A DNA stretch of 64,000 nucleotides, taken from the NCBI RefSeq assembly GCF_008868125.1, contig NZ_WAAQ01000001.1:930001-994000 (forward strand), read 5' to 3'. The notes beneath the pieces were generated by a model. It had not been told where the DNA came from. It ran no database searches and saw nothing but the letters and a program-made list of their open reading frames with translations. Below are positions 1 to 64,000 of the stretch, in pieces (position 1 is the first letter of the stretch; each line of letters opens with the position of its first letter). This DNA comes from Microbacterium maritypicum. GTDB taxonomy: Bacteria > Actinomycetota > Actinomycetes > Actinomycetales > Microbacteriaceae. The position numbers and the translations under genes were made by a program.

Positions 1-413
1 AGGATGCCGGGGCACAGGCGCACGACTTCTGCCACGCGGTAGAGGTCGTCCGGGTCCTTGGCGACGACCCGCAGCAGCAGGTCGGTGTCGCCGGCGGGAG
101 CGAAGCACTCCAGCACCTCGGGCACGCGGCTGAGGGCATCGATGGCGGCGGTGATCTGATGCTGATCCAACTCGACCAGGATCGACGCCGCGACGCCGCG
201 ACCCAGGGCCTGAGGGAGGATGCGCGAGCTGTGCGCGCGCAGGTATCCGCCCGATTCGAGGCGGTCGAGACGGGCATGCACCGTGCCGCGGGCGAGACCC
301 AGATCCTGGGCGATCAGGGCGACCGGCCGCCGCGGGTCCGTGTCGAGCACCGTGAGGATCCTCCGGTCGGTCTCGTCGAGGTTGGCCATTTCGATCACCG
401 TCGCCTTCGTCAT
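1..413 (-). CDS. Lrp/AsnC-family transcriptional regulator (3' end outside window)
   Basis: Read on the minus strand, the frame opens at an ATG at 413 with MTKATVIEMANLDETDRRIL, followed by an N-terminal AsnC-type helix-turn-helix (about residues 12-60: ...VALIAQDLGLARGTVHARLDRLESGGYL). The start of the ligand-binding RAM domain follows (VPEVLECFAPAGDTDLLLRV). About 137 residues are present; the family is usually about 150, so only the last few residues are missing. Such regulators bind DNA as dimers or octamers and respond to amino acids. The target cannot be read from the window, because the gene lies at the edge and its downstream neighbour is not seen. A near-perfect palindrome directly upstream of the ATG suggests autoregulation. 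The bases between this promoter and the next gene (444-648) hold no convincing gene. Confidence 0.9.
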   Translation of the reverse strand, partial: MTKATVIEMANLDETDRRILTVLDTDPRRPVALIAQDLGLARGTVHARLDRLESGGYLRAHSSRILPQALGRGVAASILVELDQHQITAAIDALSRVPEVLECFAPAGDTDLLLRVVAKDPDDLYRVAEVVRLCPGI

Positions 414-420
414 CGGGTCA

Positions 421-443
421 TGATTGATCGAATCGATCAATCA
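421..443. promoter_or_regulatory. Palindromic operator upstream of the Lrp-type gene
   Basis: Two perfect 11-bp arms (TGATTGATCGA and its complement TCGATCAATCA) flank one central base, ending eight bases before the start codon. Size, symmetry and AT content fit an Lrp/AsnC operator. The position would block ribosome loading or the end of the promoter, so negative autoregulation is the simplest reading. The symmetry is seen; the function is inferred. Confidence 0.75.
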
Positions 444-648
444 GAATCCACTCTATGGTCTTCGTGATCGCCGTGTGTTGGAATCAGTGTCAGAAACGCA
501 GGATGTCGGCCACGAGCGGACATCGAGCACACTCGACGCGGAGGCCACGAGCCCGCAGTCGCCGAGTGCAGACGGCGACGGGCCACGAGCCTCTGTCGGC
601 CCCGTCCCGATGAGGGGCGGGGCAGGCGCTGTCATCGCACGTCGAGCG

Positions 649-2322
649 TCAGTCCCGGGGCACCAGCAGGCGCAGCTGCACCATGGCCGAGAACCGGGCT
701 TCCGGATCGGTCAGATCGAGTCCGCTGATCTCCGACAGGCGGCGCAACCGGTAGCGGAACGTGTTGGGGTGCGTGTAGACCCGTGCGGCGGCGACCGCCA
801 CATCTCCGAAGGCGTCGAGCCAGGCCCGCAGCGTCTCGACCAGATGCGTGCCCTTCTCCCGGTCCTGCGCCAGCAGCTGCGCGACCGGACCGGTCGGCTG
901 GTCGCCCCGGGCGCGGACGAGGTCGCCGAGCTCGACCAGCAGGGCCTCCATCTGCACGGCCGTGAAGCGTGCCACGGGTTCGTGCGAGGGCGCCTGACGG
1001 ACCACACGGAGCGCGCGGTCGGCGTTCGCGCGCGACGACGGGATGCTCGCTGCCTCCTGCGCCACGGTGCCGACCCCGATGCGGATCTCGCTCGTCGCGC
1101 CGAGCCGGCCGAGGAAGTCCGCCGCGACCCGCGCGGCACGGCTGTCGGCATCGCTGGTCTGTGCACCGCCGTGATCGGCGTCGCCCTGCTCCGGTCGGAT
1201 GCCGACGACGGCGTACACGACGTTTCCGATCACGGCCACCGCCGAACGGAGATACACGGCGCCCAGATGCACGGCGAACGCATCGGCGATCCGCTGCCGC
1301 TCGGCAACTCCGCGGGCTCCGGCGGACGGCTCGTCATCGACCTCTTCTGTGGCCGACAGCGCGAGCACCACACACCGGTGGTCGCTCAGACGAAGTCGCG
1401 CCGTCGCATCCGTCGCCCCCGGGCCTCCTTCGAGGATCGTGGCGAGCAGGTCGGCGCGCAGCCGACGCTCGACGTCCGCTCCGGCGCGCAGCCGCAGCAG
1501 GTGCAGGGCCACCAGGCCCGCGGAGTCCTTGAGCGCCTGCACGCGATCGGGGGAGAGGGGCTCCTGCACCGCGGCCCAGATCGAGCCGAGGATCTCATCG
1601 CCCGCGCGCACCGCCAGTGCCACGCGGGGGAACGAGGGGAGGCCCTCGGTGTTGAGCACAGGACCGACGTCGATCGGATCCTCGCTGCGGTACAGCTCCT
1701 GGAAGACGCCGCGCTCCTCGAGCTGCCGGGCGAACCGTTCGGGCACCTGCCGACCGAGCACCGTCTCGATGCGGGCCGGATCGGCTTCGTGCTGGCGGCC
1801 GGAGAACGCGACCACCCGGGAGTTGCGGTCCTCGATCGTGACCGGCGCATTCAGCAAGGTCGCGATCGCATTCGCGAGCGCGAACAGGTCGCCGGAGGGC
1901 ATCCCGCCCAGCGTCGTGGCCGCCTGGTCGCCGACGTCGCCCTCGGCGATCAGCGAGCGCAGCATCGCGGTCAGCTGTGCCCACGAAGCACCGCGGGTGA
2001 GGGCGAGGACCGGGATGCCGCTGGCCTCGGACGCTTCGCGCACCGGCTGCTCCGCCCGCACCGGAGCGCGCAGCACGAGGGCGGAGGCGTGCTGGGCGGC
2101 GAGGGTCCGCAGCAACGCGGCGATCTCATCCGGATCGCTCAGCCCGACGCCCAGCACGAGCGCACCGCGCATCGGCATCGCGTCGTCGAGAACGTCGTGG
2201 ATCACGACGGTCTCGATCTCGGCGTCGTCGTCGGCCGCGCCGCTCACCACTTCGAGCAGTGTGGTGCCGAGGTCTTCGATGACCCGGCCGAGGCTGGCGC
2301 GGGGCCTGGTCGTCACGGACAT
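649..2322 (-). CDS. PucR-family transcriptional regulator
   Basis: Protein of 557 residues starting MSVTTRPRASLGRV. The N-terminal half (about 10-130) matches the PucR ligand-sensing domain. The middle resembles the GAF/GGDEF-like linker of the family. The last 60 residues are the PucR-type helix-turn-helix (VAAARVYTHPNTFRYRLRRL). PucR proteins regulate catabolic genes for purines, amino acids or GABA according to a metabolite signal. It lies 124 bp downstream of the NSAR-GNAT-M20 genes on the same strand, so it is the likeliest local regulator of the D-amino acid operon, possibly as its last gene. A longer reading frame extends upstream to 2427, but it crosses a perfect inverted repeat, and the conserved domain begins at the ATG chosen here. 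Ligand unknown. Confidence 0.88.
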   Translation of the reverse strand: MSVTTRPRASLGRVIEDLGTTLLEVVSGAADDDAEIETVVIHDVLDDAMPMRGALVLGVGLSDPDEIAALLRTLAAQHASALVLRAPVRAEQPVREASEASGIPVLALTRGASWAQLTAMLRSLIAEGDVGDQAATTLGGMPSGDLFALANAIATLLNAPVTIEDRNSRVVAFSGRQHEADPARIETVLGRQVPERFARQLEERGVFQELYRSEDPIDVGPVLNTEGLPSFPRVALAVRAGDEILGSIWAAVQEPLSPDRVQALKDSAGLVALHLLRLRAGADVERRLRADLLATILEGGPGATDATARLRLSDHRCVVLALSATEEVDDEPSAGARGVAERQRIADAFAVHLGAVYLRSAVAVIGNVVYAVVGIRPEQGDADHGGAQTSDADSRAARVAADFLGRLGATSEIRIGVGTVAQEAASIPSSRANADRALRVVRQAPSHEPVARFTAVQMEALLVELGDLVRARGDQPTGPVAQLLAQDREKGTHLVETLRAWLDAFGDVAVAAARVYTHPNTFRYRLRRLSEISGLDLTDPEARFSAMVQLRLLVPRD

Positions 2323-2366
2323 GAGCACAGGGCCCAGGCTAGGGGGCGACCGCCGGTCGCGGAGCT

Positions 2367-2427
2367 GTGGGGCACGACGAAATCGTATCGACTCTTCGTC
2401 GATCTCGACAGGATCATCGTGCCCCAC
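2367..2427. promoter_or_regulatory. Inverted repeat between the racemase gene and the PucR gene
   Basis: Perfect 11-bp arms, GTGGGGCACGA at 2367-2377 and TCGTGCCCCAC at 2417-2427, are separated by 39 bp in the 124-bp gap upstream of the PucR start. The spacing of about five helical turns between arm centres suits a dimeric or looping regulator better than a terminator, and no T-run follows. It could equally be a weak long-loop hairpin ending the upstream operon. Confidence 0.5.
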
Positions 2428-2446
2428 TCGGGACGTCAGCCCGCGT

Positions 2447-3553
2447 TCAGAGGGTGATCCACTCGGTGCGCACCGTCACGGCGTCCAGCGCGTCGGGGTC
2501 GGGGGTGACCCCGATCCCCGGCCCCGTGGGAACCGTGAGCGTGCCATCTTCCACGACGAAGGGATCGGTGATGTCGCGCGAGTAGTAGCGGCCGGAACCC
2601 GAGGTGTCGCCTGGGAGCGTGAAGCCCGGCAGGGCGGCGAGGGCGACGTTCGCCGCGCGCCCGATCCCGGTCTCCAGCATCCCGCCGCACCACACCGGGA
2701 TGTCGTTGGCGACGCACACGTCGTGGATGCGACGCGCTTCGAGGTACCCGCCGACGCGACCCGGCTTGATGTTCACGATGGAGCACGCGCCGAGAGCGAT
2801 CGCGTCCGCCGCCGCCCTCGCCGACACGATCGACTCGTCCAGGCACACCGGGGTCGTGATCGCCCTGGCCAGCTGCGCGTGGCCGAGCAGGTCCTCCTCG
2901 TCGAGCGGCTGCTCGATCAGGAGCAGGTCGAACGGATCGAGCTTGGCGAGATGCCGCGCATCCCCGCGGTGGTAGGCGGTGTTCGCGTCGACCTGCAGCA
3001 GCACGTCGTCGCCGAAGCGCTCACGCACGGCGCGCACGGGCTCGATGTCCCATCCCGGCTCGATCTTGAGCTTGATGCGCACGTACCCCTCGTCGAGGTA
3101 GCCGCCCACCGCGCCCAGCAGCTCGGGGATCGAGTCCATGATCCCCACCGAGACGCCGCAGTCGACCCGGTCGCGCACGGCGCCGAGCTCGCGGGAGAGG
3201 GGCACTCCGGTGGCCCGCAGCTCGGCATCGAGGATCGCCAGCTCGACGGCGGCCTTCGACATGCGATGCCCCTTGAACTTCGCGAGAGCGGGAGCGACGC
3301 CCCCGGCATCCAGATCCTTCACCTGGGCGAGCGCCGGCAGCAGGAATCGAGTGATCACATCGACGCTCGCCTCGACGTACTCCGAGGAGTACAGCGGGTC
3401 GTTCATCGCGACACCCTCGCCCCAGCCCTCCGCCTCGTCGGTGACGGCGCGGACCACCAGCGCCTCGCGCACGGTCTGCACGCCGAACGACGTCCGAAAC
3501 GGCGACACCAGCGGCATCTCGATCACACGCAGCTCGAATCCGGTGAGCTTCAT
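2447..3553 (-). CDS. N-succinylamino acid racemase / o-succinylbenzoate synthase family (enolase superfamily)
   Basis: This 368-residue protein has the full catalytic set of the NSAR/OSBS branch at the numbering used for the Amycolatopsis enzyme. The first acid-base lysine is in the K161-x-K163 motif (IKLKIEPG). The metal ligands are D189 (QVDANTAY), E214 (LLIEQPL) and D239 (CLDES). The second lysine is K263 (NIKPGRVGG). The enzyme should interconvert N-acyl, probably N-succinyl, D- and L-amino acids. Many database relatives are labelled MenC, but no menaquinone gene is nearby. The gene overlaps the GNAT gene by four bases, and the M20 gene overlaps that in turn, reproducing the Geobacillus NSAR gene set. 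An AGGAGA ribosome site precedes the ATG. Last enzyme gene of the 17-kb operon. Confidence 0.9.
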   Translation of the reverse strand: MKLTGFELRVIEMPLVSPFRTSFGVQTVREALVVRAVTDEAEGWGEGVAMNDPLYSSEYVEASVDVITRFLLPALAQVKDLDAGGVAPALAKFKGHRMSKAAVELAILDAELRATGVPLSRELGAVRDRVDCGVSVGIMDSIPELLGAVGGYLDEGYVRIKLKIEPGWDIEPVRAVRERFGDDVLLQVDANTAYHRGDARHLAKLDPFDLLLIEQPLDEEDLLGHAQLARAITTPVCLDESIVSARAAADAIALGACSIVNIKPGRVGGYLEARRIHDVCVANDIPVWCGGMLETGIGRAANVALAALPGFTLPGDTSGSGRYYSRDITDPFVVEDGTLTVPTGPGIGVTPDPDALDAVTVRTEWITL

Positions 3554-4425
3554 CCCTGTTCTCCTCTGTCGATGGTGTACGCGCCGGAGCGGTCGAACGA
3601 GAGCACGCGCCCTCCACCCTCCAGCGATGATCCGAGAGTCTCGCGCAGCGCCAGACGCCACGCGGTCGCGAGTGCCGGCTCCGTGAGGCGCAACGTCTCG
3701 ATGTCGCGCGGCAGTGCCACGCGCACCAGGCGCGCGTCGGTGCGATGGCGGAGCGGTCCGAGATCCTCGCCCACACCGAGCAGCGGCTCGGCGGCCGCGA
3801 TGTCGCCCGCAGCATCGAACGGCTCCCCGTGACAGGCCGCCACGACCCGGGGGTCGCGCACGTACCAGGTCACCAGCATCCGGTCGGTGTCGTCGGCACC
3901 GTTGAGAGCGTCGGCCATGTGCCCGTAGAAGTTGCGGTGGTACGACGTCGGCGTCGCGGCGAGCTTCACGAGGTTGAAGTGCGCGTTGCGGCTGATGAGC
4001 GGATCGAAGGTCCAGGAGATCTCGTCGAGTCCTTCCTCCAGCGCCCACGCGCGCTGATGCACCTTGAGGGCGAAGCCGACGCTGCGCCCCCGCATCCGCG
4101 AGGAGACACCGGCGATGTGGCTGTGCAGGGCGCGCTGATCGGGCGCGGCGAAGAACCCGAAGCATGCGCCGACGAGCTCGTCGTTCTCGAACGCGCCGCC
4201 CACATAGCTGCCGGCCTTCGACAGGGCCCGCAGCGTCTCGACGTTGACGGGGGAGGTCTCGCCCTGCTTCGTCCAGATGCTCTGGAACAGCGCGGCGACC
4301 CTGGCGAAATCGCCCACCTCGGAGAGCAGCCGGATCTCCACCCCGGCTCTCGTGGCGGCGGCGATCGCGGCGTCGGAGGCTTCCTCCGGCGAGGCGCGGA
4401 AGGCCGCGGCATCCGTCATGCTCAT
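3550..4425 (-). CDS. GNAT-family N-acyltransferase (COG3375 type), probable D-amino acid N-succinyltransferase
   Basis: Protein of 291 residues starting MSMTDAAAF. The GNAT core is recognisable: strands around GAFENDELVGACFGFFA, then HSHIAGVSSRMRGRSVGFALK, which supplies the pyrophosphate-binding segment, and the family signature LDEISWTFDPLISRNAHFNL seen in COG3375 proteins. In Geobacillus a homologue next to NSAR transfers succinyl from succinyl-CoA to D-amino acids, and this gene has the same neighbours (M20 upstream, NSAR downstream, four-base overlaps on both sides). I therefore infer the same first step here: D-amino acid plus succinyl-CoA gives N-succinyl-D-amino acid. The family assignment is firm. 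Acyl donor and amino acid range are inferred only from context, and acetyl-CoA use is the main alternative. Confidence 0.82.
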   Translation of the reverse strand: MSMTDAAAFRASPEEASDAAIAAATRAGVEIRLLSEVGDFARVAALFQSIWTKQGETSPVNVETLRALSKAGSYVGGAFENDELVGACFGFFAAPDQRALHSHIAGVSSRMRGRSVGFALKVHQRAWALEEGLDEISWTFDPLISRNAHFNLVKLAATPTSYHRNFYGHMADALNGADDTDRMLVTWYVRDPRVVAACHGEPFDAAGDIAAAEPLLGVGEDLGPLRHRTDARLVRVALPRDIETLRLTEPALATAWRLALRETLGSSLEGGGRVLSFDRSGAYTIDRGEQG

Positions 4426-5579
4426 ACCCTTCCTCCTGCCGGCGTCCCGTGCCCTGTAGCGGATCTCTCTCGGTCAGCCAGCGCGGCGGCGATCAGCTCC
4501 CGCAGCAGCAACGTGCGCTCGGGGATCATCGCGACCACCACATGCTCGTCGTCGGCGTGCGCGCCGCCGCCCACAGCGCCCAGGCCATCGAGTGTCGGCA
4601 CGCCGAGAGCCGCGGTGAAGTTGCCGTCGGAGGCCCCGCCGACCGCAACACCCTGGAACGGCGTCAGGCCGGAGCTCTCGCCGATCGCGACGGCCTGTGC
4701 GAACAGGTGTGCCGATGATTCCGGCTCCAGCGGAGGACGGTTCGCGCCACCCTCCACGCGGATGGACGCACCCGGAAGCGTCGCGGGGATGGCGCGGAGT
4801 GCCGCATCCACCCTGTCCTGCTCGGCGACCGTGCGCACCCGCACATCGACCGCGAACTCCGCCTCGGCCGGCACCGTGTTCGTGGTGCTGCCGGCGCGCA
4901 GGAGCGTGGGGGTCACGCTGGTTCCGGCGTTCGCGTCGCCGAGCCGGGAGATCGCGAGCAGCAGGTGCGCGGCCTCGACCGCGGCGTTCACACCGCGTTC
5001 CGGTTCCAGTCCGGCGTGCGCCGCCCGCCCCGCGATATGCACGCGGTACAGCGAGACGCCCTTGCGGGCGATCTTCACGGCGCCGTCGTCGGCTGCCGCT
5101 TCGAGCACGAACGCCGCGGTGCAGCCGAGCGCCTCCTGCTCGATCAGCGTGCGCGAGCTGGGAGAGCCCAGCTCCTCGTCTCCCGTGATCAGGATGCTGA
5201 CGCCGGTGCGGTCGGGCAGCGCCGCCACGGCGTGCAAGGCCATCACGACCCCGGTCTTCATGTCGAAGCATCCCGGGCCGCGCAGCACGCCATCGTCGAC
5301 CCGGAAAGGAAGCCGCTGCAGCGAGCCGAGGGGCCAGACCGTGTCGTGGTGGCCGAGGACGAGCACGACCGGATCGCCGAACCGCCAGCGCAGGTGGGTG
5401 CGCCCGTCGATCACGATGCGCTCCGGCGCGGTGCCCAGAAGCCTCTCGCCGAGGGCCGCGAGCACATCGGCGCTGCGGGCGACGGCATCGAGGTCGTCCG
5501 ACGGCGACTCGCAGGAGACGAGGGTCTCGATGTCGGCCAGGACCAGGTCGAGGTCCGGGCCCGCCTGCACGCTCATCAC
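4422..5579 (-). CDS. M20-family metallohydrolase, probable N-succinyl-L-amino acid desuccinylase
   Basis: Protein of 385 residues with the di-zinc M20 pattern in order: HHDTVWP (first histidine ligand and aspartate), GPGCFDMKTG (bridging aspartate), GDEELGS (catalytic glutamate pair) and a C-terminal GGGAHADDEH (last histidine ligand). The dimerisation (lid) domain occupies roughly residues 175-285. The family includes CPG2-type carboxypeptidases and N-acyl-amino acid deacylases. Sitting immediately upstream of the GNAT and NSAR genes with four-base overlaps, it best fits the L-specific desuccinylase that makes the D- to L-amino acid route irreversible by releasing free L-amino acid and succinate. 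A plain dipeptidase or glutamate carboxypeptidase cannot be excluded. There is no signal peptide, so it acts in the cytoplasm. Confidence 0.85.
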   Translation of the reverse strand: MMSVQAGPDLDLVLADIETLVSCESPSDDLDAVARSADVLAALGERLLGTAPERIVIDGRTHLRWRFGDPVVLVLGHHDTVWPLGSLQRLPFRVDDGVLRGPGCFDMKTGVVMALHAVAALPDRTGVSILITGDEELGSPSSRTLIEQEALGCTAAFVLEAAADDGAVKIARKGVSLYRVHIAGRAAHAGLEPERGVNAAVEAAHLLLAISRLGDANAGTSVTPTLLRAGSTTNTVPAEAEFAVDVRVRTVAEQDRVDAALRAIPATLPGASIRVEGGANRPPLEPESSAHLFAQAVAIGESSGLTPFQGVAVGGASDGNFTAALGVPTLDGLGAVGGGAHADDEHVVVAMIPERTLLLRELIAAALADRERSATGHGTPAGGRV

Positions 5580-8500
5580 GACACCTTCGGCGCTGCGCGC
5601 ACGCCGTGGTGCAGATAGCGCTCGCCGCTGGGCAGGGAGTAGAAGACCACGGCGTGCCAGGCCTGCTCGCCCTCCGTGCGCATCACGAACTCGCCGGGGC
5701 GGACGGGCACCAGCGGGTGCTCCTGCACGGGGTCGGGGAGTAGCGCCGCGAGGGGACCGTTCAAGGTCGTGCGCATGCGCAGTCCCTCGTCGTCGCGGAA
5801 GATCTCGGTGCGCACACCGGCCCGGTCGTAGATGCCCTCGAACTCCGAGAAGTCAGCGGTGAAGGGCTCCTCGGGCGGGACGAGTCCCGCAGGCAGGTGC
5901 ACGTCGGCGACCTCGGCGAAGATCTCCCCGAAGAGCGCGTCGTACAGGTCGCGGATGTTCCCGCCGTTGGCGAGCAGCGTCACCGCGACGCCCTCGTCGA
6001 GCAGGATGCGCAGGAAGGACGACTGTCCGATGGTGTTGCCGTCGTGGCCGACGAGCTTGCGGCCGCCCCAGTCGAAGCGGATCCAGCCGATGCCCCAGCT
6101 GTCGCCGATCGAGTACGGATCCGGCACATCGACCTCGTGCTGCTGCATCCGCTCCACGCTGGCCTCCGAGAGCACCCGCGTGCCGTCGGCGGCCAGGCCC
6201 CCGGTGAGGTGCATGCGGGCGAACGCGAGCACGTCGGCGGTGGTGGAGTTGATGAGACCCGCCGGCCCCATCGAGCGGGGGAGCATCCACGCCGGGGCGA
6301 GCGTCGGTCCCTCGTCTCCGACCTCGGTGTGGCCGCTCGCCGCGCGGAACATGATCGCCTCCTCCGGCAGAGTGCACGAGTGCGTGAGCCCGAGCGGGGT
6401 GAACAGCAGGTCTCGCATGGCCTGATCCCAGCTGGTGCCGGTGATCTTCTCGATCACGCGGCCGGCGAGCACGAATCCCGAGTTGCAGTACGACATGGTC
6501 GCACCGAGCGGATGGTTCTGCGCGACCCCGTCGAGCAGCGCGACGTACTTCTCGAGGGTGTCGTCACCGCGACCGGTGTCGGTGAACACGTCGCCGTCGA
6601 TCCCGCTGGTGTGACTGAGCAGGTGGCGCATCGTGACGGTGCGGGTGACTTCGGCATCGGACGAGGCGAACTCCGGCACGTAATCGACGATCGGGGCGTC
6701 GAGATCGAGCCGACCCTCGTCGACCAGGCGCATCACCACGGATGCCGTCCACACCTTGCCCATCGAGCCGATCTGGAACACCGAGTCGTCGGTGGTCTCG
6801 ATCCCGGTGCGCACGTTGAGTATGCCGTGATGGGCATACACCGGATCCTCGCCGAGGCGGAGGATGCCGAGCGTCGCACCGGGAACCTTGTGCGCCTCTG
6901 CGAGGGCACTCAGTCGCTGCTGCCAGTGGCGGGCGTCGAGACGTGCGCGCACGGGCTTTCCCGCCGGCGGTGCGTACTGCTCCACCCAGTCGATCACCCG
7001 TCGGGAGTAGTCCGCCCGGTGCGAGGGAGGTCCGGAGAGCACGAACAGGTGCGAGCCGCCGGGGTACAGCACGAGCCGCGTGGGAACGTTCCGCTCGCGC
7101 AGCGCCGTGAACCATTGCTCGGCCTGACCCACCGGGCAGCGGTCGTCCGCCGCGCCATGCAGGATGAGCGTGGGAGTGGTGACCCGGTCGACCTGCGTGT
7201 ACGGCGACTGCGCCGAGATGCGATCCTCGTCGCGCCAGGGCAGACCGCCGTTCTCCTTCGCGGAGAGATGGTGGCCGAAATCGGAGGTGCCGCCCATCGA
7301 GAACAGGTCGGTGACCACACCTCCGGCCACGGCCGCGGCGAAGCGGTCGTCGCGGGAAGTGAGGTAACAGGTCATGAAGCCGCCGTAGCTGTACCCGGTG
7401 ACGGCGAGTCGGGCCGGGTCCGCGATGCCCTCTGCCACGAGCAGGTCGATCGGCTCGAGGAAGTCGTTCGCGTCACTGACGCCCCACTCGCCGGAGACCG
7501 CGGCGAAGAACGCGTCACCGTAGCCGTCGCTGCCGCGGGGGTTGAGGGTGAGGATCGCCCAGCCGCGGCGCGCGAGCACCTGGTGGTACGGGTGGATGAG
7601 GTCGGCGGCACCGTTCCAGGCGTTGTGCGGCCCGCCGTGCACGTCGAGCAGCAGCGGGAGAGGCCCCGTGGCGTCGGGATCGCGGCGCAGCCATCCGGTG
7701 ACCACGGTGCCGTCGGAGATCGTGAAGCGACGTTCCTCGGCCGGGACGAGCTCGACGTCGGGCGTGCCGTATGCGGTGAGGATGTGCGTCGGTCCGCCGC
7801 CGAGGTCCACGAGGGCGACGTCGCCGAACGACTCCGGCGTCGCGAGCACGATCGCGGCCGAGGATCCGGCGATCGACAGCCCCGACACGTTCGCGGTGCC
7901 GTCCACGAGCGACACGGCGCCCGTGCCGTCCTGTGCCACGCGGTACACGTGCGAGTAGCCGTTGTCGCGCAGGCAGAACACGATGTCGCCGTCGTCCGTG
8001 AACTTCGGCATACCGCCGGGGTAGCCGGGACCGCCCGGCATCACGTTGCGGTCGAGGCTCGCCGTGACGTTCCGTGCATCGCCGCCGTCGATCGGGAAGA
8101 GCAGCAGGTCCGCATTGCCGACCTCGGTGTCGGTGCGTCCGACCGCGAGCACATGGCGACCATCCGGGGTCCAGCCCACGGCCGTCGCCTGCACATCGGC
8201 GGCGCTGACCTGCACGGCCTCGCTGTTCGGATCGGTCGAGGAGCGCACGAACACGGGGATCCGCATCGTCAGATCCGCGTCGTCGTCGACGCTCGTGGAG
8301 TAGGCGATCCGCGTGCCGTCGGGCGACCAGAACGGCTCGGATGCGTGCGAGCGCCCGTGAGTGAGCACCGTGATCTTCCCCGAGGCGACGTCGAGCACAT
8401 GCAGCTGCTGCACCAGGGTGCCGAGGTTGCCGGCGCCGTCTGCCTTGTAGCCGAGCCGGTCGGCGGCGGTCGGTGCCGACCGGCGCGCGAGGATCGTCTC

Positions 8501-8908
8501 GGCCCCTTCGCCAGGGAGCGCCGCGCTGTCGACAGGCGCGGTGAAGGCGATGCGCTCCCCGTCGGGACTCCAGGCCGGTGCGCCGGCGCCGAGGGGAAGC
8601 GTCGTGACCCCGTGCGCCTCACCCCCCGCGGACGGAAGGAGCCAGATCTGCGCCGGTCCGTCCTGCGCACGCAGGAACGCCAGCTGCGAACCGTCCGGGC
8701 TCCACACCGGAGTCGAGTCCGCGGTCGCGCGGGTCAGTGCGACGGGGGTCCCGCCGGTGGCCGGCACCTGCCACAGCGCTCGCGTGTCGCGGTCGCCGTC
8801 ACGGTCGGTCGTGCGCAGCACGAAGGCCACGCGCGTGCCGTCCGGAGAGAGGGCGGGCTGCTCCGGCGTGCGGACGGAGAGCAGATCGTCGACGGTGACG
8901 CAGTTCAT
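5576..8908 (-). CDS. Fusion of an S9 prolyl-oligopeptidase-type peptidase with a class C beta-lactamase-fold serine hydrolase
   Basis: One uninterrupted 1110-residue protein. Residues 1 to about 390 form a WD40-like beta-propeller with repeated LSPDGTRV, WSPDGSQL and WSPDGERI blades. Residues about 400-650 are an S9C alpha/beta hydrolase with nucleophile Ser about 506 in GYSYGGF, a DDRCPVGQ aspartate loop and a GGSHLF histidine. After a short RLDARHWQQRL linker, residues about 670-1110 are a complete class C/D-aminopeptidase-like serine hydrolase: SMGK (Ser about 714), YCN (about 806) and HDGNT (about 952) in place of the KTG box. No signal peptide is visible, so it should be cytoplasmic. It overlaps the M20 gene by four bases and follows the importer genes. 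Inferred role: cleaving imported peptides, one domain for L-type and one for D-type or amide bonds. Confidence 0.9.
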   Translation of the reverse strand: MNCVTVDDLLSVRTPEQPALSPDGTRVAFVLRTTDRDGDRDTRALWQVPATGGTPVALTRATADSTPVWSPDGSQLAFLRAQDGPAQIWLLPSAGGEAHGVTTLPLGAGAPAWSPDGERIAFTAPVDSAALPGEGAETILARRSAPTAADRLGYKADGAGNLGTLVQQLHVLDVASGKITVLTHGRSHASEPFWSPDGTRIAYSTSVDDDADLTMRIPVFVRSSTDPNSEAVQVSAADVQATAVGWTPDGRHVLAVGRTDTEVGNADLLLFPIDGGDARNVTASLDRNVMPGGPGYPGGMPKFTDDGDIVFCLRDNGYSHVYRVAQDGTGAVSLVDGTANVSGLSIAGSSAAIVLATPESFGDVALVDLGGGPTHILTAYGTPDVELVPAEERRFTISDGTVVTGWLRRDPDATGPLPLLLDVHGGPHNAWNGAADLIHPYHQVLARRGWAILTLNPRGSDGYGDAFFAAVSGEWGVSDANDFLEPIDLLVAEGIADPARLAVTGYSYGGFMTCYLTSRDDRFAAAVAGGVVTDLFSMGGTSDFGHHLSAKENGGLPWRDEDRISAQSPYTQVDRVTTPTLILHGAADDRCPVGQAEQWFTALRERNVPTRLVLYPGGSHLFVLSGPPSHRADYSRRVIDWVEQYAPPAGKPVRARLDARHWQQRLSALAEAHKVPGATLGILRLGEDPVYAHHGILNVRTGIETTDDSVFQIGSMGKVWTASVVMRLVDEGRLDLDAPIVDYVPEFASSDAEVTRTVTMRHLLSHTSGIDGDVFTDTGRGDDTLEKYVALLDGVAQNHPLGATMSYCNSGFVLAGRVIEKITGTSWDQAMRDLLFTPLGLTHSCTLPEEAIMFRAASGHTEVGDEGPTLAPAWMLPRSMGPAGLINSTTADVLAFARMHLTGGLAADGTRVLSEASVERMQQHEVDVPDPYSIGDSWGIGWIRFDWGGRKLVGHDGNTIGQSSFLRILLDEGVAVTLLANGGNIRDLYDALFGEIFAEVADVHLPAGLVPPEEPFTADFSEFEGIYDRAGVRTEIFRDDEGLRMRTTLNGPLAALLPDPVQEHPLVPVRPGEFVMRTEGEQAWHAVVFYSLPSGERYLHHGVRAAPKVS

Positions 8909-8927
8909 GAGAACTCCAATCGGATGG

Positions 8928-9971
8928 TCAGTTCACTGTGTCCGCTGGGAGCGGGGACCGTGTTGTGGGCGGGGCCGAAACCAGGGGGATGCTTTGGGAG
9001 GTGGGCACAGTTCCGAGTGCCGCGTCGGCGTGCGTGCCCGCGAAGTGACAGGCGGCGCCGGCCGCGCCCGCGGGCAGCGGAGGTTCCGCGATCATGCAGA
9101 TCTGCCGGTCCGGTCGCGCCGCAGGACCGATCGGGCACCGCGGATGGAAGCGGCATCCGCTGGGCGGCGAATGGGGGTCGGCGGGCTCGACGTCGACGGG
9201 CGCGAGCGGGTCGACCGCCAGCAGGTTCCCGTTCCGGGTGGGCGCCGCCTGGAGCAGATCCCGCGTGTAGGGGTGCTGCGGGTCGGCGAGCACCTGCTCG
9301 GTGGGCCCGAACTCCACGATGCGCCCGAGGTACATCACCGCGATGTGGTCGCTCAGGTAGCGAACGACCGACAGATTGTGCGAGATGAACAGCATGGTGA
9401 GGTCGAGTTCGCCGCGCAGCTCCCGCACGAGGTTGAGCACCGAGCCCTGGACCGACACGTCGAGCGCCGACGTGATCTCGTCGGCGATCACGACCTCGGG
9501 CCGGGCAGCGAGCGCGCGGGCCAGGGCGATGCGCTGACGCTGGCCGCCCGAGAGCGCGGCCGGGAGCGACTGCGCGCGGTCGGCGTCGAGGCTCACCAGG
9601 TCGAGCAGACGCGCGACCTCGGCCCGCCGGGCCGCGGAACCGCGGATGTCGCGGGGGAGGGCCTCGGCGATGGACTCGCCGATCGTCATGCGCGGGTCGA
9701 GCGAGGAGAACGGATCCTGGAACACCATCTGGAGGGGGCGGCGACGGCGGAAGCTGCGCACGTCCACGCCGTCGAGCGTGATCGCACCCTCGCTGATCGG
9801 TGCGAGCCCGATCGCGGCGCGGGCCAGCGTCGACTTGCCCGAACCCGACTCGCCCACCAGCCCCACCACGGATCCGGAGGGGACGACGAGGGAGACATCG
9901 TCGACGGCGGTGAGACCTGCCCGATGCGTGCCGTAGCGCACGCTGACCCGATCGAAACGCAGCTCGCTCAT
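8928..9971 (-). CDS. Dipeptide/oligopeptide ABC importer, ATP-binding protein (DppF/OppF type)
   Basis: A 347-residue ATPase with Walker A GESGSGKST, Q-loop VFQDPFSSLDP, signature ALSGGQRQRIALARAL, Walker B VVIADEITSALD and H-loop FISHNLSVV. The C-terminal oligopeptide-transporter extension carries the cysteine-rich segment CRFHPRCPIG, which binds a [4Fe-4S] cluster in studied relatives, and a third cysteine (QICM). It pairs with the ATPase half of the next gene to energise the importer. The start overlaps the end of the fused permease-ATPase gene by four bases. The last 40 residues (after CHFAGTHADA) are longer than usual and unremarkable. Confidence 0.93.
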   Translation of the reverse strand: MSELRFDRVSVRYGTHRAGLTAVDDVSLVVPSGSVVGLVGESGSGKSTLARAAIGLAPISEGAITLDGVDVRSFRRRRPLQMVFQDPFSSLDPRMTIGESIAEALPRDIRGSAARRAEVARLLDLVSLDADRAQSLPAALSGGQRQRIALARALAARPEVVIADEITSALDVSVQGSVLNLVRELRGELDLTMLFISHNLSVVRYLSDHIAVMYLGRIVEFGPTEQVLADPQHPYTRDLLQAAPTRNGNLLAVDPLAPVDVEPADPHSPPSGCRFHPRCPIGPAARPDRQICMIAEPPLPAGAAGAACHFAGTHADAALGTVPTSQSIPLVSAPPTTRSPLPADTVN

Positions 9972-11899
9972 CGCAGGACCGTCTCTTCCTCTTCCGCCGC
10001 CGTGGCGATCGCCACCGGTACCGCTGTCTCACCGCTGACCGGATGCCAGCAGGCGACCCTGTGCCCATCGGTGTCGGCCACGAGTTCGGGGTCGCTCTCG
10101 CGACAGAGGTCGGTCGCGAGCGGGCAGCGTGCGGCGAAGGCGCAGCCGACGGGGAAGGCCCCCGGTGCCGGAGGACGGCCGGGGATCATCTTGAGCGGTT
10201 CGTCGCGGTCGGCGTCGAGCTCGGGCACGACGTCGAGCAGGGCGCGGGTGTACGGATGCCGGGCGTCGGTGTGCAGGGTCACCGCCGGCAGATCCTCGAC
10301 GATGCGGCCCGCGTACATCACGAGCACGCGGTCGCAGGTCTGCGCGACGACGGCGATGTCGTGGCTGATGAGCAGGATCGCCGCATCGGTGTCGCGGCGC
10401 ACACCGGCGAGGAGCTGGAGCACCTGCCGTTGCACGGTCACGTCCAGTGCCGTGGTCGGTTCGTCCGCGATGATCAGCCGGGGGTGGTTCATGAGCCCCA
10501 TGGCGATCATGGCGCGCTGACGCATGCCGCCGGAGAACTCGTGCGGGTACTGGCGGGCTCGGCGCGCGGCCGCGGGCACCCGTACCGACTGCAGCCGTTC
10601 GATCGCCCGGTCCATGGCCTGCTTCCGCGTGATGCCCTGGTGCTCTGAGGCGGCTTCGGCGAGCTGCGATCCGATGCGCCTGGTCGGGTTGAACGAGGTC
10701 ATCGGGTCTTGGAACACCATCGCGAGCGAGGTGCCCAGCAGGCTCCGCACCGCACGGTCTGACGTGGTCAGCAGCGGGGTGCCGCAGAAGTCGAGCCGTG
10801 CGGCGGCGACGTGGCCTGGCCGCTCGATGAGCCGGGCGGCGGCGAGCGCGGTGAGGCTCTTGCCCGATCCGGACTCGCCGACGACGCCGATCGCCTCGCC
10901 GCGCGAGACCGTGAACGAGACGCCGCGCACCGGGGTGACCCATCCGCCTGGCGTCGGGAAGGAGACGCGCAGGTCGTCGACGAGGAGCACCACTTCTTCA
11001 CCGTCGACCTGCGCGGGCTGGGTGGCGCCGGAGAGCGCGATGGCGGGCAGACGCCGGCGGCGACGGGCCGATCGCCCGCCGAGGGCGGCGGCGGCGGTCT
11101 CGCCGAGGAGGTTGAACGCGAGTCCGGCGATCACCACGGCCACCGCGGGTCCGAGGGCGGCCGCCGGGTTGAGGTAGATCCGGTTCAGTCCCTCGCCGAG
11201 CAGGCGCCCCCAGTCGTACTCGGGCACCTGCACGCCCAGACCCAGGAACGACAGGCCGGCGAAGGCGAGCAGTGCGGAACCTGCCGCCACGGTCGCGTTC
11301 ACGATGAGCGGTTCGCCGATGTTGGGCAGGATGTGCCGGAGCAGGATGCGCAGGCGCGAGACACCGGCCACCTGCGCGGCCGAGATGAAGTCGCGACCGG
11401 CGATCGCCGCCGACAGGGTCTGCGTGAGCCGGGCGAACTGCGGGGCCATCGCGAAGCCGATCGCGAGCACGGCGCCGGTGGAGCCGACGCCGAAGATCAC
11501 CGCGAAGAACAGCGCGAGCAGGAGCCCGGGGAACGCGACCGCGATGTTCACGAACCCGACGATCGGTCGTCCGGCCCACCGCGGGAGCACCGACGGCGCC
11601 GTGCCGAGCAGGGTTCCCGCGACCACGCCGATGAGCACGGCGACCACGGCGAGCACCACGGAGAGCCGGGTGGCGACCAGGACGCGTGCGAGCACGTCGC
11701 GTCCGAGGGTGTCGGTGCCCAGCAGATGCTCGACGCTCGGGCCCTGGGTGATGGCGGCAGGGTTCACCTGTTCCGCCTGAGCGCCCCAGATCATCGGGGC
11801 GAAGATCGCGCCGAGGGTGACGAGCAGCATCAGGCCGAGAGAGGTGATCCCGAGCGGTGAGCGGACGATGCCTGACCATGCCGTGCGTGCCGACATCAT
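9968..11899 (-). CDS. Fused dipeptide ABC importer subunit: DppC permease plus DppD ATPase
   Basis: Protein of 643 residues. Residues 1 to about 285 are a DppC-type inner-membrane permease: an N-terminal membrane helix, GTDTLGRDVLARV, the EAA-like loop around SAAQVAGVSRLRILLRHILPN, and about six membrane segments. After an arginine-rich linker (GGRSARRRRRLP), residues about 310-640 are a complete DppD-type ATPase with GESGSGKS, VFQDPMTSFNPT, FSGGMRQRAMIAM and IIADEPTTALD, ending in the usual cysteine-containing extension (CAFAARCPLATDLC). No stop codon or good internal start separates the halves, so the fusion looks real. The ATG overlaps the DppB stop in an ATGA. Permease-ATPase fusions of this pair occur in some Actinobacteria but are the minority form. 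Confidence 0.92.
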   Translation of the reverse strand: MMSARTAWSGIVRSPLGITSLGLMLLVTLGAIFAPMIWGAQAEQVNPAAITQGPSVEHLLGTDTLGRDVLARVLVATRLSVVLAVVAVLIGVVAGTLLGTAPSVLPRWAGRPIVGFVNIAVAFPGLLLALFFAVIFGVGSTGAVLAIGFAMAPQFARLTQTLSAAIAGRDFISAAQVAGVSRLRILLRHILPNIGEPLIVNATVAAGSALLAFAGLSFLGLGVQVPEYDWGRLLGEGLNRIYLNPAAALGPAVAVVIAGLAFNLLGETAAAALGGRSARRRRRLPAIALSGATQPAQVDGEEVVLLVDDLRVSFPTPGGWVTPVRGVSFTVSRGEAIGVVGESGSGKSLTALAAARLIERPGHVAAARLDFCGTPLLTTSDRAVRSLLGTSLAMVFQDPMTSFNPTRRIGSQLAEAASEHQGITRKQAMDRAIERLQSVRVPAAARRARQYPHEFSGGMRQRAMIAMGLMNHPRLIIADEPTTALDVTVQRQVLQLLAGVRRDTDAAILLISHDIAVVAQTCDRVLVMYAGRIVEDLPAVTLHTDARHPYTRALLDVVPELDADRDEPLKMIPGRPPAPGAFPVGCAFAARCPLATDLCRESDPELVADTDGHRVACWHPVSGETAVPVAIATAAEEEETVLR

Positions 11900-12894
11900 G
11901 CCTCCCTGATGGTGGATCGAGGATCGAGGAGCGCGAGGATCACGTCGATCACGAGGTTCACGACGAGTACGCCGACGCCGTAGACGAGCACGATGCCCTG
12001 CACGACCGAGTAGTCCTTGGTGAGGATCGACTGCACGATCATGGTGCCGAGGCCCGGCCACGCGAAGACGTTCTCGACCAGCACCGTGCCGGCGACCATG
12101 CCCGTCAGCAGCAGGCCGGTGAGGGTGAGGGTCGCGGTCATGGCGTTCGGCAGCGCGTGGCGCGAATAGATGCGATGCGGCGCGAGACGCTTGGCGCGTG
12201 CGGTGCGGATGAAGTCCTGGCCCAGCACCGAGAGGACCTCGACCCTGATGATGCGCGAGAACACCGCGATCGGTCCGACCGCGAGCGCCACCACGGGCAG
12301 GACGAGCGAGAACGGGGCGGTGTTGCCTGCCACCGGGAACCATCCCAGTGACACCGCGAACACGTAGACGAGGCCCACGGCGAGGAGGAACTCGGGGATC
12401 GCGGCGAGGATCACGGATCCGGTGGCGAACGCCAGCTCGAGGCCACGTCGTCGACCGCCGCGGGTGGCGACGGCCATCGTCACCCCGAGGGGGACCGAGA
12501 CCAGCAGCACCAGCAGCACCGCGAGCAGGGCGAGCTGCAGTGTGGCGGGGAGCCGCGTGGCGATGATCTGGGAGACCGGCTGACTGGTGATCATCGAGCT
12601 GCCCATGTCGCCGGTGAACAGGCCGCCGATGTAGCGGAAGTACTGCACGATGAGCGGCTGGTCGAGGCCGAGGGCTGCGCGCCGGGCCTCGACGAGCTCT
12701 GCCGGGGCGTTCAGCCCGAGGGCCGCGCGCACCGGGTCGCCCGGTACCAGGTGGATCATGAGGAAGGCAGCCGTGACCAGCACCCACACCGAGAGCAGGA
12801 ACTGCCCTCCGCGCCGGACCAGGAAGGACACCCAGGGGTTGTCCGACCGTGCGGATCTGATCAGTATCGCCTGCGTGGCGGTGGTGCTGGCCAT
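11896..12894 (-). CDS. Dipeptide/oligopeptide ABC importer, DppB-type permease
   Basis: A 332-residue membrane protein. The N-terminal helix FLLSVWVLVTAAFLMIHLVP is followed by the DppB hallmark GDPVRAALG, then five further membrane segments and the coupling loop GQDFIRTARAKRLAPHRIYSRHALPNA. It forms the inner-membrane channel with the DppC half of the downstream fusion. It lies 21 bp after the binding-protein gene and overlaps the next gene by four bases, so translation is probably coupled. Confidence 0.94.
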   Translation of the reverse strand: MASTTATQAILIRSARSDNPWVSFLVRRGGQFLLSVWVLVTAAFLMIHLVPGDPVRAALGLNAPAELVEARRAALGLDQPLIVQYFRYIGGLFTGDMGSSMITSQPVSQIIATRLPATLQLALLAVLLVLLVSVPLGVTMAVATRGGRRRGLELAFATGSVILAAIPEFLLAVGLVYVFAVSLGWFPVAGNTAPFSLVLPVVALAVGPIAVFSRIIRVEVLSVLGQDFIRTARAKRLAPHRIYSRHALPNAMTATLTLTGLLLTGMVAGTVLVENVFAWPGLGTMIVQSILTKDYSVVQGIVLVYGVGVLVVNLVIDVILALLDPRSTIREA

Positions 12895-12915
12895 CGGCTG
12901 TCTCCGGTCTTCGGT

Positions 12916-14511
12916 CTACTCGTACATGCGGATCGACGTGGGGTCGATGCCGTCGCCCTCGGTGAAGGTGGCCTTGGTCGCGAAGGTCGACCGGTTGATG
13001 TTCGCGTACGGCATGACGCTGGTCGTCGCGTACAGGGCCTGCTCGGCGGCGCCCCAGTCGTCGCATCCCTCGCTGCCGGCCTTGGCTGATGCCGCGGTGA
13101 CGGCCGCCGTGTACTCGGGGTTGTCGATGGAGGCGAAGTTGGTGCCGTCCGGCGGGTTCGGTCCGGAGTAGAACGGAACGAGCATGCTCGGCAGCGAGAC
13201 CGTGAGCGGTGCGGCCGAGATGTCCCAGTCGCCGGTGGAGAACAGGGTCTCGCTCAGGGTCGGGGAGTCCACGGCGGCGACGGTGATGTCGACCCCCAGG
13301 TCCTTCCAGGCCGCCTGGGCGAGCTCTGCCGAGGCGTTTCCGGCGTCGCCGAGCTGCGAAGAGTAGATCATGCGCAGGGTCAGCTTCTCGCCGTCCTTGG
13401 TGCGCACGCCGTCGCTGCCGGCCTTCCAGCCCGAATCGTCGAGCGCGGCGGCCGCGGCCTCGGCGTCGAACTCGGGAAGGAAGTCCGCGAGCACATCCGC
13501 GCGGCACGGGTTCGGAGACACGGTCACCAGGCCCGTCGGCACGGTGCCGGCTCCGCTGCCGAGCACCTGGCGCATCTGGTCGAGGTCGAGCGCTGCGATC
13601 AGCGCTTCGCGCACGTCCTGGTCGGCGGTGGGGCGTCCCTCCGCCTGGTTGAAGATGAACTGCCCCACCGGGGTCGGGATCTCGGTGTGGAACAGGCCCG
13701 CATCCTTCAGCCGCTTGTTGTCCGGACCGATCACGAGGGCCGCGTTGACCTCGCCGGAGAGCAGCAGGTTGGTCGCGGTCGTCTCGTTCGGGACCACGCG
13801 GAAGACCACGGAGTCGGGGAGACCCTTCTGCTTCGGGTCCCAGTCGTCCGGTCCCCACGTGAAGTCGTCGCGGCGGGTCAGCGTGTACTGGCTGTTGGGC
13901 ACGAGCTCGCTCATGGAGAACATGCCCGTGGCGCCCTCGCCCTTCGCGAGCGCGTCGGGGTCGTCGATCACGGTGCCGCAGACGATCGAGATGCTGCCGA
14001 CGTTCTCGAGCAGGAACGAGTCGGGCCGCCCGCTGGTGACGGTGACGGTGCCGGCGGCGTCGTCGCCGACGGCACTGGTGCCCGGCTGCACCTGCAGACC
14101 GATCAGGGGTGAGCCGTTGGCCGGGTCGCCGATGTGGGTGATGTTGGCCGCCACGTCGGTGGCCGTCAGCGGCGTGCCGTCCTCGCAGGTGAGGCCGTCG
14201 CGCAGCGTGAAGGTGGCGGTGGTCGTGTCGGCCTCCCACGAGTCGGCAAGGCCGGAGGCGATGCTGCCGTCCTCCAGTACCTCCACGAGCCGCGCGTAGA
14301 GGAAGCGGTCGATGGAGCGGGCGACCGACATCACGGTGACGAACGGGTCGAGACTGCCCGGGTCGGTCGAGATCACCGAGGTGAAGGTCTTGCCGTCGGC
14401 GAGGACGCCGTCGGCTCCGTCACCTCCGCTCGGCGGGGCGCCGCCGGCGCAGGATGTCAGGGCGAGCGCCGCAGCGCCCAGCAGCGCGATCAGCGGGGTA
14501 CGAGAACGCAT
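12916..14511 (-). CDS. Dipeptide/oligopeptide ABC importer, substrate-binding lipoprotein (SBP family 5)
   Basis: A 531-residue lipoprotein. The signal peptide MRSRTPLIALLGAAALALTS ends in an LTSC lipobox, with Cys21 as the likely lipidated residue. The family 5 (DppA/OppA) architecture follows, with the motif region DSWEADTTTATFTLRDGLTCEDG, the VREALIAALD segment and the late DWDISAAPLT lobe. It should capture peptides outside the membrane and deliver them to DppB and the fused DppC-DppD. The substrate cannot be read from sequence. Being surrounded by D-specific hydrolases, it may prefer peptides containing D-amino acids, such as peptidoglycan stem peptides; that is inference. Confidence 0.93.
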   Translation of the reverse strand: MRSRTPLIALLGAAALALTSCAGGAPPSGGDGADGVLADGKTFTSVISTDPGSLDPFVTVMSVARSIDRFLYARLVEVLEDGSIASGLADSWEADTTTATFTLRDGLTCEDGTPLTATDVAANITHIGDPANGSPLIGLQVQPGTSAVGDDAAGTVTVTSGRPDSFLLENVGSISIVCGTVIDDPDALAKGEGATGMFSMSELVPNSQYTLTRRDDFTWGPDDWDPKQKGLPDSVVFRVVPNETTATNLLLSGEVNAALVIGPDNKRLKDAGLFHTEIPTPVGQFIFNQAEGRPTADQDVREALIAALDLDQMRQVLGSGAGTVPTGLVTVSPNPCRADVLADFLPEFDAEAAAAALDDSGWKAGSDGVRTKDGEKLTLRMIYSSQLGDAGNASAELAQAAWKDLGVDITVAAVDSPTLSETLFSTGDWDISAAPLTVSLPSMLVPFYSGPNPPDGTNFASIDNPEYTAAVTAASAKAGSEGCDDWGAAEQALYATTSVMPYANINRSTFATKATFTEGDGIDPTSIRMYE

Positions 14512-14586
14512 CAGAAGCCTCCAGCAGTGTTCGGGATGGTGCAGGTGTGTCGTGCAGGGAGAGTGCAGTGGTGCGGGGAGTGCGGG

Positions 14587-15510
14587 TCAGACGGTCCGAG
14601 CGCGCAGCTGCTCGACGGCGGCGAACGCGGCGCGTCCGATCGACGCATCGACGAGAGGCTGCCGGTCGACGAGCGAGGCGGCCTGCGTGAACACCGCCAC
14701 GGCGTACTGGCGGCCGTCGGGATACGTGACGACACCGGCCTCGTTGCGCCAGGTAGGGAGGGTGCCGGTCTTCGCCGCGATGCGCACGTCACCGGGGAAC
14801 GCCGCGGTCAGCCGATGCGGCCAGGTCTGCAGGGCCATGATGTCGCGCGCCTGACGGCAGGCCTCGGCCGGTGCCGCGGTGTCGGTCCACAGCGCGTTCA
14901 GCAGGGTGGTGACGTCGCGCGGCGTGGAGTGCGAGGTGCGCAGCGGCTGCACGACGTCGAGTGCGAGGATCTGCTCTGCGGTCGCACCGGTGAACAGCTC
15001 GTCGAGGTCGCTGTCGGCGGCGCCGCCGAGGTCTGACACCACCGAGGCAAACAGGTCTTCGCAGCATCCGATGAGACGAGTGCTGCGCAGCCCCAGATCG
15101 GTGATGACCCGGTTGACGGCCTCGCCGCCGAGGCGGTGGTAGATGATGTCGGTGGCTGCGTTGTCGCTCATCGACATCATGTTCAGCGCCAGGTCGCGCC
15201 AGCTGACCTCGACGTCGTCGGCGAACCCGGCCGTGCCCACGCCGCCGATGCGATAGCGCGCCGTCACGGTGGTGCGCTCGGTCGGATCGAGCTCGCCCGC
15301 GGCGACCGCGCGGACGAAGGCGGTGAGCACCAGGATCTTGAACACCGAGGCGAGCACCACCGGCTCGTCGGCGCCGAAAGTCACCTCGGGGCCGTCGGCC
15401 CCGCCGATTTCCCGCGCATGCAGGAAGCCCGTGGCCCCCGCATCCGCGAAGATGTCGGCGACTTCGGGCACGGTCTGCGTGTCCGTCATCGAGGCGGGCG
15501 CGTTCGTCAT
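14587..15510 (-). CDS. Class A beta-lactamase-fold serine hydrolase, cytoplasmic
   Basis: Protein of 307 residues with the three class A landmarks: SVFK (Ser about 55), SDN (about 114) and KTG (about 247). It lacks a signal peptide, so it is unlikely to be a periplasmic or secreted antibiotic-resistance enzyme. The omega-loop glutamate typical of true class A beta-lactamases is not obvious at the expected place. Relatives are annotated only as serine hydrolases. In an operon full of peptide-degrading enzymes, a D-peptidase, amidase or esterase role is more likely. The ATG overlaps the stop of the upstream class C gene by four bases. The binding-protein gene begins 75 bp downstream. Confidence 0.82.
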   Translation of the reverse strand: MTNAPASMTDTQTVPEVADIFADAGATGFLHAREIGGADGPEVTFGADEPVVLASVFKILVLTAFVRAVAAGELDPTERTTVTARYRIGGVGTAGFADDVEVSWRDLALNMMSMSDNAATDIIYHRLGGEAVNRVITDLGLRSTRLIGCCEDLFASVVSDLGGAADSDLDELFTGATAEQILALDVVQPLRTSHSTPRDVTTLLNALWTDTAAPAEACRQARDIMALQTWPHRLTAAFPGDVRIAAKTGTLPTWRNEAGVVTYPDGRQYAVAVFTQAASLVDRQPLVDASIGRAAFAAVEQLRARTV

Positions 15511-16895
15511 GCGTCGATCCGGCGGTCGGCACGTCCGGTGTGCAGGTACAGGGCGCGACCGCTGCCGTCGTCGCCGACGAACGCGTGCGGCATGTGCATG
15601 CCGTTCTGCGGTTCGCGGGGGAGGAGCGTGTCCCCGGCCCAGCCGACGAGCTCGACGGGTTCGGGAGCAGGGCCCAGCTCGGCGAAGATGCCCTTCATGG
15701 TGCGTTCGAGCCAGATGCGGCCGTCTTCATCGACACGCACGGTCGAGTCGGAGACCGACGACGAGTACGTGCCGATCACCCGTTCGAGGTCGATCGCGAC
15801 CGGCGATTCCGGAACAGAGGGGAGGGCCGGAACCGTGACTCCGGCGAGAGCGTCGAGCACCTTCGACGTGATCGCGTGATACGCGTCGACCGTGCGTCCG
15901 CCGTTCGTGAGCACAGCGACCGCGACACCCGCGCCCGGCACCATCCGCAGGAACGCGTTCTGCCCGATCGTTCCGCCGTCGTGACCGATGACGGGGCCGC
16001 CGTCCCAGTCGAAGATCTCCCAGCCCAGACCCCACGCATCGCCCATCAGTCCGAGTTCGGGAAGGTCGACCTGGCGCTCCTGCATGGCCCGCACGCTCTT
16101 CTCGGAGAGCACTCTGGTGCCGTCGGCTGCGACCCCGCCGTCGAGGTGCATGCGCGCATAGGTCACCAGGTCGCGTGCCGTCATGGCGAGCATCGATCCG
16201 GCCGGGGCGTTCGAGCGCACGAGGCTCCACACCGGTGCAGGTACCGGCTCATCGCTGCCGCCTGCGGGGATGTGTCCCAGAGCTGCACGGAACATGATCG
16301 CCTCGGCGGCCGTGGTGGCCACGTGCGTCAGTCCCAGCGGGGCGGCGAGGTGGGCGCGCAGCGCCTGGTCGTACGACGTTCCGCGCAGCACCTCGATGAT
16401 GCGGCCGAGCACGACGAAAGCCGCGTTGTTGTAGGAGAAGCGCTCACCGGGGGCGAAGAGCTGCGGGGCGTCGGCGATCGTGGCGAGGTACTTCTCCACG
16501 GCGTCGTCGCCGACCCCGGTGTCGTTGAACAGGTCGCCCTCGAATCCGCTCACATGGCTCAGGAGCTGGCGGGTGGTGATCGCGCTCGCCGCCGCGTCGT
16601 CGCCGATCGCGAACGCGGGCACGGTGTCGCGCACCGGGACGTCGAGGTCGAGCAGACCCTCGTCGACGAGCTGCATGACGAGTGTCGCGGTCCACGTCTT
16701 CGTGATCGAGCCGATCTGGAAGACCGAGTCCTCGTCGGCTTCGACGCCGGTGTTGCGATTGAGGATCCCGGCGGCGGTGGTGAAGATCTCGCCACCGGCC
16801 AGGATCGCGACGGATGCTGCAGGGATGTGCGCGTCGGCCAGCATCGTGGGAAGGTTCTCCCGCACCCAGCTGCCGATTTCGTTCAGGTCGGACAC
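15507..16895 (-). CDS. Class C beta-lactamase / D-aminopeptidase-like serine hydrolase
   Basis: Protein of 462 residues. Catalytic motifs are SITK (Ser about 62), YNN (about 155) and HDGGT (about 303), the last in the KTG position, as in D-aminopeptidases, esterases and DD-peptidase-like enzymes rather than AmpC. The C-terminal roughly 110 residues form a lipocalin-like barrel domain (IGTYSSSVSDSTVRV). It closely resembles the C-terminal half of the S9 fusion encoded downstream in the same operon, including the shared stretches GVEADEDSVFQIGS-like and TRVLSEKSVRAMQ-like, suggesting duplication. There is no signal peptide, so it is cytoplasmic. Substrate inferred as D-amino acid peptides or amides. 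Confidence 0.88.
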   Translation of the reverse strand: MSDLNEIGSWVRENLPTMLADAHIPAASVAILAGGEIFTTAAGILNRNTGVEADEDSVFQIGSITKTWTATLVMQLVDEGLLDLDVPVRDTVPAFAIGDDAAASAITTRQLLSHVSGFEGDLFNDTGVGDDAVEKYLATIADAPQLFAPGERFSYNNAAFVVLGRIIEVLRGTSYDQALRAHLAAPLGLTHVATTAAEAIMFRAALGHIPAGGSDEPVPAPVWSLVRSNAPAGSMLAMTARDLVTYARMHLDGGVAADGTRVLSEKSVRAMQERQVDLPELGLMGDAWGLGWEIFDWDGGPVIGHDGGTIGQNAFLRMVPGAGVAVAVLTNGGRTVDAYHAITSKVLDALAGVTVPALPSVPESPVAIDLERVIGTYSSSVSDSTVRVDEDGRIWLERTMKGIFAELGPAPEPVELVGWAGDTLLPREPQNGMHMPHAFVGDDGSGRALYLHTGRADRRIDA

Positions 16896-17036
16896 GTGCG
16901 CTCCTCTTCGTCGAGTGGGCCGTCGTCTGCGGGCGACGGCGATGGGCCGAGACTATTCGCGCGCTCCCTCGCCTCGTTGGTGCGCGGCGACGAGACTTGC
17001 GCGGACCTTGGTGCGCTCCGACGAAGGATCGGCGGC

Positions 17037-18365
17037 TCAGCGGCGGCGCACCGCGCGCATGCCCACGTGCAGGAGCTGGGGGCCGCCCTCCGCCGGGTCG
17101 AGAAGACGGCCGACGGGCTGGTCCGTGTCGGTGATCAGGGCGCCGTCGGCACGCACACGCAGCCGCAGCGGCGGACGAGGAGGGATGCCGAGGGCCGCGA
17201 TGTCCTCACGCAGCACCATCGCGAACTCGAGGGCGTCGCCGTCAAGGGTCACGTCGTAGCGCCACTGCCCGGCGTCGTACGTGCCGAGCAGTCCTTCGAG
17301 CTTCTCGACCGGCTGCAGCTGCGCAGCCTCCACGGACTTCTCGATGCCGCGCAGCCGCGCGAAGCACCAGTCGACGACCGCGGATCCGAGTGCCTTGCCG
17401 CTGCCGCTGTTCGTCAGCACGGTGATGGCCAGATCCTCATCCGGGGCGAGGACGAACTCGCTCAGCTGCATGTCGGAGATGTTCCCGCCGTGCATCACGA
17501 CCCGTGCCGATCCGTGCCGCGTGAGCAACCAGGGCAGACCGATGGCGTCGATGGGCGGCCCCGCGGCGAGGTGGGGCTGCTGCATCAGGAGTCTGGTCGC
17601 CTCGCCCACGGGTGCTGCGCCCTCCGCCTCGCCGCGCATCTGGAAACGGGCGTAGGTGAGCTGGTCGCGCACGGACGACACGATGCCGCCCTCGGGCGCG
17701 ATGTCGCGGGTCAGCGGCCACTGGGGGAACGCGGCCATCGCTGCGTCCTCACCGGGCACGTGTCCGACGGCATGGGGGCGTGCGATCACGTCCCACGGGA
17801 AGAAGAACGTCTCGGACATGCCCAGCGGGTCGAGGACGATGCGCTGCACCGCCTGCTCGAACGTCTCGCCCGTCGCCTCCTCGATCACACGACCCAGCAG
17901 GCGGATGCCGGAGTTGCTGTAGGAGGCGATCGTGCCGGGGGAGAAGAACTGCGGGAGCTCGGAGAAGCCGGCGACGCTGCGGGCGAGGGCGTCGTCGTCC
18001 CACCCCGGATGATCGTCCGCGTCGCCCAGGAAGCCGCCAGAGTGCGTGAGGAGGTGGCGGATGCGCAGCTCTGCGAGGGCGTCCTCGTCTCGGAGCCGGA
18101 AGTCGGGGAGCACATCGACCACATGGCCGTCGAGGTCGAGCACGCCGCTCTCGACCAGATGCATCGCGACGGTTCCGGTGAACGTCTTCGTCGTCGAGCC
18201 GATCTGGAAGAGCGTGCGCGCGGTCACGGCGGCACCGGTGTCGACAGCGGCGACACCGGTGGCGGCGATGACTTCCCGGTCGCGGTCGATCACGCCGACC
18301 ACTGCGCCGGGCACGCCGAGCTCCGCGGCCGTGGCGTCCAGGAACTCCTGCAGCTCGTCGTCCAT
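17037..18365 (-). CDS. Second class C beta-lactamase-like serine hydrolase
   Basis: Protein of 442 residues starting MDDELQEFLDATAAELGVPG. Motifs are STTK (Ser about 56), YSN (about 148) and HGGN (about 292) in place of KTG. The C-terminal beta-domain is shorter and diverged from the neighbouring paralog. Without a signal peptide it should be cytoplasmic. Its ATG shares one base with the stop codon of the amidohydrolase gene, so translation is coupled. A 141-bp gap then separates it from the next hydrolase gene; that gap contains no clear terminator, so I treat the operon as continuing. Probable D-amino acid peptide or ester hydrolase. Confidence 0.88.
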   Translation of the reverse strand: MDDELQEFLDATAAELGVPGAVVGVIDRDREVIAATGVAAVDTGAAVTARTLFQIGSTTKTFTGTVAMHLVESGVLDLDGHVVDVLPDFRLRDEDALAELRIRHLLTHSGGFLGDADDHPGWDDDALARSVAGFSELPQFFSPGTIASYSNSGIRLLGRVIEEATGETFEQAVQRIVLDPLGMSETFFFPWDVIARPHAVGHVPGEDAAMAAFPQWPLTRDIAPEGGIVSSVRDQLTYARFQMRGEAEGAAPVGEATRLLMQQPHLAAGPPIDAIGLPWLLTRHGSARVVMHGGNISDMQLSEFVLAPDEDLAITVLTNSGSGKALGSAVVDWCFARLRGIEKSVEAAQLQPVEKLEGLLGTYDAGQWRYDVTLDGDALEFAMVLREDIAALGIPPRPPLRLRVRADGALITDTDQPVGRLLDPAEGGPQLLHVGMRAVRRR

Positions 18366-19849
18366 CAGGCATCCCCTCGTACGGCGCGCCCCGGCAGGGC
18401 ATCGGTCACGATCTCTCCCGCGTGCACGACACGAGTGCCGTGCACGAAGAGCTCGCGCACACCCCGCGACGGGCGGGTCGGATCGGCATAGGTGGCTCTG
18501 TCCGTCAGCGTCGTCGGGTCGATCACCACGACGTCGGCATCCGCCCCGATCGTCAGATGGCCCTTGCCCCGCATGCCGGACGAGACCTCGTCGAGCACAC
18601 GAGCGGGGAGGAACGAACAGCGCCGGAAGGCTTCGACCCAGCTCCACGTGCCGCTGTCGAGAACCATGAGCCGCAGCGACTTCGCGAACGTGCCCGCGGT
18701 GCGGGGATGCGTGTGCCCGCCCGCGGGAAGCGGCCACTCGTGCTGCTCGTACACCGTCCCCCCGCCGCTCGCCGCCCAGGAGATGGGCATCGCATCACTC
18801 GCCACGATCGAGTCGGGATAGGCCAGCGCACGGTGCAGATGCGCGCGGTCGAAGGGATCGGCCTCGTCGAGGAACGTCACGATGCAGGTGGCGCCGGGGT
18901 CGATCGCCCGCACCTCGCGCAGCCGGGCTTCGTCGGCGATGCGCTCGCCGGTGTCGACGAGCACCAGAGAACTCGGAGTGATGCCGAGCCCCGCGAGTTT
19001 CTCCGGGGCGAGGAAGAACGCGCCGATCGCCGTGCTGCCGGCGCCGTAGGGGTAGGCCTCGACCGTCACGCGGGAACCTGCGGCGCGGCTGCGATCCAGC
19101 AGGCCCAGCACCCGGTCGATGTGTCGCAGCGAGGTGCTGTTCACGTGGCAGTGATGCATCGCCGCCCCGGTCTCCGCGGCGGCGCGGACGAGCTCCTCAG
19201 AGCCGTCGATCGGTGTGCGCGGATCGGCCTCGATCAGTTCGCGCACGTGCGTGAAGGTCGGGGCGTGGGCAGCGGCGGCCAGCCGGGAGAGGGCGAGGTA
19301 CTCGTCGGGGTCGGACCGCGGCGCGTAACCCATCAGCACGCCGATCCCCAGTGCGCCGGCACCCAGCTCATCCTCCAGCAGGCTCAGCCATCGGCGGCGT
19401 TCGGCGGGGGAGGAGGACCGCTGCCAGTCGGGTGTGCCGAGCAGATCCATTGACGCGGTGAAGTCGGCGACGGGCACCCGGTCGAGGTGCGCGTACGCCC
19501 GCGCCTGCGACCAGGAAGCCGAGAAGCCGTAGTTCAGCGGGCGTCCGTCCGCGGCGGCGCGGGCGAGGGCCTCGGCGATCGGCATGAGTCCGGCCTCGAG
19601 ATCGAGGGCGGTGGTGACACCGTCCATCGCCTGCAGCCGGTGCCCCGCGATCGAGTGCACGTGGCTGTGCAGGTCGACGAAACCCGGTCCGACGATGAGG
19701 CCCGTCACGTCCACCACCTCGGCATCGGTCGGCGCCGTGAGCCCGTCGCCGACCGCGGCCACCCGCCCCTGGGCGATCAGCAGATCGGTGATCCGGTCGG
19801 TTTCCGTCTTCGGGTCGATGACGCGCCCGCCGCGCAGCAGTGTGTCCAC
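18365..19849 (-). CDS. D-aminoacylase-type amidohydrolase (N-acyl-D-amino acid deacylase family)
   Basis: Protein of 494 residues beginning at a GTG (VDTLLRGGRVIDPKT). Amidohydrolase features are the N-terminal beta-sandwich, GPGFVDLHSHVHS with the first metal histidines, HVRE and HCHVNS further on, and the terminal ADADVVVIDPTT sandwich strand. The layout matches the D-aminoacylase/AAD subgroup, which frees D-amino acids from N-acyl forms. The usual HxH is spaced as HSH here. An open frame extends upstream without a better start, and the conserved fold begins at the GTG. It heads the minus-strand operon and is divergent from the LacI gene. Dihydroorotase-like or N-acyl-D-glutamate specificity is possible. 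Confidence 0.86.
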   Translation of the reverse strand: MDTLLRGGRVIDPKTETDRITDLLIAQGRVAAVGDGLTAPTDAEVVDVTGLIVGPGFVDLHSHVHSIAGHRLQAMDGVTTALDLEAGLMPIAEALARAAADGRPLNYGFSASWSQARAYAHLDRVPVADFTASMDLLGTPDWQRSSSPAERRRWLSLLEDELGAGALGIGVLMGYAPRSDPDEYLALSRLAAAAHAPTFTHVRELIEADPRTPIDGSEELVRAAAETGAAMHHCHVNSTSLRHIDRVLGLLDRSRAAGSRVTVEAYPYGAGSTAIGAFFLAPEKLAGLGITPSSLVLVDTGERIADEARLREVRAIDPGATCIVTFLDEADPFDRAHLHRALAYPDSIVASDAMPISWAASGGGTVYEQHEWPLPAGGHTHPRTAGTFAKSLRLMVLDSGTWSWVEAFRRCSFLPARVLDEVSSGMRGKGHLTIGADADVVVIDPTTLTDRATYADPTRPSRGVRELFVHGTRVVHAGEIVTDALPGRAVRGDA

Positions 19850-19983
19850 GCCGCCACGATGCCATGCTGGAGGGAGCCGTTCCGGTGCCGCTCGACGAAA
19901 CCGGGTGGTGCTTCCGGTGCTCGCGCACAACCCGTCACGCGCGGCAACGGCGTTCGAGTGGTGCACACGCGCGCGCCGCCAGA

Positions 19984-20014
19984 CATAATGTAGTGACGAT
20001 GTGACCGTGCACAC
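19984..20014. promoter_or_regulatory. Divergent promoter region with LacI-type operator
   Basis: On the plus strand CATAAT (19984-19989) is a possible -10 for the LacI gene. On the minus strand TACATT (19993-19988) is a possible -10 for the hydrolase-importer operon. Just beside them, 19999-20014 reads ATGTGACCGTGCACAC, an imperfect palindrome centred on CG. It resembles the better palindrome at 21153-21168. The LacI protein encoded here probably binds both. The promoter calls are weak; the operator resemblance is stronger. Confidence 0.55.
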
Positions 20015-20029
20015 GCGAGGAGGCAAGTG

Positions 20030-21043
20030 ATGTCCACCGCCTCCGAGCGTGCGCGGTTGCCGAGCATCCGCGACGTCGCCAGGCTCGCCGGTGTCTCGCA
20101 TCAGACGGTGTCCCGAGTGCTCAACGATCATCCGAGCATCCGTCCGGAGACGAAGGCCAAGGTCCTCGATGCGATCTCGGTGCTCGACTACCGGCCGAAC
20201 CTGGCCGCCCGCGCTCTGGTCACCAGCAAGTCGAACATGCTGGGCATCCTGTCCGCCACGATCGGGGAGTTCGGTCCGACCTCGTCCATCGCCGGCATCG
20301 AGGATGCGGCGCGCGAGGAGGGGTACTCGGTCTCGACCCTGAACCTCGCCGACACGACGCCCGAGGCGATCGGCAACGCGGTGCGCCAGCTGTCGCGCGA
20401 GCAGGTCGACGGCATCGTGGTGCTCGCACCGCAGGTGCGGGTGTTCCATGTCCTTCGCGGCATGTCGGTGGACATGCCGTTCGTGACCCTGCAGACGGCA
20501 TCGGGCTCGGACGGGGTGAGCCTGTCCGCCGACCAGGTGGCGGGCGCCAAGGCCGCGACGGCCCACCTGATATCGCTCGGTCACAGCGACATCCTGCATC
20601 TGGCCGGCCCGCAGGACTGGATCGAGGCGGAGTCGCGCATGCGCGGGTATCTCGACGGACTGCGCGAGGCCGACCTGCCGACGTTCCCGCCGATCCGCGG
20701 CGACTGGACAGCCGACTTCGGCTACTTCGCGGGCAAGGAGCTCTCGCGCCGTCGGGACTTCACGGCGGTGTTCGCCGCGAACGATCTGATGGCGATCGGG
20801 CTGATGCACGGCTTCCGCGATTCCGGGGTGCGGGTGCCGCACGACGTGAGCGTGATCGGGTTCGACGACATCCCGGTCGCCGCGCACGTGGCTCCGACGC
20901 TGAGCACGGTGCACCAGGACTTCCCCGAGCTCGGGCGCCGAGCCGTGCGCATCCTCCTCGCGCAGATCAGGGGAGAGCAGGTGCCGGAGTTCGGCCCGCT
21001 GCAGACGATCCTGCGTGCGCGCGAATCCGCCGCAGCACGCTGA
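20030..21043 (+). CDS. LacI-family transcriptional regulator
   Basis: Protein of about 337 residues. The N-terminal LacI helix-turn-helix is clear (IRDVARLAGVSHQTVSRVLN) with the hinge helix NLAARALVTSKS. A periplasmic-binding-protein-like sensor domain follows (about 65-335), ending in the typical GFDDIPVAAHVAPTLSTV. GTG at 20027 directly precedes the chosen ATG at 20030; the GAGGAGG ribosome site fits the ATG better. It is transcribed toward the sugar ABC operon, away from the D-peptide operon. Palindromes in both promoter regions make it the probable repressor of the sugar importer, of itself and perhaps of the divergent operon. The inducer is presumably a sugar, possibly an amino sugar. 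Confidence 0.92.
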   Translation: MSTASERARLPSIRDVARLAGVSHQTVSRVLNDHPSIRPETKAKVLDAISVLDYRPNLAARALVTSKSNMLGILSATIGEFGPTSSIAGIEDAAREEGYSVSTLNLADTTPEAIGNAVRQLSREQVDGIVVLAPQVRVFHVLRGMSVDMPFVTLQTASGSDGVSLSADQVAGAKAATAHLISLGHSDILHLAGPQDWIEAESRMRGYLDGLREADLPTFPPIRGDWTADFGYFAGKELSRRRDFTAVFAANDLMAIGLMHGFRDSGVRVPHDVSVIGFDDIPVAAHVAPTLSTVHQDFPELGRRAVRILLAQIRGEQVPEFGPLQTILRARESAAAR

Positions 21044-21115
21044 CCTGTCGCGGGACCGCTCCCAGCCGATCGGGCCGCATGCATCACGGTAGCGACACGA
21101 AATCGGCGCGCGGAC

Positions 21116-21168
21116 TTGACAGCGGTTCGTCGTGAGTGGACTATGTAATCCAATGTGAACGGTCACAT
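21116..21168 (+). promoter_or_regulatory. Sugar-importer promoter with LacI-type operator
   Basis: TTGACA at 21116-21121 is a consensus -35. With a 17-bp spacer the -10 would be GACTAT (21139-21144). The operator at 21153-21168 is ATGTGAACGGTCACAT, with 6-bp outer arms (ATGTGA and TCACAT) and a central CG, typical of LacI-family sites. Its place at or just after the transcription start fits repression. It shares ATGTGA, the central CG and CACA with the site in front of the LacI gene. Confidence 0.7.
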
Positions 21169-21200
21169 CGAAGGTGACCGCACGTCGCGAGGAAAGATCC

Positions 21201-22765
<1,565 letters not shown>

Positions 22766-22769
<4 letters not shown>

Positions 22770-24136
22770 CCACCGACACCACCGCAACGAAGCGCGGCTT
22801 CCATTTCAAGGACATCACCAAGATGTTCGGAGGCGGCCAGTCGACCCTCCGTCAGTTCGGCATCCTCGGCAGCCTCGTCGTGATCCTGGTCGTCTTCCAG
22901 GTGCTGACCTGGATCTTCAAGGGTCAGGGACTCACGCTCTCGTCGGGCAACCTGATCAACGTCGTCAACCAGTACTCCTACATCCTGATCCTCGCGATCG
23001 GCATGGTGATGGTCATCATCATGGGCCACATCGACCTGTCGGTCGGGTCGGTCGCGGCGTTCACCGGCATCATCGTCGCCAAGGCGATGGCGGACTGGAA
23101 CCTGCCGTGGCCGCTGGCCATCCTCCTCGGCCTCGGCGTGGGCGTGCTGGTGGGCGCCTGGCAAGGATTCTGGGTCGCGTATGTCGGGGTGCCCGCCTTC
23201 ATCGTGACGCTGGCGGGCATGCTGTTCTTCCGTGGCGCGAACCAGTGGGTCGGCGACTCGCAGTCGATCCCCGTCCCGCAGGGGTTCAAGGTCATCGGCG
23301 CCGGCTACCTGCCCGAGCTGTCTTTCATCCCCGTGCAGTTCAACGTGCTCACCATGGTCCTCGCCCTGATCGGTGTGCTCTGGATCGTCATCGCGGAGAT
23401 CCGCACCCGCCGCGCGCAGGCCAAGATGGGTTCGGACATGGCGCCCCGCTGGGTGAGCATCACCAAGGTCGTGCTGATCTCGGCCGTGATCCTCATCGCC
23501 GGGTGGCTGTTCGCGACAGGGCGTGAAGGCACCAGCTTCCCGATCTCGGGCGTCATCCTGCTCGCCCTCGTCATCCTCTACTCGTTCATCACGAACAACA
23601 CCGTTTTCGGCCGCCACATCTACGCCGTCGGTGGCAACCGCCAGGCAGCGCGTCTGTCGGGCGTGAAGGACCGCTGGGTCGACTTCTTCGTCATGATGAA
23701 CATGTCGGTTCTCGCCTCGCTCGCCGGGATGATCTACGTGGCCCGTGCCACGGCCTCCGGTCCGCAGGACGGCAACGGCTGGGAGCTCGACGCCATCGCC
23801 TCGGTCTTCATCGGTGGTGCCGCCGTCTCGGGCGGCATCGGGACCGTGATCGGGTCGATCATCGGTGGTCTCGTGATGGCGTTCCTCAACAACGGACTCG
23901 CGCTGCTCGGCGCCGGTGCCGACGTGGTGTCGATGATCAAGGGCCTGGTGCTCCTGTTCGCGGTCGGTGTCGACGTCTGGAACAAGCAGCAGGGCCGCCC
24001 CTCGATCATCGGGTTCCTGACGCGCCGGTTCGGTCGCAAGGAAGACCCCGCCCTCGAGACCTTCGACCCGAAGGCGAACTACCCCACCAGCCAGAAGTAC
24101 GAAGCCCCCGCCGTCGACGAGACGCGCGGAAAGTAA
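22766..24136 (+). CDS. Sugar ABC importer permease (GguB/MmsB type)
   Basis: Protein of 456 residues. It has ten or more hydrophobic segments and the CUT2 permease signature around [15 protein letters not shown] and the later [19 protein letters not shown] and [17 protein letters not shown]. At 456 residues it is longer than ribose permeases (about 320) and matches the multiple-sugar GguB/MmsB subclass. The hydrophilic tail ([17 protein letters not shown]) is cytoplasmic. It overlaps the ATPase gene by four bases and is followed after 59 bp by the binding protein. Confidence 0.93.
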
Positions 24137-24195
24137 GGGTCGAGTCGCGCACCGCACACGCGCCTTGACCTTCACACACCAGAGAAAGAGATCAC

Positions 24196-25311
24196 ATGAA
24201 GAAGATTCTTCTGTCGGCGACAGCGCTTGTCGTCGCGGGCGCCTTCGCCCTCACCGGCTGCTCCTCGGAGCGCGGCGGTGACACCGGCTCCGGGTCGGGG
24301 GACGAGGCCAAGGGCTTCGCCGCTGATGCCACTATCGGTGTCGCCCTTCCTGACAAGACCTCCGAGAACTGGGTTCTCGCCGGTCAGCTGTTCACCGACG
24401 GCCTGAAGAAGGCCGGATTCAAGCCCGACGTGCAGTACGCACCGGCCAGCAACACGGTCGCCGAGCAGCAGAACCAGATCCAGGCGATGGTCACCGGTGG
24501 CGCCAAGGTCATCATCATCGGTGCGAAGGACGGCAAGCAGCTGTCGACGCAGGTCGAGGCAGCCCGCGACGCCGGCGTCACCGTCATCGCGTACGACCGT
24601 CTGATCGAGAACACCGAGGCCGTGGACTACTACGTCGCCTTCGACAACTTCAAGGTCGGCCAGCTGCAGGGCCAGGCGCTGCTCGACGGTCTCGCCGAGC
24701 GCGCGGGCCACGAGGCGCCGTACAACATCGAGCTGTTCTCGGGTTCGCCGGACGACGCCAACGCTCCCGTGTTCTTCAACGGCGCGATGGACGTGCTCCA
24801 GCCGAAGATCGATGACGGCACGCTCAAGGTCGTTTCCGGTCAGACCGAGATCTCCCAGACGGCGACCGAGGGCTGGAAGGCCGAGAACGCTCAGCGCCGC
24901 ATGGACTCGATCCTCACGTCGACCTACGGTTCCGAGACGCTCGACGGCGTCCTCTCGCCGAACGACACGCTCGCCCGCGCCATCATCACCTCGGTGCAGG
25001 GAGCAGGCAAGCCGGTCCCGGTCGTCACGGGTCAGGACTCCGAGGTCGAGTCCGTCAAGTCGATCATGGAGGGCATCCAGTACTCCACGATCAACAAGGA
25101 CACCACGCTCCTCGTCGAGCAGTCGATCAAGATGGTCGGCCAGCTCCAGAAGGGCGAGGAGGTCGACGTCAACGACACCGAGCAGTACGACAACGGCGTG
25201 AAGGTCGTCCCGGCCTACCTGCTCGACCCGATCATCGTCACCAAGGAGAACGCGGCCGAGGCATACGCCAACGTCCCGAGCCTCCTCGAGATCGTGAAGT
25301 CGTACCAGTAA
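24196..25311 (+). CDS. Sugar-binding lipoprotein, ChvE-like
   Basis: Protein of 371 residues. The signal peptide MKKILLSATALVVAGAFALT runs into an LTGC lipobox (Cys22). The mature part is a type I sugar-binding fold related to ChvE, which binds several monosaccharides: VALPDKTSENWVLAGQ, IIIGAKDGKQL, VIAYDRLIENTEAVDYYVAFDN, VVTGQDSEVESVKSI. The gene is last of the three-gene importer and is followed by a perfect terminator hairpin. The sugar is not determined. With MurK- and MurQ-type genes next door, an amino sugar such as MurNAc or GlcNAc is a reasonable candidate, though ChvE relatives usually take neutral sugars. Confidence 0.92.
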   Translation: MKKILLSATALVVAGAFALTGCSSERGGDTGSGSGDEAKGFAADATIGVALPDKTSENWVLAGQLFTDGLKKAGFKPDVQYAPASNTVAEQQNQIQAMVTGGAKVIIIGAKDGKQLSTQVEAARDAGVTVIAYDRLIENTEAVDYYVAFDNFKVGQLQGQALLDGLAERAGHEAPYNIELFSGSPDDANAPVFFNGAMDVLQPKIDDGTLKVVSGQTEISQTATEGWKAENAQRRMDSILTSTYGSETLDGVLSPNDTLARAIITSVQGAGKPVPVVTGQDSEVESVKSIMEGIQYSTINKDTTLLVEQSIKMVGQLQKGEEVDVNDTEQYDNGVKVVPAYLLDPIIVTKENAAEAYANVPSLLEIVKSYQ

Positions 25312-25357
25312 TCCGGATGCTCCTTCGAGGAACACCCCACAGCACCTCGCTGTGACC

Positions 25358-25393
25358 GAGAGCCACCCTGACCTTCGGGTCAGGGTGGCTCTC
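25358..25393. terminator. Bidirectional hairpin terminator between the ChvE-like and RpiR genes
   Basis: A perfect 16-bp stem (GAGAGCCACCCTGACC and its complement) closes a TTCG tetraloop at 25374-25377. It lies 46 bp after the sugar-binding gene and 32 bp beyond the end of the convergent RpiR gene, so it can serve both. There is no long T-run, as is common in high-GC Actinobacteria. Confidence 0.9.
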
Positions 25394-25425
25394 TCGTGTG
25401 CGGGCCGTGTCCGTCGCCGTGTTCG

Positions 25426-26283
25426 TCAGCCGCGGAGTGCGCGCGTCGCCTGACCCGTGCGCTGCAGGGCATCGACGGTCTCGGCGTACCGGCGTTTGGC
25501 GACACCGAGGAACAGGCAGTCGACGAGCGTGAGCTGCGCGATGCGGCTCACCATGGCGCCTGCGCGGAAGGTCGACTCGCGCACCTCAGTGAAGAGCGGG
25601 TGATCGGCCGCGCGGGTGAGAGGGGAGTCCTTCGCCGACGTGACGGCGATCGTGGTGGCGCCGCTGGTACGCGCCGTCTCCAGGAACCGCACGGTTTCGA
25701 GCGTCGAACCGGAGTGGGAGAAGCCGATCGCGACGGTCGATGCGGTCGGCAGCACGGAGACGGCGACGGCCTCGTGCGGGTCGGCGGGAATATGCGCGTT
25801 CCGTCCGACGCGGAGGAGCTTGTGGGCGAGATCCTCCGCGACGAACCGGCTGGCACCGAGCCCGTAGAGGATGATGCGCTCGGCCCCGTCGATCGCATCC
25901 ACTGCCGCTTCGAGCACGGTGAAGTCGAGTCGGGCGACGGTCTCCTCGATCGCCAGCAGTTCGAGCGCCGCCACCTTCGACACCGCCTCCTGCAGGGTGT
26001 CGGCATCGGAGATCTCCGACCCATAGGCGCCGCGTGCGGAGAACTGGGCGGCTTCCTTGCCGAGCTCGGCGGCCAGGGCCATGCGCAGCGGGGCGTAGCC
26101 GCTGAAGCCGATCGCCCGGCAGAAGCGCACGACCGAAGCGACCGAGGTGTCGCATTCCGCGGCCAGCTCGTTGATCGTGTTGTCGATCACGACGGAGGGG
26201 TTCTCGCGGACGACCAGCGCGATACGGGCCAGCGACGGCGTCAGCGTGGAAGCGGCGGCTTCGATCGTCGACTGGATGCTCAT
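25426..26283 (-). CDS. RpiR/MurR-family regulator (HTH plus SIS domain)
   Basis: Protein of 285 residues. The N-terminal RpiR helix-turn-helix (about 1-75: TINELAAECDTSVASVVRFCRAIGFSGY) is followed by a SIS phosphosugar-binding domain (about 110-250: IILYGLGASRFVAEDL, GFSHSGSTLETVRFLETA). MurR, the E. coli member, senses MurNAc-6-phosphate. Here the gene is divergent from MurK- and MurQ-type genes, so the same ligand is likely. The GGAGAA ribosome site precedes the ATG. A near-palindrome in the intergenic region overlaps promoter elements facing both ways, which fits repression of both transcripts. Confidence 0.9.
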   Translation of the reverse strand: MSIQSTIEAAASTLTPSLARIALVVRENPSVVIDNTINELAAECDTSVASVVRFCRAIGFSGYAPLRMALAAELGKEAAQFSARGAYGSEISDADTLQEAVSKVAALELLAIEETVARLDFTVLEAAVDAIDGAERIILYGLGASRFVAEDLAHKLLRVGRNAHIPADPHEAVAVSVLPTASTVAIGFSHSGSTLETVRFLETARTSGATTIAVTSAKDSPLTRAADHPLFTEVRESTFRAGAMVSRIAQLTLVDCLFLGVAKRRYAETVDALQRTGQATRALRG

Positions 26284-26313
26284 CGGTTCTCCGTCTGCTC
26301 GGTGTAAATTCTT

Positions 26314-26342
26314 TTTGCAGAGTCTACTTCGCATGTAGTCTC
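26314..26342. promoter_or_regulatory. RpiR operator overlapping two divergent -10 elements
   Basis: Arms GAGTCTAC (26320-26327) and GTAGTCTC (26335-26342) form an inverted repeat with one mismatch around TTCGCAT. The right arm contains TAGTCT, a -10 for the plus-strand kinase gene, with TTTGCA (26314-26319) as -35 at a 16-bp spacing. The left arm, read on the minus strand, contains TAGACT, a -10 for rpiR. A dimer bound here would cover both. Confidence 0.65.
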
Positions 26343-26380
26343 TTTTCATCACCTGTTTCCACCGATCCCCGGGAGAGTCG

Positions 26381-27274
26381 ATGAGCGCGAAGACGACCGC
26401 ATCCGTCGATCTCGGCAAGTCCCGGTGCCGCGTCGTGATCGACGGCGACGGCGAGCGGGTCGCGCGCGCAGGCGTCGGAGCTCCCGGGCTCGCCGCAGCG
26501 GGCGGGGTGGAGAGTGCACTCGAGGCGATCCTCCCGCTTCTGGAGGGTGACCGCCTCGACCTGATCGGGGTGGGCGCCGCGGGCGCCTGGCTGGCGCCGC
26601 ATGCGGCGCAGGAACTGTCGTCCCGGCTCGCCGCAGCGAGCGGAGCCGCGGTGGCCGTCGCCTCCGATGTGGTCACCGCTCACGCCGGTGCACTCGCCGG
26701 TGCCGGGGGAGTGCTCCTCATCGCGGGAACCGGAGCGGCGGCCCTCGGCGTCGACGCCGAGGGCGCGCGACTCGTCGACGGCTGGGGTCCGGAACTCGGC
26801 GACTTCGGCAGCGGCTCGTGGCTCGGGCGCGAGGCCCTGCGTGCCGTGCTGCGTGCGGACGACGCCCTGGGCGCCCGCACCGCCCTCACCGCGGCGATCG
26901 TGCAGCCGGTGGGTGCGCCATCCGACATCCAGGCCTGGCTCGCCCAGCGCGAACCCCTCCCTCGACGCCTCGCGACGCTCGCACCTCTCGTGCTGGATGC
27001 CGCTGCCGACGGCGATGCGGTCGCCGGCGAGATCGTGGCCGAGGCGATTCGACTCCTCACCGCGACGGCTGTCGCCGCATCCACCCGCACCACCGACGTG
27101 GTGATCCACGGCGGCCTCACCGACCACGCGTGGTTCCGCGCGTCATTGACCTCTTCCCTGCAGACCGCCGGACGCACGCTCGTGCCCGCGAGCGGCGATG
27201 CACTCGACGGCGCGCTGCTGCTCGCGCGCCGCACCGACCTCCCCCACGAAAGGTTCGTCCACCGTGCCGAATGA
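26381..27274 (+). CDS. BadF/BadG-type sugar kinase, probable MurNAc/GlcNAc kinase (MurK-like)
   Basis: Protein of 297 residues of the ASKHA kinase fold: phosphate-1 loop SVDLGKSRCRVVI, phosphate-2 loop LIAGTGAAALGV, the WGPELGDFGSGSWLGREALRAVL segment typical of BadF/BcrA-type N-acetylhexosamine kinases, and a late adenosine loop (VVIHGGLTDHAWF). Clostridial MurK of this family phosphorylates unphosphorylated MurNAc and GlcNAc. The next gene, MurQ, acts on MurNAc-6-phosphate, so the same reaction is the natural inference and implies non-PTS uptake of MurNAc. GGGAGAG precedes the ATG. The end overlaps the start of murQ by 11 bp. Confidence 0.83.
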   Translation: MSAKTTASVDLGKSRCRVVIDGDGERVARAGVGAPGLAAAGGVESALEAILPLLEGDRLDLIGVGAAGAWLAPHAAQELSSRLAAASGAAVAVASDVVTAHAGALAGAGGVLLIAGTGAAALGVDAEGARLVDGWGPELGDFGSGSWLGREALRAVLRADDALGARTALTAAIVQPVGAPSDIQAWLAQREPLPRRLATLAPLVLDAAADGDAVAGEIVAEAIRLLTATAVAASTRTTDVVIHGGLTDHAWFRASLTSSLQTAGRTLVPASGDALDGALLLARRTDLPHERFVHRAE

Positions 27275-28199
27275 CGATTCCCGCCTGGCCACCCTCCTCT
27301 CCGTGCTCGAGCGCCTCGACACCGAGGCCTCGACGACCGATCGCGGCGACCTCGACCTGCTGGGCACCGCCGAGCTCGTGCGACGCATGAACGCGGAGGA
27401 TCGGCGGGTGCCGGAGGCCGTCGCCGAGCGGGCGGAGGAGATCGCCATCGTGGTCGACGGCATCACGGAGCGGTTCCGCCGCGGCGGACGCCTCATCTAC
27501 ATCGGCGCGGGCACGGCCGGGCGCATCGGCGTTCTGGATGCGAGCGAGTGCCCGCCGACCTTCGGCACCGACCCGTCGATGGTGGTCGGGCTGATCGCGG
27601 GGGGCGAGACGGCGATCCGCTCCGCCGTGGAGAATGCCGAAGACGATGACGCGGCCGCGGAAGCCTCGCTGCGCGAGCTCGGTCTCTCGGAGAACGACAC
27701 GGTGGTGGGCATCTCCGCCTCCGGCCGCACGCCCTACGTCGTGGGAGGGCTGACCTACGCCCGCAGTGTCGGTGCGTTCACCGCGGCGATCGCCTCGAAC
27801 GCCGGTTCCGACATCGGCGCGGCCGCGGAGGTCGCGATCGAGGTCGTCACCGGCCCCGAGTTCATCTCCGGCTCCACGCGCCTCAAGTCGGGGACGGCGC
27901 AGAAGCTCGTCGTCAACATGCTGACGACGCTGTCGATGATCAACCTCGGCAAGACCTACCGCGGCGTCATGGTCGATCTGCTGGCCACGAACGAGAAGCT
28001 GCATGCCCGCTCGATCCGCACGGTGTCGCAGCTCGCCGGCGTCGACATCGACCAGGCTGCGGCGGCGCTGCAGGCGGCGGACGGTTCGGTCAAGCTCGCG
28101 CTGCTGATGCTCGCTGCCGACGCGACGCCGCAGGACGCGGCCGCAGCTCTCCACGAGGCCGACGGCATCCTCCGCGACGCGATCGCCGCGCTCGCCTGA
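27264..28199 (+). CDS. murQ: N-acetylmuramic acid 6-phosphate etherase
   Basis: Protein of 311 residues starting at GTG (VPNDDSRLATLLSV). MurQ hallmarks are all present: the early ERLDTEAS, the SIS-domain phosphosugar loop GRLIYIGAGTAGRIGVLDASECPPTFG with the catalytic glutamate in ASEC, the SASGRTPYVVGG segment, and STRLKSGTAQKLVVNMLTT, which is diagnostic. The enzyme removes the lactyl ether to give GlcNAc-6-phosphate and D-lactate in the cytoplasm. Length is normal (E. coli about 298). The start overlaps the kinase gene by 11 bp, giving a two-gene operon under the RpiR regulator. Confidence 0.95.
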   Translation: MPNDDSRLATLLSVLERLDTEASTTDRGDLDLLGTAELVRRMNAEDRRVPEAVAERAEEIAIVVDGITERFRRGGRLIYIGAGTAGRIGVLDASECPPTFGTDPSMVVGLIAGGETAIRSAVENAEDDDAAAEASLRELGLSENDTVVGISASGRTPYVVGGLTYARSVGAFTAAIASNAGSDIGAAAEVAIEVVTGPEFISGSTRLKSGTAQKLVVNMLTTLSMINLGKTYRGVMVDLLATNEKLHARSIRTVSQLAGVDIDQAAAALQAADGSVKLALLMLAADATPQDAAAALHEADGILRDAIAALA

Positions 28200-28239
28200 G
28201 GGTGATGCGAGCGCCCGGGGAGTCCGATACGGTGTGCGG

Positions 28240-28905
28240 ATGCCCCTCGCTCTGATCACCGGCGCCGCGCGTGCCGACAGCATCGCCGCCGGTATCGTTC
28301 CTCGGCTGCGCGCCGCCGGTTGGACCGTCGTCACCAGCGACCTGCACGACGCCGATCACCTCGCCGACCTCGCCACGCCCGCGGGGCCCGAGGCGCTGAT
28401 GGCTGAGGTGACCGCAGCCCACGGCCCGGTCTCGGCGCTCATCCTGAGTCATGCGCACGATGTGCAATCCGGCATCCTCGACACGACGGCCGAGAGCTTC
28501 GACCGGCACGTCGCCGTGAACGCGAGGGCGAGTCTGCTGCTGATCGCGGCCTTCGCGCGGCAGGTGGGCGACGGCGGAGGTGCGATCGTGGCGCTCACCA
28601 GCGACCACGTGACCGGCAACCTCCCCTACGGGGCCTCCAAGGGTGCTCTCGACCGGCTCGTGATCTCGGCGGCCCGCGAGCTCGGCCCGCGCGGCATCTC
28701 GGCGAACGTGCTCAACCCCGGGCCCATCGACACCGGCTGGATGGACGACGAGACGCGCCGCGGGCTGGCGGAGATGACACCGCTCGGGCGTCTCGGGCGC
28801 CCCGGCGACATCGCGGCCGTGGTGGAGTTCCTCGTGTCGGAGGAAGGGCGCTGGATCTCGGGGCAGCTGCTGCAGTCGGACGGCGCGTTCTCGGCGAGGT
28901 ACTGA
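28240..28905 (+). CDS. Short-chain dehydrogenase/reductase
   Basis: Protein of about 221 residues. The N-terminal nucleotide-binding motif is atypical (ITGAARADSIAAGI instead of TGxxxGxG), the middle reads LILSHAHDVQSG where NNAG is usual, and the catalytic YGASK and the PGPIDTGWM loop are conserved. It resembles SDRs annotated as 3-oxoacyl-ACP reductase-like, but the substrate is unknown. ATG 28240 is chosen because TACGGT at 28228-28233 ends six bases upstream, giving a leaderless message; GTG 28234 in the same frame is the alternative. It is separate from murQ by 40 bp and may be its own unit. Confidence 0.8.
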   Translation: MPLALITGAARADSIAAGIVPRLRAAGWTVVTSDLHDADHLADLATPAGPEALMAEVTAAHGPVSALILSHAHDVQSGILDTTAESFDRHVAVNARASLLLIAAFARQVGDGGGAIVALTSDHVTGNLPYGASKGALDRLVISAARELGPRGISANVLNPGPIDTGWMDDETRRGLAEMTPLGRLGRPGDIAAVVEFLVSEEGRWISGQLLQSDGAFSARY

Positions 28906-28910
28906 GCCGC

Positions 28911-29003
28911 GGGGCAGGCGCGGACTCGACGCGCAGAGCTCGACGCGTAGAGCTCGACGCGCAGAGGCGGCGAGACCGGGGGATGTCCCTGTGCGCCTGC
29001 CCC
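28911..29003. repeat. Three tandem 14-bp repeats nested in an 11-bp inverted repeat
   Basis: Units CTCGACGCGYAGAG occupy 28925-28938, 28939-28952 and 28953-28966, identical except for one C/T in the middle copy. The array is framed by perfect arms GGGGCAGGCGC (28911-28921) and GCGCCTGCCCC (28993-29003). It fills the gap between two convergent genes. A long bidirectional terminator or a small mobile or expansion-prone element are possible. Confidence 0.85.
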
Positions 29004-29018
29004 GGGCGGGCATCCGAC

Positions 29019-31004
29019 TCAGTGCGCGCAGGTGCAGGTGTCTCCGCCGCAGCATGCGCTCGCTGTCGCGCCGCGGTGCGCCTGCGACGCCTCTGGCACA
29101 TCCATGGCCGGGTTCTGGTCGAGGAAGCCGGCTGGCTTGAACCAGAATCCGGCGTAGTCGACCGGCATGATGGGCCAGTCCTCCGGTCGCGGGAAGTGCG
29201 TCAGGCCGAACGTGTGCCACAGCACGATGTCCTGGCCGTCGATGTCGCGGTCGGCGGCGGCGTACTCGGGCAGCCCTGCTCCGCCCTGGTGCGCGTTCGG
29301 ATACCGACCGGCCGGCCAGATCTGCCCCGCCTCGAAGCGCGTCGCCCAGAGGTGCTTCGTCGCGAAGGCGGCACGCGCGGCGACGGAGGACTGCGGGTCG
29401 GCCATGAGCAGTGCCGTGGGCTGCGGCACCAGGTGGTACGCGGTGGGTCGGCCGACGTGGTTCGTGTGGGACGCGCTCTGCACCTCCCACACCCGCGCGA
29501 CCGAGGAATCGGCCTCGCGCTGCGCCTCGTTCTCGGTGTGCAGAGTCGTCTCCGACCAGGTGAAGGCGTTGCCGAAGGGGTTCTCGGGGCCCATCGGCAC
29601 GCGTTGGGCGTCGATCTCGACGAGCCGGTTGTCCTCGCCGTCGATCGCGACGTCGAGCCGTGCGCAGAAGAGGTGCTGGTGCACGGGGGCGAACACGCCG
29701 GGGGCCAGCTCCGTCGCATGGCGCTGGCGCACCCCGGGCTCACCGGCGCTGGCGAAGACGATGCCCGTGGCCTTGGCCACCACCTCGATAGACCCGTCCA
29801 GGCCGAAGTTCCAGTAGAACCCGTAGTCGTAGTTGCCGATCGTGGAGAAGTACGAGACCACGAACCGGCGGGAACGCCGCACGTCGGAGCGCCCGGCCAG
29901 ATCGGTGTGCTTCCAGAGGATGCCGTAGTCCTCCTCGTGCATGCAGATCACGTTCGGGATGCGCACGGGGTGTCCGTGGTCGTCGGCGACGTAACCGTCG
30001 AGGTAGCGGATCACGCCCAGGCAGTCGCAGCCGAGCTCGAGGTGGTTCGCGTTCTTCCCGAGCAGGTACTCACCGGCGTCGAAGTAGCTGATCCAGAAGC
30101 GGCCGGGCGCGGTGTCGCCGTAGGGGACGACCATCTCGGGCACGCTCGCCCTGCTCAGCACCGATCGTCCCTGGAAGGTGACGTCGTGCAGCACGAGGCC
30201 TTCGCGTGCGTTGAAGTCCACGCGCATCGACCAGCCCTCCCACTCCACGAGCGAACCCGTGACGGCGAAGCTCGGCCCCTCGGGCTGGGTGATCTCGATC
30301 GGCTTCAGGGTGGTGCGCGCCTCGCCCTGCACCTCGGGGTAGTAGTTGCCGTGGCCGGCGGGAACGGGCACATCGCCGTGGTCCTCGACGCGGATCACGC
30401 TGTTCGCGGTGAGGTCGATGTGCACGATGAGTCCCTCGACCGGGTGCGCCCAGGGAGAGTCCTGCTCGTCGTACTTGAGGAAGGTCAGGGAGCGGATCAC
30501 GCGTCGTCCGACCTCGTCGGCACGGCCCGTGTATCCGGGGGCGAGCGGTCCGCAGAAGGCGAGCGCCATGTGCTCTTCGAGGCCGCGGCGCTTCATCGCG
30601 GCCTGCCACTGCGGTGACGCCTTGGCGATGGCCTCGGCGCGCTCGTACTCCTCGAACAGGTACTGCGGTTGCCCGTAGGGCGGGGCGTCGTTGGGGACCC
30701 GCTGCGTGTGCAGCACCTCGCCCCGGGTGATCGAGACGATGGCTTCGGTGGCGACGCCGGTGGCGATGTCGAGCAGGGTGACGTCGACGCGGCGGTCGAT
30801 GGGGGAGCCGGGCGTCCAAGTCGCGAGCTCCTCCTTGCGGGGTTCGTCGGGGAGGAGCATCGGCACCCGGGTGGTCTCGGTCATCAGGCCCGCGGCGTCG
30901 AGCACGGCGCGGGCGGCCGCGATCTCTGCACCCGTGAGGGGATCGTGGGGGTGCGGGGCGGCGATCTTCTCGATCGACACGGGCTGCGGAGCGTGGTGGG
31001 ACAT
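29019..31004 (-). CDS. Copper-containing primary-amine oxidase
   Basis: Protein of about 661 residues. The topaquinone precursor tyrosine is about Tyr392 in GNYDYG, the catalytic base is the aspartate of SYFDAGEYL (about 307), and copper ligands are the HQHLF pair and the later histidine in HTFGLTHFPRPEDWPIMP. The N2/N3 domains precede. It oxidises primary amines (tyramine, phenethylamine or histamine types) to aldehyde, ammonia and hydrogen peroxide. Two ATGs at 31007 and 31004 are adjacent; GAGG spacing favours 31004. No signal peptide, as in other actinobacterial forms. Unusual: the C-terminus ends ACCGGDTCTCAH, four cysteines and a histidine not part of the fold. A TetR operator lies just upstream. 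Confidence 0.94.
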   Translation of the reverse strand: MSHHAPQPVSIEKIAAPHPHDPLTGAEIAAARAVLDAAGLMTETTRVPMLLPDEPRKEELATWTPGSPIDRRVDVTLLDIATGVATEAIVSITRGEVLHTQRVPNDAPPYGQPQYLFEEYERAEAIAKASPQWQAAMKRRGLEEHMALAFCGPLAPGYTGRADEVGRRVIRSLTFLKYDEQDSPWAHPVEGLIVHIDLTANSVIRVEDHGDVPVPAGHGNYYPEVQGEARTTLKPIEITQPEGPSFAVTGSLVEWEGWSMRVDFNAREGLVLHDVTFQGRSVLSRASVPEMVVPYGDTAPGRFWISYFDAGEYLLGKNANHLELGCDCLGVIRYLDGYVADDHGHPVRIPNVICMHEEDYGILWKHTDLAGRSDVRRSRRFVVSYFSTIGNYDYGFYWNFGLDGSIEVVAKATGIVFASAGEPGVRQRHATELAPGVFAPVHQHLFCARLDVAIDGEDNRLVEIDAQRVPMGPENPFGNAFTWSETTLHTENEAQREADSSVARVWEVQSASHTNHVGRPTAYHLVPQPTALLMADPQSSVAARAAFATKHLWATRFEAGQIWPAGRYPNAHQGGAGLPEYAAADRDIDGQDIVLWHTFGLTHFPRPEDWPIMPVDYAGFWFKPAGFLDQNPAMDVPEASQAHRGATASACCGGDTCTCAH

Positions 31005-31021
31005 CATCGACCTCACTATTT

Positions 31022-31037
31022 TCGAGCGATTGCTCAA
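31022..31037. promoter_or_regulatory. TetR operator copy upstream of the amine oxidase gene
   Basis: TCGAGCGATTGCTCAA differs at two positions from the core TTGAGCGATCGCTCAA of the palindrome at 31730-31753. It lies about 15 bp upstream of the amine oxidase start codon. The likeness supports control of this gene by the TetR protein encoded upstream on the same strand. Confidence 0.75.
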
Positions 31038-31110
31038 TAAACGGGTTGGCATGATGATACGACGGACCGCCCGACGCCCGCAACGGGAGATTCGCGGGCG
31101 GGGAACTCCG

Positions 31111-31713
31111 TCAGGCCCGCCAGGGAGCGAGCGCCACCTCGAGCACCGCGAGGTGGGCGGCCGGTGTCTGCGGCTCCGTGACCTCGACGATCTGCTGTCC
31201 GTACGTGATGGAGCGCAGCAGTGTCACGATCGCCTCGGTGGGGGTGTCCGTGCGCAACTCACCGTCCTCGACCGCCTCGCGCAGAGCGAGTCGCGTCGTG
31301 TCCTGCCAGGTGGCGAGCGTGGGGGAGCCGGCGTCCGGTGTCGGCGCGAGCGCGGCCAGGCGCCCCCAGAATCCGACCACGACATGGGCTTCGGTGCAGG
31401 TGCGCTCATCGACCGGGAGCACTTCGCGCATGAGCGCGTGCAGTCGGTCGAGCCCGCGGCGGTCGGCTGTCGCCTCGGCGATGCGCGCCTCGGTGCGGCG
31501 GGTCACCTCGGCCGCAGCCGCACGCATGACCTCGTCGAAGCCGTCGAAGTAGTGCCAGAGCGAGCCCGTGGCGACGCCGAGTTCCTTCGCCACGGCACGC
31601 GAAGACACGCTCTCGTGTCCGTCGCGGGCGGCGACGGCCAGCAGCGCCTCGGCGATCTGCCGGCGGCGCTCATCATGGTCGACGATGCGAGGCACGCACC
31701 CATCTTGTCGCAT
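31111..31713 (-). CDS. TetR-family transcriptional regulator of the amine oxidase region
   Basis: Protein of 200 residues. The TetR N-terminal domain is clear: IVDHDERRRQIAEALLAVAARDG, then the helix-turn-helix SSRAVAKELGVATGSLWHYFDGFDEVM. The C-terminal ligand domain is unassigned. Start choice: ATG 31713 lies eight bases after a TATACC -10 on the minus strand and would be leaderless; GTG 31695 is closer to where homologues begin (VPRIVDHDE). The 24-bp palindrome just upstream covers its promoter and that of the divergent membrane-protein gene; a similar site precedes the amine oxidase. An amine or aldehyde effector is inferred. Confidence 0.88.
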   Translation of the reverse strand: MRQDGCVPRIVDHDERRRQIAEALLAVAARDGHESVSSRAVAKELGVATGSLWHYFDGFDEVMRAAAAEVTRRTEARIAEATADRRGLDRLHALMREVLPVDERTCTEAHVVVGFWGRLAALAPTPDAGSPTLATWQDTTRLALREAVEDGELRTDTPTEAIVTLLRSITYGQQIVEVTEPQTPAAHLAVLEVALAPWRA

Positions 31714-31722
31714 CGCGCACAG

Positions 31723-31755
31723 GTATAGCTATATTGAGCGATCGCTCAATATACT
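31723..31755. promoter_or_regulatory. 24-bp perfect palindrome with divergent -10 elements
   Basis: Bases 31730-31753 are perfectly self-complementary, with half-site TATATTGAGCGA. TATACT at 31750-31755 is a -10 for the plus-strand gene, whose GTG begins six bases later. TATACC read on the minus strand (31727-31722) is a -10 for the TetR gene. A bound TetR dimer would cover or abut both, so repression of both transcripts is expected. Confidence 0.85.
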
Positions 31756-31761
31756 TCCGGC

Positions 31762-32304
31762 GTGGATCACCTCATCGTTGCGGTGCCGTGGCTGATGGCC
31801 GCGGCCGCGATCGTCTCGGCCGTCGCCGGCGTGGCTGCCTGGCGCGCCGTGCCGTGGCAGGGGCGGCAGAGCGTGCTCGTCATGGCGGCGGCGATGCTGG
31901 CACTCGCCGCGACCGCCGGGCGCCACCCCGTCCTCGAGCTGGCGCTGGGGGTGGTTCTGCTGGGATCCGGCATGGTCGGGACCATGGGCGTTCGCGGCAC
32001 CGCATCGGCGGCCCCGTGCTGTCACCGCGCTCTGGTCTCCCTGGTGATGGCGATGTGCGCGTTCCACGGAGCCGCCGGACCCGTCGCCGCGGTGGGTCCA
32101 GCGACGGTGACAGGACACGGCGGCCACGGGCTCTCCGGCATGCTCTCGGTGCTGCTCTTCGCGGGCGTCGGCGCGGTGGCGCTGTGGACCATCGTCGCGG
32201 AGTGGTTCGTCGCTCCGGTGCACCACGGCCGCACGGCGCGCCTGCTCCGCATCGAGTCGTGGGCGATGACCGCCGGTATCGCGGTGATGTGCCTGGGATT
32301 CTGA
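31762..32304 (+). CDS. Small integral membrane protein, unassigned (possibly DUF5134-like)
   Basis: Protein of 180 residues starting at GTG (MDHLIVAVPWLMAAAAIVSA). Six hydrophobic stretches are visible at about 4-26, 38-54, 57-76, 87-108, 125-147 and 167-180. Loops are rich in histidine and cysteine (APCCHR, TGHGGHGLSG, HHG), which might bind a metal; that is speculative. I do not recognise the family with confidence; the size and pattern recall actinobacterial DUF5134 proteins. TATACT ends six bases before the GTG, so the transcript is probably leaderless. It is divergent from, and likely repressed by, the TetR gene, which links it to amine oxidation. Confidence 0.75.
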   Translation: MDHLIVAVPWLMAAAAIVSAVAGVAAWRAVPWQGRQSVLVMAAAMLALAATAGRHPVLELALGVVLLGSGMVGTMGVRGTASAAPCCHRALVSLVMAMCAFHGAAGPVAAVGPATVTGHGGHGLSGMLSVLLFAGVGAVALWTIVAEWFVAPVHHGRTARLLRIESWAMTAGIAVMCLGF

Positions 32305-32318
32305 CGGAGGGGCCGTCA
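32302..32318. terminator. Small hairpin formed from two convergent stop codons
   Basis: TGACGG (32302-32307), loop AGGGG and CCGTCA (32313-32318) form a 6-bp stem. The TGA stop of the membrane-protein gene opens one arm and the stop of the convergent MFS gene closes the other. It is short for an intrinsic terminator, so confidence is modest. Confidence 0.4.
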
Positions 32319-33533
32319 CCCCGCGGCGGCTGGGCGCACGAACAGCCAGGCGGCGACCGCGGCGACCGCCGCCGCTGCGGTCATCGTCACCGCCATCGTG
32401 ACGGCGTTCGTACCACCGATCCCTGCGGCGACCGGCGCGAGCACCGGACCGAACAGGAACGTCGACATCCCGAGCAGAGCCGAAGCCGTGCCCGCTCGTG
32501 CGCCGTGGTGGGCGAGGGCGAGGGTCTGCCCGTTGGGCCCGCCGAGCCCTGAGCACAGCATGAATCCGATCAGCGCGGCGACGACTCCCGCGACGCCCAC
32601 GTCGGCGAGCGCGAGCACCAGGAAAGCCGTCGCGGCGATCAGCGTGGCCGAGATGCCCCCGAGGTACACCCGCAGCGGTCCCCACCTGCTCACGACGAGA
32701 CGGCTGAGCTGACTGCCGACGATGCTCGCGAGAGCTCCCGCCGCGAAGGCGAGGCTGAACGACTGCGGACTCAGGCCGAACTCGTCCTGCAGCACGAACG
32801 ACGACATGGACAAGTACGTGAAGAAGGCGATTCCACCCCCGGCCGCCGCGCACAGCACCGCGACGAAGAGCCGATCGCGCAGGACCGCTCCGGTGTGGAT
32901 GCGGAGGGTGCGCAGGCCGCCGCCGTGCCGGGCTGTGACGGGCAGCGTCTCCGGCAGGGCGAAGACGACGACAAGCAGCAGCACGACGCCCACGGCGCTG
33001 AGCACGCCGAAGATCCCGCGCCAATCCATGATCCTCGCGAGCTGACCTCCGACGACGGGCGCGATGATCGGCGCCGTTCCCGAGACCAGGAACAGCAGCG
33101 ACAGCATCCGTGAGAGCTCCACGCCCTCGAACTGGTCCCGGGCGATCGCGAGGCAGATCACGATGCCCGCAGATCCCGCGAGTCCCTGCAGGAAGCGCGC
33201 GAGCAGCAGCAGCTCGATGTTCGGGGCGAGCGCGCACGCCAGGGAGAGGACGGCGAAGACGGCGACGCCGACCATCAGGGGGAGCCGTCTGCCCCATCGG
33301 TCGCTGAGGGGCCCGGCGACGAGCTGACCGAGCCCGAGCCCGATCATGCACGCCGACATCGTGGCCTGAGCGAGTGCCTCCGTGGTGCCGAGCGAGGCGG
33401 CGAGCTGCGGCAGCTGCGGCAGATACAGGTCCATCGACAGAGGGCCGAACGCCTCGAGCATGCCGAGCACGAGCATCGCGTGCACCGTGCCCATCCGCGG
33501 CCGCGAGGGCTCCCCGGGAACGGGAGTGCTCAT
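32316..33533 (-). CDS. MFS drug-efflux transporter, Bcr/CflA type
   Basis: Protein of 405 residues with 12 predicted membrane segments. Family signatures are present: GPLSMDLYLPQLPQLA in the first helix region, GQLVAGPLSDRWGRR between helices 2 and 3, LLLARFLQGLAGSAGIVICLAIARD, and SGTAPIIAPVVGGQL. Bcr/CflA pumps export bicyclomycin, chloramphenicol or other small molecules by proton antiport. As the last gene of an oxidoreductase-esterase operon, overlapping the hydrolase gene by four bases, it may export a product or toxic intermediate rather than an antibiotic. Confidence 0.9.
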   Translation of the reverse strand: MSTPVPGEPSRPRMGTVHAMLVLGMLEAFGPLSMDLYLPQLPQLAASLGTTEALAQATMSACMIGLGLGQLVAGPLSDRWGRRLPLMVGVAVFAVLSLACALAPNIELLLLARFLQGLAGSAGIVICLAIARDQFEGVELSRMLSLLFLVSGTAPIIAPVVGGQLARIMDWRGIFGVLSAVGVVLLLVVVFALPETLPVTARHGGGLRTLRIHTGAVLRDRLFVAVLCAAAGGGIAFFTYLSMSSFVLQDEFGLSPQSFSLAFAAGALASIVGSQLSRLVVSRWGPLRVYLGGISATLIAATAFLVLALADVGVAGVVAALIGFMLCSGLGGPNGQTLALAHHGARAGTASALLGMSTFLFGPVLAPVAAGIGGTNAVTMAVTMTAAAAVAAVAAWLFVRPAAAG

Positions 33534-34513
33534 CCTTCCAGGTGCAGCGTGCGCCGCAGCCAGCTCGCGCGCGCGGCGTCGGCCGCCTGCGAGACCTCGG
33601 CGTCGGGGGAGAAGCCGGAGAAGCCGTGGTAGCCGCCCGCCCACACATGCAGCTCGGCCTGTCCGCCGGTGGCCCAGATGCGCGTGGCGTAGTCGACCGC
33701 TTCGTCTCGGAAGGTCTCGGCCGCCCCGACCTCGATGAACGCGGGAGCGAGGCCGGACAGGTCGACGGCGCGCGCGGGGGCGGTGTAGGGCGATACCCGA
33801 TCGGTGCCGCGGTCCTCGCCGGCGATCGCCTCCCACGCGGTGTGGTTGTTGTGGCGATCCCAGGCTCCGAACCCGTCGTACTGACGACTCGAGACGGTGT
33901 CGTTGCGGTCGTCGAGCATGGGGCATCCCAGCAGCTGTCCGGCCAGGCGCGGACCCCCTCGGTCTCGAGCGAGCAGCGCGACGGCGGCGGAGAGACCACC
34001 GCCCGCGCTCATGCCGGACGCGATGATGCGGTCGGGGTCGATGCCCAGGTCCTCCGCGTGCGCCGCCATCCACTCCAGCGCCGCATAGCAGTCCTCGGCC
34101 TGTGCCGGCCCCGGGTGCTCGGGGGCGAGGCGGTACTCGACCGCGACGCCGATCACCCCGTATCGCTCGGCCAGGTCGATGAGCTCGGAGGTGCCGAAGA
34201 ACCGGGTGCCCAGCACCATCCCGCCGCCGTGGATCGACAGCACGGCAGGGGCCGGTCCGTTCGCCGGCTTGGTGGGCCGCACGATCGTGATCTCGATGTC
34301 CGGGGCTCCGGCGGGGCCGGAGACGGTCCGGTCCTCCCACGTGATCGCGCGCCCGTCGGCCTGCGCCGACATGGGCGGGATGATGGTCGCGAAGTGATCG
34401 CGATTGGCGTGGATGGTGTCGGCGCGCAGCGGGATGATCTCGACCATGTCGACGAAGGCCGCGAGACCGGCGACGAGCTCGGGATCGTAGGGGACCGGTG
34501 GGTGGGCGGTCAT
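33530..34513 (-). CDS. Alpha/beta hydrolase, hormone-sensitive-lipase family
   Basis: Protein of 327 residues. The oxyanion motif HGGGM (SIHGGGMVLG), nucleophile motif GMSAGGG, the acid in FRDEAVDYATRIW and the catalytic histidine in GGYHGFSGF mark a family IV esterase. It is a tandem paralog of the next gene upstream: both share VEYRLAPEHP, SSRQYDG, WATGGQAELHVW and the ending ASWLRR. Substrate unknown; an ester or lactone whose alcohol part is handled by the dehydrogenases of this operon is plausible. It overlaps both neighbours by four bases. Cytoplasmic. Confidence 0.92.
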   Translation of the reverse strand: MTAHPPVPYDPELVAGLAAFVDMVEIIPLRADTIHANRDHFATIIPPMSAQADGRAITWEDRTVSGPAGAPDIEITIVRPTKPANGPAPAVLSIHGGGMVLGTRFFGTSELIDLAERYGVIGVAVEYRLAPEHPGPAQAEDCYAALEWMAAHAEDLGIDPDRIIASGMSAGGGLSAAVALLARDRGGPRLAGQLLGCPMLDDRNDTVSSRQYDGFGAWDRHNNHTAWEAIAGEDRGTDRVSPYTAPARAVDLSGLAPAFIEVGAAETFRDEAVDYATRIWATGGQAELHVWAGGYHGFSGFSPDAEVSQAADAARASWLRRTLHLEG

Positions 34514-35508
34514 CGGGCGGCCCGCCAGATCCGTCGCAGCCAGGAGGCGCGCGCGGCGAGGGCGGCGCGGGAGATCTCGGCATCGGGCATGTACATGTCG
34601 AAGCCGTGCGCGCCGCCGCCCCACACGTGCAGCTCGGCCTGTCCGCCGGTGGCCCAGATGCGCAGGGCGTATTCGGTGTCCTCGTCGCGGAAGGCCTCGG
34701 CCTCTCCGACCTCGATGAAGGCGGGCGGCAGGCCCGAGAGGTCGGCCGCGCGGGAGGGGGCGGCATGCGCGGGTGCCTCGGGGCTGAAGGCGAGATCGTC
34801 GCCGAGCACGCACGACCAGGCGAGCAGGTTCAGCTCCCGCTGCCACGTGCCGATGCCGTCGTACTGCCGGCTCGACACCGTGGTGTTGGTGTTGTCGATC
34901 ATCGGGCACAGCAGCAGCTGTCCCGCCATCACCGGGCCCCGTCGGTCGCGTGCCATCAGGGCGACGGCGGCGGTGAGTCCGCCCCCAGCGCTCCCGCCGC
35001 CGACGACGATGCCCGCAGGATCGATGCCGAGATCGTTCGCATGCGCATGCACCCAGGCGAAGGCGGCGTAGCAGTCCTCCACCCCGGCGGGGTAGGGGTG
35101 TTCGGGGGCGAGACGGTACTCGACGTTCACCGCCACCACGCGGTGCTGCGCGACGATGTCGACCACGCGCCCGGTCTCCCACGAGCGGTGACCGACGATC
35201 ATCCCGCCGCCGTGGATGTTGACGAAGCCGGGAAGCACCTCGGCGCGGGTTCCGGCCGGTCGGAAGATCGTGATCTCGATGTCGGGAGCACCGGAGGGGC
35301 CGGGGATCATGCGGTCCTCCCACTCGATGTCACGGCCGGCGATGACGGTGTCGTTGTCGGGGAACATTCGGTCGGCGCCCGCGCGCGGCAGCGCGTCGCG
35401 AGTCAGGGGCGGCTGAGGATCCTTCGCGATCTCATCCAGCACGGCCTGCACCTCGGGGTCGAAGGGCACGGGGGTGACGGTGGGACGTCCGGCGGCGGTG
35501 GCGGTCAT
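34510..35508 (-). CDS. Alpha/beta hydrolase, hormone-sensitive-lipase family (paralog)
   Basis: Protein of 332 residues with NIHGGGMIVG, nucleophile motif GGGSAGGG, acid in FRDEDTEYALRIW and histidine in GGAHGFDMY. It is closely related to the downstream gene and probably arose by tandem duplication. The altered nucleophile elbow (GGGSAGG instead of GMSAGG) and acyl-pocket residues suggest a different ester preference. It follows the aldo-keto reductase gene by 33 bp and overlaps its paralog by four bases. Confidence 0.92.
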   Translation of the reverse strand: MTATAAGRPTVTPVPFDPEVQAVLDEIAKDPQPPLTRDALPRAGADRMFPDNDTVIAGRDIEWEDRMIPGPSGAPDIEITIFRPAGTRAEVLPGFVNIHGGGMIVGHRSWETGRVVDIVAQHRVVAVNVEYRLAPEHPYPAGVEDCYAAFAWVHAHANDLGIDPAGIVVGGGSAGGGLTAAVALMARDRRGPVMAGQLLLCPMIDNTNTTVSSRQYDGIGTWQRELNLLAWSCVLGDDLAFSPEAPAHAAPSRAADLSGLPPAFIEVGEAEAFRDEDTEYALRIWATGGQAELHVWGGGAHGFDMYMPDAEISRAALAARASWLRRIWRAAR

Positions 35509-35541
35509 GGAACTCCTTGTGCGAGTGGTGGCGGGGGCGGT

Positions 35542-36501
35542 TCAGGGGCCTTCGGGGTCGAGGATGCCGCGGTCCGCCCAGAACGGTGCGACCAGGCGGC
35601 GCAGTTCTGCGGCGCCGACACGATCGACCAGATCGACGGCCACGAGGTTCGCGCGCAGCTGAGCGACGCTCGACGCCCCGAACAGCGTCGTCGTGAGAGC
35701 CGGGTGCGTGAGGGTGAAAGCGATGCCGAGCTGTGCCGGAGACGCGTCGAGCGAATCGGCGAGTGCCGCGAACGCCGGGACATCGGCGAGGATACGCCCG
35801 CGGATGTCGCCGGGGTCGCGACCGATCTGGCGGTCGCCGTTCACCTTGCCCGCCAGGATGCCGCCTTCGAGGCAGTCCGAGGCCTGCAATGTCAGTCCCT
35901 GCTCCCACAGGCCGGTGAAGGGCGCTCCGTCCGGGATGGCACGTCGCGAGACGCTGTACTTCAGCTGCGCGATCTGCGGGCCGGGCACGTCTTCGTCCGT
36001 CGCGATGTCGATCAGGGCCTGGATGCTCGACGCCGACCAGTTGTTCACTCCCCAGGCGCGGATGAGACCGGCATCGGTCAGGCGTGCCAGATCGAGCACG
36101 AGATCGCGCAGATCCAGGTCGTCGCGGCGCAGGTCTCCCAGGATCACGAGGTCGGCGTGCTCGACGCCCACGCGCATCAGGGCGTTGTCGAGTTGGGGGC
36201 GGAAGCCCTCGGTGTCGAACGTCTCGAGCCAGAGCTTCGACGACAGCAGCCACTCCTCGCGGTCGAGGCCCGCCGCGCGCACCATGGCCGAGAAGATCAC
36301 GTCGGTGAACACCGGTGGGGCACCCGGTGCGGAGTAGAACCCGACATCGAAGAGGTTCACTCCGCGATCCACGGCCTCGCGGAGCATGGCCACCGCGTCG
36401 GCGAAGTCCATCCGGTCATAGGTGTGCCAGGAGCCGAGCGAGAACAGCGAGGAGTGCAGGCCGCTGCGCCCGATCTCACGGCGCGGAAGGGGAGTGGTCA
36501 T
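35542..36501 (-). CDS. Aldo/keto reductase family protein lacking the catalytic histidine
   Basis: Protein of 319 residues. The AKR barrel is clear: FSLGSWHTYDRM, VNLFDVGFYSAP with the catalytic Asp and Tyr, SSKLW with the Lys, WGVNNWSASSIQALI, and the NADP-binding end TLFGASSVAQLRANL. The usual catalytic histidine (LIHWP region) is replaced: the strand reads DLVILGDLRRDD. The divergent paralog at 38478 has the same change. It may oxidise or reduce a sugar or alcohol by a modified mechanism, or act on a substrate that supplies the acid. ATGA overlap with the upstream alcohol dehydrogenase gene. Confidence 0.88.
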   Translation of the reverse strand: MTTPLPRREIGRSGLHSSLFSLGSWHTYDRMDFADAVAMLREAVDRGVNLFDVGFYSAPGAPPVFTDVIFSAMVRAAGLDREEWLLSSKLWLETFDTEGFRPQLDNALMRVGVEHADLVILGDLRRDDLDLRDLVLDLARLTDAGLIRAWGVNNWSASSIQALIDIATDEDVPGPQIAQLKYSVSRRAIPDGAPFTGLWEQGLTLQASDCLEGGILAGKVNGDRQIGRDPGDIRGRILADVPAFAALADSLDASPAQLGIAFTLTHPALTTTLFGASSVAQLRANLVAVDLVDRVGAAELRRLVAPFWADRGILDPEGP

Positions 36502-37622
36502 GGTCGTCCTAACAGACTCGGGTCGATGACGGCCTTGACCTCATCGAGATGGTGCATGCGGGCGATCTTCGCCGAGGCCTCCGCGAGGCCGACGGGGGCG
36601 CTGAAGAGGTCATCCCACGGGAAGCGGTCGGCGAACGCCGCGAAGAAGTCGACGGCCCTGGCGTAGTCGGAGATGTCGCCGTTGAGGGATCCCACGACAG
36701 TGAGCTCCTTGCCCATGATCGTGCTGAGGGCGAATCCGTCTCCTGCCGGTCCGGTCGAACCGACGATCGCGATCGTGCCGCGCTGGGCGGCCATCCCGAC
36801 GGCGTCCGGTCCCACCCCTGGGGCCCCGGCGAAGTCGAAGACGTGGTCGGCGCCGCGTCCGTTCGTCAGCTCCAGGACCTGGTCGACCACGGGACCGTCG
36901 CGGAAGTCGACGACGGCGTCTGCGCCGAAGCGCCCGGCCAGCTCCAGGCGCGCGGACGGTGCTCCGACGGTGATCACCTGGCCGGCGCCGGCGATCTTCG
37001 CGACGGCGGTGGCGAAGATGCCCAGGGCCCCGGAGCCCTGGATCACGACGCTCGATCCCGGGCGGATGCGTCCGGCACGCTCGAACGCGCGGAGCACGGT
37101 CTTGGCGGCGCATCCCGCCATCGACGCCCACGTGTCCTTGACGGCGGAGGGGAGCAGCATTTTCGCGGCGCCCGGAGTGACGTAGGCGTAGGCGGAGAGA
37201 CCCGCGGTGGCGAAGGGATGCACGTCCGCGCGCTGGAGGAAGCCGTAGCCGCGGCGGGCGCACGCCACCGGTTCGCGCAGCACGACGCAGCCGTGGCATT
37301 CGCCACAGGTCGATTCCGACCAGCCGATGCGGTCGCCGGGGGAGAGGGCGCGGCCGAGGGCATCACGGGTGTCGGGGCCGGTGGCGACGATCTCGCCGAC
37401 CATCTCGTGGCCGAGCACCATGGGGAGCATGCCGGGGAAGGTCATCTTCCCCTCCCAGATCTCGATATCGGTGCCGCACAGGGTCGTGCAGGTGATGCGC
37501 ACCAGGGCGGCACCGGGTTCGATCTCGGCGGGGAGCGGCAGCTCCTGCAGGGTCAGGGGCTCGCCGTGGGCGGTGAGGACGGCGGCGCGGGTCGTGGTGG
37601 GCAGTTCTGCGGTGCGGGTCAT
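36498..37622 (-). CDS. Zinc-dependent alcohol dehydrogenase (MDR family)
   Basis: Protein of 374 residues. Catalytic zinc ligands are in TTLCGTDIEIWEG and VLGHEMVGE. The structural-zinc lobe CGECHGCVVLREPVAC is complete (CxxCxxCx7C). The Rossmann motif is VIQGSGALGIFA, with VDFRDGPV soon after. It resembles threonine/sorbitol-type dehydrogenases; the substrate is unassigned. It lies 21 bp after the SDR gene and overlaps the AKR gene by four bases, so it belongs to the six-gene catabolic operon. Confidence 0.92.
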   Translation of the reverse strand: MTRTAELPTTTRAAVLTAHGEPLTLQELPLPAEIEPGAALVRITCTTLCGTDIEIWEGKMTFPGMLPMVLGHEMVGEIVATGPDTRDALGRALSPGDRIGWSESTCGECHGCVVLREPVACARRGYGFLQRADVHPFATAGLSAYAYVTPGAAKMLLPSAVKDTWASMAGCAAKTVLRAFERAGRIRPGSSVVIQGSGALGIFATAVAKIAGAGQVITVGAPSARLELAGRFGADAVVDFRDGPVVDQVLELTNGRGADHVFDFAGAPGVGPDAVGMAAQRGTIAIVGSTGPAGDGFALSTIMGKELTVVGSLNGDISDYARAVDFFAAFADRFPWDDLFSAPVGLAEASAKIARMHHLDEVKAVIDPSLLGRP

Positions 37623-37643
37623 GGTGTCGTCTCCGGGGAACGG

Positions 37644-38378
37644 TCAGACCAGGAGCTGTCCGCCGTCGACGGCGACGCAGACCCCGGTGATGTGGCTGGC
37701 GGCGTCGCTCGCGAGGAACAGCACGAGCGGGGTGACCTGGTCGACTTCGGCGATCGAGCCGAGCGGGATGCGCGACTCCCAGGCCGCACGGGCATCGGGG
37801 TTCGACGCGAAGTCGGCGGTCAGGGGAGTGAGCACGGGACCGGGGGCGACGGCGTTGACGCGGATCCCCGATCCGGCGAGTTCGATGGCGGCCGTGCGGG
37901 TGAGGGCATCGACCGCCGCCTTGGTGGCTTCGTAGTGGCCCAGACCCGGGGTGGGCTGGCGGGCGCCGATCGAGGAGATGTTGACGATCGAGCCGCCGCC
38001 GGTCGCCGCCAGCAGGGCCCCGAACGTGCGGAGCATGAGGAAGGTGCCGCGGACGTTGACGCGCAGGGCGGCGTCGACGGCCTCGACGGGCACCTCCTGC
38101 AGGGTGCCGCCGCCCGCGACGACGCCGGCGTTGTTCACCAGCACGTCGAGTCCGCCCGCGGCGGAGAGTCGATCGGCCGCCGACTGCACGGAGGCTTCGT
38201 CGGAGATGTCGAGGTGCACGGCCGTGGCGCCGAGCTCATTCGCGACGCTCTGCACGGCTTCCGCGTTCACGTCGCCGATGAACACCTCGTCCCCGGCCCG
38301 TGCGAACGCGGCGGCGATGCCTCTGCCGAGGCCCGAGGCTCCACCGGTGACGAGGATGCGGCGGGGGGATGCGGTCAT
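37644..38378 (-). CDS. Short-chain dehydrogenase/reductase
   Basis: Protein of 244 residues, a classical SDR: TGGASGLGRG cofactor loop, NNAGVV, the serine in NISSIGARQ, the YEATK active site and PGPVLTPLT. The aspartate-containing FIGDVN after beta-2 suggests NAD rather than NADP. First gene of the minus-strand operon running to 32316; GAGGACGAAC precedes the ATG. Substrate unknown; sugar or hydroxy-acid dehydrogenases are common relatives. Confidence 0.92.
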   Translation of the reverse strand: MTASPRRILVTGGASGLGRGIAAAFARAGDEVFIGDVNAEAVQSVANELGATAVHLDISDEASVQSAADRLSAAGGLDVLVNNAGVVAGGGTLQEVPVEAVDAALRVNVRGTFLMLRTFGALLAATGGGSIVNISSIGARQPTPGLGHYEATKAAVDALTRTAAIELAGSGIRVNAVAPGPVLTPLTADFASNPDARAAWESRIPLGSIAEVDQVTPLVLFLASDAASHITGVCVAVDGGQLLV

Positions 38379-38423
38379 GTTCGTCCTCACTGACGGGTGC
38401 TGCGACGGGGTGACTCCGTTATA

Positions 38424-38439
38424 TTCTACAAACATAGAA
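38424..38439. promoter_or_regulatory. AT-rich inverted repeat between divergent SDR and AKR genes
   Basis: TTCTA and TAGAA arms flank CAAACA in an AT-rich patch, 46 bp from the SDR start and 39 bp from the AKR start. It is the only such element in the shared promoter region and is a plausible operator for a regulator encoded elsewhere. TATATT and TATGTT-like -10 hexamers lie within or beside it. Confidence 0.45.
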
Positions 38440-38477
38440 AAACACAACCCCGTGTCAGAGAAGACGAAGGAGCCTTC

Positions 38478-39440
38478 ATGCCCGAATCGACATATCCCCG
38501 CACGGCACTGCAGCACGGAGGGGTGCCGGTGCCTCCGCTGGCATTGGGGTCGTGGAACACCTGGGACCGGATGTCGAAGGATGAGGCGGTCGCGCTGATC
38601 CGGAGAGCCACGGAGCTCGATGCCGGATTCTTCGACATCGCGTACTACAACATGGGTCCGCACGCCGAGAACTCGAGGACCGACATCCTCTTCGGCGAGG
38701 CGCTGCGGGCGAGCGGCGTCGATCGCGACGGGATAACCCTGTGCGGCAAACTGTGGCTGTGGGACTGGCCGAACCAGGGATTTCGTCCACAGCTCGTCGA
38801 GTCGCTCGGGCGGGCCGGCCTCGAACGCTTCGACACGGTGGTGGTCGGCGACTACGGGGAGGCGCCCGACATGCCGCGCCTCGTCGCCGAGGTGAATGCG
38901 CTGATCTCGGAAGGCCTCATCGACAGCTGGGGCATCAACAACTGGCAGATAGCCCACACCAGGCAGGCTCTCGACGAGGCGGAGACGCAGGGGGTTGTCG
39001 CACCGGCGTTCGCACAGCTGAAATACGGCATCGCGCGCCGATCGATGGCCGAGGGGGAGGCGTACGGGGCGTTGTTCGATGCGGGCGAGCTCACCCTGCA
39101 GGCGTCCGACGTCTTCGAGGGTGGGATCCTCGCCACCGGGCGGCTGCCCGAGCGGAAGATCGGCGCGGATGTCGGAGGGATCCGCGAGCAGATCGCCGCG
39201 ATCTACCCCGAGGTCGCGCGGGTGGCCGCCGGATTCGGTGTCACACCGGCGGCACTGGGCATCGCCTTCTGCCTCTCGAACCCCGCGACCGCGAACGTGC
39301 TGTTCGGTGCCTCCCAGCTCGCGCAGCTGGAGCAGAACCATGTGGCACTCGCGTTGGCGCTCGCGCATGGTCCCGAGGTGCGTGCGGCGCTCGCCGGGTG
39401 CTGGGTCGACCGTGACGTACGCGCCGACGGGGTGTGGTGA
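38478..39440 (+). CDS. Aldo/keto reductase family protein lacking the catalytic histidine (paralog)
   Basis: Protein of 320 residues, paralogous to the AKR at 35542-36501: LALGSWNTWDRM, GFFDIAYYN, LCGKLWLWDW, WGINNWQIAHTRQ, AQLKYGIARRSM and LFGASQLAQLEQNHV all have counterparts. As in its paralog, the strand that normally ends in the catalytic histidine reads DTVVVGDYGEAP. Asp, Tyr and Lys are kept. GAAGGAG lies six bases before the ATG. It is transcribed away from the operon and shares its promoter region, so both are probably induced together. Confidence 0.88.
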   Translation: MPESTYPRTALQHGGVPVPPLALGSWNTWDRMSKDEAVALIRRATELDAGFFDIAYYNMGPHAENSRTDILFGEALRASGVDRDGITLCGKLWLWDWPNQGFRPQLVESLGRAGLERFDTVVVGDYGEAPDMPRLVAEVNALISEGLIDSWGINNWQIAHTRQALDEAETQGVVAPAFAQLKYGIARRSMAEGEAYGALFDAGELTLQASDVFEGGILATGRLPERKIGADVGGIREQIAAIYPEVARVAAGFGVTPAALGIAFCLSNPATANVLFGASQLAQLEQNHVALALALAHGPEVRAALAGCWVDRDVRADGVW

Positions 39441-39446
39441 AGTCGG

Positions 39447-39827
39447 CTACGCCTCGCGCTCGTGCGCGAGGGCTACGGCACGCTCGAACGTCGAGACGAT
39501 GACCTGGCGTCGGTCGGTGCGGTAGTCCTCGTCCGGTTCGAGCTCGTCGATGTAGTCGTCCCAGACCCGGATGTACCGGTCTCGCCAGCCCTCGAGCGTG
39601 CTGCTCGACGGGAATGTGGCACCCACTCGCCCCGCGGACCCGATGTCGGTGAGGATCTCCAACCACGCGGGAGCCATGGCTCCGCCCCATTCGTCCGGCT
39701 GCAGCTCGGTGTCGTCGTCCTCATCGGCGAACACCTCGGAGATCTTCGCGATGAGCTCGTCGGTGATCTCGCTCAGTGCGTCGGCGACCGTGTCGTCGTC
39801 GAAGTTTCCCGGTCCCCACGTACCCAT
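39447..39827 (-). CDS. DUF4259 domain protein
   Basis: Small acidic protein of 126 residues. The opening MGTWGPGNFDDDTVADALSE is the DUF4259 signature, and the C-terminal half (WRDRYIRVWDDYIDEL) follows the family pattern. No enzymatic residues or membrane segments are apparent. Function unknown; in other genomes such genes often sit near toxin-immunity or hypothetical genes, but nothing of that kind is next to it. It converges on the AKR gene with six bases between stop codons. The promoter side faces the HNH gene's SOS-box region. Confidence 0.8.
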   Translation of the reverse strand: MGTWGPGNFDDDTVADALSEITDELIAKISEVFADEDDDTELQPDEWGGAMAPAWLEILTDIGSAGRVGATFPSSSTLEGWRDRYIRVWDDYIDELEPDEDYRTDRRQVIVSTFERAVALAHEREA

Positions 39828-39922
39828 GTCTTCCTCTTCCTGTCGGCTGTTGCGGTCGGACCCAGTGAACCATGTGAGCGTGGTGTCGGGCGGAGGGTCA
39901 GCGGCAGAATGCCGGCATTTAT

Positions 39923-39963
39923 TCGAAGATGAGTTCGAATCTCGAGAGGTGATTCGGTAAAAT
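39923..39963 (+). promoter_or_regulatory. LexA (SOS) box and promoter of the HNH endonuclease gene
   Basis: TCGAAGATGAGTTCGA at 39923-39938 matches the actinobacterial LexA consensus TCGAAC-N4-GTTCGA with one change, and the outer palindrome is ATTCGAA/TTCGAAT. TAAAAT at 39958-39963 is a -10, and the start codon follows after exactly six bases, so the message is probably leaderless. LexA would cover the -35 area. Confidence 0.8.
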
Positions 39964-39969
39964 CGAATC

Positions 39970-41310
39970 ATGTCGAAGCTGGTCGAGTTGCACGAGGCGA
40001 TGTCCCGCCTCGATGCGGCGTGGGCCGACGCCGATGGATCCGGTGAGCTGTCGCGAGAGCAGCTGATCGCCGTGAGCGCATCCATCGGAGTGCTGCAGCG
40101 GCGGCTGGATGCGGTGCACATCGAGGTCGCGGCATGCATCTCGCGCGAGTCTCGTCCCGAGTTGGGTGCGGAGGGTCTCGCGAAGCAGCAGGGCTACCGG
40201 AATCCGGCGACGTTGATCGCGGCGACCGTCGGCGTCTCGCGTGGCGATGCGACCCGGCTGGTGAAGGTCGGAGAAGCGGTCGCGCCGCGCGAGGATCTCC
40301 TCGGGGCGCCTCTGCCAGCGAAGTATCCGAGAGTGCGTGAGGCGCTCGGGTCCGGCGCCCTGAGTGCTCAGGTGGCTGCCGCGATCATCGCCCTGCTGGA
40401 TCGGTGTCGCGTCTCGGTGGGTCCGGTGCGGGTCGCCGAGGCGGAGTCTCTGCTGGTGGAGAAGGCGGTCGGGCTCGCTCTCGACGACGTGCGCAAGCTG
40501 GTCGTGAGGGCGGAGGCGTGGCTGGACCCGGATGGGGTGGAGCCGCGCCTGGAGGAGCAGCGTTCCCGCCGAGCTTTGACCATTCATGAGCGCGACGGGA
40601 TGGTGCATCTGAACGCCGTCCTCGACGCCGAGACCGCTGCTCCTGTCGTGACGGCCATCCGCGGCTACGTGACCGCCGCGTTCGCCGCGCGAAAGAACGC
40701 GGCCGCGCCGGACGCGCCGGACGCCGATCGTCGCACCGTTCCAATGATCCAGGCCGACGCTCTGTCCGTGTTCGCGGGCCACGTTCTCGAGTGTGACGCC
40801 CGGGTGCCGTTGGCGGGTGCGACCGTCGTGGTGCGGATGAGCCTCGACGACCTGGAAGCCGGCGCCGGTTCCGCTGAGATCGACGGAATCGAGCAGCCGG
40901 TCAGCGTCGGCGCGGCGCGACGGATGGCCGCAGGCGGGGGAGTGATCCCCTGCGTGCTCGGTGCGGCGAGCGAAGTGCTCGATTGGGGTCGGGAGAAGCG
41001 CCTGTTCACGCGCTCGCAACGGTTGGCGTTGGTCGAGCGGGATGGTGGATGCGCCATGTGCGCGCTGCCGCCCGAGATGACGAAGGCGCATCACATCCGA
41101 TGGTGGAGTCGAGACCATGGTCCGACCGATCTCTCGAACGGCGTGCTGCTGTGCGAGACCTGCCACCATCGGATCCATGACAACGGGTGGGATATCCGTA
41201 TCGATGGCGGTGGGAGCCGCGGCAGGGTGTGGTTTCTCCCACCGGCCACGGTCGACCCTGCGCGGGCTCCGCGCCTGGGTGGCAGGGCGCGCTTCGACAT
41301 CGCCGCCTGA
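39970..41310 (+). CDS. DUF222 / 13E12-family HNH endonuclease
   Basis: Protein of 446 residues. The DUF222 domain occupies about residues 20-330 (REQLIAVSASIGVLQRRLDAV, the long helical middle, IQADALSVFAGHVL). The C-terminal HNH domain (about 350-420) has CAMCALPPEMTKAHHIRWW, DLSNGVLLCETCHHRIHDNGW: zinc cysteine pairs and the HH-N-H catalytic set. These proteins are multi-copy in Actinobacteria, with homologues in the mycobacterial 13E12 repeat family, several of which are DNA-damage inducible. The SOS box here fits that. Target and biological role are unknown; it is not associated with an intron or intein. Confidence 0.92.
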   Translation: MSKLVELHEAMSRLDAAWADADGSGELSREQLIAVSASIGVLQRRLDAVHIEVAACISRESRPELGAEGLAKQQGYRNPATLIAATVGVSRGDATRLVKVGEAVAPREDLLGAPLPAKYPRVREALGSGALSAQVAAAIIALLDRCRVSVGPVRVAEAESLLVEKAVGLALDDVRKLVVRAEAWLDPDGVEPRLEEQRSRRALTIHERDGMVHLNAVLDAETAAPVVTAIRGYVTAAFAARKNAAAPDAPDADRRTVPMIQADALSVFAGHVLECDARVPLAGATVVVRMSLDDLEAGAGSAEIDGIEQPVSVGAARRMAAGGGVIPCVLGAASEVLDWGREKRLFTRSQRLALVERDGGCAMCALPPEMTKAHHIRWWSRDHGPTDLSNGVLLCETCHHRIHDNGWDIRIDGGGSRGRVWFLPPATVDPARAPRLGGRARFDIAA

Positions 41311-41435
41311 ACGCGCTGCCTGAGCACGCTGCCTGCGCGTCTCGCCGGCGACCGGCGCTCCACCATGCCTGCACGCTCGGACAAGCCCGGTGCACGCCGG
41401 GGCATGAGCGGGGCCGCCAGGGAAGCGAAAGGCTC

Positions 41436-41463
41436 TTGCGCTCTTTTTCCACGCATGTAGACT
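41436..41463 (+). promoter_or_regulatory. Promoter of the second peptide importer operon
   Basis: TTGCGC (41436-41441) and TAGACT (41458-41463) with a 16-bp spacer form a reasonable sigma-70-type promoter, giving a leader of about 90 bases before the ATG at 41559. TGTAGAC across the -10 recurs near two other genes of this region. The 250 bp between the HNH gene and 41559 otherwise hold only a short 6-bp hairpin at 41343-41357. Confidence 0.6.
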
Positions 41464-41558
41464 AACCAGCGCGACACATCGAGGTGACGCCGGATCCGGC
41501 CTCCGGTCAGCGGCACTCCGAGCCTTCTTCACCACCCTTGCACCCGAGAGAAGGAACC

Positions 41559-43088
41559 ATGAAACGAATGCCCCTCGCGCTCGCCGCAGCCGTGGCCGCG
41601 ACCCTCGCGCTCACCAGCTGCAGCGCAGGCGCAACACCCTCCCCGTCCGACGGCAGTGCTGCCGACGGCCCCGACGCCCTCAACATCGGCAACTTCCTCG
41701 ACGTCACGTCGTGGGATCCCTCGCTCGCCGACATCGGCTTCGACGGCCCCTACCTCTCCGCCGTCTACGATGCCCTGATCGCTCTGGACGCGGACGGCAA
41801 GCCGGTCCCGTCCCTCGCGACCGAATGGACCGTCGCCGACGACGACCTCAGCATCGACCTCGACATCCGTACCGATGCCGTGTTCAGCGACGGCACCCCG
41901 GTCGACGTCGACGCCGTGATCGCGAGCCTCGACTACCTCAAGCAGGGCGCGCGCTCCGGAGAGGCCTATCTGAACGTCTCCGCCTTCGAGAAGGTCGACG
42001 ACGACACGGTTCGCATCCTCCTCACCCAGCGCGACGACACGATCCTCTACTTCATGGGGCTGGGCCGCAGCTACGTGGTCTCTCCGACAGCGATCGAGGC
42101 GGGAACCCTCGGCAGCGAGCCCATCGGCTCCGGACCCTACGTCCTCGACGGCGACACCAGCATCGCCGGCGCGGAGTACCACTTCACCAAGACCACCGAC
42201 CACTGGGACGCCGACGCCTACCCGTTCGCCGACCTCGCGATCTTCCCGATCACCGATGCGACAGCGCGGCACAACGCCATGCTCAGCGGCCAGATCAATG
42301 TGCAGTACGGCGACGTCGCCAACCTCGAGCAGGCGAAGCAGCAGGGCTGGAACACCGCGGAGCGCGTCTCCGGCTGGGCGGGACTCGTCATCACCGATCA
42401 CACCGGAGCCAAGAGCGAGCCCCTCGGCAAGCTCGAGGTCCGGCAGGCGCTGAACTACGCGTTCGACGGTGCCGCGATCCTCGCCGCCGTCGGCAGCGGT
42501 GCCGGCGTCGCCACCAACCAGGTCTTCCCGGACGGCGGCACGATCAACGATCCCGCCCTCAACGAGACCTACGCCCACAACATGGACAAGGCCAAGAAGC
42601 TGCTGGCCGACGCGGGCTACGCCGACGGCTTCGAGATCTCCATGCCGATGTCGCCGATCTTCGAGATGTGGAAGCCCTCGGCCGAGCAGGCGCTCACCGA
42701 GCTCGGCGTGAAGGTCACCTGGGACAACATGCAGATGCCGGACTACCAGCTCAACGCGCCGAACTACCCGATGTTCATCTCGTTCCTCGCGATGGACGGC
42801 AACGACGTGGCGACGGTCGCGCGCCAGGTGACCAGCGTGCAGTGGTTCAACCCCGCACCCGACTACGCCCAGAACGAGGTCATCGCCCCGCTCGTCGAGA
42901 AGGTGCAGACGGAACGCGGCGAGGCGCAGACCGACGCCGTCGAGGAGCTCAACAAGGCGCTCGTCGACCAGGCGTGGTGGTCTGTCTGGTACCAGGCGAA
43001 CAACATCTACTACACGGCCTCCGGCATCCAGCTGCAGCCCATCGTCGGGATGATGTTCCCCACCCTGCGCTACATCACCCAGGGCTGA
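41559..43088 (+). CDS. Dipeptide/oligopeptide ABC importer, substrate-binding lipoprotein (SBP family 5)
   Basis: Protein of 509 residues. The signal peptide MKRMPLALAAAVAATLALTS is followed by an LTSC lipobox (Cys21). The mature part is family 5: SLATEWTVADDDLSIDLDIRTDAVFSDG-like strand, IGSGPYVLD, EVRQALNYAFD, and the late WWSVWYQANNIYY. It is only distantly related to the binding protein at 12916, so the two importers should differ in substrate. GAGAGAAGGA precedes the ATG. First gene of a four-gene importer operon. Confidence 0.93.
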   Translation: MKRMPLALAAAVAATLALTSCSAGATPSPSDGSAADGPDALNIGNFLDVTSWDPSLADIGFDGPYLSAVYDALIALDADGKPVPSLATEWTVADDDLSIDLDIRTDAVFSDGTPVDVDAVIASLDYLKQGARSGEAYLNVSAFEKVDDDTVRILLTQRDDTILYFMGLGRSYVVSPTAIEAGTLGSEPIGSGPYVLDGDTSIAGAEYHFTKTTDHWDADAYPFADLAIFPITDATARHNAMLSGQINVQYGDVANLEQAKQQGWNTAERVSGWAGLVITDHTGAKSEPLGKLEVRQALNYAFDGAAILAAVGSGAGVATNQVFPDGGTINDPALNETYAHNMDKAKKLLADAGYADGFEISMPMSPIFEMWKPSAEQALTELGVKVTWDNMQMPDYQLNAPNYPMFISFLAMDGNDVATVARQVTSVQWFNPAPDYAQNEVIAPLVEKVQTERGEAQTDAVEELNKALVDQAWWSVWYQANNIYYTASGIQLQPIVGMMFPTLRYITQG

Positions 43089-43164
43089 CGCCCGCCGGGG
43101 CGGCCGCGACGTCGGCCGCCCCGGCATCCTCCCCCTCCGACCCCTCCACCCCCGAGAGGTTTCC

Positions 43165-44106
43165 ATGCTTGTGTTCACGGCGAAGCGGGTGCTGTCCGGC
43201 ATCCTCCTGCTCGTCGCGGTCTCGATCGGCACCTTCTTCCTGGCGCACCTCGCCATCAGCGACCCGACCGCATCGCTCCTCGGTACGACGGCGAGTCCTG
43301 CGCAACAGGCGGCGCTGGCCGAGAAGATCGGCCTCGACCGTCCGCTCCTGGTGCAGTTCTGGGACTGGCTGTCGCATGCCGCGCTGCTCGACTTCGGCGT
43401 CTCCTGGCGCAACTTCCAGCCGGTCAGCGCGCAGCTCGCGATCAAGGTCCCGGTGACCCTCTCGGTCGTGACCTTCGCGACGCTCATCACCGCGGTGGTC
43501 GGGATCGCCTTCGGCATGATCACGGGTCTGCGCCCCGGCACCTGGTTCGACCGCGTCATCAAGGGCATCTCCGTCGTGCTGTTCGCGCTCCCCGGCTTCT
43601 GGGTCAGCCTCGTGCTGGTGATGTGGCTCGCGGTACAGCTGAAATGGTTCCCCGCAGTGGGCTACGTGCCCCCGACGCAGTCCGTCGATGGGTGGCTGCG
43701 CTCCATCACCCTCCCGGCGATCTCGCTGGCGCTGGGCGGCATCGTCGCCGTCGCGGAGCAGCTGCGCAACGCCGTCATCGCGCAGAGCAGGCAGGACTGG
43801 GTGCGCACGCTGCGCAGCCGGGGCCTCTCGACCGCCCGCGTGAACCTGCACATCCTCCGCAACGCCTCACCCGCGGCGCTCACGGTGATCGCGCTGATGT
43901 TCGTCGGACTCCTCTCCGGCGCGATCGTGGTCGAGCAGATCTTCAGCCTCCCCGGTCTCGGCCAGCTCACCAACCAGTCCTCGCAGAACGGCGACATCCC
44001 GATGCTCCTCGGCATCACGGTCATCTCCGTCGTCTTCGTCGTCCTCATCAACCTCCTGCTCGACCTCGTGCTGGGCTGGATCAACCCGAAGGTGCGCGTC
44101 GCATGA
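43165..44106 (+). CDS. Dipeptide/oligopeptide ABC importer, DppB-type permease
   Basis: Protein of 313 residues. It has the N-terminal helix GILLLVAVSIGTFFLAHLAI, then DPTASLLG, about six membrane segments, and the coupling loop QDWVRTLRSRGLSTARVNLHILRNA. It forms the channel with the DppC half of the fused gene that follows; its stop overlaps the next ATG by three to four bases (ATGA). The 76-bp gap to the binding-protein gene contains no evident terminator. Confidence 0.93.
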   Translation: MLVFTAKRVLSGILLLVAVSIGTFFLAHLAISDPTASLLGTTASPAQQAALAEKIGLDRPLLVQFWDWLSHAALLDFGVSWRNFQPVSAQLAIKVPVTLSVVTFATLITAVVGIAFGMITGLRPGTWFDRVIKGISVVLFALPGFWVSLVLVMWLAVQLKWFPAVGYVPPTQSVDGWLRSITLPAISLALGGIVAVAEQLRNAVIAQSRQDWVRTLRSRGLSTARVNLHILRNASPAALTVIALMFVGLLSGAIVVEQIFSLPGLGQLTNQSSQNGDIPMLLGITVISVVFVVLINLLLDLVLGWINPKVRVA

Positions 44107-45887
44107 CCACGACAGATATCCGCGTCGCCTTCGATCGGGCAGCGCAGAAGCGCCGATCGAGCCTGTTCCGGCGCTTCCTCCGCCACCCCGGCGGCTACAT
44201 CCCGCTCGCGATCTTCGTCCTCATCGTGCTCGTCGGCATCTTCGCGCCGCTGCTCGCGCCGATGGATCCGAACTTCGTCGACCTGTCCGCCGCCAAGGCC
44301 GCGCCGGGGCCGGAGCATCTGCTGGGTGGCGACTCCACCGGTCGGGACATCCTCAGCCGCCTCATCTACGGCACCCGCACCACGCTCTGGGGTGCGCTCA
44401 TCACGATCGTGACCGCACTCGTGATCGGCGTGCCGGCCGGCGTCGCCGCCGGCTACTTCGGGGGAGCGTTCGACAGGGCCGCCACCTGGATCAGCGATGC
44501 CCTCCAGTCGATCCCCGGCATGATCATCCTGCTCGTCGTCGCCGCCGGCTCGCGCAACAACTTCGAACTGCTGATGGCCACGGTGGGTGTCTTCATGGTG
44601 CCGGGCTACTTCCGCATCGCCCGCTCGCAGACGCTCGCCGTGCGCGGCGAGCCCTACATCGACGCGGCGCGCGTCTCCGGTCTGTCCGACGGGCGGATCA
44701 TCTTCCGCCATGTGATCACGGCCGTGTACCCGCCCGTCATCATCCAGACGGCCCTGACCGCCGGGATCGCGATGGGCATGCAGGCAGGGCTGCAGTTCCT
44801 CGGCATCGGCGACTCGAACGTCCCGAGCTGGGGCGCCATGATGCTCGAGGGCTTCCGACTCATGCTCACGTACCCGCTCATGCTGCTGTGGCCGTCGGCC
44901 GCGCTCGGACTCACGATCGCCGTGCTCGCGATCATGGGGTCGACCCTCGCAGAGCTCGTGCAGGTGCGGACGCCCCGGGTCGCCCGGCGAAAGCGCGATG
45001 AGGTCGCAGCGATGCCCGTCAGTGCTCCGACCGGCAGCGCTCACCACTCGGCGGAGGGGTCCGCGCTGCGGGTCGAGAACCTCCGCGTCGTGCACGCCAC
45101 GCCGACCGGGGAGACGGAGGTCGTGCACGGCGTGACCCTCGACGTCGCGCCGGGCGAGGTGGTCGGCATCGTCGGCGAATCGGGATCCGGCAAGTCGCAG
45201 ACCGTGTTCTCCGTGCTCGATCTCCTCCCCGCGACGGGGCGCGCCACCGCCGACGCCATCTGGGTGGGCGGGGTCGATGTCACATCGTCGACCCCGAAGC
45301 AGCGCCGGGCCCTGCTCGGGCGGACGATCGGCTACGTGCCGCAGGAGCCGATGAGCAACCTCGATCCGTCGTACACGATCGGTCATCAGCTCATCGAACC
45401 GCTGCGCCGCACGCAGGGGCTGAGCAGGTCGGCCGCGAAGGAGCGCGCACGCGCGATGCTCGTGCGCGTCGGCCTCACCGACCCGGACCGTGTGATGCGC
45501 AGCTACCCGCACCAGGTGTCCGGGGGGATGGCGCAGCGCGTGCTGATCGCCGGGGCCATCGCCGGCAAGCCCTCACTCCTCGTCGCCGACGAACCCACCA
45601 CGGCGCTCGATGTCACGGTGCAGGCCGAGGTGCTCGAGCTGCTGCGCGAGCTGCAGGCGGAGTACGGCATGGCACTTCTCATCGTCACGCACAACTTCGG
45701 CGTCGTGGCCGACATCTGCGACCGCGTGATCGTGATGCGCAGCGGCGACATCGTGGAGTCCGGTCCCGTCGACGCCCTGTTCGCCTCCCCGGCCGAGCCG
45801 TACACGAGGGAGCTCATCGCCGCCTCGCTCGACGACGCCGTCGGCCGAGACGAACTCGACCGCACCACGACGGGGGTCCCCGCATGA
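44103..45887 (+). CDS. Fused dipeptide ABC importer subunit: DppC permease plus DppD ATPase (second instance)
   Basis: Protein of 594 residues. Residues 1 to about 290 are a DppC permease: GGDSTGRDILSRLIYGTRTTLWGA, six membrane segments, and the loop GEPYIDAARVSGLSDGRIIFRHVI. A linker (RRKRDEVAAMPVSAPTG) joins it to a DppD ATPase with GESGSGKSQT, YVPQEPMSNLDP, VSGGMAQRVLIAG and LLVADEPTTALD. The ATPase lacks the cysteine-rich C-terminal extension seen in the first fusion, ending soon after FASPAEPYTRELI. The two fusions differ enough in linker and tail that they are either old paralogs or separate fusion events. ATGA overlaps at both ends. Confidence 0.92.
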   Translation: MTTTDIRVAFDRAAQKRRSSLFRRFLRHPGGYIPLAIFVLIVLVGIFAPLLAPMDPNFVDLSAAKAAPGPEHLLGGDSTGRDILSRLIYGTRTTLWGALITIVTALVIGVPAGVAAGYFGGAFDRAATWISDALQSIPGMIILLVVAAGSRNNFELLMATVGVFMVPGYFRIARSQTLAVRGEPYIDAARVSGLSDGRIIFRHVITAVYPPVIIQTALTAGIAMGMQAGLQFLGIGDSNVPSWGAMMLEGFRLMLTYPLMLLWPSAALGLTIAVLAIMGSTLAELVQVRTPRVARRKRDEVAAMPVSAPTGSAHHSAEGSALRVENLRVVHATPTGETEVVHGVTLDVAPGEVVGIVGESGSGKSQTVFSVLDLLPATGRATADAIWVGGVDVTSSTPKQRRALLGRTIGYVPQEPMSNLDPSYTIGHQLIEPLRRTQGLSRSAAKERARAMLVRVGLTDPDRVMRSYPHQVSGGMAQRVLIAGAIAGKPSLLVADEPTTALDVTVQAEVLELLRELQAEYGMALLIVTHNFGVVADICDRVIVMRSGDIVESGPVDALFASPAEPYTRELIAASLDDAVGRDELDRTTTGVPA

Positions 45888-46717
45888 GCCCCCTCCTCGA
45901 AGTGAACGACCTCGTCGTGGAGTACGGCCGCGGACGGCGGGCGTTCCGCGCCCTGCGCGGCGTCTCTCTCGACATCGCGCCGGGGGAGTGTCTCGGCCTG
46001 GTCGGGGAGTCGGGATCGGGCAAGTCCACGCTCGGCAAGGCCATCCTCGGGCTGGCTCCGGTCACCGCCGGCAGCATCCGCTTCGACGGGCAGGAGATCA
46101 GCCGTCTGAGCCATCGCGCGCGCCGAGCGCTCGCCGACGACGTGCAGGTCGTGTTTCAGGACCCCTACGGCTCGCTGAATCCGGCGATGACGATCGGAGA
46201 CATCCTCGCCGAGCCCCTTCTCACGACGGGGATCGGCGCCAGGGCCGCCGAGACGAAGGTGCGGGAGATGCTCGATCGCGTGCGCCTCCCGTCGGCCGCC
46301 ATGGATCGCTATCCGAGCGAGTTCTCCGGTGGGCAGAGGCAGCGAGTGGCCATCGCCCGTGCGCTGGTGCGCGGCCCGCGCCTGGTCGTGTGCGACGAGC
46401 CCGTGAGCGCGCTCGACCTCACGACCCAGGCGACGATCCTCGATCTGTTCATCGAGCTGCAGCGCGACACCGGCGTGGCCTACCTGTTCGTCTCGCACGA
46501 CCTCGGCGTCGTGCGCAGAGTCTGCCACCGGGTGGCCGTGATGTATCGCGGCGAACTCGTCGAGGTCGGTGCCGGGGAGCAGGTCACCCGCGCTCCGCAG
46601 CATCCGTACTCCGAGCGGCTCCGTCTGGCATCGCCCGTCGCCGATCCGGCTGCGCAACGCGAGCGCCGTGCCCAGTGGCTCGCTCTGCGGGAGGTGCGCG
46701 ATGCGGCGGTACGGTAG
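45884..46717 (+). CDS. Dipeptide/oligopeptide ABC importer, ATP-binding protein (DppF/OppF type)
   Basis: Protein of 277 residues: Walker A GESGSGKSTLG, Q-loop VFQDPYGSLNP, signature FSGGQRQRVAIARAL, Walker B LVVCDEPVSALD, H-loop VSHDLGVVR. It ends after ASPVADPAAQRERR without the usual cysteine motif, as does its ATPase partner, suggesting this importer class has lost the iron-sulphur element. It overlaps the fused gene by four bases and is the last importer gene; a TetR gene follows after 47 bp. Confidence 0.93.
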   Translation: MSPLLEVNDLVVEYGRGRRAFRALRGVSLDIAPGECLGLVGESGSGKSTLGKAILGLAPVTAGSIRFDGQEISRLSHRARRALADDVQVVFQDPYGSLNPAMTIGDILAEPLLTTGIGARAAETKVREMLDRVRLPSAAMDRYPSEFSGGQRQRVAIARALVRGPRLVVCDEPVSALDLTTQATILDLFIELQRDTGVAYLFVSHDLGVVRRVCHRVAVMYRGELVEVGAGEQVTRAPQHPYSERLRLASPVADPAAQRERRAQWLALREVRDAAVR

Positions 46718-46764
46718 CTCCAGGCCGGAACACTCCACGCAGCAGAATCGGCCGGAAGGACGTC

Positions 46765-47352
46765 ATGCCGAAGATCATCGACCACGACCAGCGTCGACGG
46801 GACATCGTCGACGTGGCCAAGAGCATCATCCTGAAGGGCGGGTTCGAGGCGGCGACGATGCGCAGCATCGCAGCCGAGGCCGGATTCGCGAACGGAGCGC
46901 TGAAGCACTACTTCCCCGGGAAGGAGAGCATCGTCGCCGCCACGTTCGAGACGGTGCTGCTCGAGCACGACACCTGGCTCCAGCAGTCGATCTCCGAGGG
47001 CGCGACGCCCGAGCGGATGCTGCAGCAGGTGCTCGAGGGCACGTTGCCCAGCAGCGTCGGCGAGATCGCGAGCGGGCGGGTGCTCCTCGCGCTGTGGGAG
47101 TACGCGATGTCGAACGATCAGCTCACGGAGCTGTACCGCACGCACCTCGGGCGGTGGCACGCGATGCTCGTCGAGCGGATGGAGGCGGCGCGCGATGCGG
47201 GCGCCATCCGCGATCAGGACTACGCGGCACTCGCGAACGAGTTCATCTCGGTCGCCGTGGGGGCGACCGTGATCAACCTCATGTATCCCGAGGGCGAGCG
47301 CATCGCCGACTATCAGGACTACATCCAGCAGTTCCTGGCGCGACTGCGCTGA
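46765..47352 (+). CDS. TetR-family regulator (BetI-like)
   Basis: Protein of 195 residues. The N-terminal HTH is complete (IIDHDQRRRDIVDVAKSIILKGGFEAATMRSIAAEAGFANGALKHYF, read in segments). The C-terminal domain resembles the BetI-like TetR_C_6 type (VLEGTLPSSVGEIASGRVLLALWEYA). GGAAGGA precedes the ATG. Following the importer and preceding a hydrolase and a methyltransferase-like gene, it is the probable local regulator. The TGTAGAC-containing sites at 41456, 48132 and 50690 are candidate targets, but they may only be promoter elements. Confidence 0.88.
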   Translation: MPKIIDHDQRRRDIVDVAKSIILKGGFEAATMRSIAAEAGFANGALKHYFPGKESIVAATFETVLLEHDTWLQQSISEGATPERMLQQVLEGTLPSSVGEIASGRVLLALWEYAMSNDQLTELYRTHLGRWHAMLVERMEAARDAGAIRDQDYAALANEFISVAVGATVINLMYPEGERIADYQDYIQQFLARLR

Positions 47353-47386
47353 TCGCGAGGCGCCGCATTCGAGAGAAAGGCGTCTC

Positions 47387-48085
47387 ATGACCGTGTCCCT
47401 GTCCGTCACCCACCGCCCCGGCCAGGGGCGTCCTGTCGCGTTCCTGCACGGCCTCGCCTCGCGGGGTTCCGTGGACTGGCCGGATCGGGAGTGGGAGGGT
47501 GTGCTCGGAGAGCGCCCGCGTATGGTGATCGATTTGCCGGCGCACGGCGACAGTGTCGCGCTCGGCTCCGCGACGACATCGGTCGTGCTCGACACCATCG
47601 CATCGTCCATCGGTGCGGAAGAGGTCGACCTGGTCGGCTACTCGCTCGGGGCACGGCTCGCGTGGGACCTGGCCCACCACCCCGGTGTCGCGGTCCGACG
47701 GCTGGTGCTCGGCGGACTCAGCGCGGGGGAGCCCTTCGCGTTCGTCGATCTTCCGGCGGCTCGAGCGGCTCTCGCGGGCGACCGCCCGCCCCGGGACCCG
47801 CTTACGGGCATGATCGTCCAGATGGTGTCGATGCCCGGAAATCGTCCTGCCGACCTGCTCTCGCTGATCGAGGGCCTGGCGGCGGAGCCCTTCGTCCCCG
47901 GCCACAGCGCGCCCGCCGTGCCCGTCCTGCTGCTCGGCGGGGCGGACGACGAGATGGCGGCGGGGATCGATGATCTCGCCGCGATGCTCCCCGATGCGCG
48001 AGCGCGGCGCGTGCCGGGCGATCATCTCTCGGCCTTGCACACGGCGGAGTTCCGCAGGGCTGTGCAGGAGTTCCTCGCGGCGTGA
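47387..48085 (+). CDS. Alpha/beta-fold hydrolase
   Basis: Protein of 232 residues. It has the cap-less alpha/beta hydrolase core: FLHGLASRGS (oxyanion loop), nucleophile GYSLGARLAW, a short cap region around residues 125-165, the acid strand PVLLLGGADDEMA and the histidine in VPGDHLSAL. The family is broad (esterases, C-C hydrolases, lipases); no specific substrate can be named. It follows the TetR gene by 34 bp and probably shares its transcript. Confidence 0.86.
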   Translation: MTVSLSVTHRPGQGRPVAFLHGLASRGSVDWPDREWEGVLGERPRMVIDLPAHGDSVALGSATTSVVLDTIASSIGAEEVDLVGYSLGARLAWDLAHHPGVAVRRLVLGGLSAGEPFAFVDLPAARAALAGDRPPRDPLTGMIVQMVSMPGNRPADLLSLIEGLAAEPFVPGHSAPAVPVLLLGGADDEMAAGIDDLAAMLPDARARRVPGDHLSALHTAEFRRAVQEFLAA

Positions 48086-48128
48086 GCCCCCTCTCGCGGC
48101 CGGCTCTTTCATGACCTTTATTTCCAAC

Positions 48129-48142
48129 ATTTGTAGACAAAT
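48129..48142. promoter_or_regulatory. Palindromic site and promoter before the methyltransferase-like gene
   Basis: ATTTGTAGACAAAT has perfect 6-bp arms around AG. TAGACA inside it (48134-48139) can be a -10; GAAAGG then lies about six bases before the ATG at 48157. The TGTAGAC core recurs at 41456 and 50690. It may be an operator for the nearby TetR protein. Confidence 0.5.
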
Positions 48143-48156
48143 TGAAAGGCTCGTTC

Positions 48157-49146
48157 ATGACTGACATTCCCACCGTCGATGCGGCGCGGATCCTCGACAT
48201 CGCCACCGGCTACATGGCCTCCAAGCAGCTCTTCCAGGCCAGCCGGATCGGGCTGTTCGCCGCGGTCGCCGACGGGGCCGACACAGCGGGCGAGATCGCC
48301 GAGCGCTGCGGGGTCAGCGAGCGCATCGCGGCGCTGCTGGCCGACGCCATGGCCGCGAAGGGTCTGCTGATCCGCGCCGCGGGGCGCTATGAGCTCGCCG
48401 ACGACGCCGCCGCGTACCTCGTCGGCGAGGAGGCAGCGATCGACCTCGCGCCGTTCCTCACCTTCCTCGACGAGATCAGCTACCCGCACTGGCTGCAGTT
48501 CGCGCACACGGTCGACACCACCGAGCCGGGCGATCTGCAGATGGACGACGCCCGCTGGGCGACCTTCATGGCGGGCGTCATGACGTACAACCGCCTGCAC
48601 GCGCAGGAGTTCGGTCGTCTCGTCGACCTCGAAGGCGCGACCAGGGCACTCGACTTCGGTGGGCTCTCCGCCGAGTTCGCGCTGTCGGTCATGGCGAAGA
48701 ACCCCGCGTTGCGGACGACCTTCCTCTACGCCCCCGGCTTCGAAGACGGCATCGTCGAGGCGGTGGCGGCCGCCGGGATGCACGATCGTGCCGCGGTCGA
48801 GGTCGGTGACACCGCGACCACCGCACCGGAAGGCGAGTACGACGTGGTGTTCGCCAACCACGTCATCCACCGCTTCTCCGCGCAGGAGAACGCGCAGATC
48901 TTCCGCAACCTGCGCGCGGCTGCCGTCGAGGGGGCGACCCTGACCGTGCTCGACTTCTTCCTGGACGAGGATGCGGAGCAGCGCGGCCTCGACGCGCTGC
49001 ACGCGGGGGAGTACCTGGTGATCGACGGCACCGTCGTGTACCCCGAGGCGGAGGTGCGCGGATGGCTCGCCGACGCCGGGTGGTCGGTGCGCGACAAGGT
49101 GGCCCTGCCCGGCAGCCCGCGGGTGCTCGTGGCGACCGCGGTGTGA
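48157..49146 (+). CDS. O-methyltransferase-like protein with degenerate SAM motif
   Basis: Protein of 329 residues in the layout of COMT-like enzymes: an N-terminal winged-helix dimerisation domain (about 1-90: GYMASKQLFQASRIGLFAAV, AGEIAERCGVSERIAALLADAM), a helical linker and a Rossmann domain (about 160-329). The glycine-rich SAM loop, normally VDVGGGxG, reads ALDFGGLSAEF, and the later strand YDVVFANHVIHRFS matches the usual catalytic-histidine area loosely. The fold call is good, but methyl transfer is uncertain. ATG 48157 is chosen over an upstream TTG at 48142 because GAAAGG precedes it. Two strong hairpins end the transcript. Confidence 0.8.
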   Translation: MTDIPTVDAARILDIATGYMASKQLFQASRIGLFAAVADGADTAGEIAERCGVSERIAALLADAMAAKGLLIRAAGRYELADDAAAYLVGEEAAIDLAPFLTFLDEISYPHWLQFAHTVDTTEPGDLQMDDARWATFMAGVMTYNRLHAQEFGRLVDLEGATRALDFGGLSAEFALSVMAKNPALRTTFLYAPGFEDGIVEAVAAAGMHDRAAVEVGDTATTAPEGEYDVVFANHVIHRFSAQENAQIFRNLRAAAVEGATLTVLDFFLDEDAEQRGLDALHAGEYLVIDGTVVYPEAEVRGWLADAGWSVRDKVALPGSPRVLVATAV

Positions 49147-49151
49147 GACTC

Positions 49152-49184
49152 GCCCCGGCATCGGACGTGATCCGGTGCCGGGGC
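49152..49184. terminator. Hairpin after the methyltransferase-like gene
   Basis: GCCCCGGCATCGGA (49152-49165) pairs with TCCGGTGCCGGGGC (49171-49184), one mismatch, loop CGTGA, six bases after the stop codon. First of two successive hairpins. Confidence 0.75.
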
Positions 49185-49210
49185 ACACGACTGGTCCGAG
49201 GGGGATCAGA

Positions 49211-49249
49211 GGCGGGCGGCATGTGAGAGCATGCCGCCCGCCGTTTTCG
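49211..49249. terminator. Strong intrinsic terminator, second hairpin
   Basis: GGCGGGCGGCATG (49211-49223) and its exact complement (49230-49242) form a 13-bp stem around TGAGAG, followed by GTTTTCG. It should stop plus-strand transcription, and may also serve the convergent amidohydrolase gene. Confidence 0.9.
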
Positions 49250-49275
49250 TGTGCCACCCCTCGGCGAGGTGCGGT

Positions 49276-49339
49276 GGGCCGGTCGGCCGCGGGCCAGTCG
49301 GCCGCGGGGCGGTCGGTCGCGGGTGGGCCGGTCAGTCGC
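49276..49339. repeat. Imperfect 15-bp tandem repeats straddling the amidohydrolase stop codon
   Basis: Three contiguous units (49276-49290 GGGCCGGTCGGCCGC, 49291-49305, 49306-49320) and a fourth with a 4-base insertion (49321-49339) share the GGTCGGCCGC core. The array lies just downstream of the amidohydrolase coding end on the minus strand and runs into its last codons. Confidence 0.8.
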
Positions 49340-50678
49340 GGGTGAAGACCGTGCGCCCATCGACGATCGTGCGGGCGACCCCGATCGTCGCGAAGTCGCG
49401 GCCGGGGGTCAGCGGGTCCCCATCGAGCACAGTGAGATCGGCGACCCTGCCGACCTCCAGCGACCCCTTCCACGCGGAGGCGCCGTCCTGTCGGGCGGCC
49501 TCGACGGTCATGGACCGCAGCAGCCGGTTCCTGCTCTGCGCGTCGTCGGCGATCCCTGCAGCGGTGAGGAGGGCGAGCGAGGCATCGAGCCCGAGTCGCC
49601 AATCCGGGCTGGCGATGGGGGAGTCGCTGGTGACCGTGGTCAGGGCGTCGGAGGTCAGCATCTCGGCGAGCGGCCAGGCGGTGGCGAGCCGGGCCTCTCC
49701 GAGCTGCACCGCTGCCCAGGAGTGCGTGTGCGCCGCGATCAGCGGCTGCACGGCGAACCCCGCACCGATCCGCCCCATCCGGGCGATCTGCGCGGTCGTT
49801 GCGAGGTCGCCGTGCACGACGTAGTGCGGCCCCGCCGGCGTGGGGTGATCGCCGTGCCGCCGCTCCAGCACGGAGAGGAACTCGGCGATCGAGCGGTCTC
49901 CCGTCGCATGCACGGCGATCTGCATGCCGCGAGCCGAGGCGAGTTCGAGCATGCGTCGGAAGGCGGTGCGGGCGTCGGGTTCGCCACGGGTGAGCAGGCC
50001 GCCCGTCGTGCCGTCGGCATAGGGCTCATCGACCCAGGCGGTCGCCAGGGGTGGGATGCCGTCGGCGAAGATCTTCACTCCGGGGACCGCGAGCCACCGG
50101 GCATCCGAGGCGGGGGGAGGGGTGCGGATGCCTCTCTCGAAGTCGGCGAGGGTGCTCTCCCCGTCGATCGTGCCGAACAGCCGCAGCAGGGTCACGCGGG
50201 AGGTCTGCGTGCGTTCACGGTGCAGCTCGAGATAGGTGTCGAGCATGTCGGAGCCGAAGCACCCCGTCTCGCCGTCATCCTCGCCGGGGCCGATCCCGGG
50301 TTCCGTGTAGCTGGTGATGCCCAGTTCGGCCAGCAGCGCCCACGCCCGCCGCAGCGCTGTGCGGCGCTCTCCCGCGCTCGACACGAGCCGCCCGGATGGC
50401 TGCTCCTCGGGGGGAGTGTCGGAGAAGAAGAGGTGGGGCCACCGTGCGCCCAACCATGCGGCGTGCAGGTGGGCGTCGTTGATGCCGGGGATCACCGTGC
50501 GTCCATCCAGCTCGATCACGGCGCGGGCATCGAGGGATTCCGCATCGTCGCCTCGGGCGATGATCACCCCGTCACGGACGGCGAGAGCTCCGACGATCGC
50601 ATCCGAGGGGTCGAGGGTGTGGATGCGGCCGCCGCGGATGATCAGATCGGCCTCGTCGCCGTGGAGTGACTGTGTCAT
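49332..50678 (-). CDS. YtcJ-type amidohydrolase (Amidohydro_3)
   Basis: Protein of 448 residues. The metal-binding amidohydrolase barrel is clear: GINDAHLHAAW with the first HxH, VPGVKIFADG where the carboxylated lysine or its substitute would lie, QIAVHATGDRSI, HYVVHGD, and the terminal GRVADLTVLDGDPLTP sandwich strand. YtcJ relatives include formamide/N-acyl hydrolases of unknown substrate; annotated members run about 500-550 residues, so this one is short, mainly in the insert after the first HxH. GGTGGA lies four bases before the ATG. The 3' end carries tandem repeats. It is divergent from nothing: the SMR genes follow upstream on the same strand after 72 bp. Confidence 0.88.
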   Translation of the reverse strand: MTQSLHGDEADLIIRGGRIHTLDPSDAIVGALAVRDGVIIARGDDAESLDARAVIELDGRTVIPGINDAHLHAAWLGARWPHLFFSDTPPEEQPSGRLVSSAGERRTALRRAWALLAELGITSYTEPGIGPGEDDGETGCFGSDMLDTYLELHRERTQTSRVTLLRLFGTIDGESTLADFERGIRTPPPASDARWLAVPGVKIFADGIPPLATAWVDEPYADGTTGGLLTRGEPDARTAFRRMLELASARGMQIAVHATGDRSIAEFLSVLERRHGDHPTPAGPHYVVHGDLATTAQIARMGRIGAGFAVQPLIAAHTHSWAAVQLGEARLATAWPLAEMLTSDALTTVTSDSPIASPDWRLGLDASLALLTAAGIADDAQSRNRLLRSMTVEAARQDGASAWKGSLEVGRVADLTVLDGDPLTPGRDFATIGVARTIVDGRTVFTRD

Positions 50679-50750
50679 TATTCCACCAGTGTAGACGAAA
50701 AATGACGACGAAGAGGAGCGGCTCGAGCAGACGCCGACGAGGGCTGGTGG

Positions 50751-51074
50751 TCAGTGTCCGCCGCCGAACTCGATCATCCCTACCCCGACGGCGATCAGCG
50801 CGACGCCGATGGCCATCATGGCCGAGAAGTGGTCCTTGAAGATCACCCGCCCCAGCACCGCGGTCAGCGCGACACCGGCCGCTGCCCAGATGCCGTAGGC
50901 GACGCCCACGGGCATCCCCAGCGCGAGGATCGTGCCCAGCAGAGTGAACGCGGCGAGATAGCCCACGACGATCACGGGGATCCAGCGGCGCCGGCGCAGG
51001 CCTTCGGAGGCGCGCAGGCTCAGCGTCGCGGTGACCTCGCTGGCGATCGCGAGGGCGAGGAGCAGCCAGGTCAT
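50751..51074 (-). CDS. Small multidrug resistance (SMR) transporter subunit
   Basis: Protein of 107 residues with four membrane helices. The essential glutamate is in the first helix (ALAIASEVTATLSLRASEG), followed by the conserved VGVAYGIWAAAG in helix 3 and GVALIAVGVGMIE in helix 4. Paired with the next gene upstream, which it overlaps by four bases; paired SMR proteins often work as antiparallel heterodimers (EbrAB, YkkCD types). Substrates would be quaternary ammonium or guanidinium-like cations. Confidence 0.92.
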   Translation of the reverse strand: MTWLLLALAIASEVTATLSLRASEGLRRRRWIPVIVVGYLAAFTLLGTILALGMPVGVAYGIWAAAGVALTAVLGRVIFKDHFSAMMAIGVALIAVGVGMIEFGGGH

Positions 51075-51439
51075 GGGGTGACCTCCTTCGCCTCACGCGT
51101 GTGCGAGCCGAGCTCGACGAGCAGCACGCCGATCACGATCACGCCGACGCCGATGATCTGCACCGGTCCCAGAAGCTCGCCGAACAGCACGGTGCCGAAA
51201 ACTGCGGTGAGCACGACTCCGATCGCCGACCAGATACCGTACGCCACGCCCACGGCCATGCCGCGATCGAGCACGACGGACAGCAGCCACAGCGAGCCGG
51301 AGTAGCCGATGACCACGACGATCAGCCAGAGCGGGTGGGTGAAGCCCTCGGCCGCGCGCAGCGAGAGGGTCGCGGTGACCTCGAGCGCGATCGCGAGCAG
51401 CAGGGGCGGCCACGCCGAGCGGCGAGGGTGATCTGTCAT
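51071..51439 (-). CDS. Small multidrug resistance (SMR) transporter subunit, partner
   Basis: Protein of 122 residues with four helices; the glutamate is in LLAIALEVTATLSLRAAEG, and helix 3 reads VGVAYGIWSAIG. A hydrophilic tail (GSHTREAKEVTP) is absent from its partner, giving the charge asymmetry common in heterodimeric SMR pairs. ATG 51439 is chosen for the AAAGG seven bases before it; an in-frame ATG at 51460 is possible. It is divergent from the GAPDH gene. Confidence 0.9.
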   Translation of the reverse strand: MTDHPRRSAWPPLLLAIALEVTATLSLRAAEGFTHPLWLIVVVIGYSGSLWLLSVVLDRGMAVGVAYGIWSAIGVVLTAVFGTVLFGELLGPVQIIGVGVIVIGVLLVELGSHTREAKEVTP

Positions 51440-51633
51440 CGGCGGCCTTTCATCGAGCATCCGACGAAGAGAACGCACGCGCGGCGCGCGGGATTCCCGC
51501 CGGCGACCGGGCACCGTCGACGTCCCGATTCGGCACGCGTTCCCGCGACTTGTACGCTGGATGCATCCCCCGATTCACCCGGCAACCCGCGCGCCGGCGA
51601 TCTCGGCGCGCGCTCACACATGCAAGGACGCAG

Positions 51634-53082
51634 ATGAACGATTCCGCGGCACACCGCGACGACTGGACTGAGAGCGAAGAGCTGGCGGAGCGGATGATCC
51701 CGCTCATCGGGGCGCTCCGACGCGAACACGACGTGGTCACCTCTCTCCACGGGCACCGGCTGCTCGGCCTGTCGGCGACCGGCCTCGTCGAAGTGCACGA
51801 GCGCGTCGCGCAGCTCGGGCACGAGCGGCTCCCGATCGAAGACAGCCTCGCCGTGCTGGAAGCGATCCATGCCCTTGCTCCCGGCGCCTCCTCCCTCGAC
51901 GTCGCCCGGCTCGTCGCCGGACACGCCGAGAGCGGGCAGCCGCTGGAGACCTACCTCGCCGAGGTGCTCGCGCCCGCCATGGGAGCCGTCGCCGCCGAAC
52001 CCACCGACGTCGTGCTCTACGGCTTCGGACGCATCGGTCGCCTCCTCGCCCGCATCCTCATCGCCCACACCGGCGGAGGCAGCGGACTGCGTCTGCGCGC
52101 CATCGTCGTCCGCCGCGGCGCCGAGAACGACCTCGTCAAGCGCGCATCCCTGCTGCTGCGCGACTCCGTGCACGGTCGGTTCGCCGGGTCGGTCACCGTC
52201 GACGAGGAAGCCGAGCAGATCATCGCGAACGGCACCCGCATCCAGGTGATCTACTCCGACGACCCCGCGACCATCGACTACACCGCCCACGGCATCCACG
52301 ACGCGATCGTCGTCGACAACACCGGGCGCTGGCGCGACGAAGCCGGCCTCTCGCAGCACCTGCGTTCCAAGGGCGTCGCCCGTGTGCTGCTCACCGCGCC
52401 GGGGAAGAGCCCTCTCAAGAACATCGTCCACGGGATCAACGACGATACGATCGCCGACACCGACCGCATCCTCTCGGCCGCATCCTGCACGACCAACGCC
52501 ATCACGCCCGTGCTCGCGGCGATCGACGAGGCGTACGGCGTCGTCAAGGGGCACGTCGAGACCGTGCACTCGTTCACGAACGACCAGAACCTGATCGACA
52601 ACTTCCACAAGGGCGACCGTCGCGGACGCTCGGCGGTGCTCAACATGGTCATCACCGAGACGGGGGCCGCGAAGGCGGTCGCCAAGGCGCTCCCGCAGCT
52701 GGAGGGCAAGCTCACCGGCAGCTCGATCCGCGTTCCCACCCCCGACGTCTCGCTCGCCGTGCTGCACCTGACGATCGCGCGCCCCGCCACGAAGGACCAG
52801 GTCAACGACTACCTGCGCCGCGTGTCGCTGCACTCGAAGCTGCGTCAGCAGATCGACTACGTCGAGAGCCCCGACGTGGTCTCCACCGACTTCGTCGGCT
52901 CCCACCGGGCGGGCATCGTCGACGGCCTCGCCACGATCGCCGACGAGGACACCCTCATCCTCTACGTCTGGTACGACAACGAGTTCGGGTACTCCTGCCA
53001 GGTCATCCGCGTGCTCGAGGTCATGGCGGGCTCGCACCCGATCGTGCTCCCCGAACGTCCAGAGGTCACCCTGCAGGGCTGA
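51634..53082 (+). CDS. Glyceraldehyde-3-phosphate dehydrogenase, long form with N-terminal extension
   Basis: Protein of 482 residues. The GAPDH core begins only at about residue 128 (VLYGFGRIGRLLARIL, where usual enzymes have this at residue 3-10). Then come LLRDSVHGRF, the catalytic Cys285 in SAASCTTNAITP, the catalytic histidine region after HSFTNDQNLIDN, RAALNM-like RSAVLNMVITETGAAKA and WYDNEFGYS. The 127-residue N-terminal segment is helical and of unknown function. It is likely a specialised, possibly NADP-using or gluconeogenic paralog of the main glycolytic GAPDH, as in other Actinobacteria. AAGGA precedes the ATG. Confidence 0.92.
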   Translation: MNDSAAHRDDWTESEELAERMIPLIGALRREHDVVTSLHGHRLLGLSATGLVEVHERVAQLGHERLPIEDSLAVLEAIHALAPGASSLDVARLVAGHAESGQPLETYLAEVLAPAMGAVAAEPTDVVLYGFGRIGRLLARILIAHTGGGSGLRLRAIVVRRGAENDLVKRASLLLRDSVHGRFAGSVTVDEEAEQIIANGTRIQVIYSDDPATIDYTAHGIHDAIVVDNTGRWRDEAGLSQHLRSKGVARVLLTAPGKSPLKNIVHGINDDTIADTDRILSAASCTTNAITPVLAAIDEAYGVVKGHVETVHSFTNDQNLIDNFHKGDRRGRSAVLNMVITETGAAKAVAKALPQLEGKLTGSSIRVPTPDVSLAVLHLTIARPATKDQVNDYLRRVSLHSKLRQQIDYVESPDVVSTDFVGSHRAGIVDGLATIADEDTLILYVWYDNEFGYSCQVIRVLEVMAGSHPIVLPERPEVTLQG

Positions 53083-53126
53083 CGCGATCCGTGCGCCGGG
53101 TCGGTGGCGCCCGGCATGATGAGGTC

Positions 53127-54173
53127 ATGAAGACCGCGACCCTGCTCGCCGAGCGCCTCCGATCGCACCGGCTCACGGCGCCGGCGCGCACCGTGACGGA
53201 TGCCGCGCATCACATGCTCGCCGTGCAGAGTCAGGACTTCACGGCCGGACGATGGGCGCTCGCCGTCCGCACCGGGAACCCGGTGCGGCTGCGCGACGTC
53301 GACCGTGCCTTCGACCGCGGTGACATCGTGCGCGGCTGGACCATGCGCGGCACACTGCACACGGTTCCCGCGCGCGACCTCGGCTGGATGCTCCAGGTCA
53401 CCGCTGGGCGCCAGCGTCAGCAGGCGGCCTCCCGACACCGCGACCTCGGCATCGACGACGACATGGTCGTCGCGGCCGTCAGGGCACTGACCCCGGCGCT
53501 GCGCGACGGCGGGTGCACCCGTGCCGAGGTGTTCGAGATCCTCGAGAGCATCGGCATCGATCCCGCGGGCCAGCGCGGCATCCATCTGCTGTTCACCCTC
53601 ACGATCGACGGCCTGATCTGCCAGGGACCCGTCGTCCCGCGGGAAGGTGTCACCCGCGAGCAGCGCTTCGTGCTCGTGGAGGAACACATCCGCGAGCACG
53701 CCGTCCCCGACGATCCGCTCGCCGAGTTGTTCGTCCGCTACATCGACGGACACGGCCCCGCCGCGATCGCCGACTTCGCCTGGTGGTCGGGGCTCACCCT
53801 CGGCCAGGCGCGCGAGGCGGCCGCGCGGGCGGCCGAGAGGGTGGAGGACCTCGGCGACGGACTCTTCGCGCCCCGCCGGCGCCCTCGACGCACGACCGGG
53901 GCGCCGCCCGTCCACGCCCTCGGCGCGTTCGACGAGTACTACATCTCGTACGCCGACCGCACGACCGTCTGCGCGCAGGAGCATCTCGCAGCCGTCGGCC
54001 CCGGCAAGAACGGGATGGTGCGTCCGACCCTGGTCGAGCAGGGGCGCGTGATCGGCACCTGGTCGCACGCGGGCGCGACACGCGACGCTCCGCCCGCGCT
54101 GTTCGAGCGGCCGGAGGATCCCGCCGCTGTGGCCGCCGCCCTCGCCCGGTTCGCCGCGTTCGCCGACGACTGA
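53127..54173 (+). CDS. Winged-helix DNA-binding protein (HTH_42 / AlkX-YcaQ-like)
   Basis: Protein of 348 residues starting MKTATLLAERLRSHRL. The pattern DAAHHMLAVQSQDFTAGRWALAVR, DRGDIVRGWTMRGTLHTVPARDL, HLLFTLTIDGLICQGP and GPAAIADFAWWSGLTLGQA matches the HTH_42 family; YcaQ-type members unhook DNA interstrand crosslinks, and others are uncharacterised. The QSQDF and WTMRGTLH motifs, which include the proposed catalytic residues, are intact. It lies 44 bp after GAPDH. The region 54174-54270 after it contains only repeats. Confidence 0.85.
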   Translation: MKTATLLAERLRSHRLTAPARTVTDAAHHMLAVQSQDFTAGRWALAVRTGNPVRLRDVDRAFDRGDIVRGWTMRGTLHTVPARDLGWMLQVTAGRQRQQAASRHRDLGIDDDMVVAAVRALTPALRDGGCTRAEVFEILESIGIDPAGQRGIHLLFTLTIDGLICQGPVVPREGVTREQRFVLVEEHIREHAVPDDPLAELFVRYIDGHGPAAIADFAWWSGLTLGQAREAAARAAERVEDLGDGLFAPRRRPRRTTGAPPVHALGAFDEYYISYADRTTVCAQEHLAAVGPGKNGMVRPTLVEQGRVIGTWSHAGATRDAPPALFERPEDPAAVAAALARFAAFADD

Positions 54174-54192
54174 GCCGGCGCGGCATCCTCGC

Positions 54193-54266
54193 GCCTCGGC
54201 GCCCGCTCCCGCCTCGGCGCCCGCTCCCGCCTCGACCGGCGCCGGCTCCTGCCTCGACCGGCCGCC
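54193..54266. repeat. Short tandem repeats between convergent genes
   Basis: GCCTCGGCGCCCGCTCCC occurs twice exactly (54193-54210, 54211-54228), followed by two copies starting GCCTCGACCGGC (54229 and 54251). The block fills the gap between the winged-helix gene and the RamB-like gene. No coding or terminator role is evident. Confidence 0.8.
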
Positions 54267-54270
54267 GCGA

Positions 54271-55713
54271 CTACTCGCTCGCGTGGCGTGCGAGGAAGTT
54301 GTAGACCTCGTTGTCGTCGACACCGGGGAACGCGCCGCGGGGGAGCGGGGAGAACATGTGGGTGTGCACGCGTGCGCTCGGCCAGGCCCTTCCGCTCCAA
54401 CGGTCGCTCAGCTCGGCCGAGGGGCGTCGGCAGCACGACTCGTCGGGGCAGGTCGACACGGCCCTGTCGCCGGTCTCGCGTCCACGCCACCATCGTGCGT
54501 CGTCGAAGGGCACGCCGACGGTCACCGAGAATTCGCCGTCGCTCGACGAGCCGGTCTGGGTGGAGCACCAGAACGTGCCGGAGGGGGTGTCGGTGTACTG
54601 GTGGTGCTCGACCGTGCGGTTCTGCTGCGTGAACGCCGCGCGCGCCTGGAACTTCCGGCACACCCGCTGTCCCTCGACCGCGCCCGTCACATCCATCGGC
54701 AGCGGCAGGTCGTCGTTCTCGTACACGCGGGTGATGGCGCCGGTGGAGTCGACGCGCAGGAAATGCAGCGCCATGCCGAGGTGCTGCGTCAGCAGGTTGG
54801 TCATGCGCATGCCCGCCGCCTCGTGCGTCACGCCGAAGCCGTCTCGGAAGTCCTCGACCGCGAGGTTGCGATCCTTCTTCGCCTGCTGCAGGAACGCGAC
54901 CGATGCGGTCTCCGGCATCAGGCAGCACGCGGCGAAGTAGTTGATCTCGAGGCGCTGCTGCAGGAAGTCGGCGTAGTCGGTGGGCGGGGCGTGCCCGAGC
55001 AGGCGGTGCGCCATGGCCTGCAGCGCCATCGACCGCAGACCGTGACCGCCGGGGATCGAGGCCGGCGGCAGGTAGATGCGTCCGTTCTCGAGGTCGGTGA
55101 CCGATCGGGTCGAATGGGGGAGGTCGTTGACGTAGATCAGCTCGAATCCGAGCTTCTCGGCCATGATGCTCACGGTGCGGTGCGTGAGAGCGCCCTGCAC
55201 GTGTCCCGCGGCCTTGAGGTGCTTCTCGGCGAGCTTCTCGATCTCGGGGAGGTAGTTGTTCTGCGCGCGCATCCGCAGCCGCAGCTCGGTGTTCGCGCGC
55301 CGCGCCTCCTCCGGTGTGGCGATGGCCTCGCGTTCGCGACGCTCCAGCTCCCGGTGCAGGCCGAGGACCGATTCGATGGTCTCGTCGCTCATGCCCTTGG
55401 TCACGCGCACGGGCGCGACGCCGAGCTGGCGGAAGACCGGGCTCTCCTGTGCGCGTTCGAGGGCGATCTCGAGAGCGGCACGGCGGTTCGGCGGCTCCCC
55501 GGAGATGAGATCGGTCACCTCCGTCTTGGTCGCCTGGGCGATCGCCTGCAGCAGCGAGAGCTTGGGCTCGCGCTTGCCGTTCTCGATCAGGCTCAGCTGC
55601 GAACCGGCGACGCCGACGAGAGCACCGAGCTCGTCGAGCGTGAACCCGTTCTCCAACCGGTGGTGACGGATGCGGTGGCCGAGAGTCGTGAGGTGGATGC
55701 CGGAGGACGCCAT
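54271..55713 (-). CDS. XRE-family regulator of the RamB/ScfR group with IrrE-like domain
   Basis: Protein of 480 residues. The N-terminal XRE helix-turn-helix (about 10-65: LGHRIRHHRLENGFTLDELG, AGSQLSLIENGKREP) is followed by an ImmA/IrrE-like region (about 170-290; the metal motif is weak, AMAHRLLGH) and a C-terminal short-chain-fatty-acid regulator domain with several cysteines (CRKFQARAAF, CPDESCCRRP). RamB of Corynebacterium and Mycobacterium controls acetate, glyoxylate and gluconeogenic genes. Divergent placement next to PEP carboxykinase fits that role. TAGACT (minus strand 55725-55720) lies six bases before the ATG, so a leaderless transcript is likely. Confidence 0.9.
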   Translation of the reverse strand: MASSGIHLTTLGHRIRHHRLENGFTLDELGALVGVAGSQLSLIENGKREPKLSLLQAIAQATKTEVTDLISGEPPNRRAALEIALERAQESPVFRQLGVAPVRVTKGMSDETIESVLGLHRELERREREAIATPEEARRANTELRLRMRAQNNYLPEIEKLAEKHLKAAGHVQGALTHRTVSIMAEKLGFELIYVNDLPHSTRSVTDLENGRIYLPPASIPGGHGLRSMALQAMAHRLLGHAPPTDYADFLQQRLEINYFAACCLMPETASVAFLQQAKKDRNLAVEDFRDGFGVTHEAAGMRMTNLLTQHLGMALHFLRVDSTGAITRVYENDDLPLPMDVTGAVEGQRVCRKFQARAAFTQQNRTVEHHQYTDTPSGTFWCSTQTGSSSDGEFSVTVGVPFDDARWWRGRETGDRAVSTCPDESCCRRPSAELSDRWSGRAWPSARVHTHMFSPLPRGAFPGVDDNEVYNFLARHASE

Positions 55714-55719
55714 TCCTTG

Positions 55720-55745
55720 AGTCTAGCGAAAGAATTGAAGTTCTT
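55720..55745. promoter_or_regulatory. Divergent regulatory region between the RamB-like gene and pckG
   Basis: TAGACT on the minus strand is the -10 of the regulator gene. Next to it, AAGAA (55730-55734) and TTCTT (55741-55745) form an inverted repeat around TTGAAG, with GCGA and TCGC further out. This AT-rich symmetry is a candidate RamB-type operator affecting both genes. Confidence 0.55.
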
Positions 55746-55825
55746 ATCGCTCGAAATGGCCGAAAGTCGCGCTCGAACCGGAAGAAGATAGGTGCAACGC
55801 CCCACACTTCAAAGGAGCACACGTC

Positions 55826-57688
55826 ATGGCTATCGCCGAAGTCTTCACCCCCCGCACGTCTCCCGTCGCACAGACGCGTACGTTCGGCGCGGCTCCGACG
55901 TATGACACCCCCGCGATGGCCGAGCTGGCCGCCTGGGTCGAGGAGATCCGCGCACTCACCCAGCCCGACGCGGTGCACTGGGTCGACGGCTCGCCCGCCG
56001 AGAACGACTGGCTCCTGCGCGGACTCGTCGACGAGGGCAAGCTGATCAAGCTCAACCCCGAATGGCGCCCCGGTTCCTACCTCGCCCGTTCGCACCCCAG
56101 CGACGTCGCCCGCACCGAGGGACGCACCTTCATCTCCTCCGAGCGCGAAGAGGACGCGGGCCCCACGAACAACTGGGCGGCCCCCGCCGAGATGCACGCC
56201 AAGATGGACGAGATCTTCGAGGGATCGATGCGCGGCCGCACGATGTACGTCGTGCCGTTCTCGATGGGACGCGTCGGCGGTCCGCTCTCGCACATCGGCG
56301 TCCAGATCACCGACAGCGCCTACGCGGTCGCCTCGATCGGCATCATGACCCGCGTCGGCGATGCCGTCACTCGTCAGATCGCCGAGGGGGCGCCGTGGGT
56401 CAAGACCGTGCACTCGGTCGGTGCTCCGCTCGCACCGGGCGAGCAGGATGCCGAGTGGCCCTGCAACGATGACAAGTACATCGTGCACTTCCCCGAGACG
56501 CTCGAGGTCTACTCCTACGGCTCGGGCTACGGCGGCAACGCGATCCTGGCCAAGAAGTGCTTCGCGCTGCGCATCGCCTCGGTGATCGCACGCGACGAGG
56601 GCTGGCTCGCCGAGCACATGCTGCTCATCCGCGTGATCGACCCCCAGGGCAAGGCGTACCACGTGGCCGCGGCCTTCCCGTCGGCCTGCGGGAAGACGAA
56701 CCTCGCGATGCTCCGCCCGACCATCCCCGGCTGGCGCGTCGAGACCCTCGGTGACGACATCGCCTGGATCCGTCCGGGCGAAGACGGCCGCATGTGGGCC
56801 ATCAACCCCGAGGCCGGCTTCTTCGGCGTCGCACCCGGCACCGGCGAGTCGACCAACGTCACCGCGGTCGAGACGCTGTGGGGCAACACGATCTTCACCA
56901 ACGTCGCGCTCCGCCCCGACGGCGACGTGTGGTGGGAGGGTCTGACCGACGAGGCGCCCGCGCACCTGATCGACTGGGAGGGCAACGACTGGACCCCCGA
57001 GTCCGGCCGACCGGCCGCGCACCCCAACTCCCGCTTCACGGTGTCGGCGGCGCAGTGCCCGCAGATCTCCGAGGACTGGGAAGAGGCCGTGCCGCTCGAC
57101 GTCATCCTGTTCGGCGGACGCCGCGCCAGCAACGTCCCGCTCGTGGTCGAGGCCACCGACTGGACGCACGGCGTCTTCCTCGGCTCGAACATCTCGTCCG
57201 AGCGCACCGCTGCCGCTGAGGGAACCGTGGGGGAGCTGCGCCGCGACCCGTTCGCGATGCTGCCCTTCTGCGGCTACAACATGGCGGACTACTTCGGTCA
57301 CTGGCTCAAGGTCGGTCGCGGTCTTCGCTTCGACCGGGCGCCGCGCATCTTCCAGGTGAACTGGTTCCGCCGCGGTGCCGACGGCCGGTTCCTGTGGCCG
57401 GGCTTCGGCGACAACTCGCGTGTCGTCGACTGGATCATCCGCCGCATCGCGGGCGATGTCTCCGCGGTCGACAGCCCGATCGGACGCCTGCCGCGCGTGG
57501 AGGACCTCAACCTCGACGGACTCGACATCCCCGCCGCCGACCTCGACGAGCTGTTCTCCGTCGATGCCGAGGCGTGGAAGACCGAGGCCGACCTGACCGA
57601 GGCGTTCTACGACACCTTCGGTGACAAGGTTCCCGCGGCCCTGCGTGCCGAGCTGGCCTCGCTGCGCTACCGCCTCGACAAGGCGTAA
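55826..57688 (+). CDS. pckG: Phosphoenolpyruvate carboxykinase (GTP)
   Basis: Protein of 620 residues, normal for the GTP-dependent enzyme. Key elements are all present: the substrate arginine/serine region [20 protein letters not shown], the [11 protein letters not shown] segment, the P-loop [33 protein letters not shown] and the guanine site MADYFGHWL. It converts oxaloacetate to PEP, the entry step of gluconeogenesis. A ribosome site AAAGGAG precedes the ATG. Beside the RamB-like regulator, so control by carbon source (acetate against sugar) is likely. Confidence 0.97.
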
Positions 57689-57696
57689 CCCCAGAC

Positions 57697-57722
57697 CGGT
57701 GCCGGTTCGGGGGAGCCGGCAC
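57697..57722. terminator. Hairpin after pckG
   Basis: GGTGCCGGTTC (57697-57707) pairs with GAGCCGGCACC (57712-57722) around GGGG, 11 bp with one G-T pair, nine bases after the stop codon. No T-run. Confidence 0.8.
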
Positions 57723-57749
57723 CCTCAGGGCTCCGTGCCCTGCAGACCC

Positions 57750-57809
57750 GCGAAGGCGGGACATCAGAGACGAACCCATGGCTGAGTGGTCTCCGACGTC
57801 CCGCCTTCG
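57750..57809. repeat. Nested inverted repeat between pckG and the ABC exporter gene
   Basis: CGAAGGCGGGAC (57750-57761) is exactly complementary to 57798-57809, and an inner GAGAC/GTCTC pair (57766-57770, 57789-57793) lies inside. The pair brackets 36 bp between convergent genes. A bidirectional terminator with a branched stem or a small dispersed repeat are both possible. Confidence 0.75.
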
Positions 57810-57831
57810 TGTTGCCCGGGAACAGGTGGCG

Positions 57832-59718
57832 TCAGGCGAGCAGCTGGTGACGTGCGAGGTCCCGGTACAGCGGCGTCGATTCCACGAGCTCGGTGTGCGT
57901 ACCCTGGCCGACCACGACGCCGTCCTGCAGCACCACGATCAGGTCGCTGTCGACGACGGTCGAGAGGCGGTGCGCGATCACGATGAGCGTGCGGTCGGTG
58001 GATACCGCGTCGATGGCCTCGCGCATGCGCTGCTCGTTCACACCGTCGAGCGATGACGTGGACTCGTCGAGCAGCAGGATCGGGGCGTCGGTGAGCAGGG
58101 CGCGGGCGATCGCGAGGCGCTGACGCTCACCACCGGAGAGCATCACGCCGTCCTCGCCCACCGGAGCCTCGATCCCGAGCGGGTTGCGCTCCAGCACGTC
58201 GCCCAGGTTCACGGCGCGCAGCACTCGTTCGCAGTCGGCGTCCGTCGCTTCGGGGGAGGCGAGCCGCAGGTTCTCGGCGAGTGTGCCGGCCAGCGTCGGC
58301 GCATCCTGTTCGACGTAGCCGAAGTGGGCGCGGAGCTCGTCGCGCGGGTAGGTGCGCGCATCGTGACCGTGCAGGCGGATCGATCCGCCCGTGGGGTCGT
58401 AGAAGCGCTCGATCAGCGACAGGATCGTACTCTTGCCCGCCCCGCTGGGGCCGACCAGGGCGACGCGGGAGCCGTGCGGCACGGCGAAGGAGACCCCGCG
58501 CAGCACTTCGTGGTCCTGGGCGGCCGGTGCGGCATCCTCTGCCGACTCCAGGTGCGCGTCGGCGAGCAGATTCCGTGCCTCCTTGGCGGCGGCCTGACGC
58601 GCGGCCACGACATTCGCCGGGTAGTGGAAGCGCACGTCGCGGAATTCGATCGCCGGCGCATCCGGTGCTGCCGTCTCATGGGGCAGCGACGCGGCGATCT
58701 TCTCATCGTCCTGCGACTCGGTGGGCAGGTCGAGCACCTCCTGGATGCGTCCGAGCGCCCCGAGGGCCTGGTTCACCGATGTGATCGCTCCGAACGTCGT
58801 GGCCAGCGGCATCACGAGCAGGAACAGGAACATGATGAACGAGATCAGCGAGGCGATCGTGATGGCTCCTGCGGCCACGCGGAATCCGCCCACGCCGAGG
58901 ACGACGAGCAGCGACAGCTGCAGGGCGATGCCGGAGACGGGCACGACCATCGAGGAGATCTTGGCGATGCGCACGCCGATGCCGTAGGCGTCGGACGCGA
59001 GCTCGGACACCGCGGTGGTCTCGCGCTCGGTCGCACCAGACGCGCGGATGGTGCGGATCGAGCCCACGGCGCGTTCGACACCGGAGGCCAGCTCGCCCAC
59101 CTTCTCCTGCTGCGCGGTCGACGCGGTGCGGATGCGCCCGCTGAGCAACACGACCACTGCGACCGAGATGCCGATCACCACGACGATGAGCAGCAGCAGG
59201 AGGGGATCGATCACGAGCATCGCGATGAGCGCGCCGAGGAAGAGCACGGCGCTGCCGACCGCGTCTGCGAGGCCCTGGGTGAGCACGGCGTAGAGCAGGG
59301 TCGTGTCGGTGCCCACGCGCGAGACGAGGTCGCCGGTGCGGCGGGCGTCGAACTCCGACGTGGGCAGATGCAGGATGCGGGCGATCAGCTTGCGGCGGCT
59401 CGAGTACACGACCGCGGTGCCCGTGCGCTGGAGGAGGTAGTGCTGGAAGCCGGAGATGACAGACGACACGACCACGAAGCCCACGAGCAGCCACACGAGG
59501 ATCCCGATGCCGGTGTCGGACTGCACCGCCTCGATGACCTGACCGACGAGCAACGGCTGCACGAGCGACGTCGCCGCGCCGATGACGCTGAGCACCGCGA
59601 CCACGATGAGGGTGCGCTTGTGCTCGAAGAGGAAGGGGAGGAGCTGGCGGAAGGTGGCGCGGGGGCCTTCGGGCTGCGCGCCACGTCCGCGGCGGCGTGC
59701 TGTCGCCGAACCGGACAT
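57832..59718 (-). CDS. ABC exporter, fused membrane and ATPase domains
   Basis: Protein of 628 residues. The type I exporter membrane domain (about 25-330) has six helices, starting LLPFLFEHKRTLIVVAVLSVIG, with the coupling motif RTGDLVSRVGTDT. The ATPase domain (about 360-628) has Walker A VGPSGAGKST, signature LSGGERQRLAIARAL, Walker B ILLLDESTSSLD and the H-loop VIAHRLSTV. All catalytic residues including the Walker B glutamate are intact, so it could work as a homodimer. Substrate unknown: lipid, drug or peptide. An inverted repeat just upstream may be an operator. No partner half-transporter is adjacent. Confidence 0.92.
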   Translation of the reverse strand: MSGSATARRRGRGAQPEGPRATFRQLLPFLFEHKRTLIVVAVLSVIGAATSLVQPLLVGQVIEAVQSDTGIGILVWLLVGFVVVSSVISGFQHYLLQRTGTAVVYSSRRKLIARILHLPTSEFDARRTGDLVSRVGTDTTLLYAVLTQGLADAVGSAVLFLGALIAMLVIDPLLLLLIVVVIGISVAVVVLLSGRIRTASTAQQEKVGELASGVERAVGSIRTIRASGATERETTAVSELASDAYGIGVRIAKISSMVVPVSGIALQLSLLVVLGVGGFRVAAGAITIASLISFIMFLFLLVMPLATTFGAITSVNQALGALGRIQEVLDLPTESQDDEKIAASLPHETAAPDAPAIEFRDVRFHYPANVVAARQAAAKEARNLLADAHLESAEDAAPAAQDHEVLRGVSFAVPHGSRVALVGPSGAGKSTILSLIERFYDPTGGSIRLHGHDARTYPRDELRAHFGYVEQDAPTLAGTLAENLRLASPEATDADCERVLRAVNLGDVLERNPLGIEAPVGEDGVMLSGGERQRLAIARALLTDAPILLLDESTSSLDGVNEQRMREAIDAVSTDRTLIVIAHRLSTVVDSDLIVVLQDGVVVGQGTHTELVESTPLYRDLARHQLLA

Positions 59719-59737
59719 GCGGGACCTCTATCTGGAG

Positions 59738-59771
59738 ATGGTACTTCGACCGTACTTCGTTCGCGGTCGAA
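59738..59771. promoter_or_regulatory. Promoter and operator-like repeat of the ABC exporter gene
   Basis: TACCAT read on the minus strand (59743-59738) is a possible -10, with GAGG before the ATG at 59718. TTCGACC (59745-59751) and GGTCGAA (59765-59771) form an inverted repeat over the -35 zone, and GTACTTCG occurs twice at an 11-bp period (59741, 59752). A drug-responsive repressor site is plausible. Confidence 0.5.
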
Positions 59772-59839
59772 TCCTATGGAGGGGCTGAACGCGGCTCGGT
59801 GGCGGCAGAATCGTCGATGCATCTGGGGCGCCTGCTGCG

Positions 59840-59942
59840 GCACCGGCACCCACGAACTGATCGAGTGCGTGGCATCCGCACCGTGCGGCATCTCGAAAAC
59901 ACGACCACGATCGCCGCGATCGAGGAGTTCCTGCGGCCGTGA
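59840..59942 (+). pseudogene. Possible frameshifted remnant of an Lrp/AsnC-type C-terminus
   Basis: The 247-bp gap between the exporter and MFS genes carries a plus-strand stretch that, allowing one frameshift near 59858, reads GTGTHELIE then RVRGIRTVRHLENTTTI, ending at a TGA at 59940-59942. This looks like the end of an AsnC ligand-binding domain. The frame has no convincing start, and the N-terminal part is absent. The terminator hairpin sits exactly on its stop. The call is tentative; the likeness could be chance. Confidence 0.25.
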
Positions 59943-59963
59943 CGTGAGTCGTCACGGCCGCAG
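59931..59963. terminator. Strong hairpin terminator after the MFS gene
   Basis: CTGCGGCCGTGACG (59931-59944) and its exact complement (59950-59963) form a 14-bp stem with loop TGAGT, three bases past the end of the MFS transporter gene on the minus strand. It should stop minus-strand readthrough toward the exporter gene. Confidence 0.9.
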
Positions 59964-59965
59964 CA

Positions 59966-61426
59966 TCACAGCTCGACGGCCGCCGCGACGCCGAGGTCGT
60001 CGTCGTAGTCGTGGTCCTTGGTCTCCGGGCTGAGGAGGAGCGCGATGAAGGTCAGCACACCCATCGCCGACAGGTACAGGCCCACCAGCCACGGAGCGCC
60101 GTCACCGAGCGACCACAGCCAGAGCGCGATCAGCGGCGCCACGGCCGCGCCCAGGATCGACGACACGTTGTACGCGATCGCCGAGCCGGTGTACCTGACG
60201 TTGGTCGGGAACAGCTCGGGCAGCAGAGCGCCCATCGGGCCGAACGTTGCTCCCATCAGCATGAAGCCGAACACCAGGAAGGCCTGTGCGAGCGCACCGG
60301 TGAACTTCGGGTCGGCGGCAGGGAGCAGGAACGTGTTGAACGTGAAGCCGAACACGATGATCACACCTGTGACCCACAGCAGGAGCTTGCGTCGTCCGAT
60401 CGCGTCGGCGATGGGACCGGAGAGCAGCGTGAAGATGCCGAAGAACACGACGCCGATGATCTGCATCAGCACGAAGTCGGTGTAGCCGAAGCCGAGGCCG
60501 GGATAGAACTGGGCCGCGAACTTGGTCGGGTCGAACGGGGCGCCCGTCGCCTCTGCCGCGGCCTTCGCTGCGGCCGATGCCGTCTCCAGCGAGGCAGGCT
60601 TGGTGCCGTAGGCGAGGGTGAAGTTCGTCATCAGATAGAACAGCACGTAGGTCGCCAGCATGATGAACGTGCCGAGGATGAGCTGCTTCCAGTGGTGACG
60701 GAAGACGGTCGCGAGCGGAAGCTTGCGGATCACGCCCTTCGTCTCGGCCTTCTTGAAGGTGTCGGACTCGACGAGCTTCAGTCGCACCCACAGCCCGATG
60801 ATGACCATCACGGCCGAGAACAGGAACGGGATGCGCCAGCCCCAGGAGAGGAACGCCTCGGACTTCAGCACCGGGTTCTCGGCATGCGGCAGCAGCCAGT
60901 TGATGGCGAGGAAGAGGAAGTTCGCGATGATGAAGCCCAGCGGTGCACCCAGCTGCGGGAAGGTGCCGTACCAGGCGCGCTTGCCCTTCGGGGCGTTCTC
61001 GGTGGCGACCAGCGCCGCCCCCGACCATTCGCCGCCGAGCGCGAAGCCCTGCGCGAGCCGGAGGATCAGCAGCAGGAGTGCCGCCCACCATCCGATGTCC
61101 TGGTACGTCGGCAGCAGGCCGATGACGAAGGTCGCGATGCCCATCGTCAGCAGCGAGGCCACCAGCGTGGCTTTGCGCCCGAACTTGTCGCCGAAGTGGC
61201 CGAACACCACGGCGCCGATCGGGCGGGCGACCATCGCGGCGCCGAACACCGCGAACGACGACAGGAGCGAGGTGGTGTCGTTCCCGGTGGGGAAGAACAG
61301 CACCGGGAACACGAGTACGGCAGCCGTGGCATACGCGTAGAAGCCGTAGAACTCGATCGTGGTGCCGACCAGGCTCGCGGTGATGACGCGCGAGCGAGGA
61401 TTCGCGGGCGCAGTGGCAGTACTCAT
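59966..61426 (-). CDS. MFS transporter, metabolite:H+ symporter (MHS/ShiA) family
   Basis: Protein of 486 residues with 12 membrane helices. MHS features are SLVGTTIEFYGFYAYATAAVLVF in the first helix, GHFGDKFGRKATL between helices 2 and 3, RLAQGFALGGEWSGAALVATENAPKGKRAWYGTFPQLGAPLG (read in parts), SWGWRIPFLFSAV, and LPELFPTNVRYTGSAIAYNVSSI. The family takes up shikimate, alpha-ketoglutarate, proline-betaine or other metabolites with protons. The insert of about 30 residues rich in alanine (SLETASAAAKAAAEATG) is external. GGAGGAG lies before the ATG. Single-gene unit ending in a strong hairpin. Confidence 0.92.
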   Translation of the reverse strand: MSTATAPANPRSRVITASLVGTTIEFYGFYAYATAAVLVFPVLFFPTGNDTTSLLSSFAVFGAAMVARPIGAVVFGHFGDKFGRKATLVASLLTMGIATFVIGLLPTYQDIGWWAALLLLILRLAQGFALGGEWSGAALVATENAPKGKRAWYGTFPQLGAPLGFIIANFLFLAINWLLPHAENPVLKSEAFLSWGWRIPFLFSAVMVIIGLWVRLKLVESDTFKKAETKGVIRKLPLATVFRHHWKQLILGTFIMLATYVLFYLMTNFTLAYGTKPASLETASAAAKAAAEATGAPFDPTKFAAQFYPGLGFGYTDFVLMQIIGVVFFGIFTLLSGPIADAIGRRKLLLWVTGVIIVFGFTFNTFLLPAADPKFTGALAQAFLVFGFMLMGATFGPMGALLPELFPTNVRYTGSAIAYNVSSILGAAVAPLIALWLWSLGDGAPWLVGLYLSAMGVLTFIALLLSPETKDHDYDDDLGVAAAVEL

Positions 61427-61541
61427 GGAACTCCTCCGATCGAGTCCCCGGTATACCAAGGGACTCGGGCGAGTTTACGCCTTCCTGAGTGTTTGCTGTG
61501 CGCGCTTTTCGCGTGTCATCCGGGCGGGCGCCTCAGCGGTG

Positions 61542-63311
61542 CTATTCCTCCGTGTCGCCGAGCGAGGGGGCACCGACGAAGACGGCGCGCGGCTCCACGA
61601 CGTTCTCGAGTTCCAGCACGACCAGACGGTTCGCACCCTCTCTCGTGGCAGGTGCGGGCACGGAGAGCGTGCGCTGCGGACCGTTGCGCCAATAGCGGCC
61701 GAGGAAGAAACCGTTCACGAACGCGTAGCCCTTGCTCCAGGCCATGGTGTCCAGGAAGAGGTCCGTCGGTGCATCCAGGGTGAACGAGCTGGTCCACGCA
61801 GCCGGGCCCGTCTTCAGGACATCGGCGGCGTCGGTGCCGGTAGTGGCGTCGAGCTCGGTATCGATCTCGGCGTCGACCTCCGCGGCGATCGCTGCGACAT
61901 CCAATGGCGTCGAGCGCCAGCCCGTCACCGGCGCGCCGTCGAGGGTGATCTCGCCGATCAGACCCTTCTCCTCGCCGAGGCGGTGGTCGTAGTTCACCCG
62001 ACCCTGATCCTCGACCAGGATGCTGAGGGTCCGGCCGTCCGGGATCCGGATCGCCCGGTCGTGCCGGGTGCGCGAGAGCGTGCCGACCACGCGGTCGTCG
62101 ACGCTCACCCACGCCAGATCGCGCACCTCGTCGACGACGAGCAATCCGCCGCGTGCATCCCGAAGCTCGGTGTCGTAGCGCACGAGGGCGCTGAGGTGGC
62201 CGAGTGCGTCGAAGGTCTCGGGCTGCGCGGTCGTCGACGCAGGACCCGCGAGGTCCGTCCAGGCGCCCGCGGGCGTGAGCGGAACTTCGAACGCGGGCGC
62301 TGCCTCGGCCGCAGCCGGAAGCTCATCCGGCACCGGCGCATACCGGGCGATGACCTCGCGGAAGGCGAAGAACTTCTCCGTGGGGTTGCCGGCCTCGTCG
62401 AGCGGGGCGTCGTAGTCGTAGGAGGTCACCAGCGGCAGATAGCGACCCTTGTGGTTCGCGCCGTTGGTCAGCGCGAAGTTGGTGCCGCCGTGGAACATGT
62501 AGATGTTGACCGAAGCACCGGCCGCCAGCAGCTCGTCGAGGTCGGCGGCGGCCGTGGCGACATCGGTGGTGTGATGCACGCCGCCCCACCAGTCGAACCA
62601 GCCGTCCCAGAACTCCGAGCACATCAGCGGACCGGTGCTCTGGTGCCGGCGCAGGGTCGCCAGCCGTTCCGCGCTGCGGGAGCCGAATGACCCGGTCTTG
62701 TGCAGCTCGGGGAGGCTGCCGTCGCTCAGCATCTGATCGACGGGCTGATCGACGGTCGTCAGCGGAACGGTGATCCCGGCATCGCGGGTGACAGCGACCA
62801 GAGCCTCGAGATAGGCCCGGTCGGATCCGTAGGCGCCGTACTCGTTCTCGATCTGCACCAGCACGACGGGGCCGCCCCGATCGATCTGCCGCGGAGCGAC
62901 GATGTCGTACACGCGGCGCAGGTAGGCGCTCACCTCGACGAGGAAGTCGGCAGCGGAGGAGCGCAGCCCCTCGACGCTCCCCGTCAGCCACACCGGAAGG
63001 CCCCCGTTGTGCCACTCGGCACAGATGTAGGGGCCGGGTCGCACGATCGCGTCGAGACCCTCGGCGTGGATCAGGTCGAGGAAGCGTCCGAGGTCGTTCC
63101 ATCCGCTCGCGTCCCACTCACCGCGTCGCGGTTCGTGCGCGTTCCAGGCGACGTAGGTCTCGATCGTGTTCAGCCCCATCAACCGGGCCTTGCGGATGCG
63201 GTCCTGCCACTGGTCGGGGTGCACGCGGAAGTAGTGGATGGCGCCGGAGATCACCTGATGCGGCTGTCCGTCGCGGAGGAAGTCGGTGTCGCCGAGGGAG
63301 AAGGATGTCAC
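61542..63311 (-). CDS. Glycoside hydrolase family 35 beta-galactosidase
   Basis: Protein of 589 residues starting at GTG (MTSFSLGDTDFLRDGQPHQV). The GH35 barrel is clear: SGAIHYFRVHPDQWQDRI, NTIETYVAWNAHEP, RPGPYICAEWHNGGLPVWL, the acid/base glutamate in VQIENEYGAYG and the nucleophile glutamate in LMCSEFWDGWFDWWG, then MFHGGTNFALTNGA. Two C-terminal beta-sandwich domains follow. There is no signal peptide, so it acts inside on imported galactosides. It lies just downstream of a sugar-binding lipoprotein gene, from which a long hairpin separates it; both probably belong to one sugar locus. Confidence 0.95.
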   Translation of the reverse strand: MTSFSLGDTDFLRDGQPHQVISGAIHYFRVHPDQWQDRIRKARLMGLNTIETYVAWNAHEPRRGEWDASGWNDLGRFLDLIHAEGLDAIVRPGPYICAEWHNGGLPVWLTGSVEGLRSSAADFLVEVSAYLRRVYDIVAPRQIDRGGPVVLVQIENEYGAYGSDRAYLEALVAVTRDAGITVPLTTVDQPVDQMLSDGSLPELHKTGSFGSRSAERLATLRRHQSTGPLMCSEFWDGWFDWWGGVHHTTDVATAAADLDELLAAGASVNIYMFHGGTNFALTNGANHKGRYLPLVTSYDYDAPLDEAGNPTEKFFAFREVIARYAPVPDELPAAAEAAPAFEVPLTPAGAWTDLAGPASTTAQPETFDALGHLSALVRYDTELRDARGGLLVVDEVRDLAWVSVDDRVVGTLSRTRHDRAIRIPDGRTLSILVEDQGRVNYDHRLGEEKGLIGEITLDGAPVTGWRSTPLDVAAIAAEVDAEIDTELDATTGTDAADVLKTGPAAWTSSFTLDAPTDLFLDTMAWSKGYAFVNGFFLGRYWRNGPQRTLSVPAPATREGANRLVVLELENVVEPRAVFVGAPSLGDTEE

Positions 63312-63333
63312 GTGTCGTGGTGCTTTCGATGAG

Positions 63334-63391
63334 GCGGGCTGAACCGGTCCCGTGGGGTGGGGGATGGGGGGCCGGAACCGGTTCAGCCCGC
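63334..63391. promoter_or_regulatory. Long intercistronic hairpin with embedded GAACCGGTTC palindrome
   Basis: GCGGGCTGAACCGGT (63334-63348) is exactly complementary to 63377-63391, a 15-bp stem starting five bases after the sugar-binding gene's stop. The loop on the plus strand has three G-runs (63354-63357, 63359-63363, 63366-63371). The 10-bp palindrome GAACCGGTTC (63375-63384) could also be a LacI-type operator. An mRNA-stabilising or attenuating structure is the simplest reading. Confidence 0.7.
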
Positions 63392-63396
63392 GGGTA

Positions 63397-64000
63397 TCAC
63401 TTGTTGACGCTGAAGCCCTGCGCGTTGCCGTACTCGACCAGCGCGTCCTGCCAGGCGGTGAGGCCCTTGTTCAGGTCGGTGCCGTCCTGGTACGACTGGC
63501 CGACGGTGTCACCGAAGATGCTGTTCGCGTAGACCTGGTAGGGCAGGTAGCTCCAGCCCTCGACCACGTCATCGGCCGCAGCGGCGAGGACCTCGTTGAT
63601 CTTCTGACCGCCGAAGTACTCCGGGGCCTCGGCGAGGAACTCCTTGCTCGACAGCTCAGCGGTGGTCGAGGGGAAGCCACCGGTCTCGAGGAAGATCGAG
63701 ATGCTCTCCTCCGAGTTGTTCAGCCACCACAGGAATCCGGCAGCCAGCTCCGGGTTCTTGCTCTGCTTCGTGACGGCCTGGCCGCCACCGCCGTTCTCCG
63801 CGCTCGCGGGGGCGCCGTCGTACGTCGGCATCGGCGCGACGCGCCAGTCTCCGGCACCGTCGGGGGCACCAGAGATGAGGTTCGCGGGCATCCATGCGCC
63901 GATCACGAGGCTGGCGAGGCTGCCGTCGCCCAGGGCGCGGAACCACTCGTCGCTCCAGCTGCCGTACGGTGCGAGCAGGTCCTCCTCGACGAGGCGGTTC
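63397..64000 (-). CDS. Sugar ABC importer substrate-binding protein, family 1 (5' end outside window)
   Basis: The last 200 residues of an extracellular solute-binding protein: LASLVIGAWMPANLI, WRVAPMPTYDGAPASAENGGGGQAVTKQSKNPELAAGFLWWL, SEESISIFLETGGFPST, QVYANSIFGDTVGQ and LTAWQDALVEYGNAQGF (read in parts). This is the CUT1 type that binds oligosaccharides. The signal peptide and first lobe lie beyond 64000, so the start is not visible. Adjacent to the GH35 gene, it probably delivers a galactose-containing oligosaccharide. Confidence 0.9.
   Translation of the reverse strand, partial: NRLVEEDLLAPYGSWSDEWFRALGDGSLASLVIGAWMPANLISGAPDGAGDWRVAPMPTYDGAPASAENGGGGQAVTKQSKNPELAAGFLWWLNNSEESISIFLETGGFPSTTAELSSKEFLAEAPEYFGGQKINEVLAAAADDVVEGWSYLPYQVYANSIFGDTVGQSYQDGTDLNKGLTAWQDALVEYGNAQGFSVNK

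Follow-up and report, generated by a model that had tools for sequence, protein, structure and literature searches.

Twelve intact genes, each with a single terminal stop in an open reading frame check, form a row on the minus strand from position 2447 to position 19849 of the window, that is, the 64,000-nucleotide stretch of Microbacterium maritypicum DNA analysed here. The junctions between them, in ascending coordinates, measure -4, -4, -4, 19, -4, -4, 21, 75, -4, 141 and -1 bp, with overlaps at seven of the eleven and a widest gap of 141 bp, in good agreement with the close packing described in the original prediction. The Pfam assignments across the twelve genes are Amidohydro_3, three PF00144 Beta-lactamase domains (one of them fused), one PF13354 Beta-lactamase2, M20, enolase superfamily, SBP_bac_5, permeases and ATPases. 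Apart from GNAT, which falls just under its Pfam cut-offs, the families first listed for the row were recovered with Pfam/NCBIfam models; what had been overlooked is the S9 partner of the fused beta-lactamase-fold domain and, within an importer that was indeed a complete Dpp/Opp-type set, the fusion of DppC to OppD. A scan of the minus strand from 400 to 20200, in which terminator-like matches were overall at chance level, found no intergenic site, the sole match being located inside dppC-oppD.

The gene at 2447..3553 (minus strand) encodes an N-succinylamino acid racemase (NSAR) of the enolase superfamily. It aligned without gaps over residues 1-366 with PDB 1sja (583 bits, E 3e-174) and scored 289.7 on TIGR01928, against a cut-off of 200.65. 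In the alignment it keeps K163, D189, E214, D239, K263 and R266, of which we take K163 and K263 to be the catalytic lysines, and D189, E214 and D239 the metal ligands, of the NSAR/OSBS family. Arginine 266, reportedly named by Truong in 2021 as favouring NSAR activity, occurs in 89 of 90 aligned racemase rows, including that of the window. A function as menaquinone enzyme was set aside because the genome carries a separate menC (NF002782, 476.9 versus a cut-off of 288), whose product can serve menaquinone synthesis.

In ascending coordinates the racemase gene is followed, with 4 bp overlaps at both the NSAR-GNAT and the GNAT-M20 junctions, by those of a GNAT acyltransferase, predicted to be a D-amino acid N-succinyltransferase (3550..4425, minus strand), and of a carboxypeptidase G2-like M20 metallopeptidase, predicted to be an N-succinyl-L-amino acid hydrolase (4422..5579, minus strand). 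The GNAT protein narrowly misses the Pfam cut-offs (21.8 of 22 for PF13480, and 20.6 of 20.7 bits) and gave no PDB match in the sequence comparison; its assignment leans also on its being a conserved neighbour of NSAR, as a relative was located at <=300 bp from NSAR on the same strand, counted by distance, in 34 of 40 phylum-wide regions. The M20 protein scored 85.6 bits on PF01546, matched carboxypeptidase G2 (1cg2, E 1.2e-39) and has H77, H78, D134 and H341 conserved in 67 of 67 aligned rows. The match to a solved racemase, the catalytic residues, the overlapping GNAT and M20 genes and the separate menC, taken together, make the identity of the NSAR triad, as originally predicted, well supported.

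The importer is encoded, on the minus strand, by an OppF/DppF-type ATPase (8928..9971; PF00005 and PF08352), a DppC permease fused to an OppD ATPase (9968..11899; PF00528 at 91-274, PF00005 at 325-483, and PF08352), a DppB permease (11896..12894; PF00528 and PF19300) and a family 5 solute-binding lipoprotein with export signal and lipobox (12916..14511; PF00496, 169 bits). The DppB rows of the cluster (n=26) formed one clade of the tree, with support 100/100, which marks the importer as a dedicated one. The solved relatives of the solute-binding protein are murein peptide- (4toz, E 1.8e-18), nickel- and oligopeptide-binding proteins. The permeases scored best on nickel-labelled models and the solute-binding protein on NikA, all below cut-off. 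Nickel and other cargo are likewise transported by members of this family, and peptide is the cargo predicted here.

Four beta-lactamase-fold serine domains are present in the row, all with SxxK, YxN and HxG motifs (SxxK, SDN and KTG in the class A-type protein). One of them belongs to a 1110-aa fusion (5576..8908, minus strand) of an S9 prolyl-oligopeptidase-type peptidase (PF00326, 152 bits) and an S12 beta-lactamase-fold hydrolase (PF00144, 210 bits), which shows the motifs GYSYGG, SMGK, YCN and HDG. Of 8000 candidates scored against the fusion, 1747 were relatives at E<=1e-100. The class A beta-lactamase-fold serine hydrolase (14587..15510, minus strand; PF13354, 175.7 bits) has SVFK, SDN and KTG conserved in 51 relatives. 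No ExxLN motif was found in it; a loss of deacylation cannot be claimed, since E151 is invariant and sits, as we take it, at the spacing of TEM E166. A stand-alone S12 serine hydrolase (15507..16895, minus strand; PF00144, 221.5 bits) carries SITK, YNN and HDG, the first residue of each being invariant in 76 aligned rows, and a second S12 serine hydrolase, considered accessory, is encoded at 17037..18365 on the same strand (PF00144, 207.7 bits). None of the NCBIfam beta-lactamase models listed reached its cut-off, the best scores being 84.5 of 200 for class A and 71.8-88.5 of 415 for class C. The solved relatives of these enzymes span esterases, a cyclase, beta-lactamases and also D-peptidases, a range too broad to carry the D-specificity first ascribed to them.

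The gene at 18365..19849 (minus strand) encodes a predicted D-aminoacylase-type amidohydrolase (NF006560, 615 versus a cut-off of 340), with H61, H63, H201, H232, H233 and H235, presumably metal-binding, in 17 of 17 rows. It belongs to the same family as N-acyl-D-glutamate deacylase 3gip (E 3.4e-25) and D-aminoacylase 1m7j (E 3.9e-24) and shares the conserved histidines with them, but the matches reach only 88-92 bits, and the protein of the window falls in the subfamily NF006560. It also matched 9kb3 and 9kb1 (carbohydrate de-N-acetylated protein, PpOngB) at 56 bits. Concerning export, a simple hydropathy scan (not SignalP) showed an obvious signal with lipobox, among the soluble proteins, only in the solute-binding protein, in line with the earlier statement that the hydrolases have no signal peptide. 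The two stand-alone S12 enzymes (S12_1 and S12_2) display moderately hydrophobic stretches in their first 45 residues, and a lipobox-like match in the M20 protein is taken for chance.

The conservation of the row was studied in a class sample of 345 evenly drawn genomes (126 genera) and in 80 named loci. The S9-S12 fusion was found in 25 of the 345 genomes, with a racemase within 7.5 kb in 24 of those 25. These class-sample counts are not independent, because the fusions are confined to 7 of the 126 genera, in four families, with 18 of the 25 in one family. All 24 fetched fusion loci other than the window contain the importer, GNAT and M20, and 23 of them the racemase within 7.5 kb. Other components are variable: a stand-alone S12 was present in 10 of the 24 class-sample loci and the class A protein in 14, and in the 24 stretches no amidohydrolase was closer than 29% to that of the window (26-29% in 17). 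Conversely, a racemase unaccompanied by the importer is common: none of the 40 phylum-wide racemase regions showed importer permeases, and 76 of 101 racemase-positive class genomes have a racemase without the fusion.

For the named loci, full-flank counts use 68, with twelve short-flank loci left out (L007, L009, L015, L033, L034, L045, L056, L061, L063, L066, L069 and L085). Importer, racemase and GNAT share one strand in 52 of the 68, or in 54 if L019 and L021, whose racemase and GNAT are on the other strand, are counted too. A same-strand relative of the second S12 enzyme was found in 8 of the 68 and in none of the 24 class-sample loci. A first count gave 24 of the 68 with importer and without racemase, which turned out to be largely a flank artefact: in 13 of these 24 (9 from Amycolatopsis) the contig carries a D-aminoacylase-M20-GNAT-NSAR-PucR block immediately upstream, M20 not being found in one of them. 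The gene set is therefore kept, in a permuted order. The other eleven were L019, L021, L028, L032, L035, L036, L041, L048, L052, L072 and L075. Among these, L035 and L041 start at a contig end and have the racemase block on another contig; L036, L048, L052 and L075 have the racemase elsewhere in the genome; the genome of L032 has its racemase at L023, L032 being a second copy; and L072 gave no racemase at E<=1e-60. In total, no racemase was found beside the importer in nine importer loci of the 68. Racemase and GNAT without importer were seen in 3 of the 68 (L046, L065 and L067, L065 being also without M20); L020 lacks the importer and has its racemase on the opposite strand, and L074 has neither. 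A consistent absence of importer or triad from homologous clusters, which the original prediction had named as speaking against it, was looked for and not found, considering the 52 of 68 named loci and the importer, GNAT and M20 in 24 of 24 class-sample loci.

A PucR-type transcriptional regulator (649..2427, minus strand; HTH_30 above cut-off) starts 19 bp after the racemase, or 118 bp if a later possible start at 2328 is the right one. It is on the same strand in 40 of the 68 full-flank named loci and in 19 of the 24 class-sample loci. Because PucR adjoins the racemase here and recurs beside the racemase elsewhere, the row can be counted as thirteen genes, with PucR as the likely regulator of the operon. 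The divergent LacI gene at 20027 was set aside as operon regulator, since it precedes a sugar-type ABC operon. Of the nine untruncated close relatives (L087-L090 and L092-L096), seven have it next to the cluster.

From the sequences, we consider it probable that the operon serves the catabolism of D-amino-acid peptides and probably also of N-acyl amino acids, and the recurrence of the gene set in other actinobacteria suggests that the predicted nutritional system is a real one. The lipoprotein would capture the substrate and the dedicated Dpp/Opp-type importer would bring it in. Once inside the cell, amide bonds would be cut by the S9-S12 fusion together with the serine hydrolases of beta-lactamase fold that stand alone, the S9 half probably next to L-residues and the S12 half probably next to D-residues, while the amidohydrolase would strip N-acyl groups off D-residues. 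The freed D-amino acids would be acylated by GNAT, with succinyl as the predicted acyl group; the racemase would epimerise the N-succinyl-D- to the N-succinyl-L-amino acid, and the M20 enzyme would hydrolyse the latter to L-amino acid and succinate. PucR probably senses an intermediate. An M19 dipeptidase homologue occurs between OppF and the fusion in 5 of the 80 named loci, and in one triad-less locus the fusion is followed by an FAD oxidoreductase, a RidA-type protein and an amidohydrolase; both arrangements fit as exchange partners and were counted in favour of D-peptides as substrate.

The statement of the original prediction that no such system had been described was too strong, as there are precedents in kind. 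The NSAR pathway, reportedly described by Sakai et al. in 2006 as turning D- into L-amino acids irreversibly, resembles the row in its neighbouring genes for GNAT, NSAR of the enolase superfamily and M20 hydrolase, and in the conserved catalytic residues, but the row has in addition a peptide-type importer, the S9-S12 fusion, further serine hydrolases, a D-aminoacylase-type amidohydrolase and PucR. The dpp-ykf operon of B. subtilis, whose dpp part is a dipeptide ABC importer, resembles the row in joining such an importer to peptidases and to a D-residue-inverting enzyme of the enolase superfamily. It differs in its Ala-Glu dipeptide epimerase, M55 D-aminopeptidase, LD-carboxypeptidase and NlpC/P60 enzyme, none of which was found in the row. 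YkfB and YkfC of this operon are treated in an excerpt of PMC5808125. No account of the whole gene set was found among the best matches in the titles and abstract starts of open-licence PMC literature.

The dpp-ykf operon suggests that the imported food could instead be peptidoglycan stem peptides, for muropeptide recycling, as the original prediction had in part proposed. The logic of dipeptide importer, D-hydrolases and enolase-superfamily epimerase is the same, and the solved relatives of the lipoprotein include a murein peptide-binding protein. However, no Pfam match (E<=0.001) to LD-carboxypeptidase, NlpC/P60 or M55 was obtained among the twelve genes, and the racemase is far below the Ala-Glu epimerase cut-offs (NF041118, 72.7 of 500; NF011708, 44.2 of 343), an epimerase-like enzyme, itself below those cut-offs, being encoded elsewhere in the genome (C1:231990). 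Moreover, D-Ala and D-Glu are served by ordinary racemases. Stem peptides are thus an unlikely substrate.

Even less probable, in our estimation, is that the system deals with N-acyl amino acids of either chirality instead of peptides, the D-aminoacylase and M20 enzymes deacylating them, the racemase linking the two pools and GNAT having a detoxifying function. The D-aminoacylase and M20 genes do adjoin in 12 of the 13 loci with the upstream block, and such racemases accept N-acyl amino acids, according to excerpts of PMC8142540 and PMC8762209, but the peptide-type importer and the S9-S12 fusion, found with GNAT and M20 in all 24 sampled fusion loci, would have no explanation. As for a role in defence or resistance, by inactivation of beta-lactam or peptide antibiotics that are imported or produced in the vicinity, the four beta-lactamase-fold active sites and the many loci from Amycolatopsis and Streptomyces may evoke it; yet it is very improbable, because the beta-lactamase cut-offs were not reached, the enzymes show no export signal, prior import of an antibiotic would be odd and amino acid inversion would have no role.

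Returning to D-amino-acid peptides as the food, it may be proposed, quite tentatively, that this is a widespread and undescribed actinobacterial system for mixed-chirality peptides, for example microbial non-ribosomal ones, in which the two halves of a two-chirality S9-S12 peptidase would cut by turns beside L- and beside D-residues and the triad downstream would invert the freed D-residues. The N-acylamino acid racemase family is known mainly as a biocatalyst, and titles of this sort are cited in PMC7431475 and PMC8762209; PDB 1sja and 4a6g are, as we take it, the enzyme from Amycolatopsis, while the conserved neighbourhood seen here comes from other Amycolatopsis strains. If the proposal were true, the use of mixed-chirality peptides would be the physiological role of these racemases. 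More generally, the operon would give the family a testable physiological role, linked to a dedicated importer and the S9-S12 fusion, and could explain in genetic terms how soil actinobacteria grow on D-amino acids. The soil isolates using pairs of L- and D-amino acids that are named in an excerpt of PMC4912152 include Arthrobacter, Microbacterium, Nocardioides, Streptomyces and Promicromonospora, and the cluster, as a match of genera and not of strains, was found in those genera. In Microbacterium itself, L119 and L121 have importers from outside the clade of the cluster, on the strand of the racemase, L119 being a ten-gene row SBP-dppBC-oppDF-S12-M20-GNAT-NSAR-PucR.

The window (C1:930001-994000 of its 3.67 Mb genome, G000) carries a row of genes that continues without interruption on the minus strand from 19849 down to 649, in the order: amidohydrolase, two S12 hydrolases, class A-type hydrolase, solute-binding lipoprotein, DppB, DppC-OppD fusion, OppF, S9-S12 fusion, M20, GNAT, racemase and PucR. 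The original prediction of a twelve-gene operon at 2447-19849 (-) was borne out: seven of the eleven junctions overlap, the biggest gap is 141 bp, and the open reading frames are intact in 12/12 genes, with third-position GC of 0.87-0.93.

Concerning the triad enzymes, the racemase was aligned to N-acylamino acid racemase 1sja over 366 residues with zero gaps (583 bits). It also passes the cut-off of TIGR01928, a model named o-succinylbenzoate synthase. Its function can be set apart from that of the synthase because the positions which we take to be the catalytic lysines, the metal ligands and R266 are occupied in the alignment as in racemases, and because a true MenC is encoded elsewhere in the genome. 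The enzyme closest to M20 is carboxypeptidase G2. Taken alone, the GNAT is the least secure annotation, as it scores slightly below Pfam cut-offs, and no solved relative was found by sequence. There are 33 invariant residues among 45 aligned members. In 34 of 40 regions across the phylum, hand-picked from 74 places and largely the higher-scoring ones, the racemase has a GNAT relative at 300 bp or less on its own strand.

The conservation of the row was studied by scanning the contigs of named genomes with the S9-S12 fusion. The best 80 of 112 loci belong to Microbacterium, Arthrobacter, Amycolatopsis, Kribbella, Nocardioides, Lentzea, Catellatospora, Streptomyces, Promicromonospora and other genera, and presence was counted in the 68 with sufficient flanks. 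The importer is present in 63/68, racemase and GNAT on the same strand inside the stretch in 42/68, these two together with M20 in 32/68, and the importer plus the racemase-GNAT pair, both inside the stretch, in 39/68. In 13 named loci, a block amidohydrolase-M20-GNAT-racemase-PucR occurs immediately upstream on the same contig (M20 was not found in one of them), with a D-aminoacylase-type gene, 64–67% identical, in all 13; the gene set is therefore retained with its order permuted. When the upstream blocks are included, importer, racemase and GNAT coincide in 52/68 loci (54/68 with two opposite-strand cases). The consistent absence of importer or triad from homologous clusters, which would refute the original prediction, was not observed. 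For 26 of 27 named loci without a same-strand racemase, the remainder of the genome was searched, and 21 have a racemase there, the 13 with upstream blocks among them.

A second sample, an even draw of 345 genomes across the class, was chosen against the bias of query-based picking. It contains 101 racemase-positive (E<=1e-80) and 25 fusion-positive genomes (E<=1e-200), the latter not independent because they span only 7 genera and 4 families, with 18 in one family. By coordinates, racemase and fusion are no more than 7.5 kb apart in 24/25, the sole exception (L211) being a contig of 13.6 kb in which GNAT is the last matched gene. In the 24 loci besides the window, importer, M20 and GNAT are each present in 24/24, the racemase is inside the fetched stretch in 21 (in two more, just outside by coordinates) and PucR in 19. 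Conversely, the fusion is absent at E<=1e-200 from 76 of the 101 racemase-positive genomes. Within the genus, the racemase occurs at E<=1e-60 in 142/198 genomes, and among 40 hand-picked neighbourhoods the whole importer-fusion-triad unit was found in 14 (one more is cut by a contig end), with others showing triad and PucR alone, or GNAT and racemase alone. Since the fusion is nearly always with the racemase while the reverse is untrue, the racemase-GNAT pair is a widespread core, and the importer-hydrolase unit an addition nearly always accompanied by it.

The most economical account of the row is capture, import, cytosolic hydrolysis and triad conversion. The lipoprotein would capture the substrate for import, the S9, S12 and class A-type enzymes and the amidohydrolase would hydrolyse it in the cytosol, and succinylation, epimerisation and desuccinylation would follow, these last three steps reportedly constituting a published pathway. 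The original description of the hydrolases as D-specific appears too firm for the beta-lactamase-fold enzymes. Solved structures related to the S12 proteins comprise alkaline D-peptidase, D-Ala-D-Ala carboxypeptidase, PBP-like enzymes, IS11 (7spn) and an entry named alpha/beta hydrolase, yet esterases and beta-lactamases as well; any preference for one chirality in the S12 and class A-type enzymes is thus presumptive. The same can be said of the importer cargo; the best NCBIfam models for permeases and binding protein are nickel-labelled, with scores below cut-offs. As to novelty, the triad is already known, and B. subtilis offers a precedent in kind for operons joining importer, hydrolase and epimerase, so the claim of an undescribed system is too strong. 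Among the titles and abstract openings listed from an open-licence library, none concerned the whole gene set (subscription papers may do so).

Peptidoglycan stem peptides, initially proposed as one example of the likely food, are a possible substrate but not a favoured one, because none of the enzymes defining murein-peptide use in B. subtilis was found among the genes of the row. An Ala-Glu epimerase-like enzyme that reaches no curated cut-off is encoded elsewhere in the genome, at C1:231990-232916 (region L002 of G000). It belongs to the enolase superfamily, the models nearest to it are those for DgcA and Ala-Glu epimerase, and a further dppB paralogue (C1:227574-228458) is some 3.5 kb away. 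PMC4912152 describes Arthrobacter, Microbacterium and further actinobacteria that were isolated with one amino acid of an L-/D-pair at a time, and a broad soil supply of D-residue peptides fits with this.

In the DppB tree, the 26 cluster rows (25 chosen loci and the window) form one clade with support 100/100 and a long branch. The importers near a racemase in regions L119, L121 and L125/L126 are scattered outside this clade, their exact positions being unsure given the long branches. L119 and L121 have importer and racemase on one strand, L125 and L126 on opposite strands; no GNAT or M20 relative was found in L121. L119 is a ten-gene row (SBP, dppB, dppC, oppD, oppF, S12, M20, GNAT, racemase, PucR), and the recruitment of a different importer into a like row supports a functional link. 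Other loci differ in enzymes. An M19 membrane-dipeptidase homologue, checked with Pfam in L077, lies between OppF and the fusion in five of the best 80 named loci (L038, L057, L062, L071, L077); M19 enzymes are known to cleave dipeptides with a D-residue at the C-terminus. In L032, a locus without the triad, the genes immediately after the fusion encode an FAD oxidoreductase of the DAO family (no D-amino acid dehydrogenase assignment by cut-off), a RidA-type protein and an amidohydrolase. Both the M19 homologues and the L032 gene set fit a pathway yielding D-amino acids.

Near a distant racemase-GNAT pair, L126:6809-8545 encodes a 578-aa protein, 31% identical to the M19 dipeptidase, which adjoins an S12 protein and has a C-terminal extension similar to a glutamine amidotransferase. 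Nine regions (L111-L118 and L120; family f13) represent the Microbacterium group with 60–65% racemases; there, the importer is repeatedly replaced near the racemase by a putative cyclase (PF04199, scanned in L113).

The window also holds another peptide/nickel-type importer at 41484-46717 (+), made up of a further family 5 binding protein (SBP_bac_5), a permease and an ABC ATPase; its DppB is 33% identical to that of the cluster. At 20027-25311 (+), divergent from the cluster, a probable sugar-type ABC operon is suggested by LacI, a Peripla_BP_4 protein and an ABC ATPase that has two ABC_tran matches; LacI adjoins the cluster in seven of nine close relatives with complete stretches. A copper amine oxidase (PF01179, 504.5 bits) is encoded at 29019-31052 (-).
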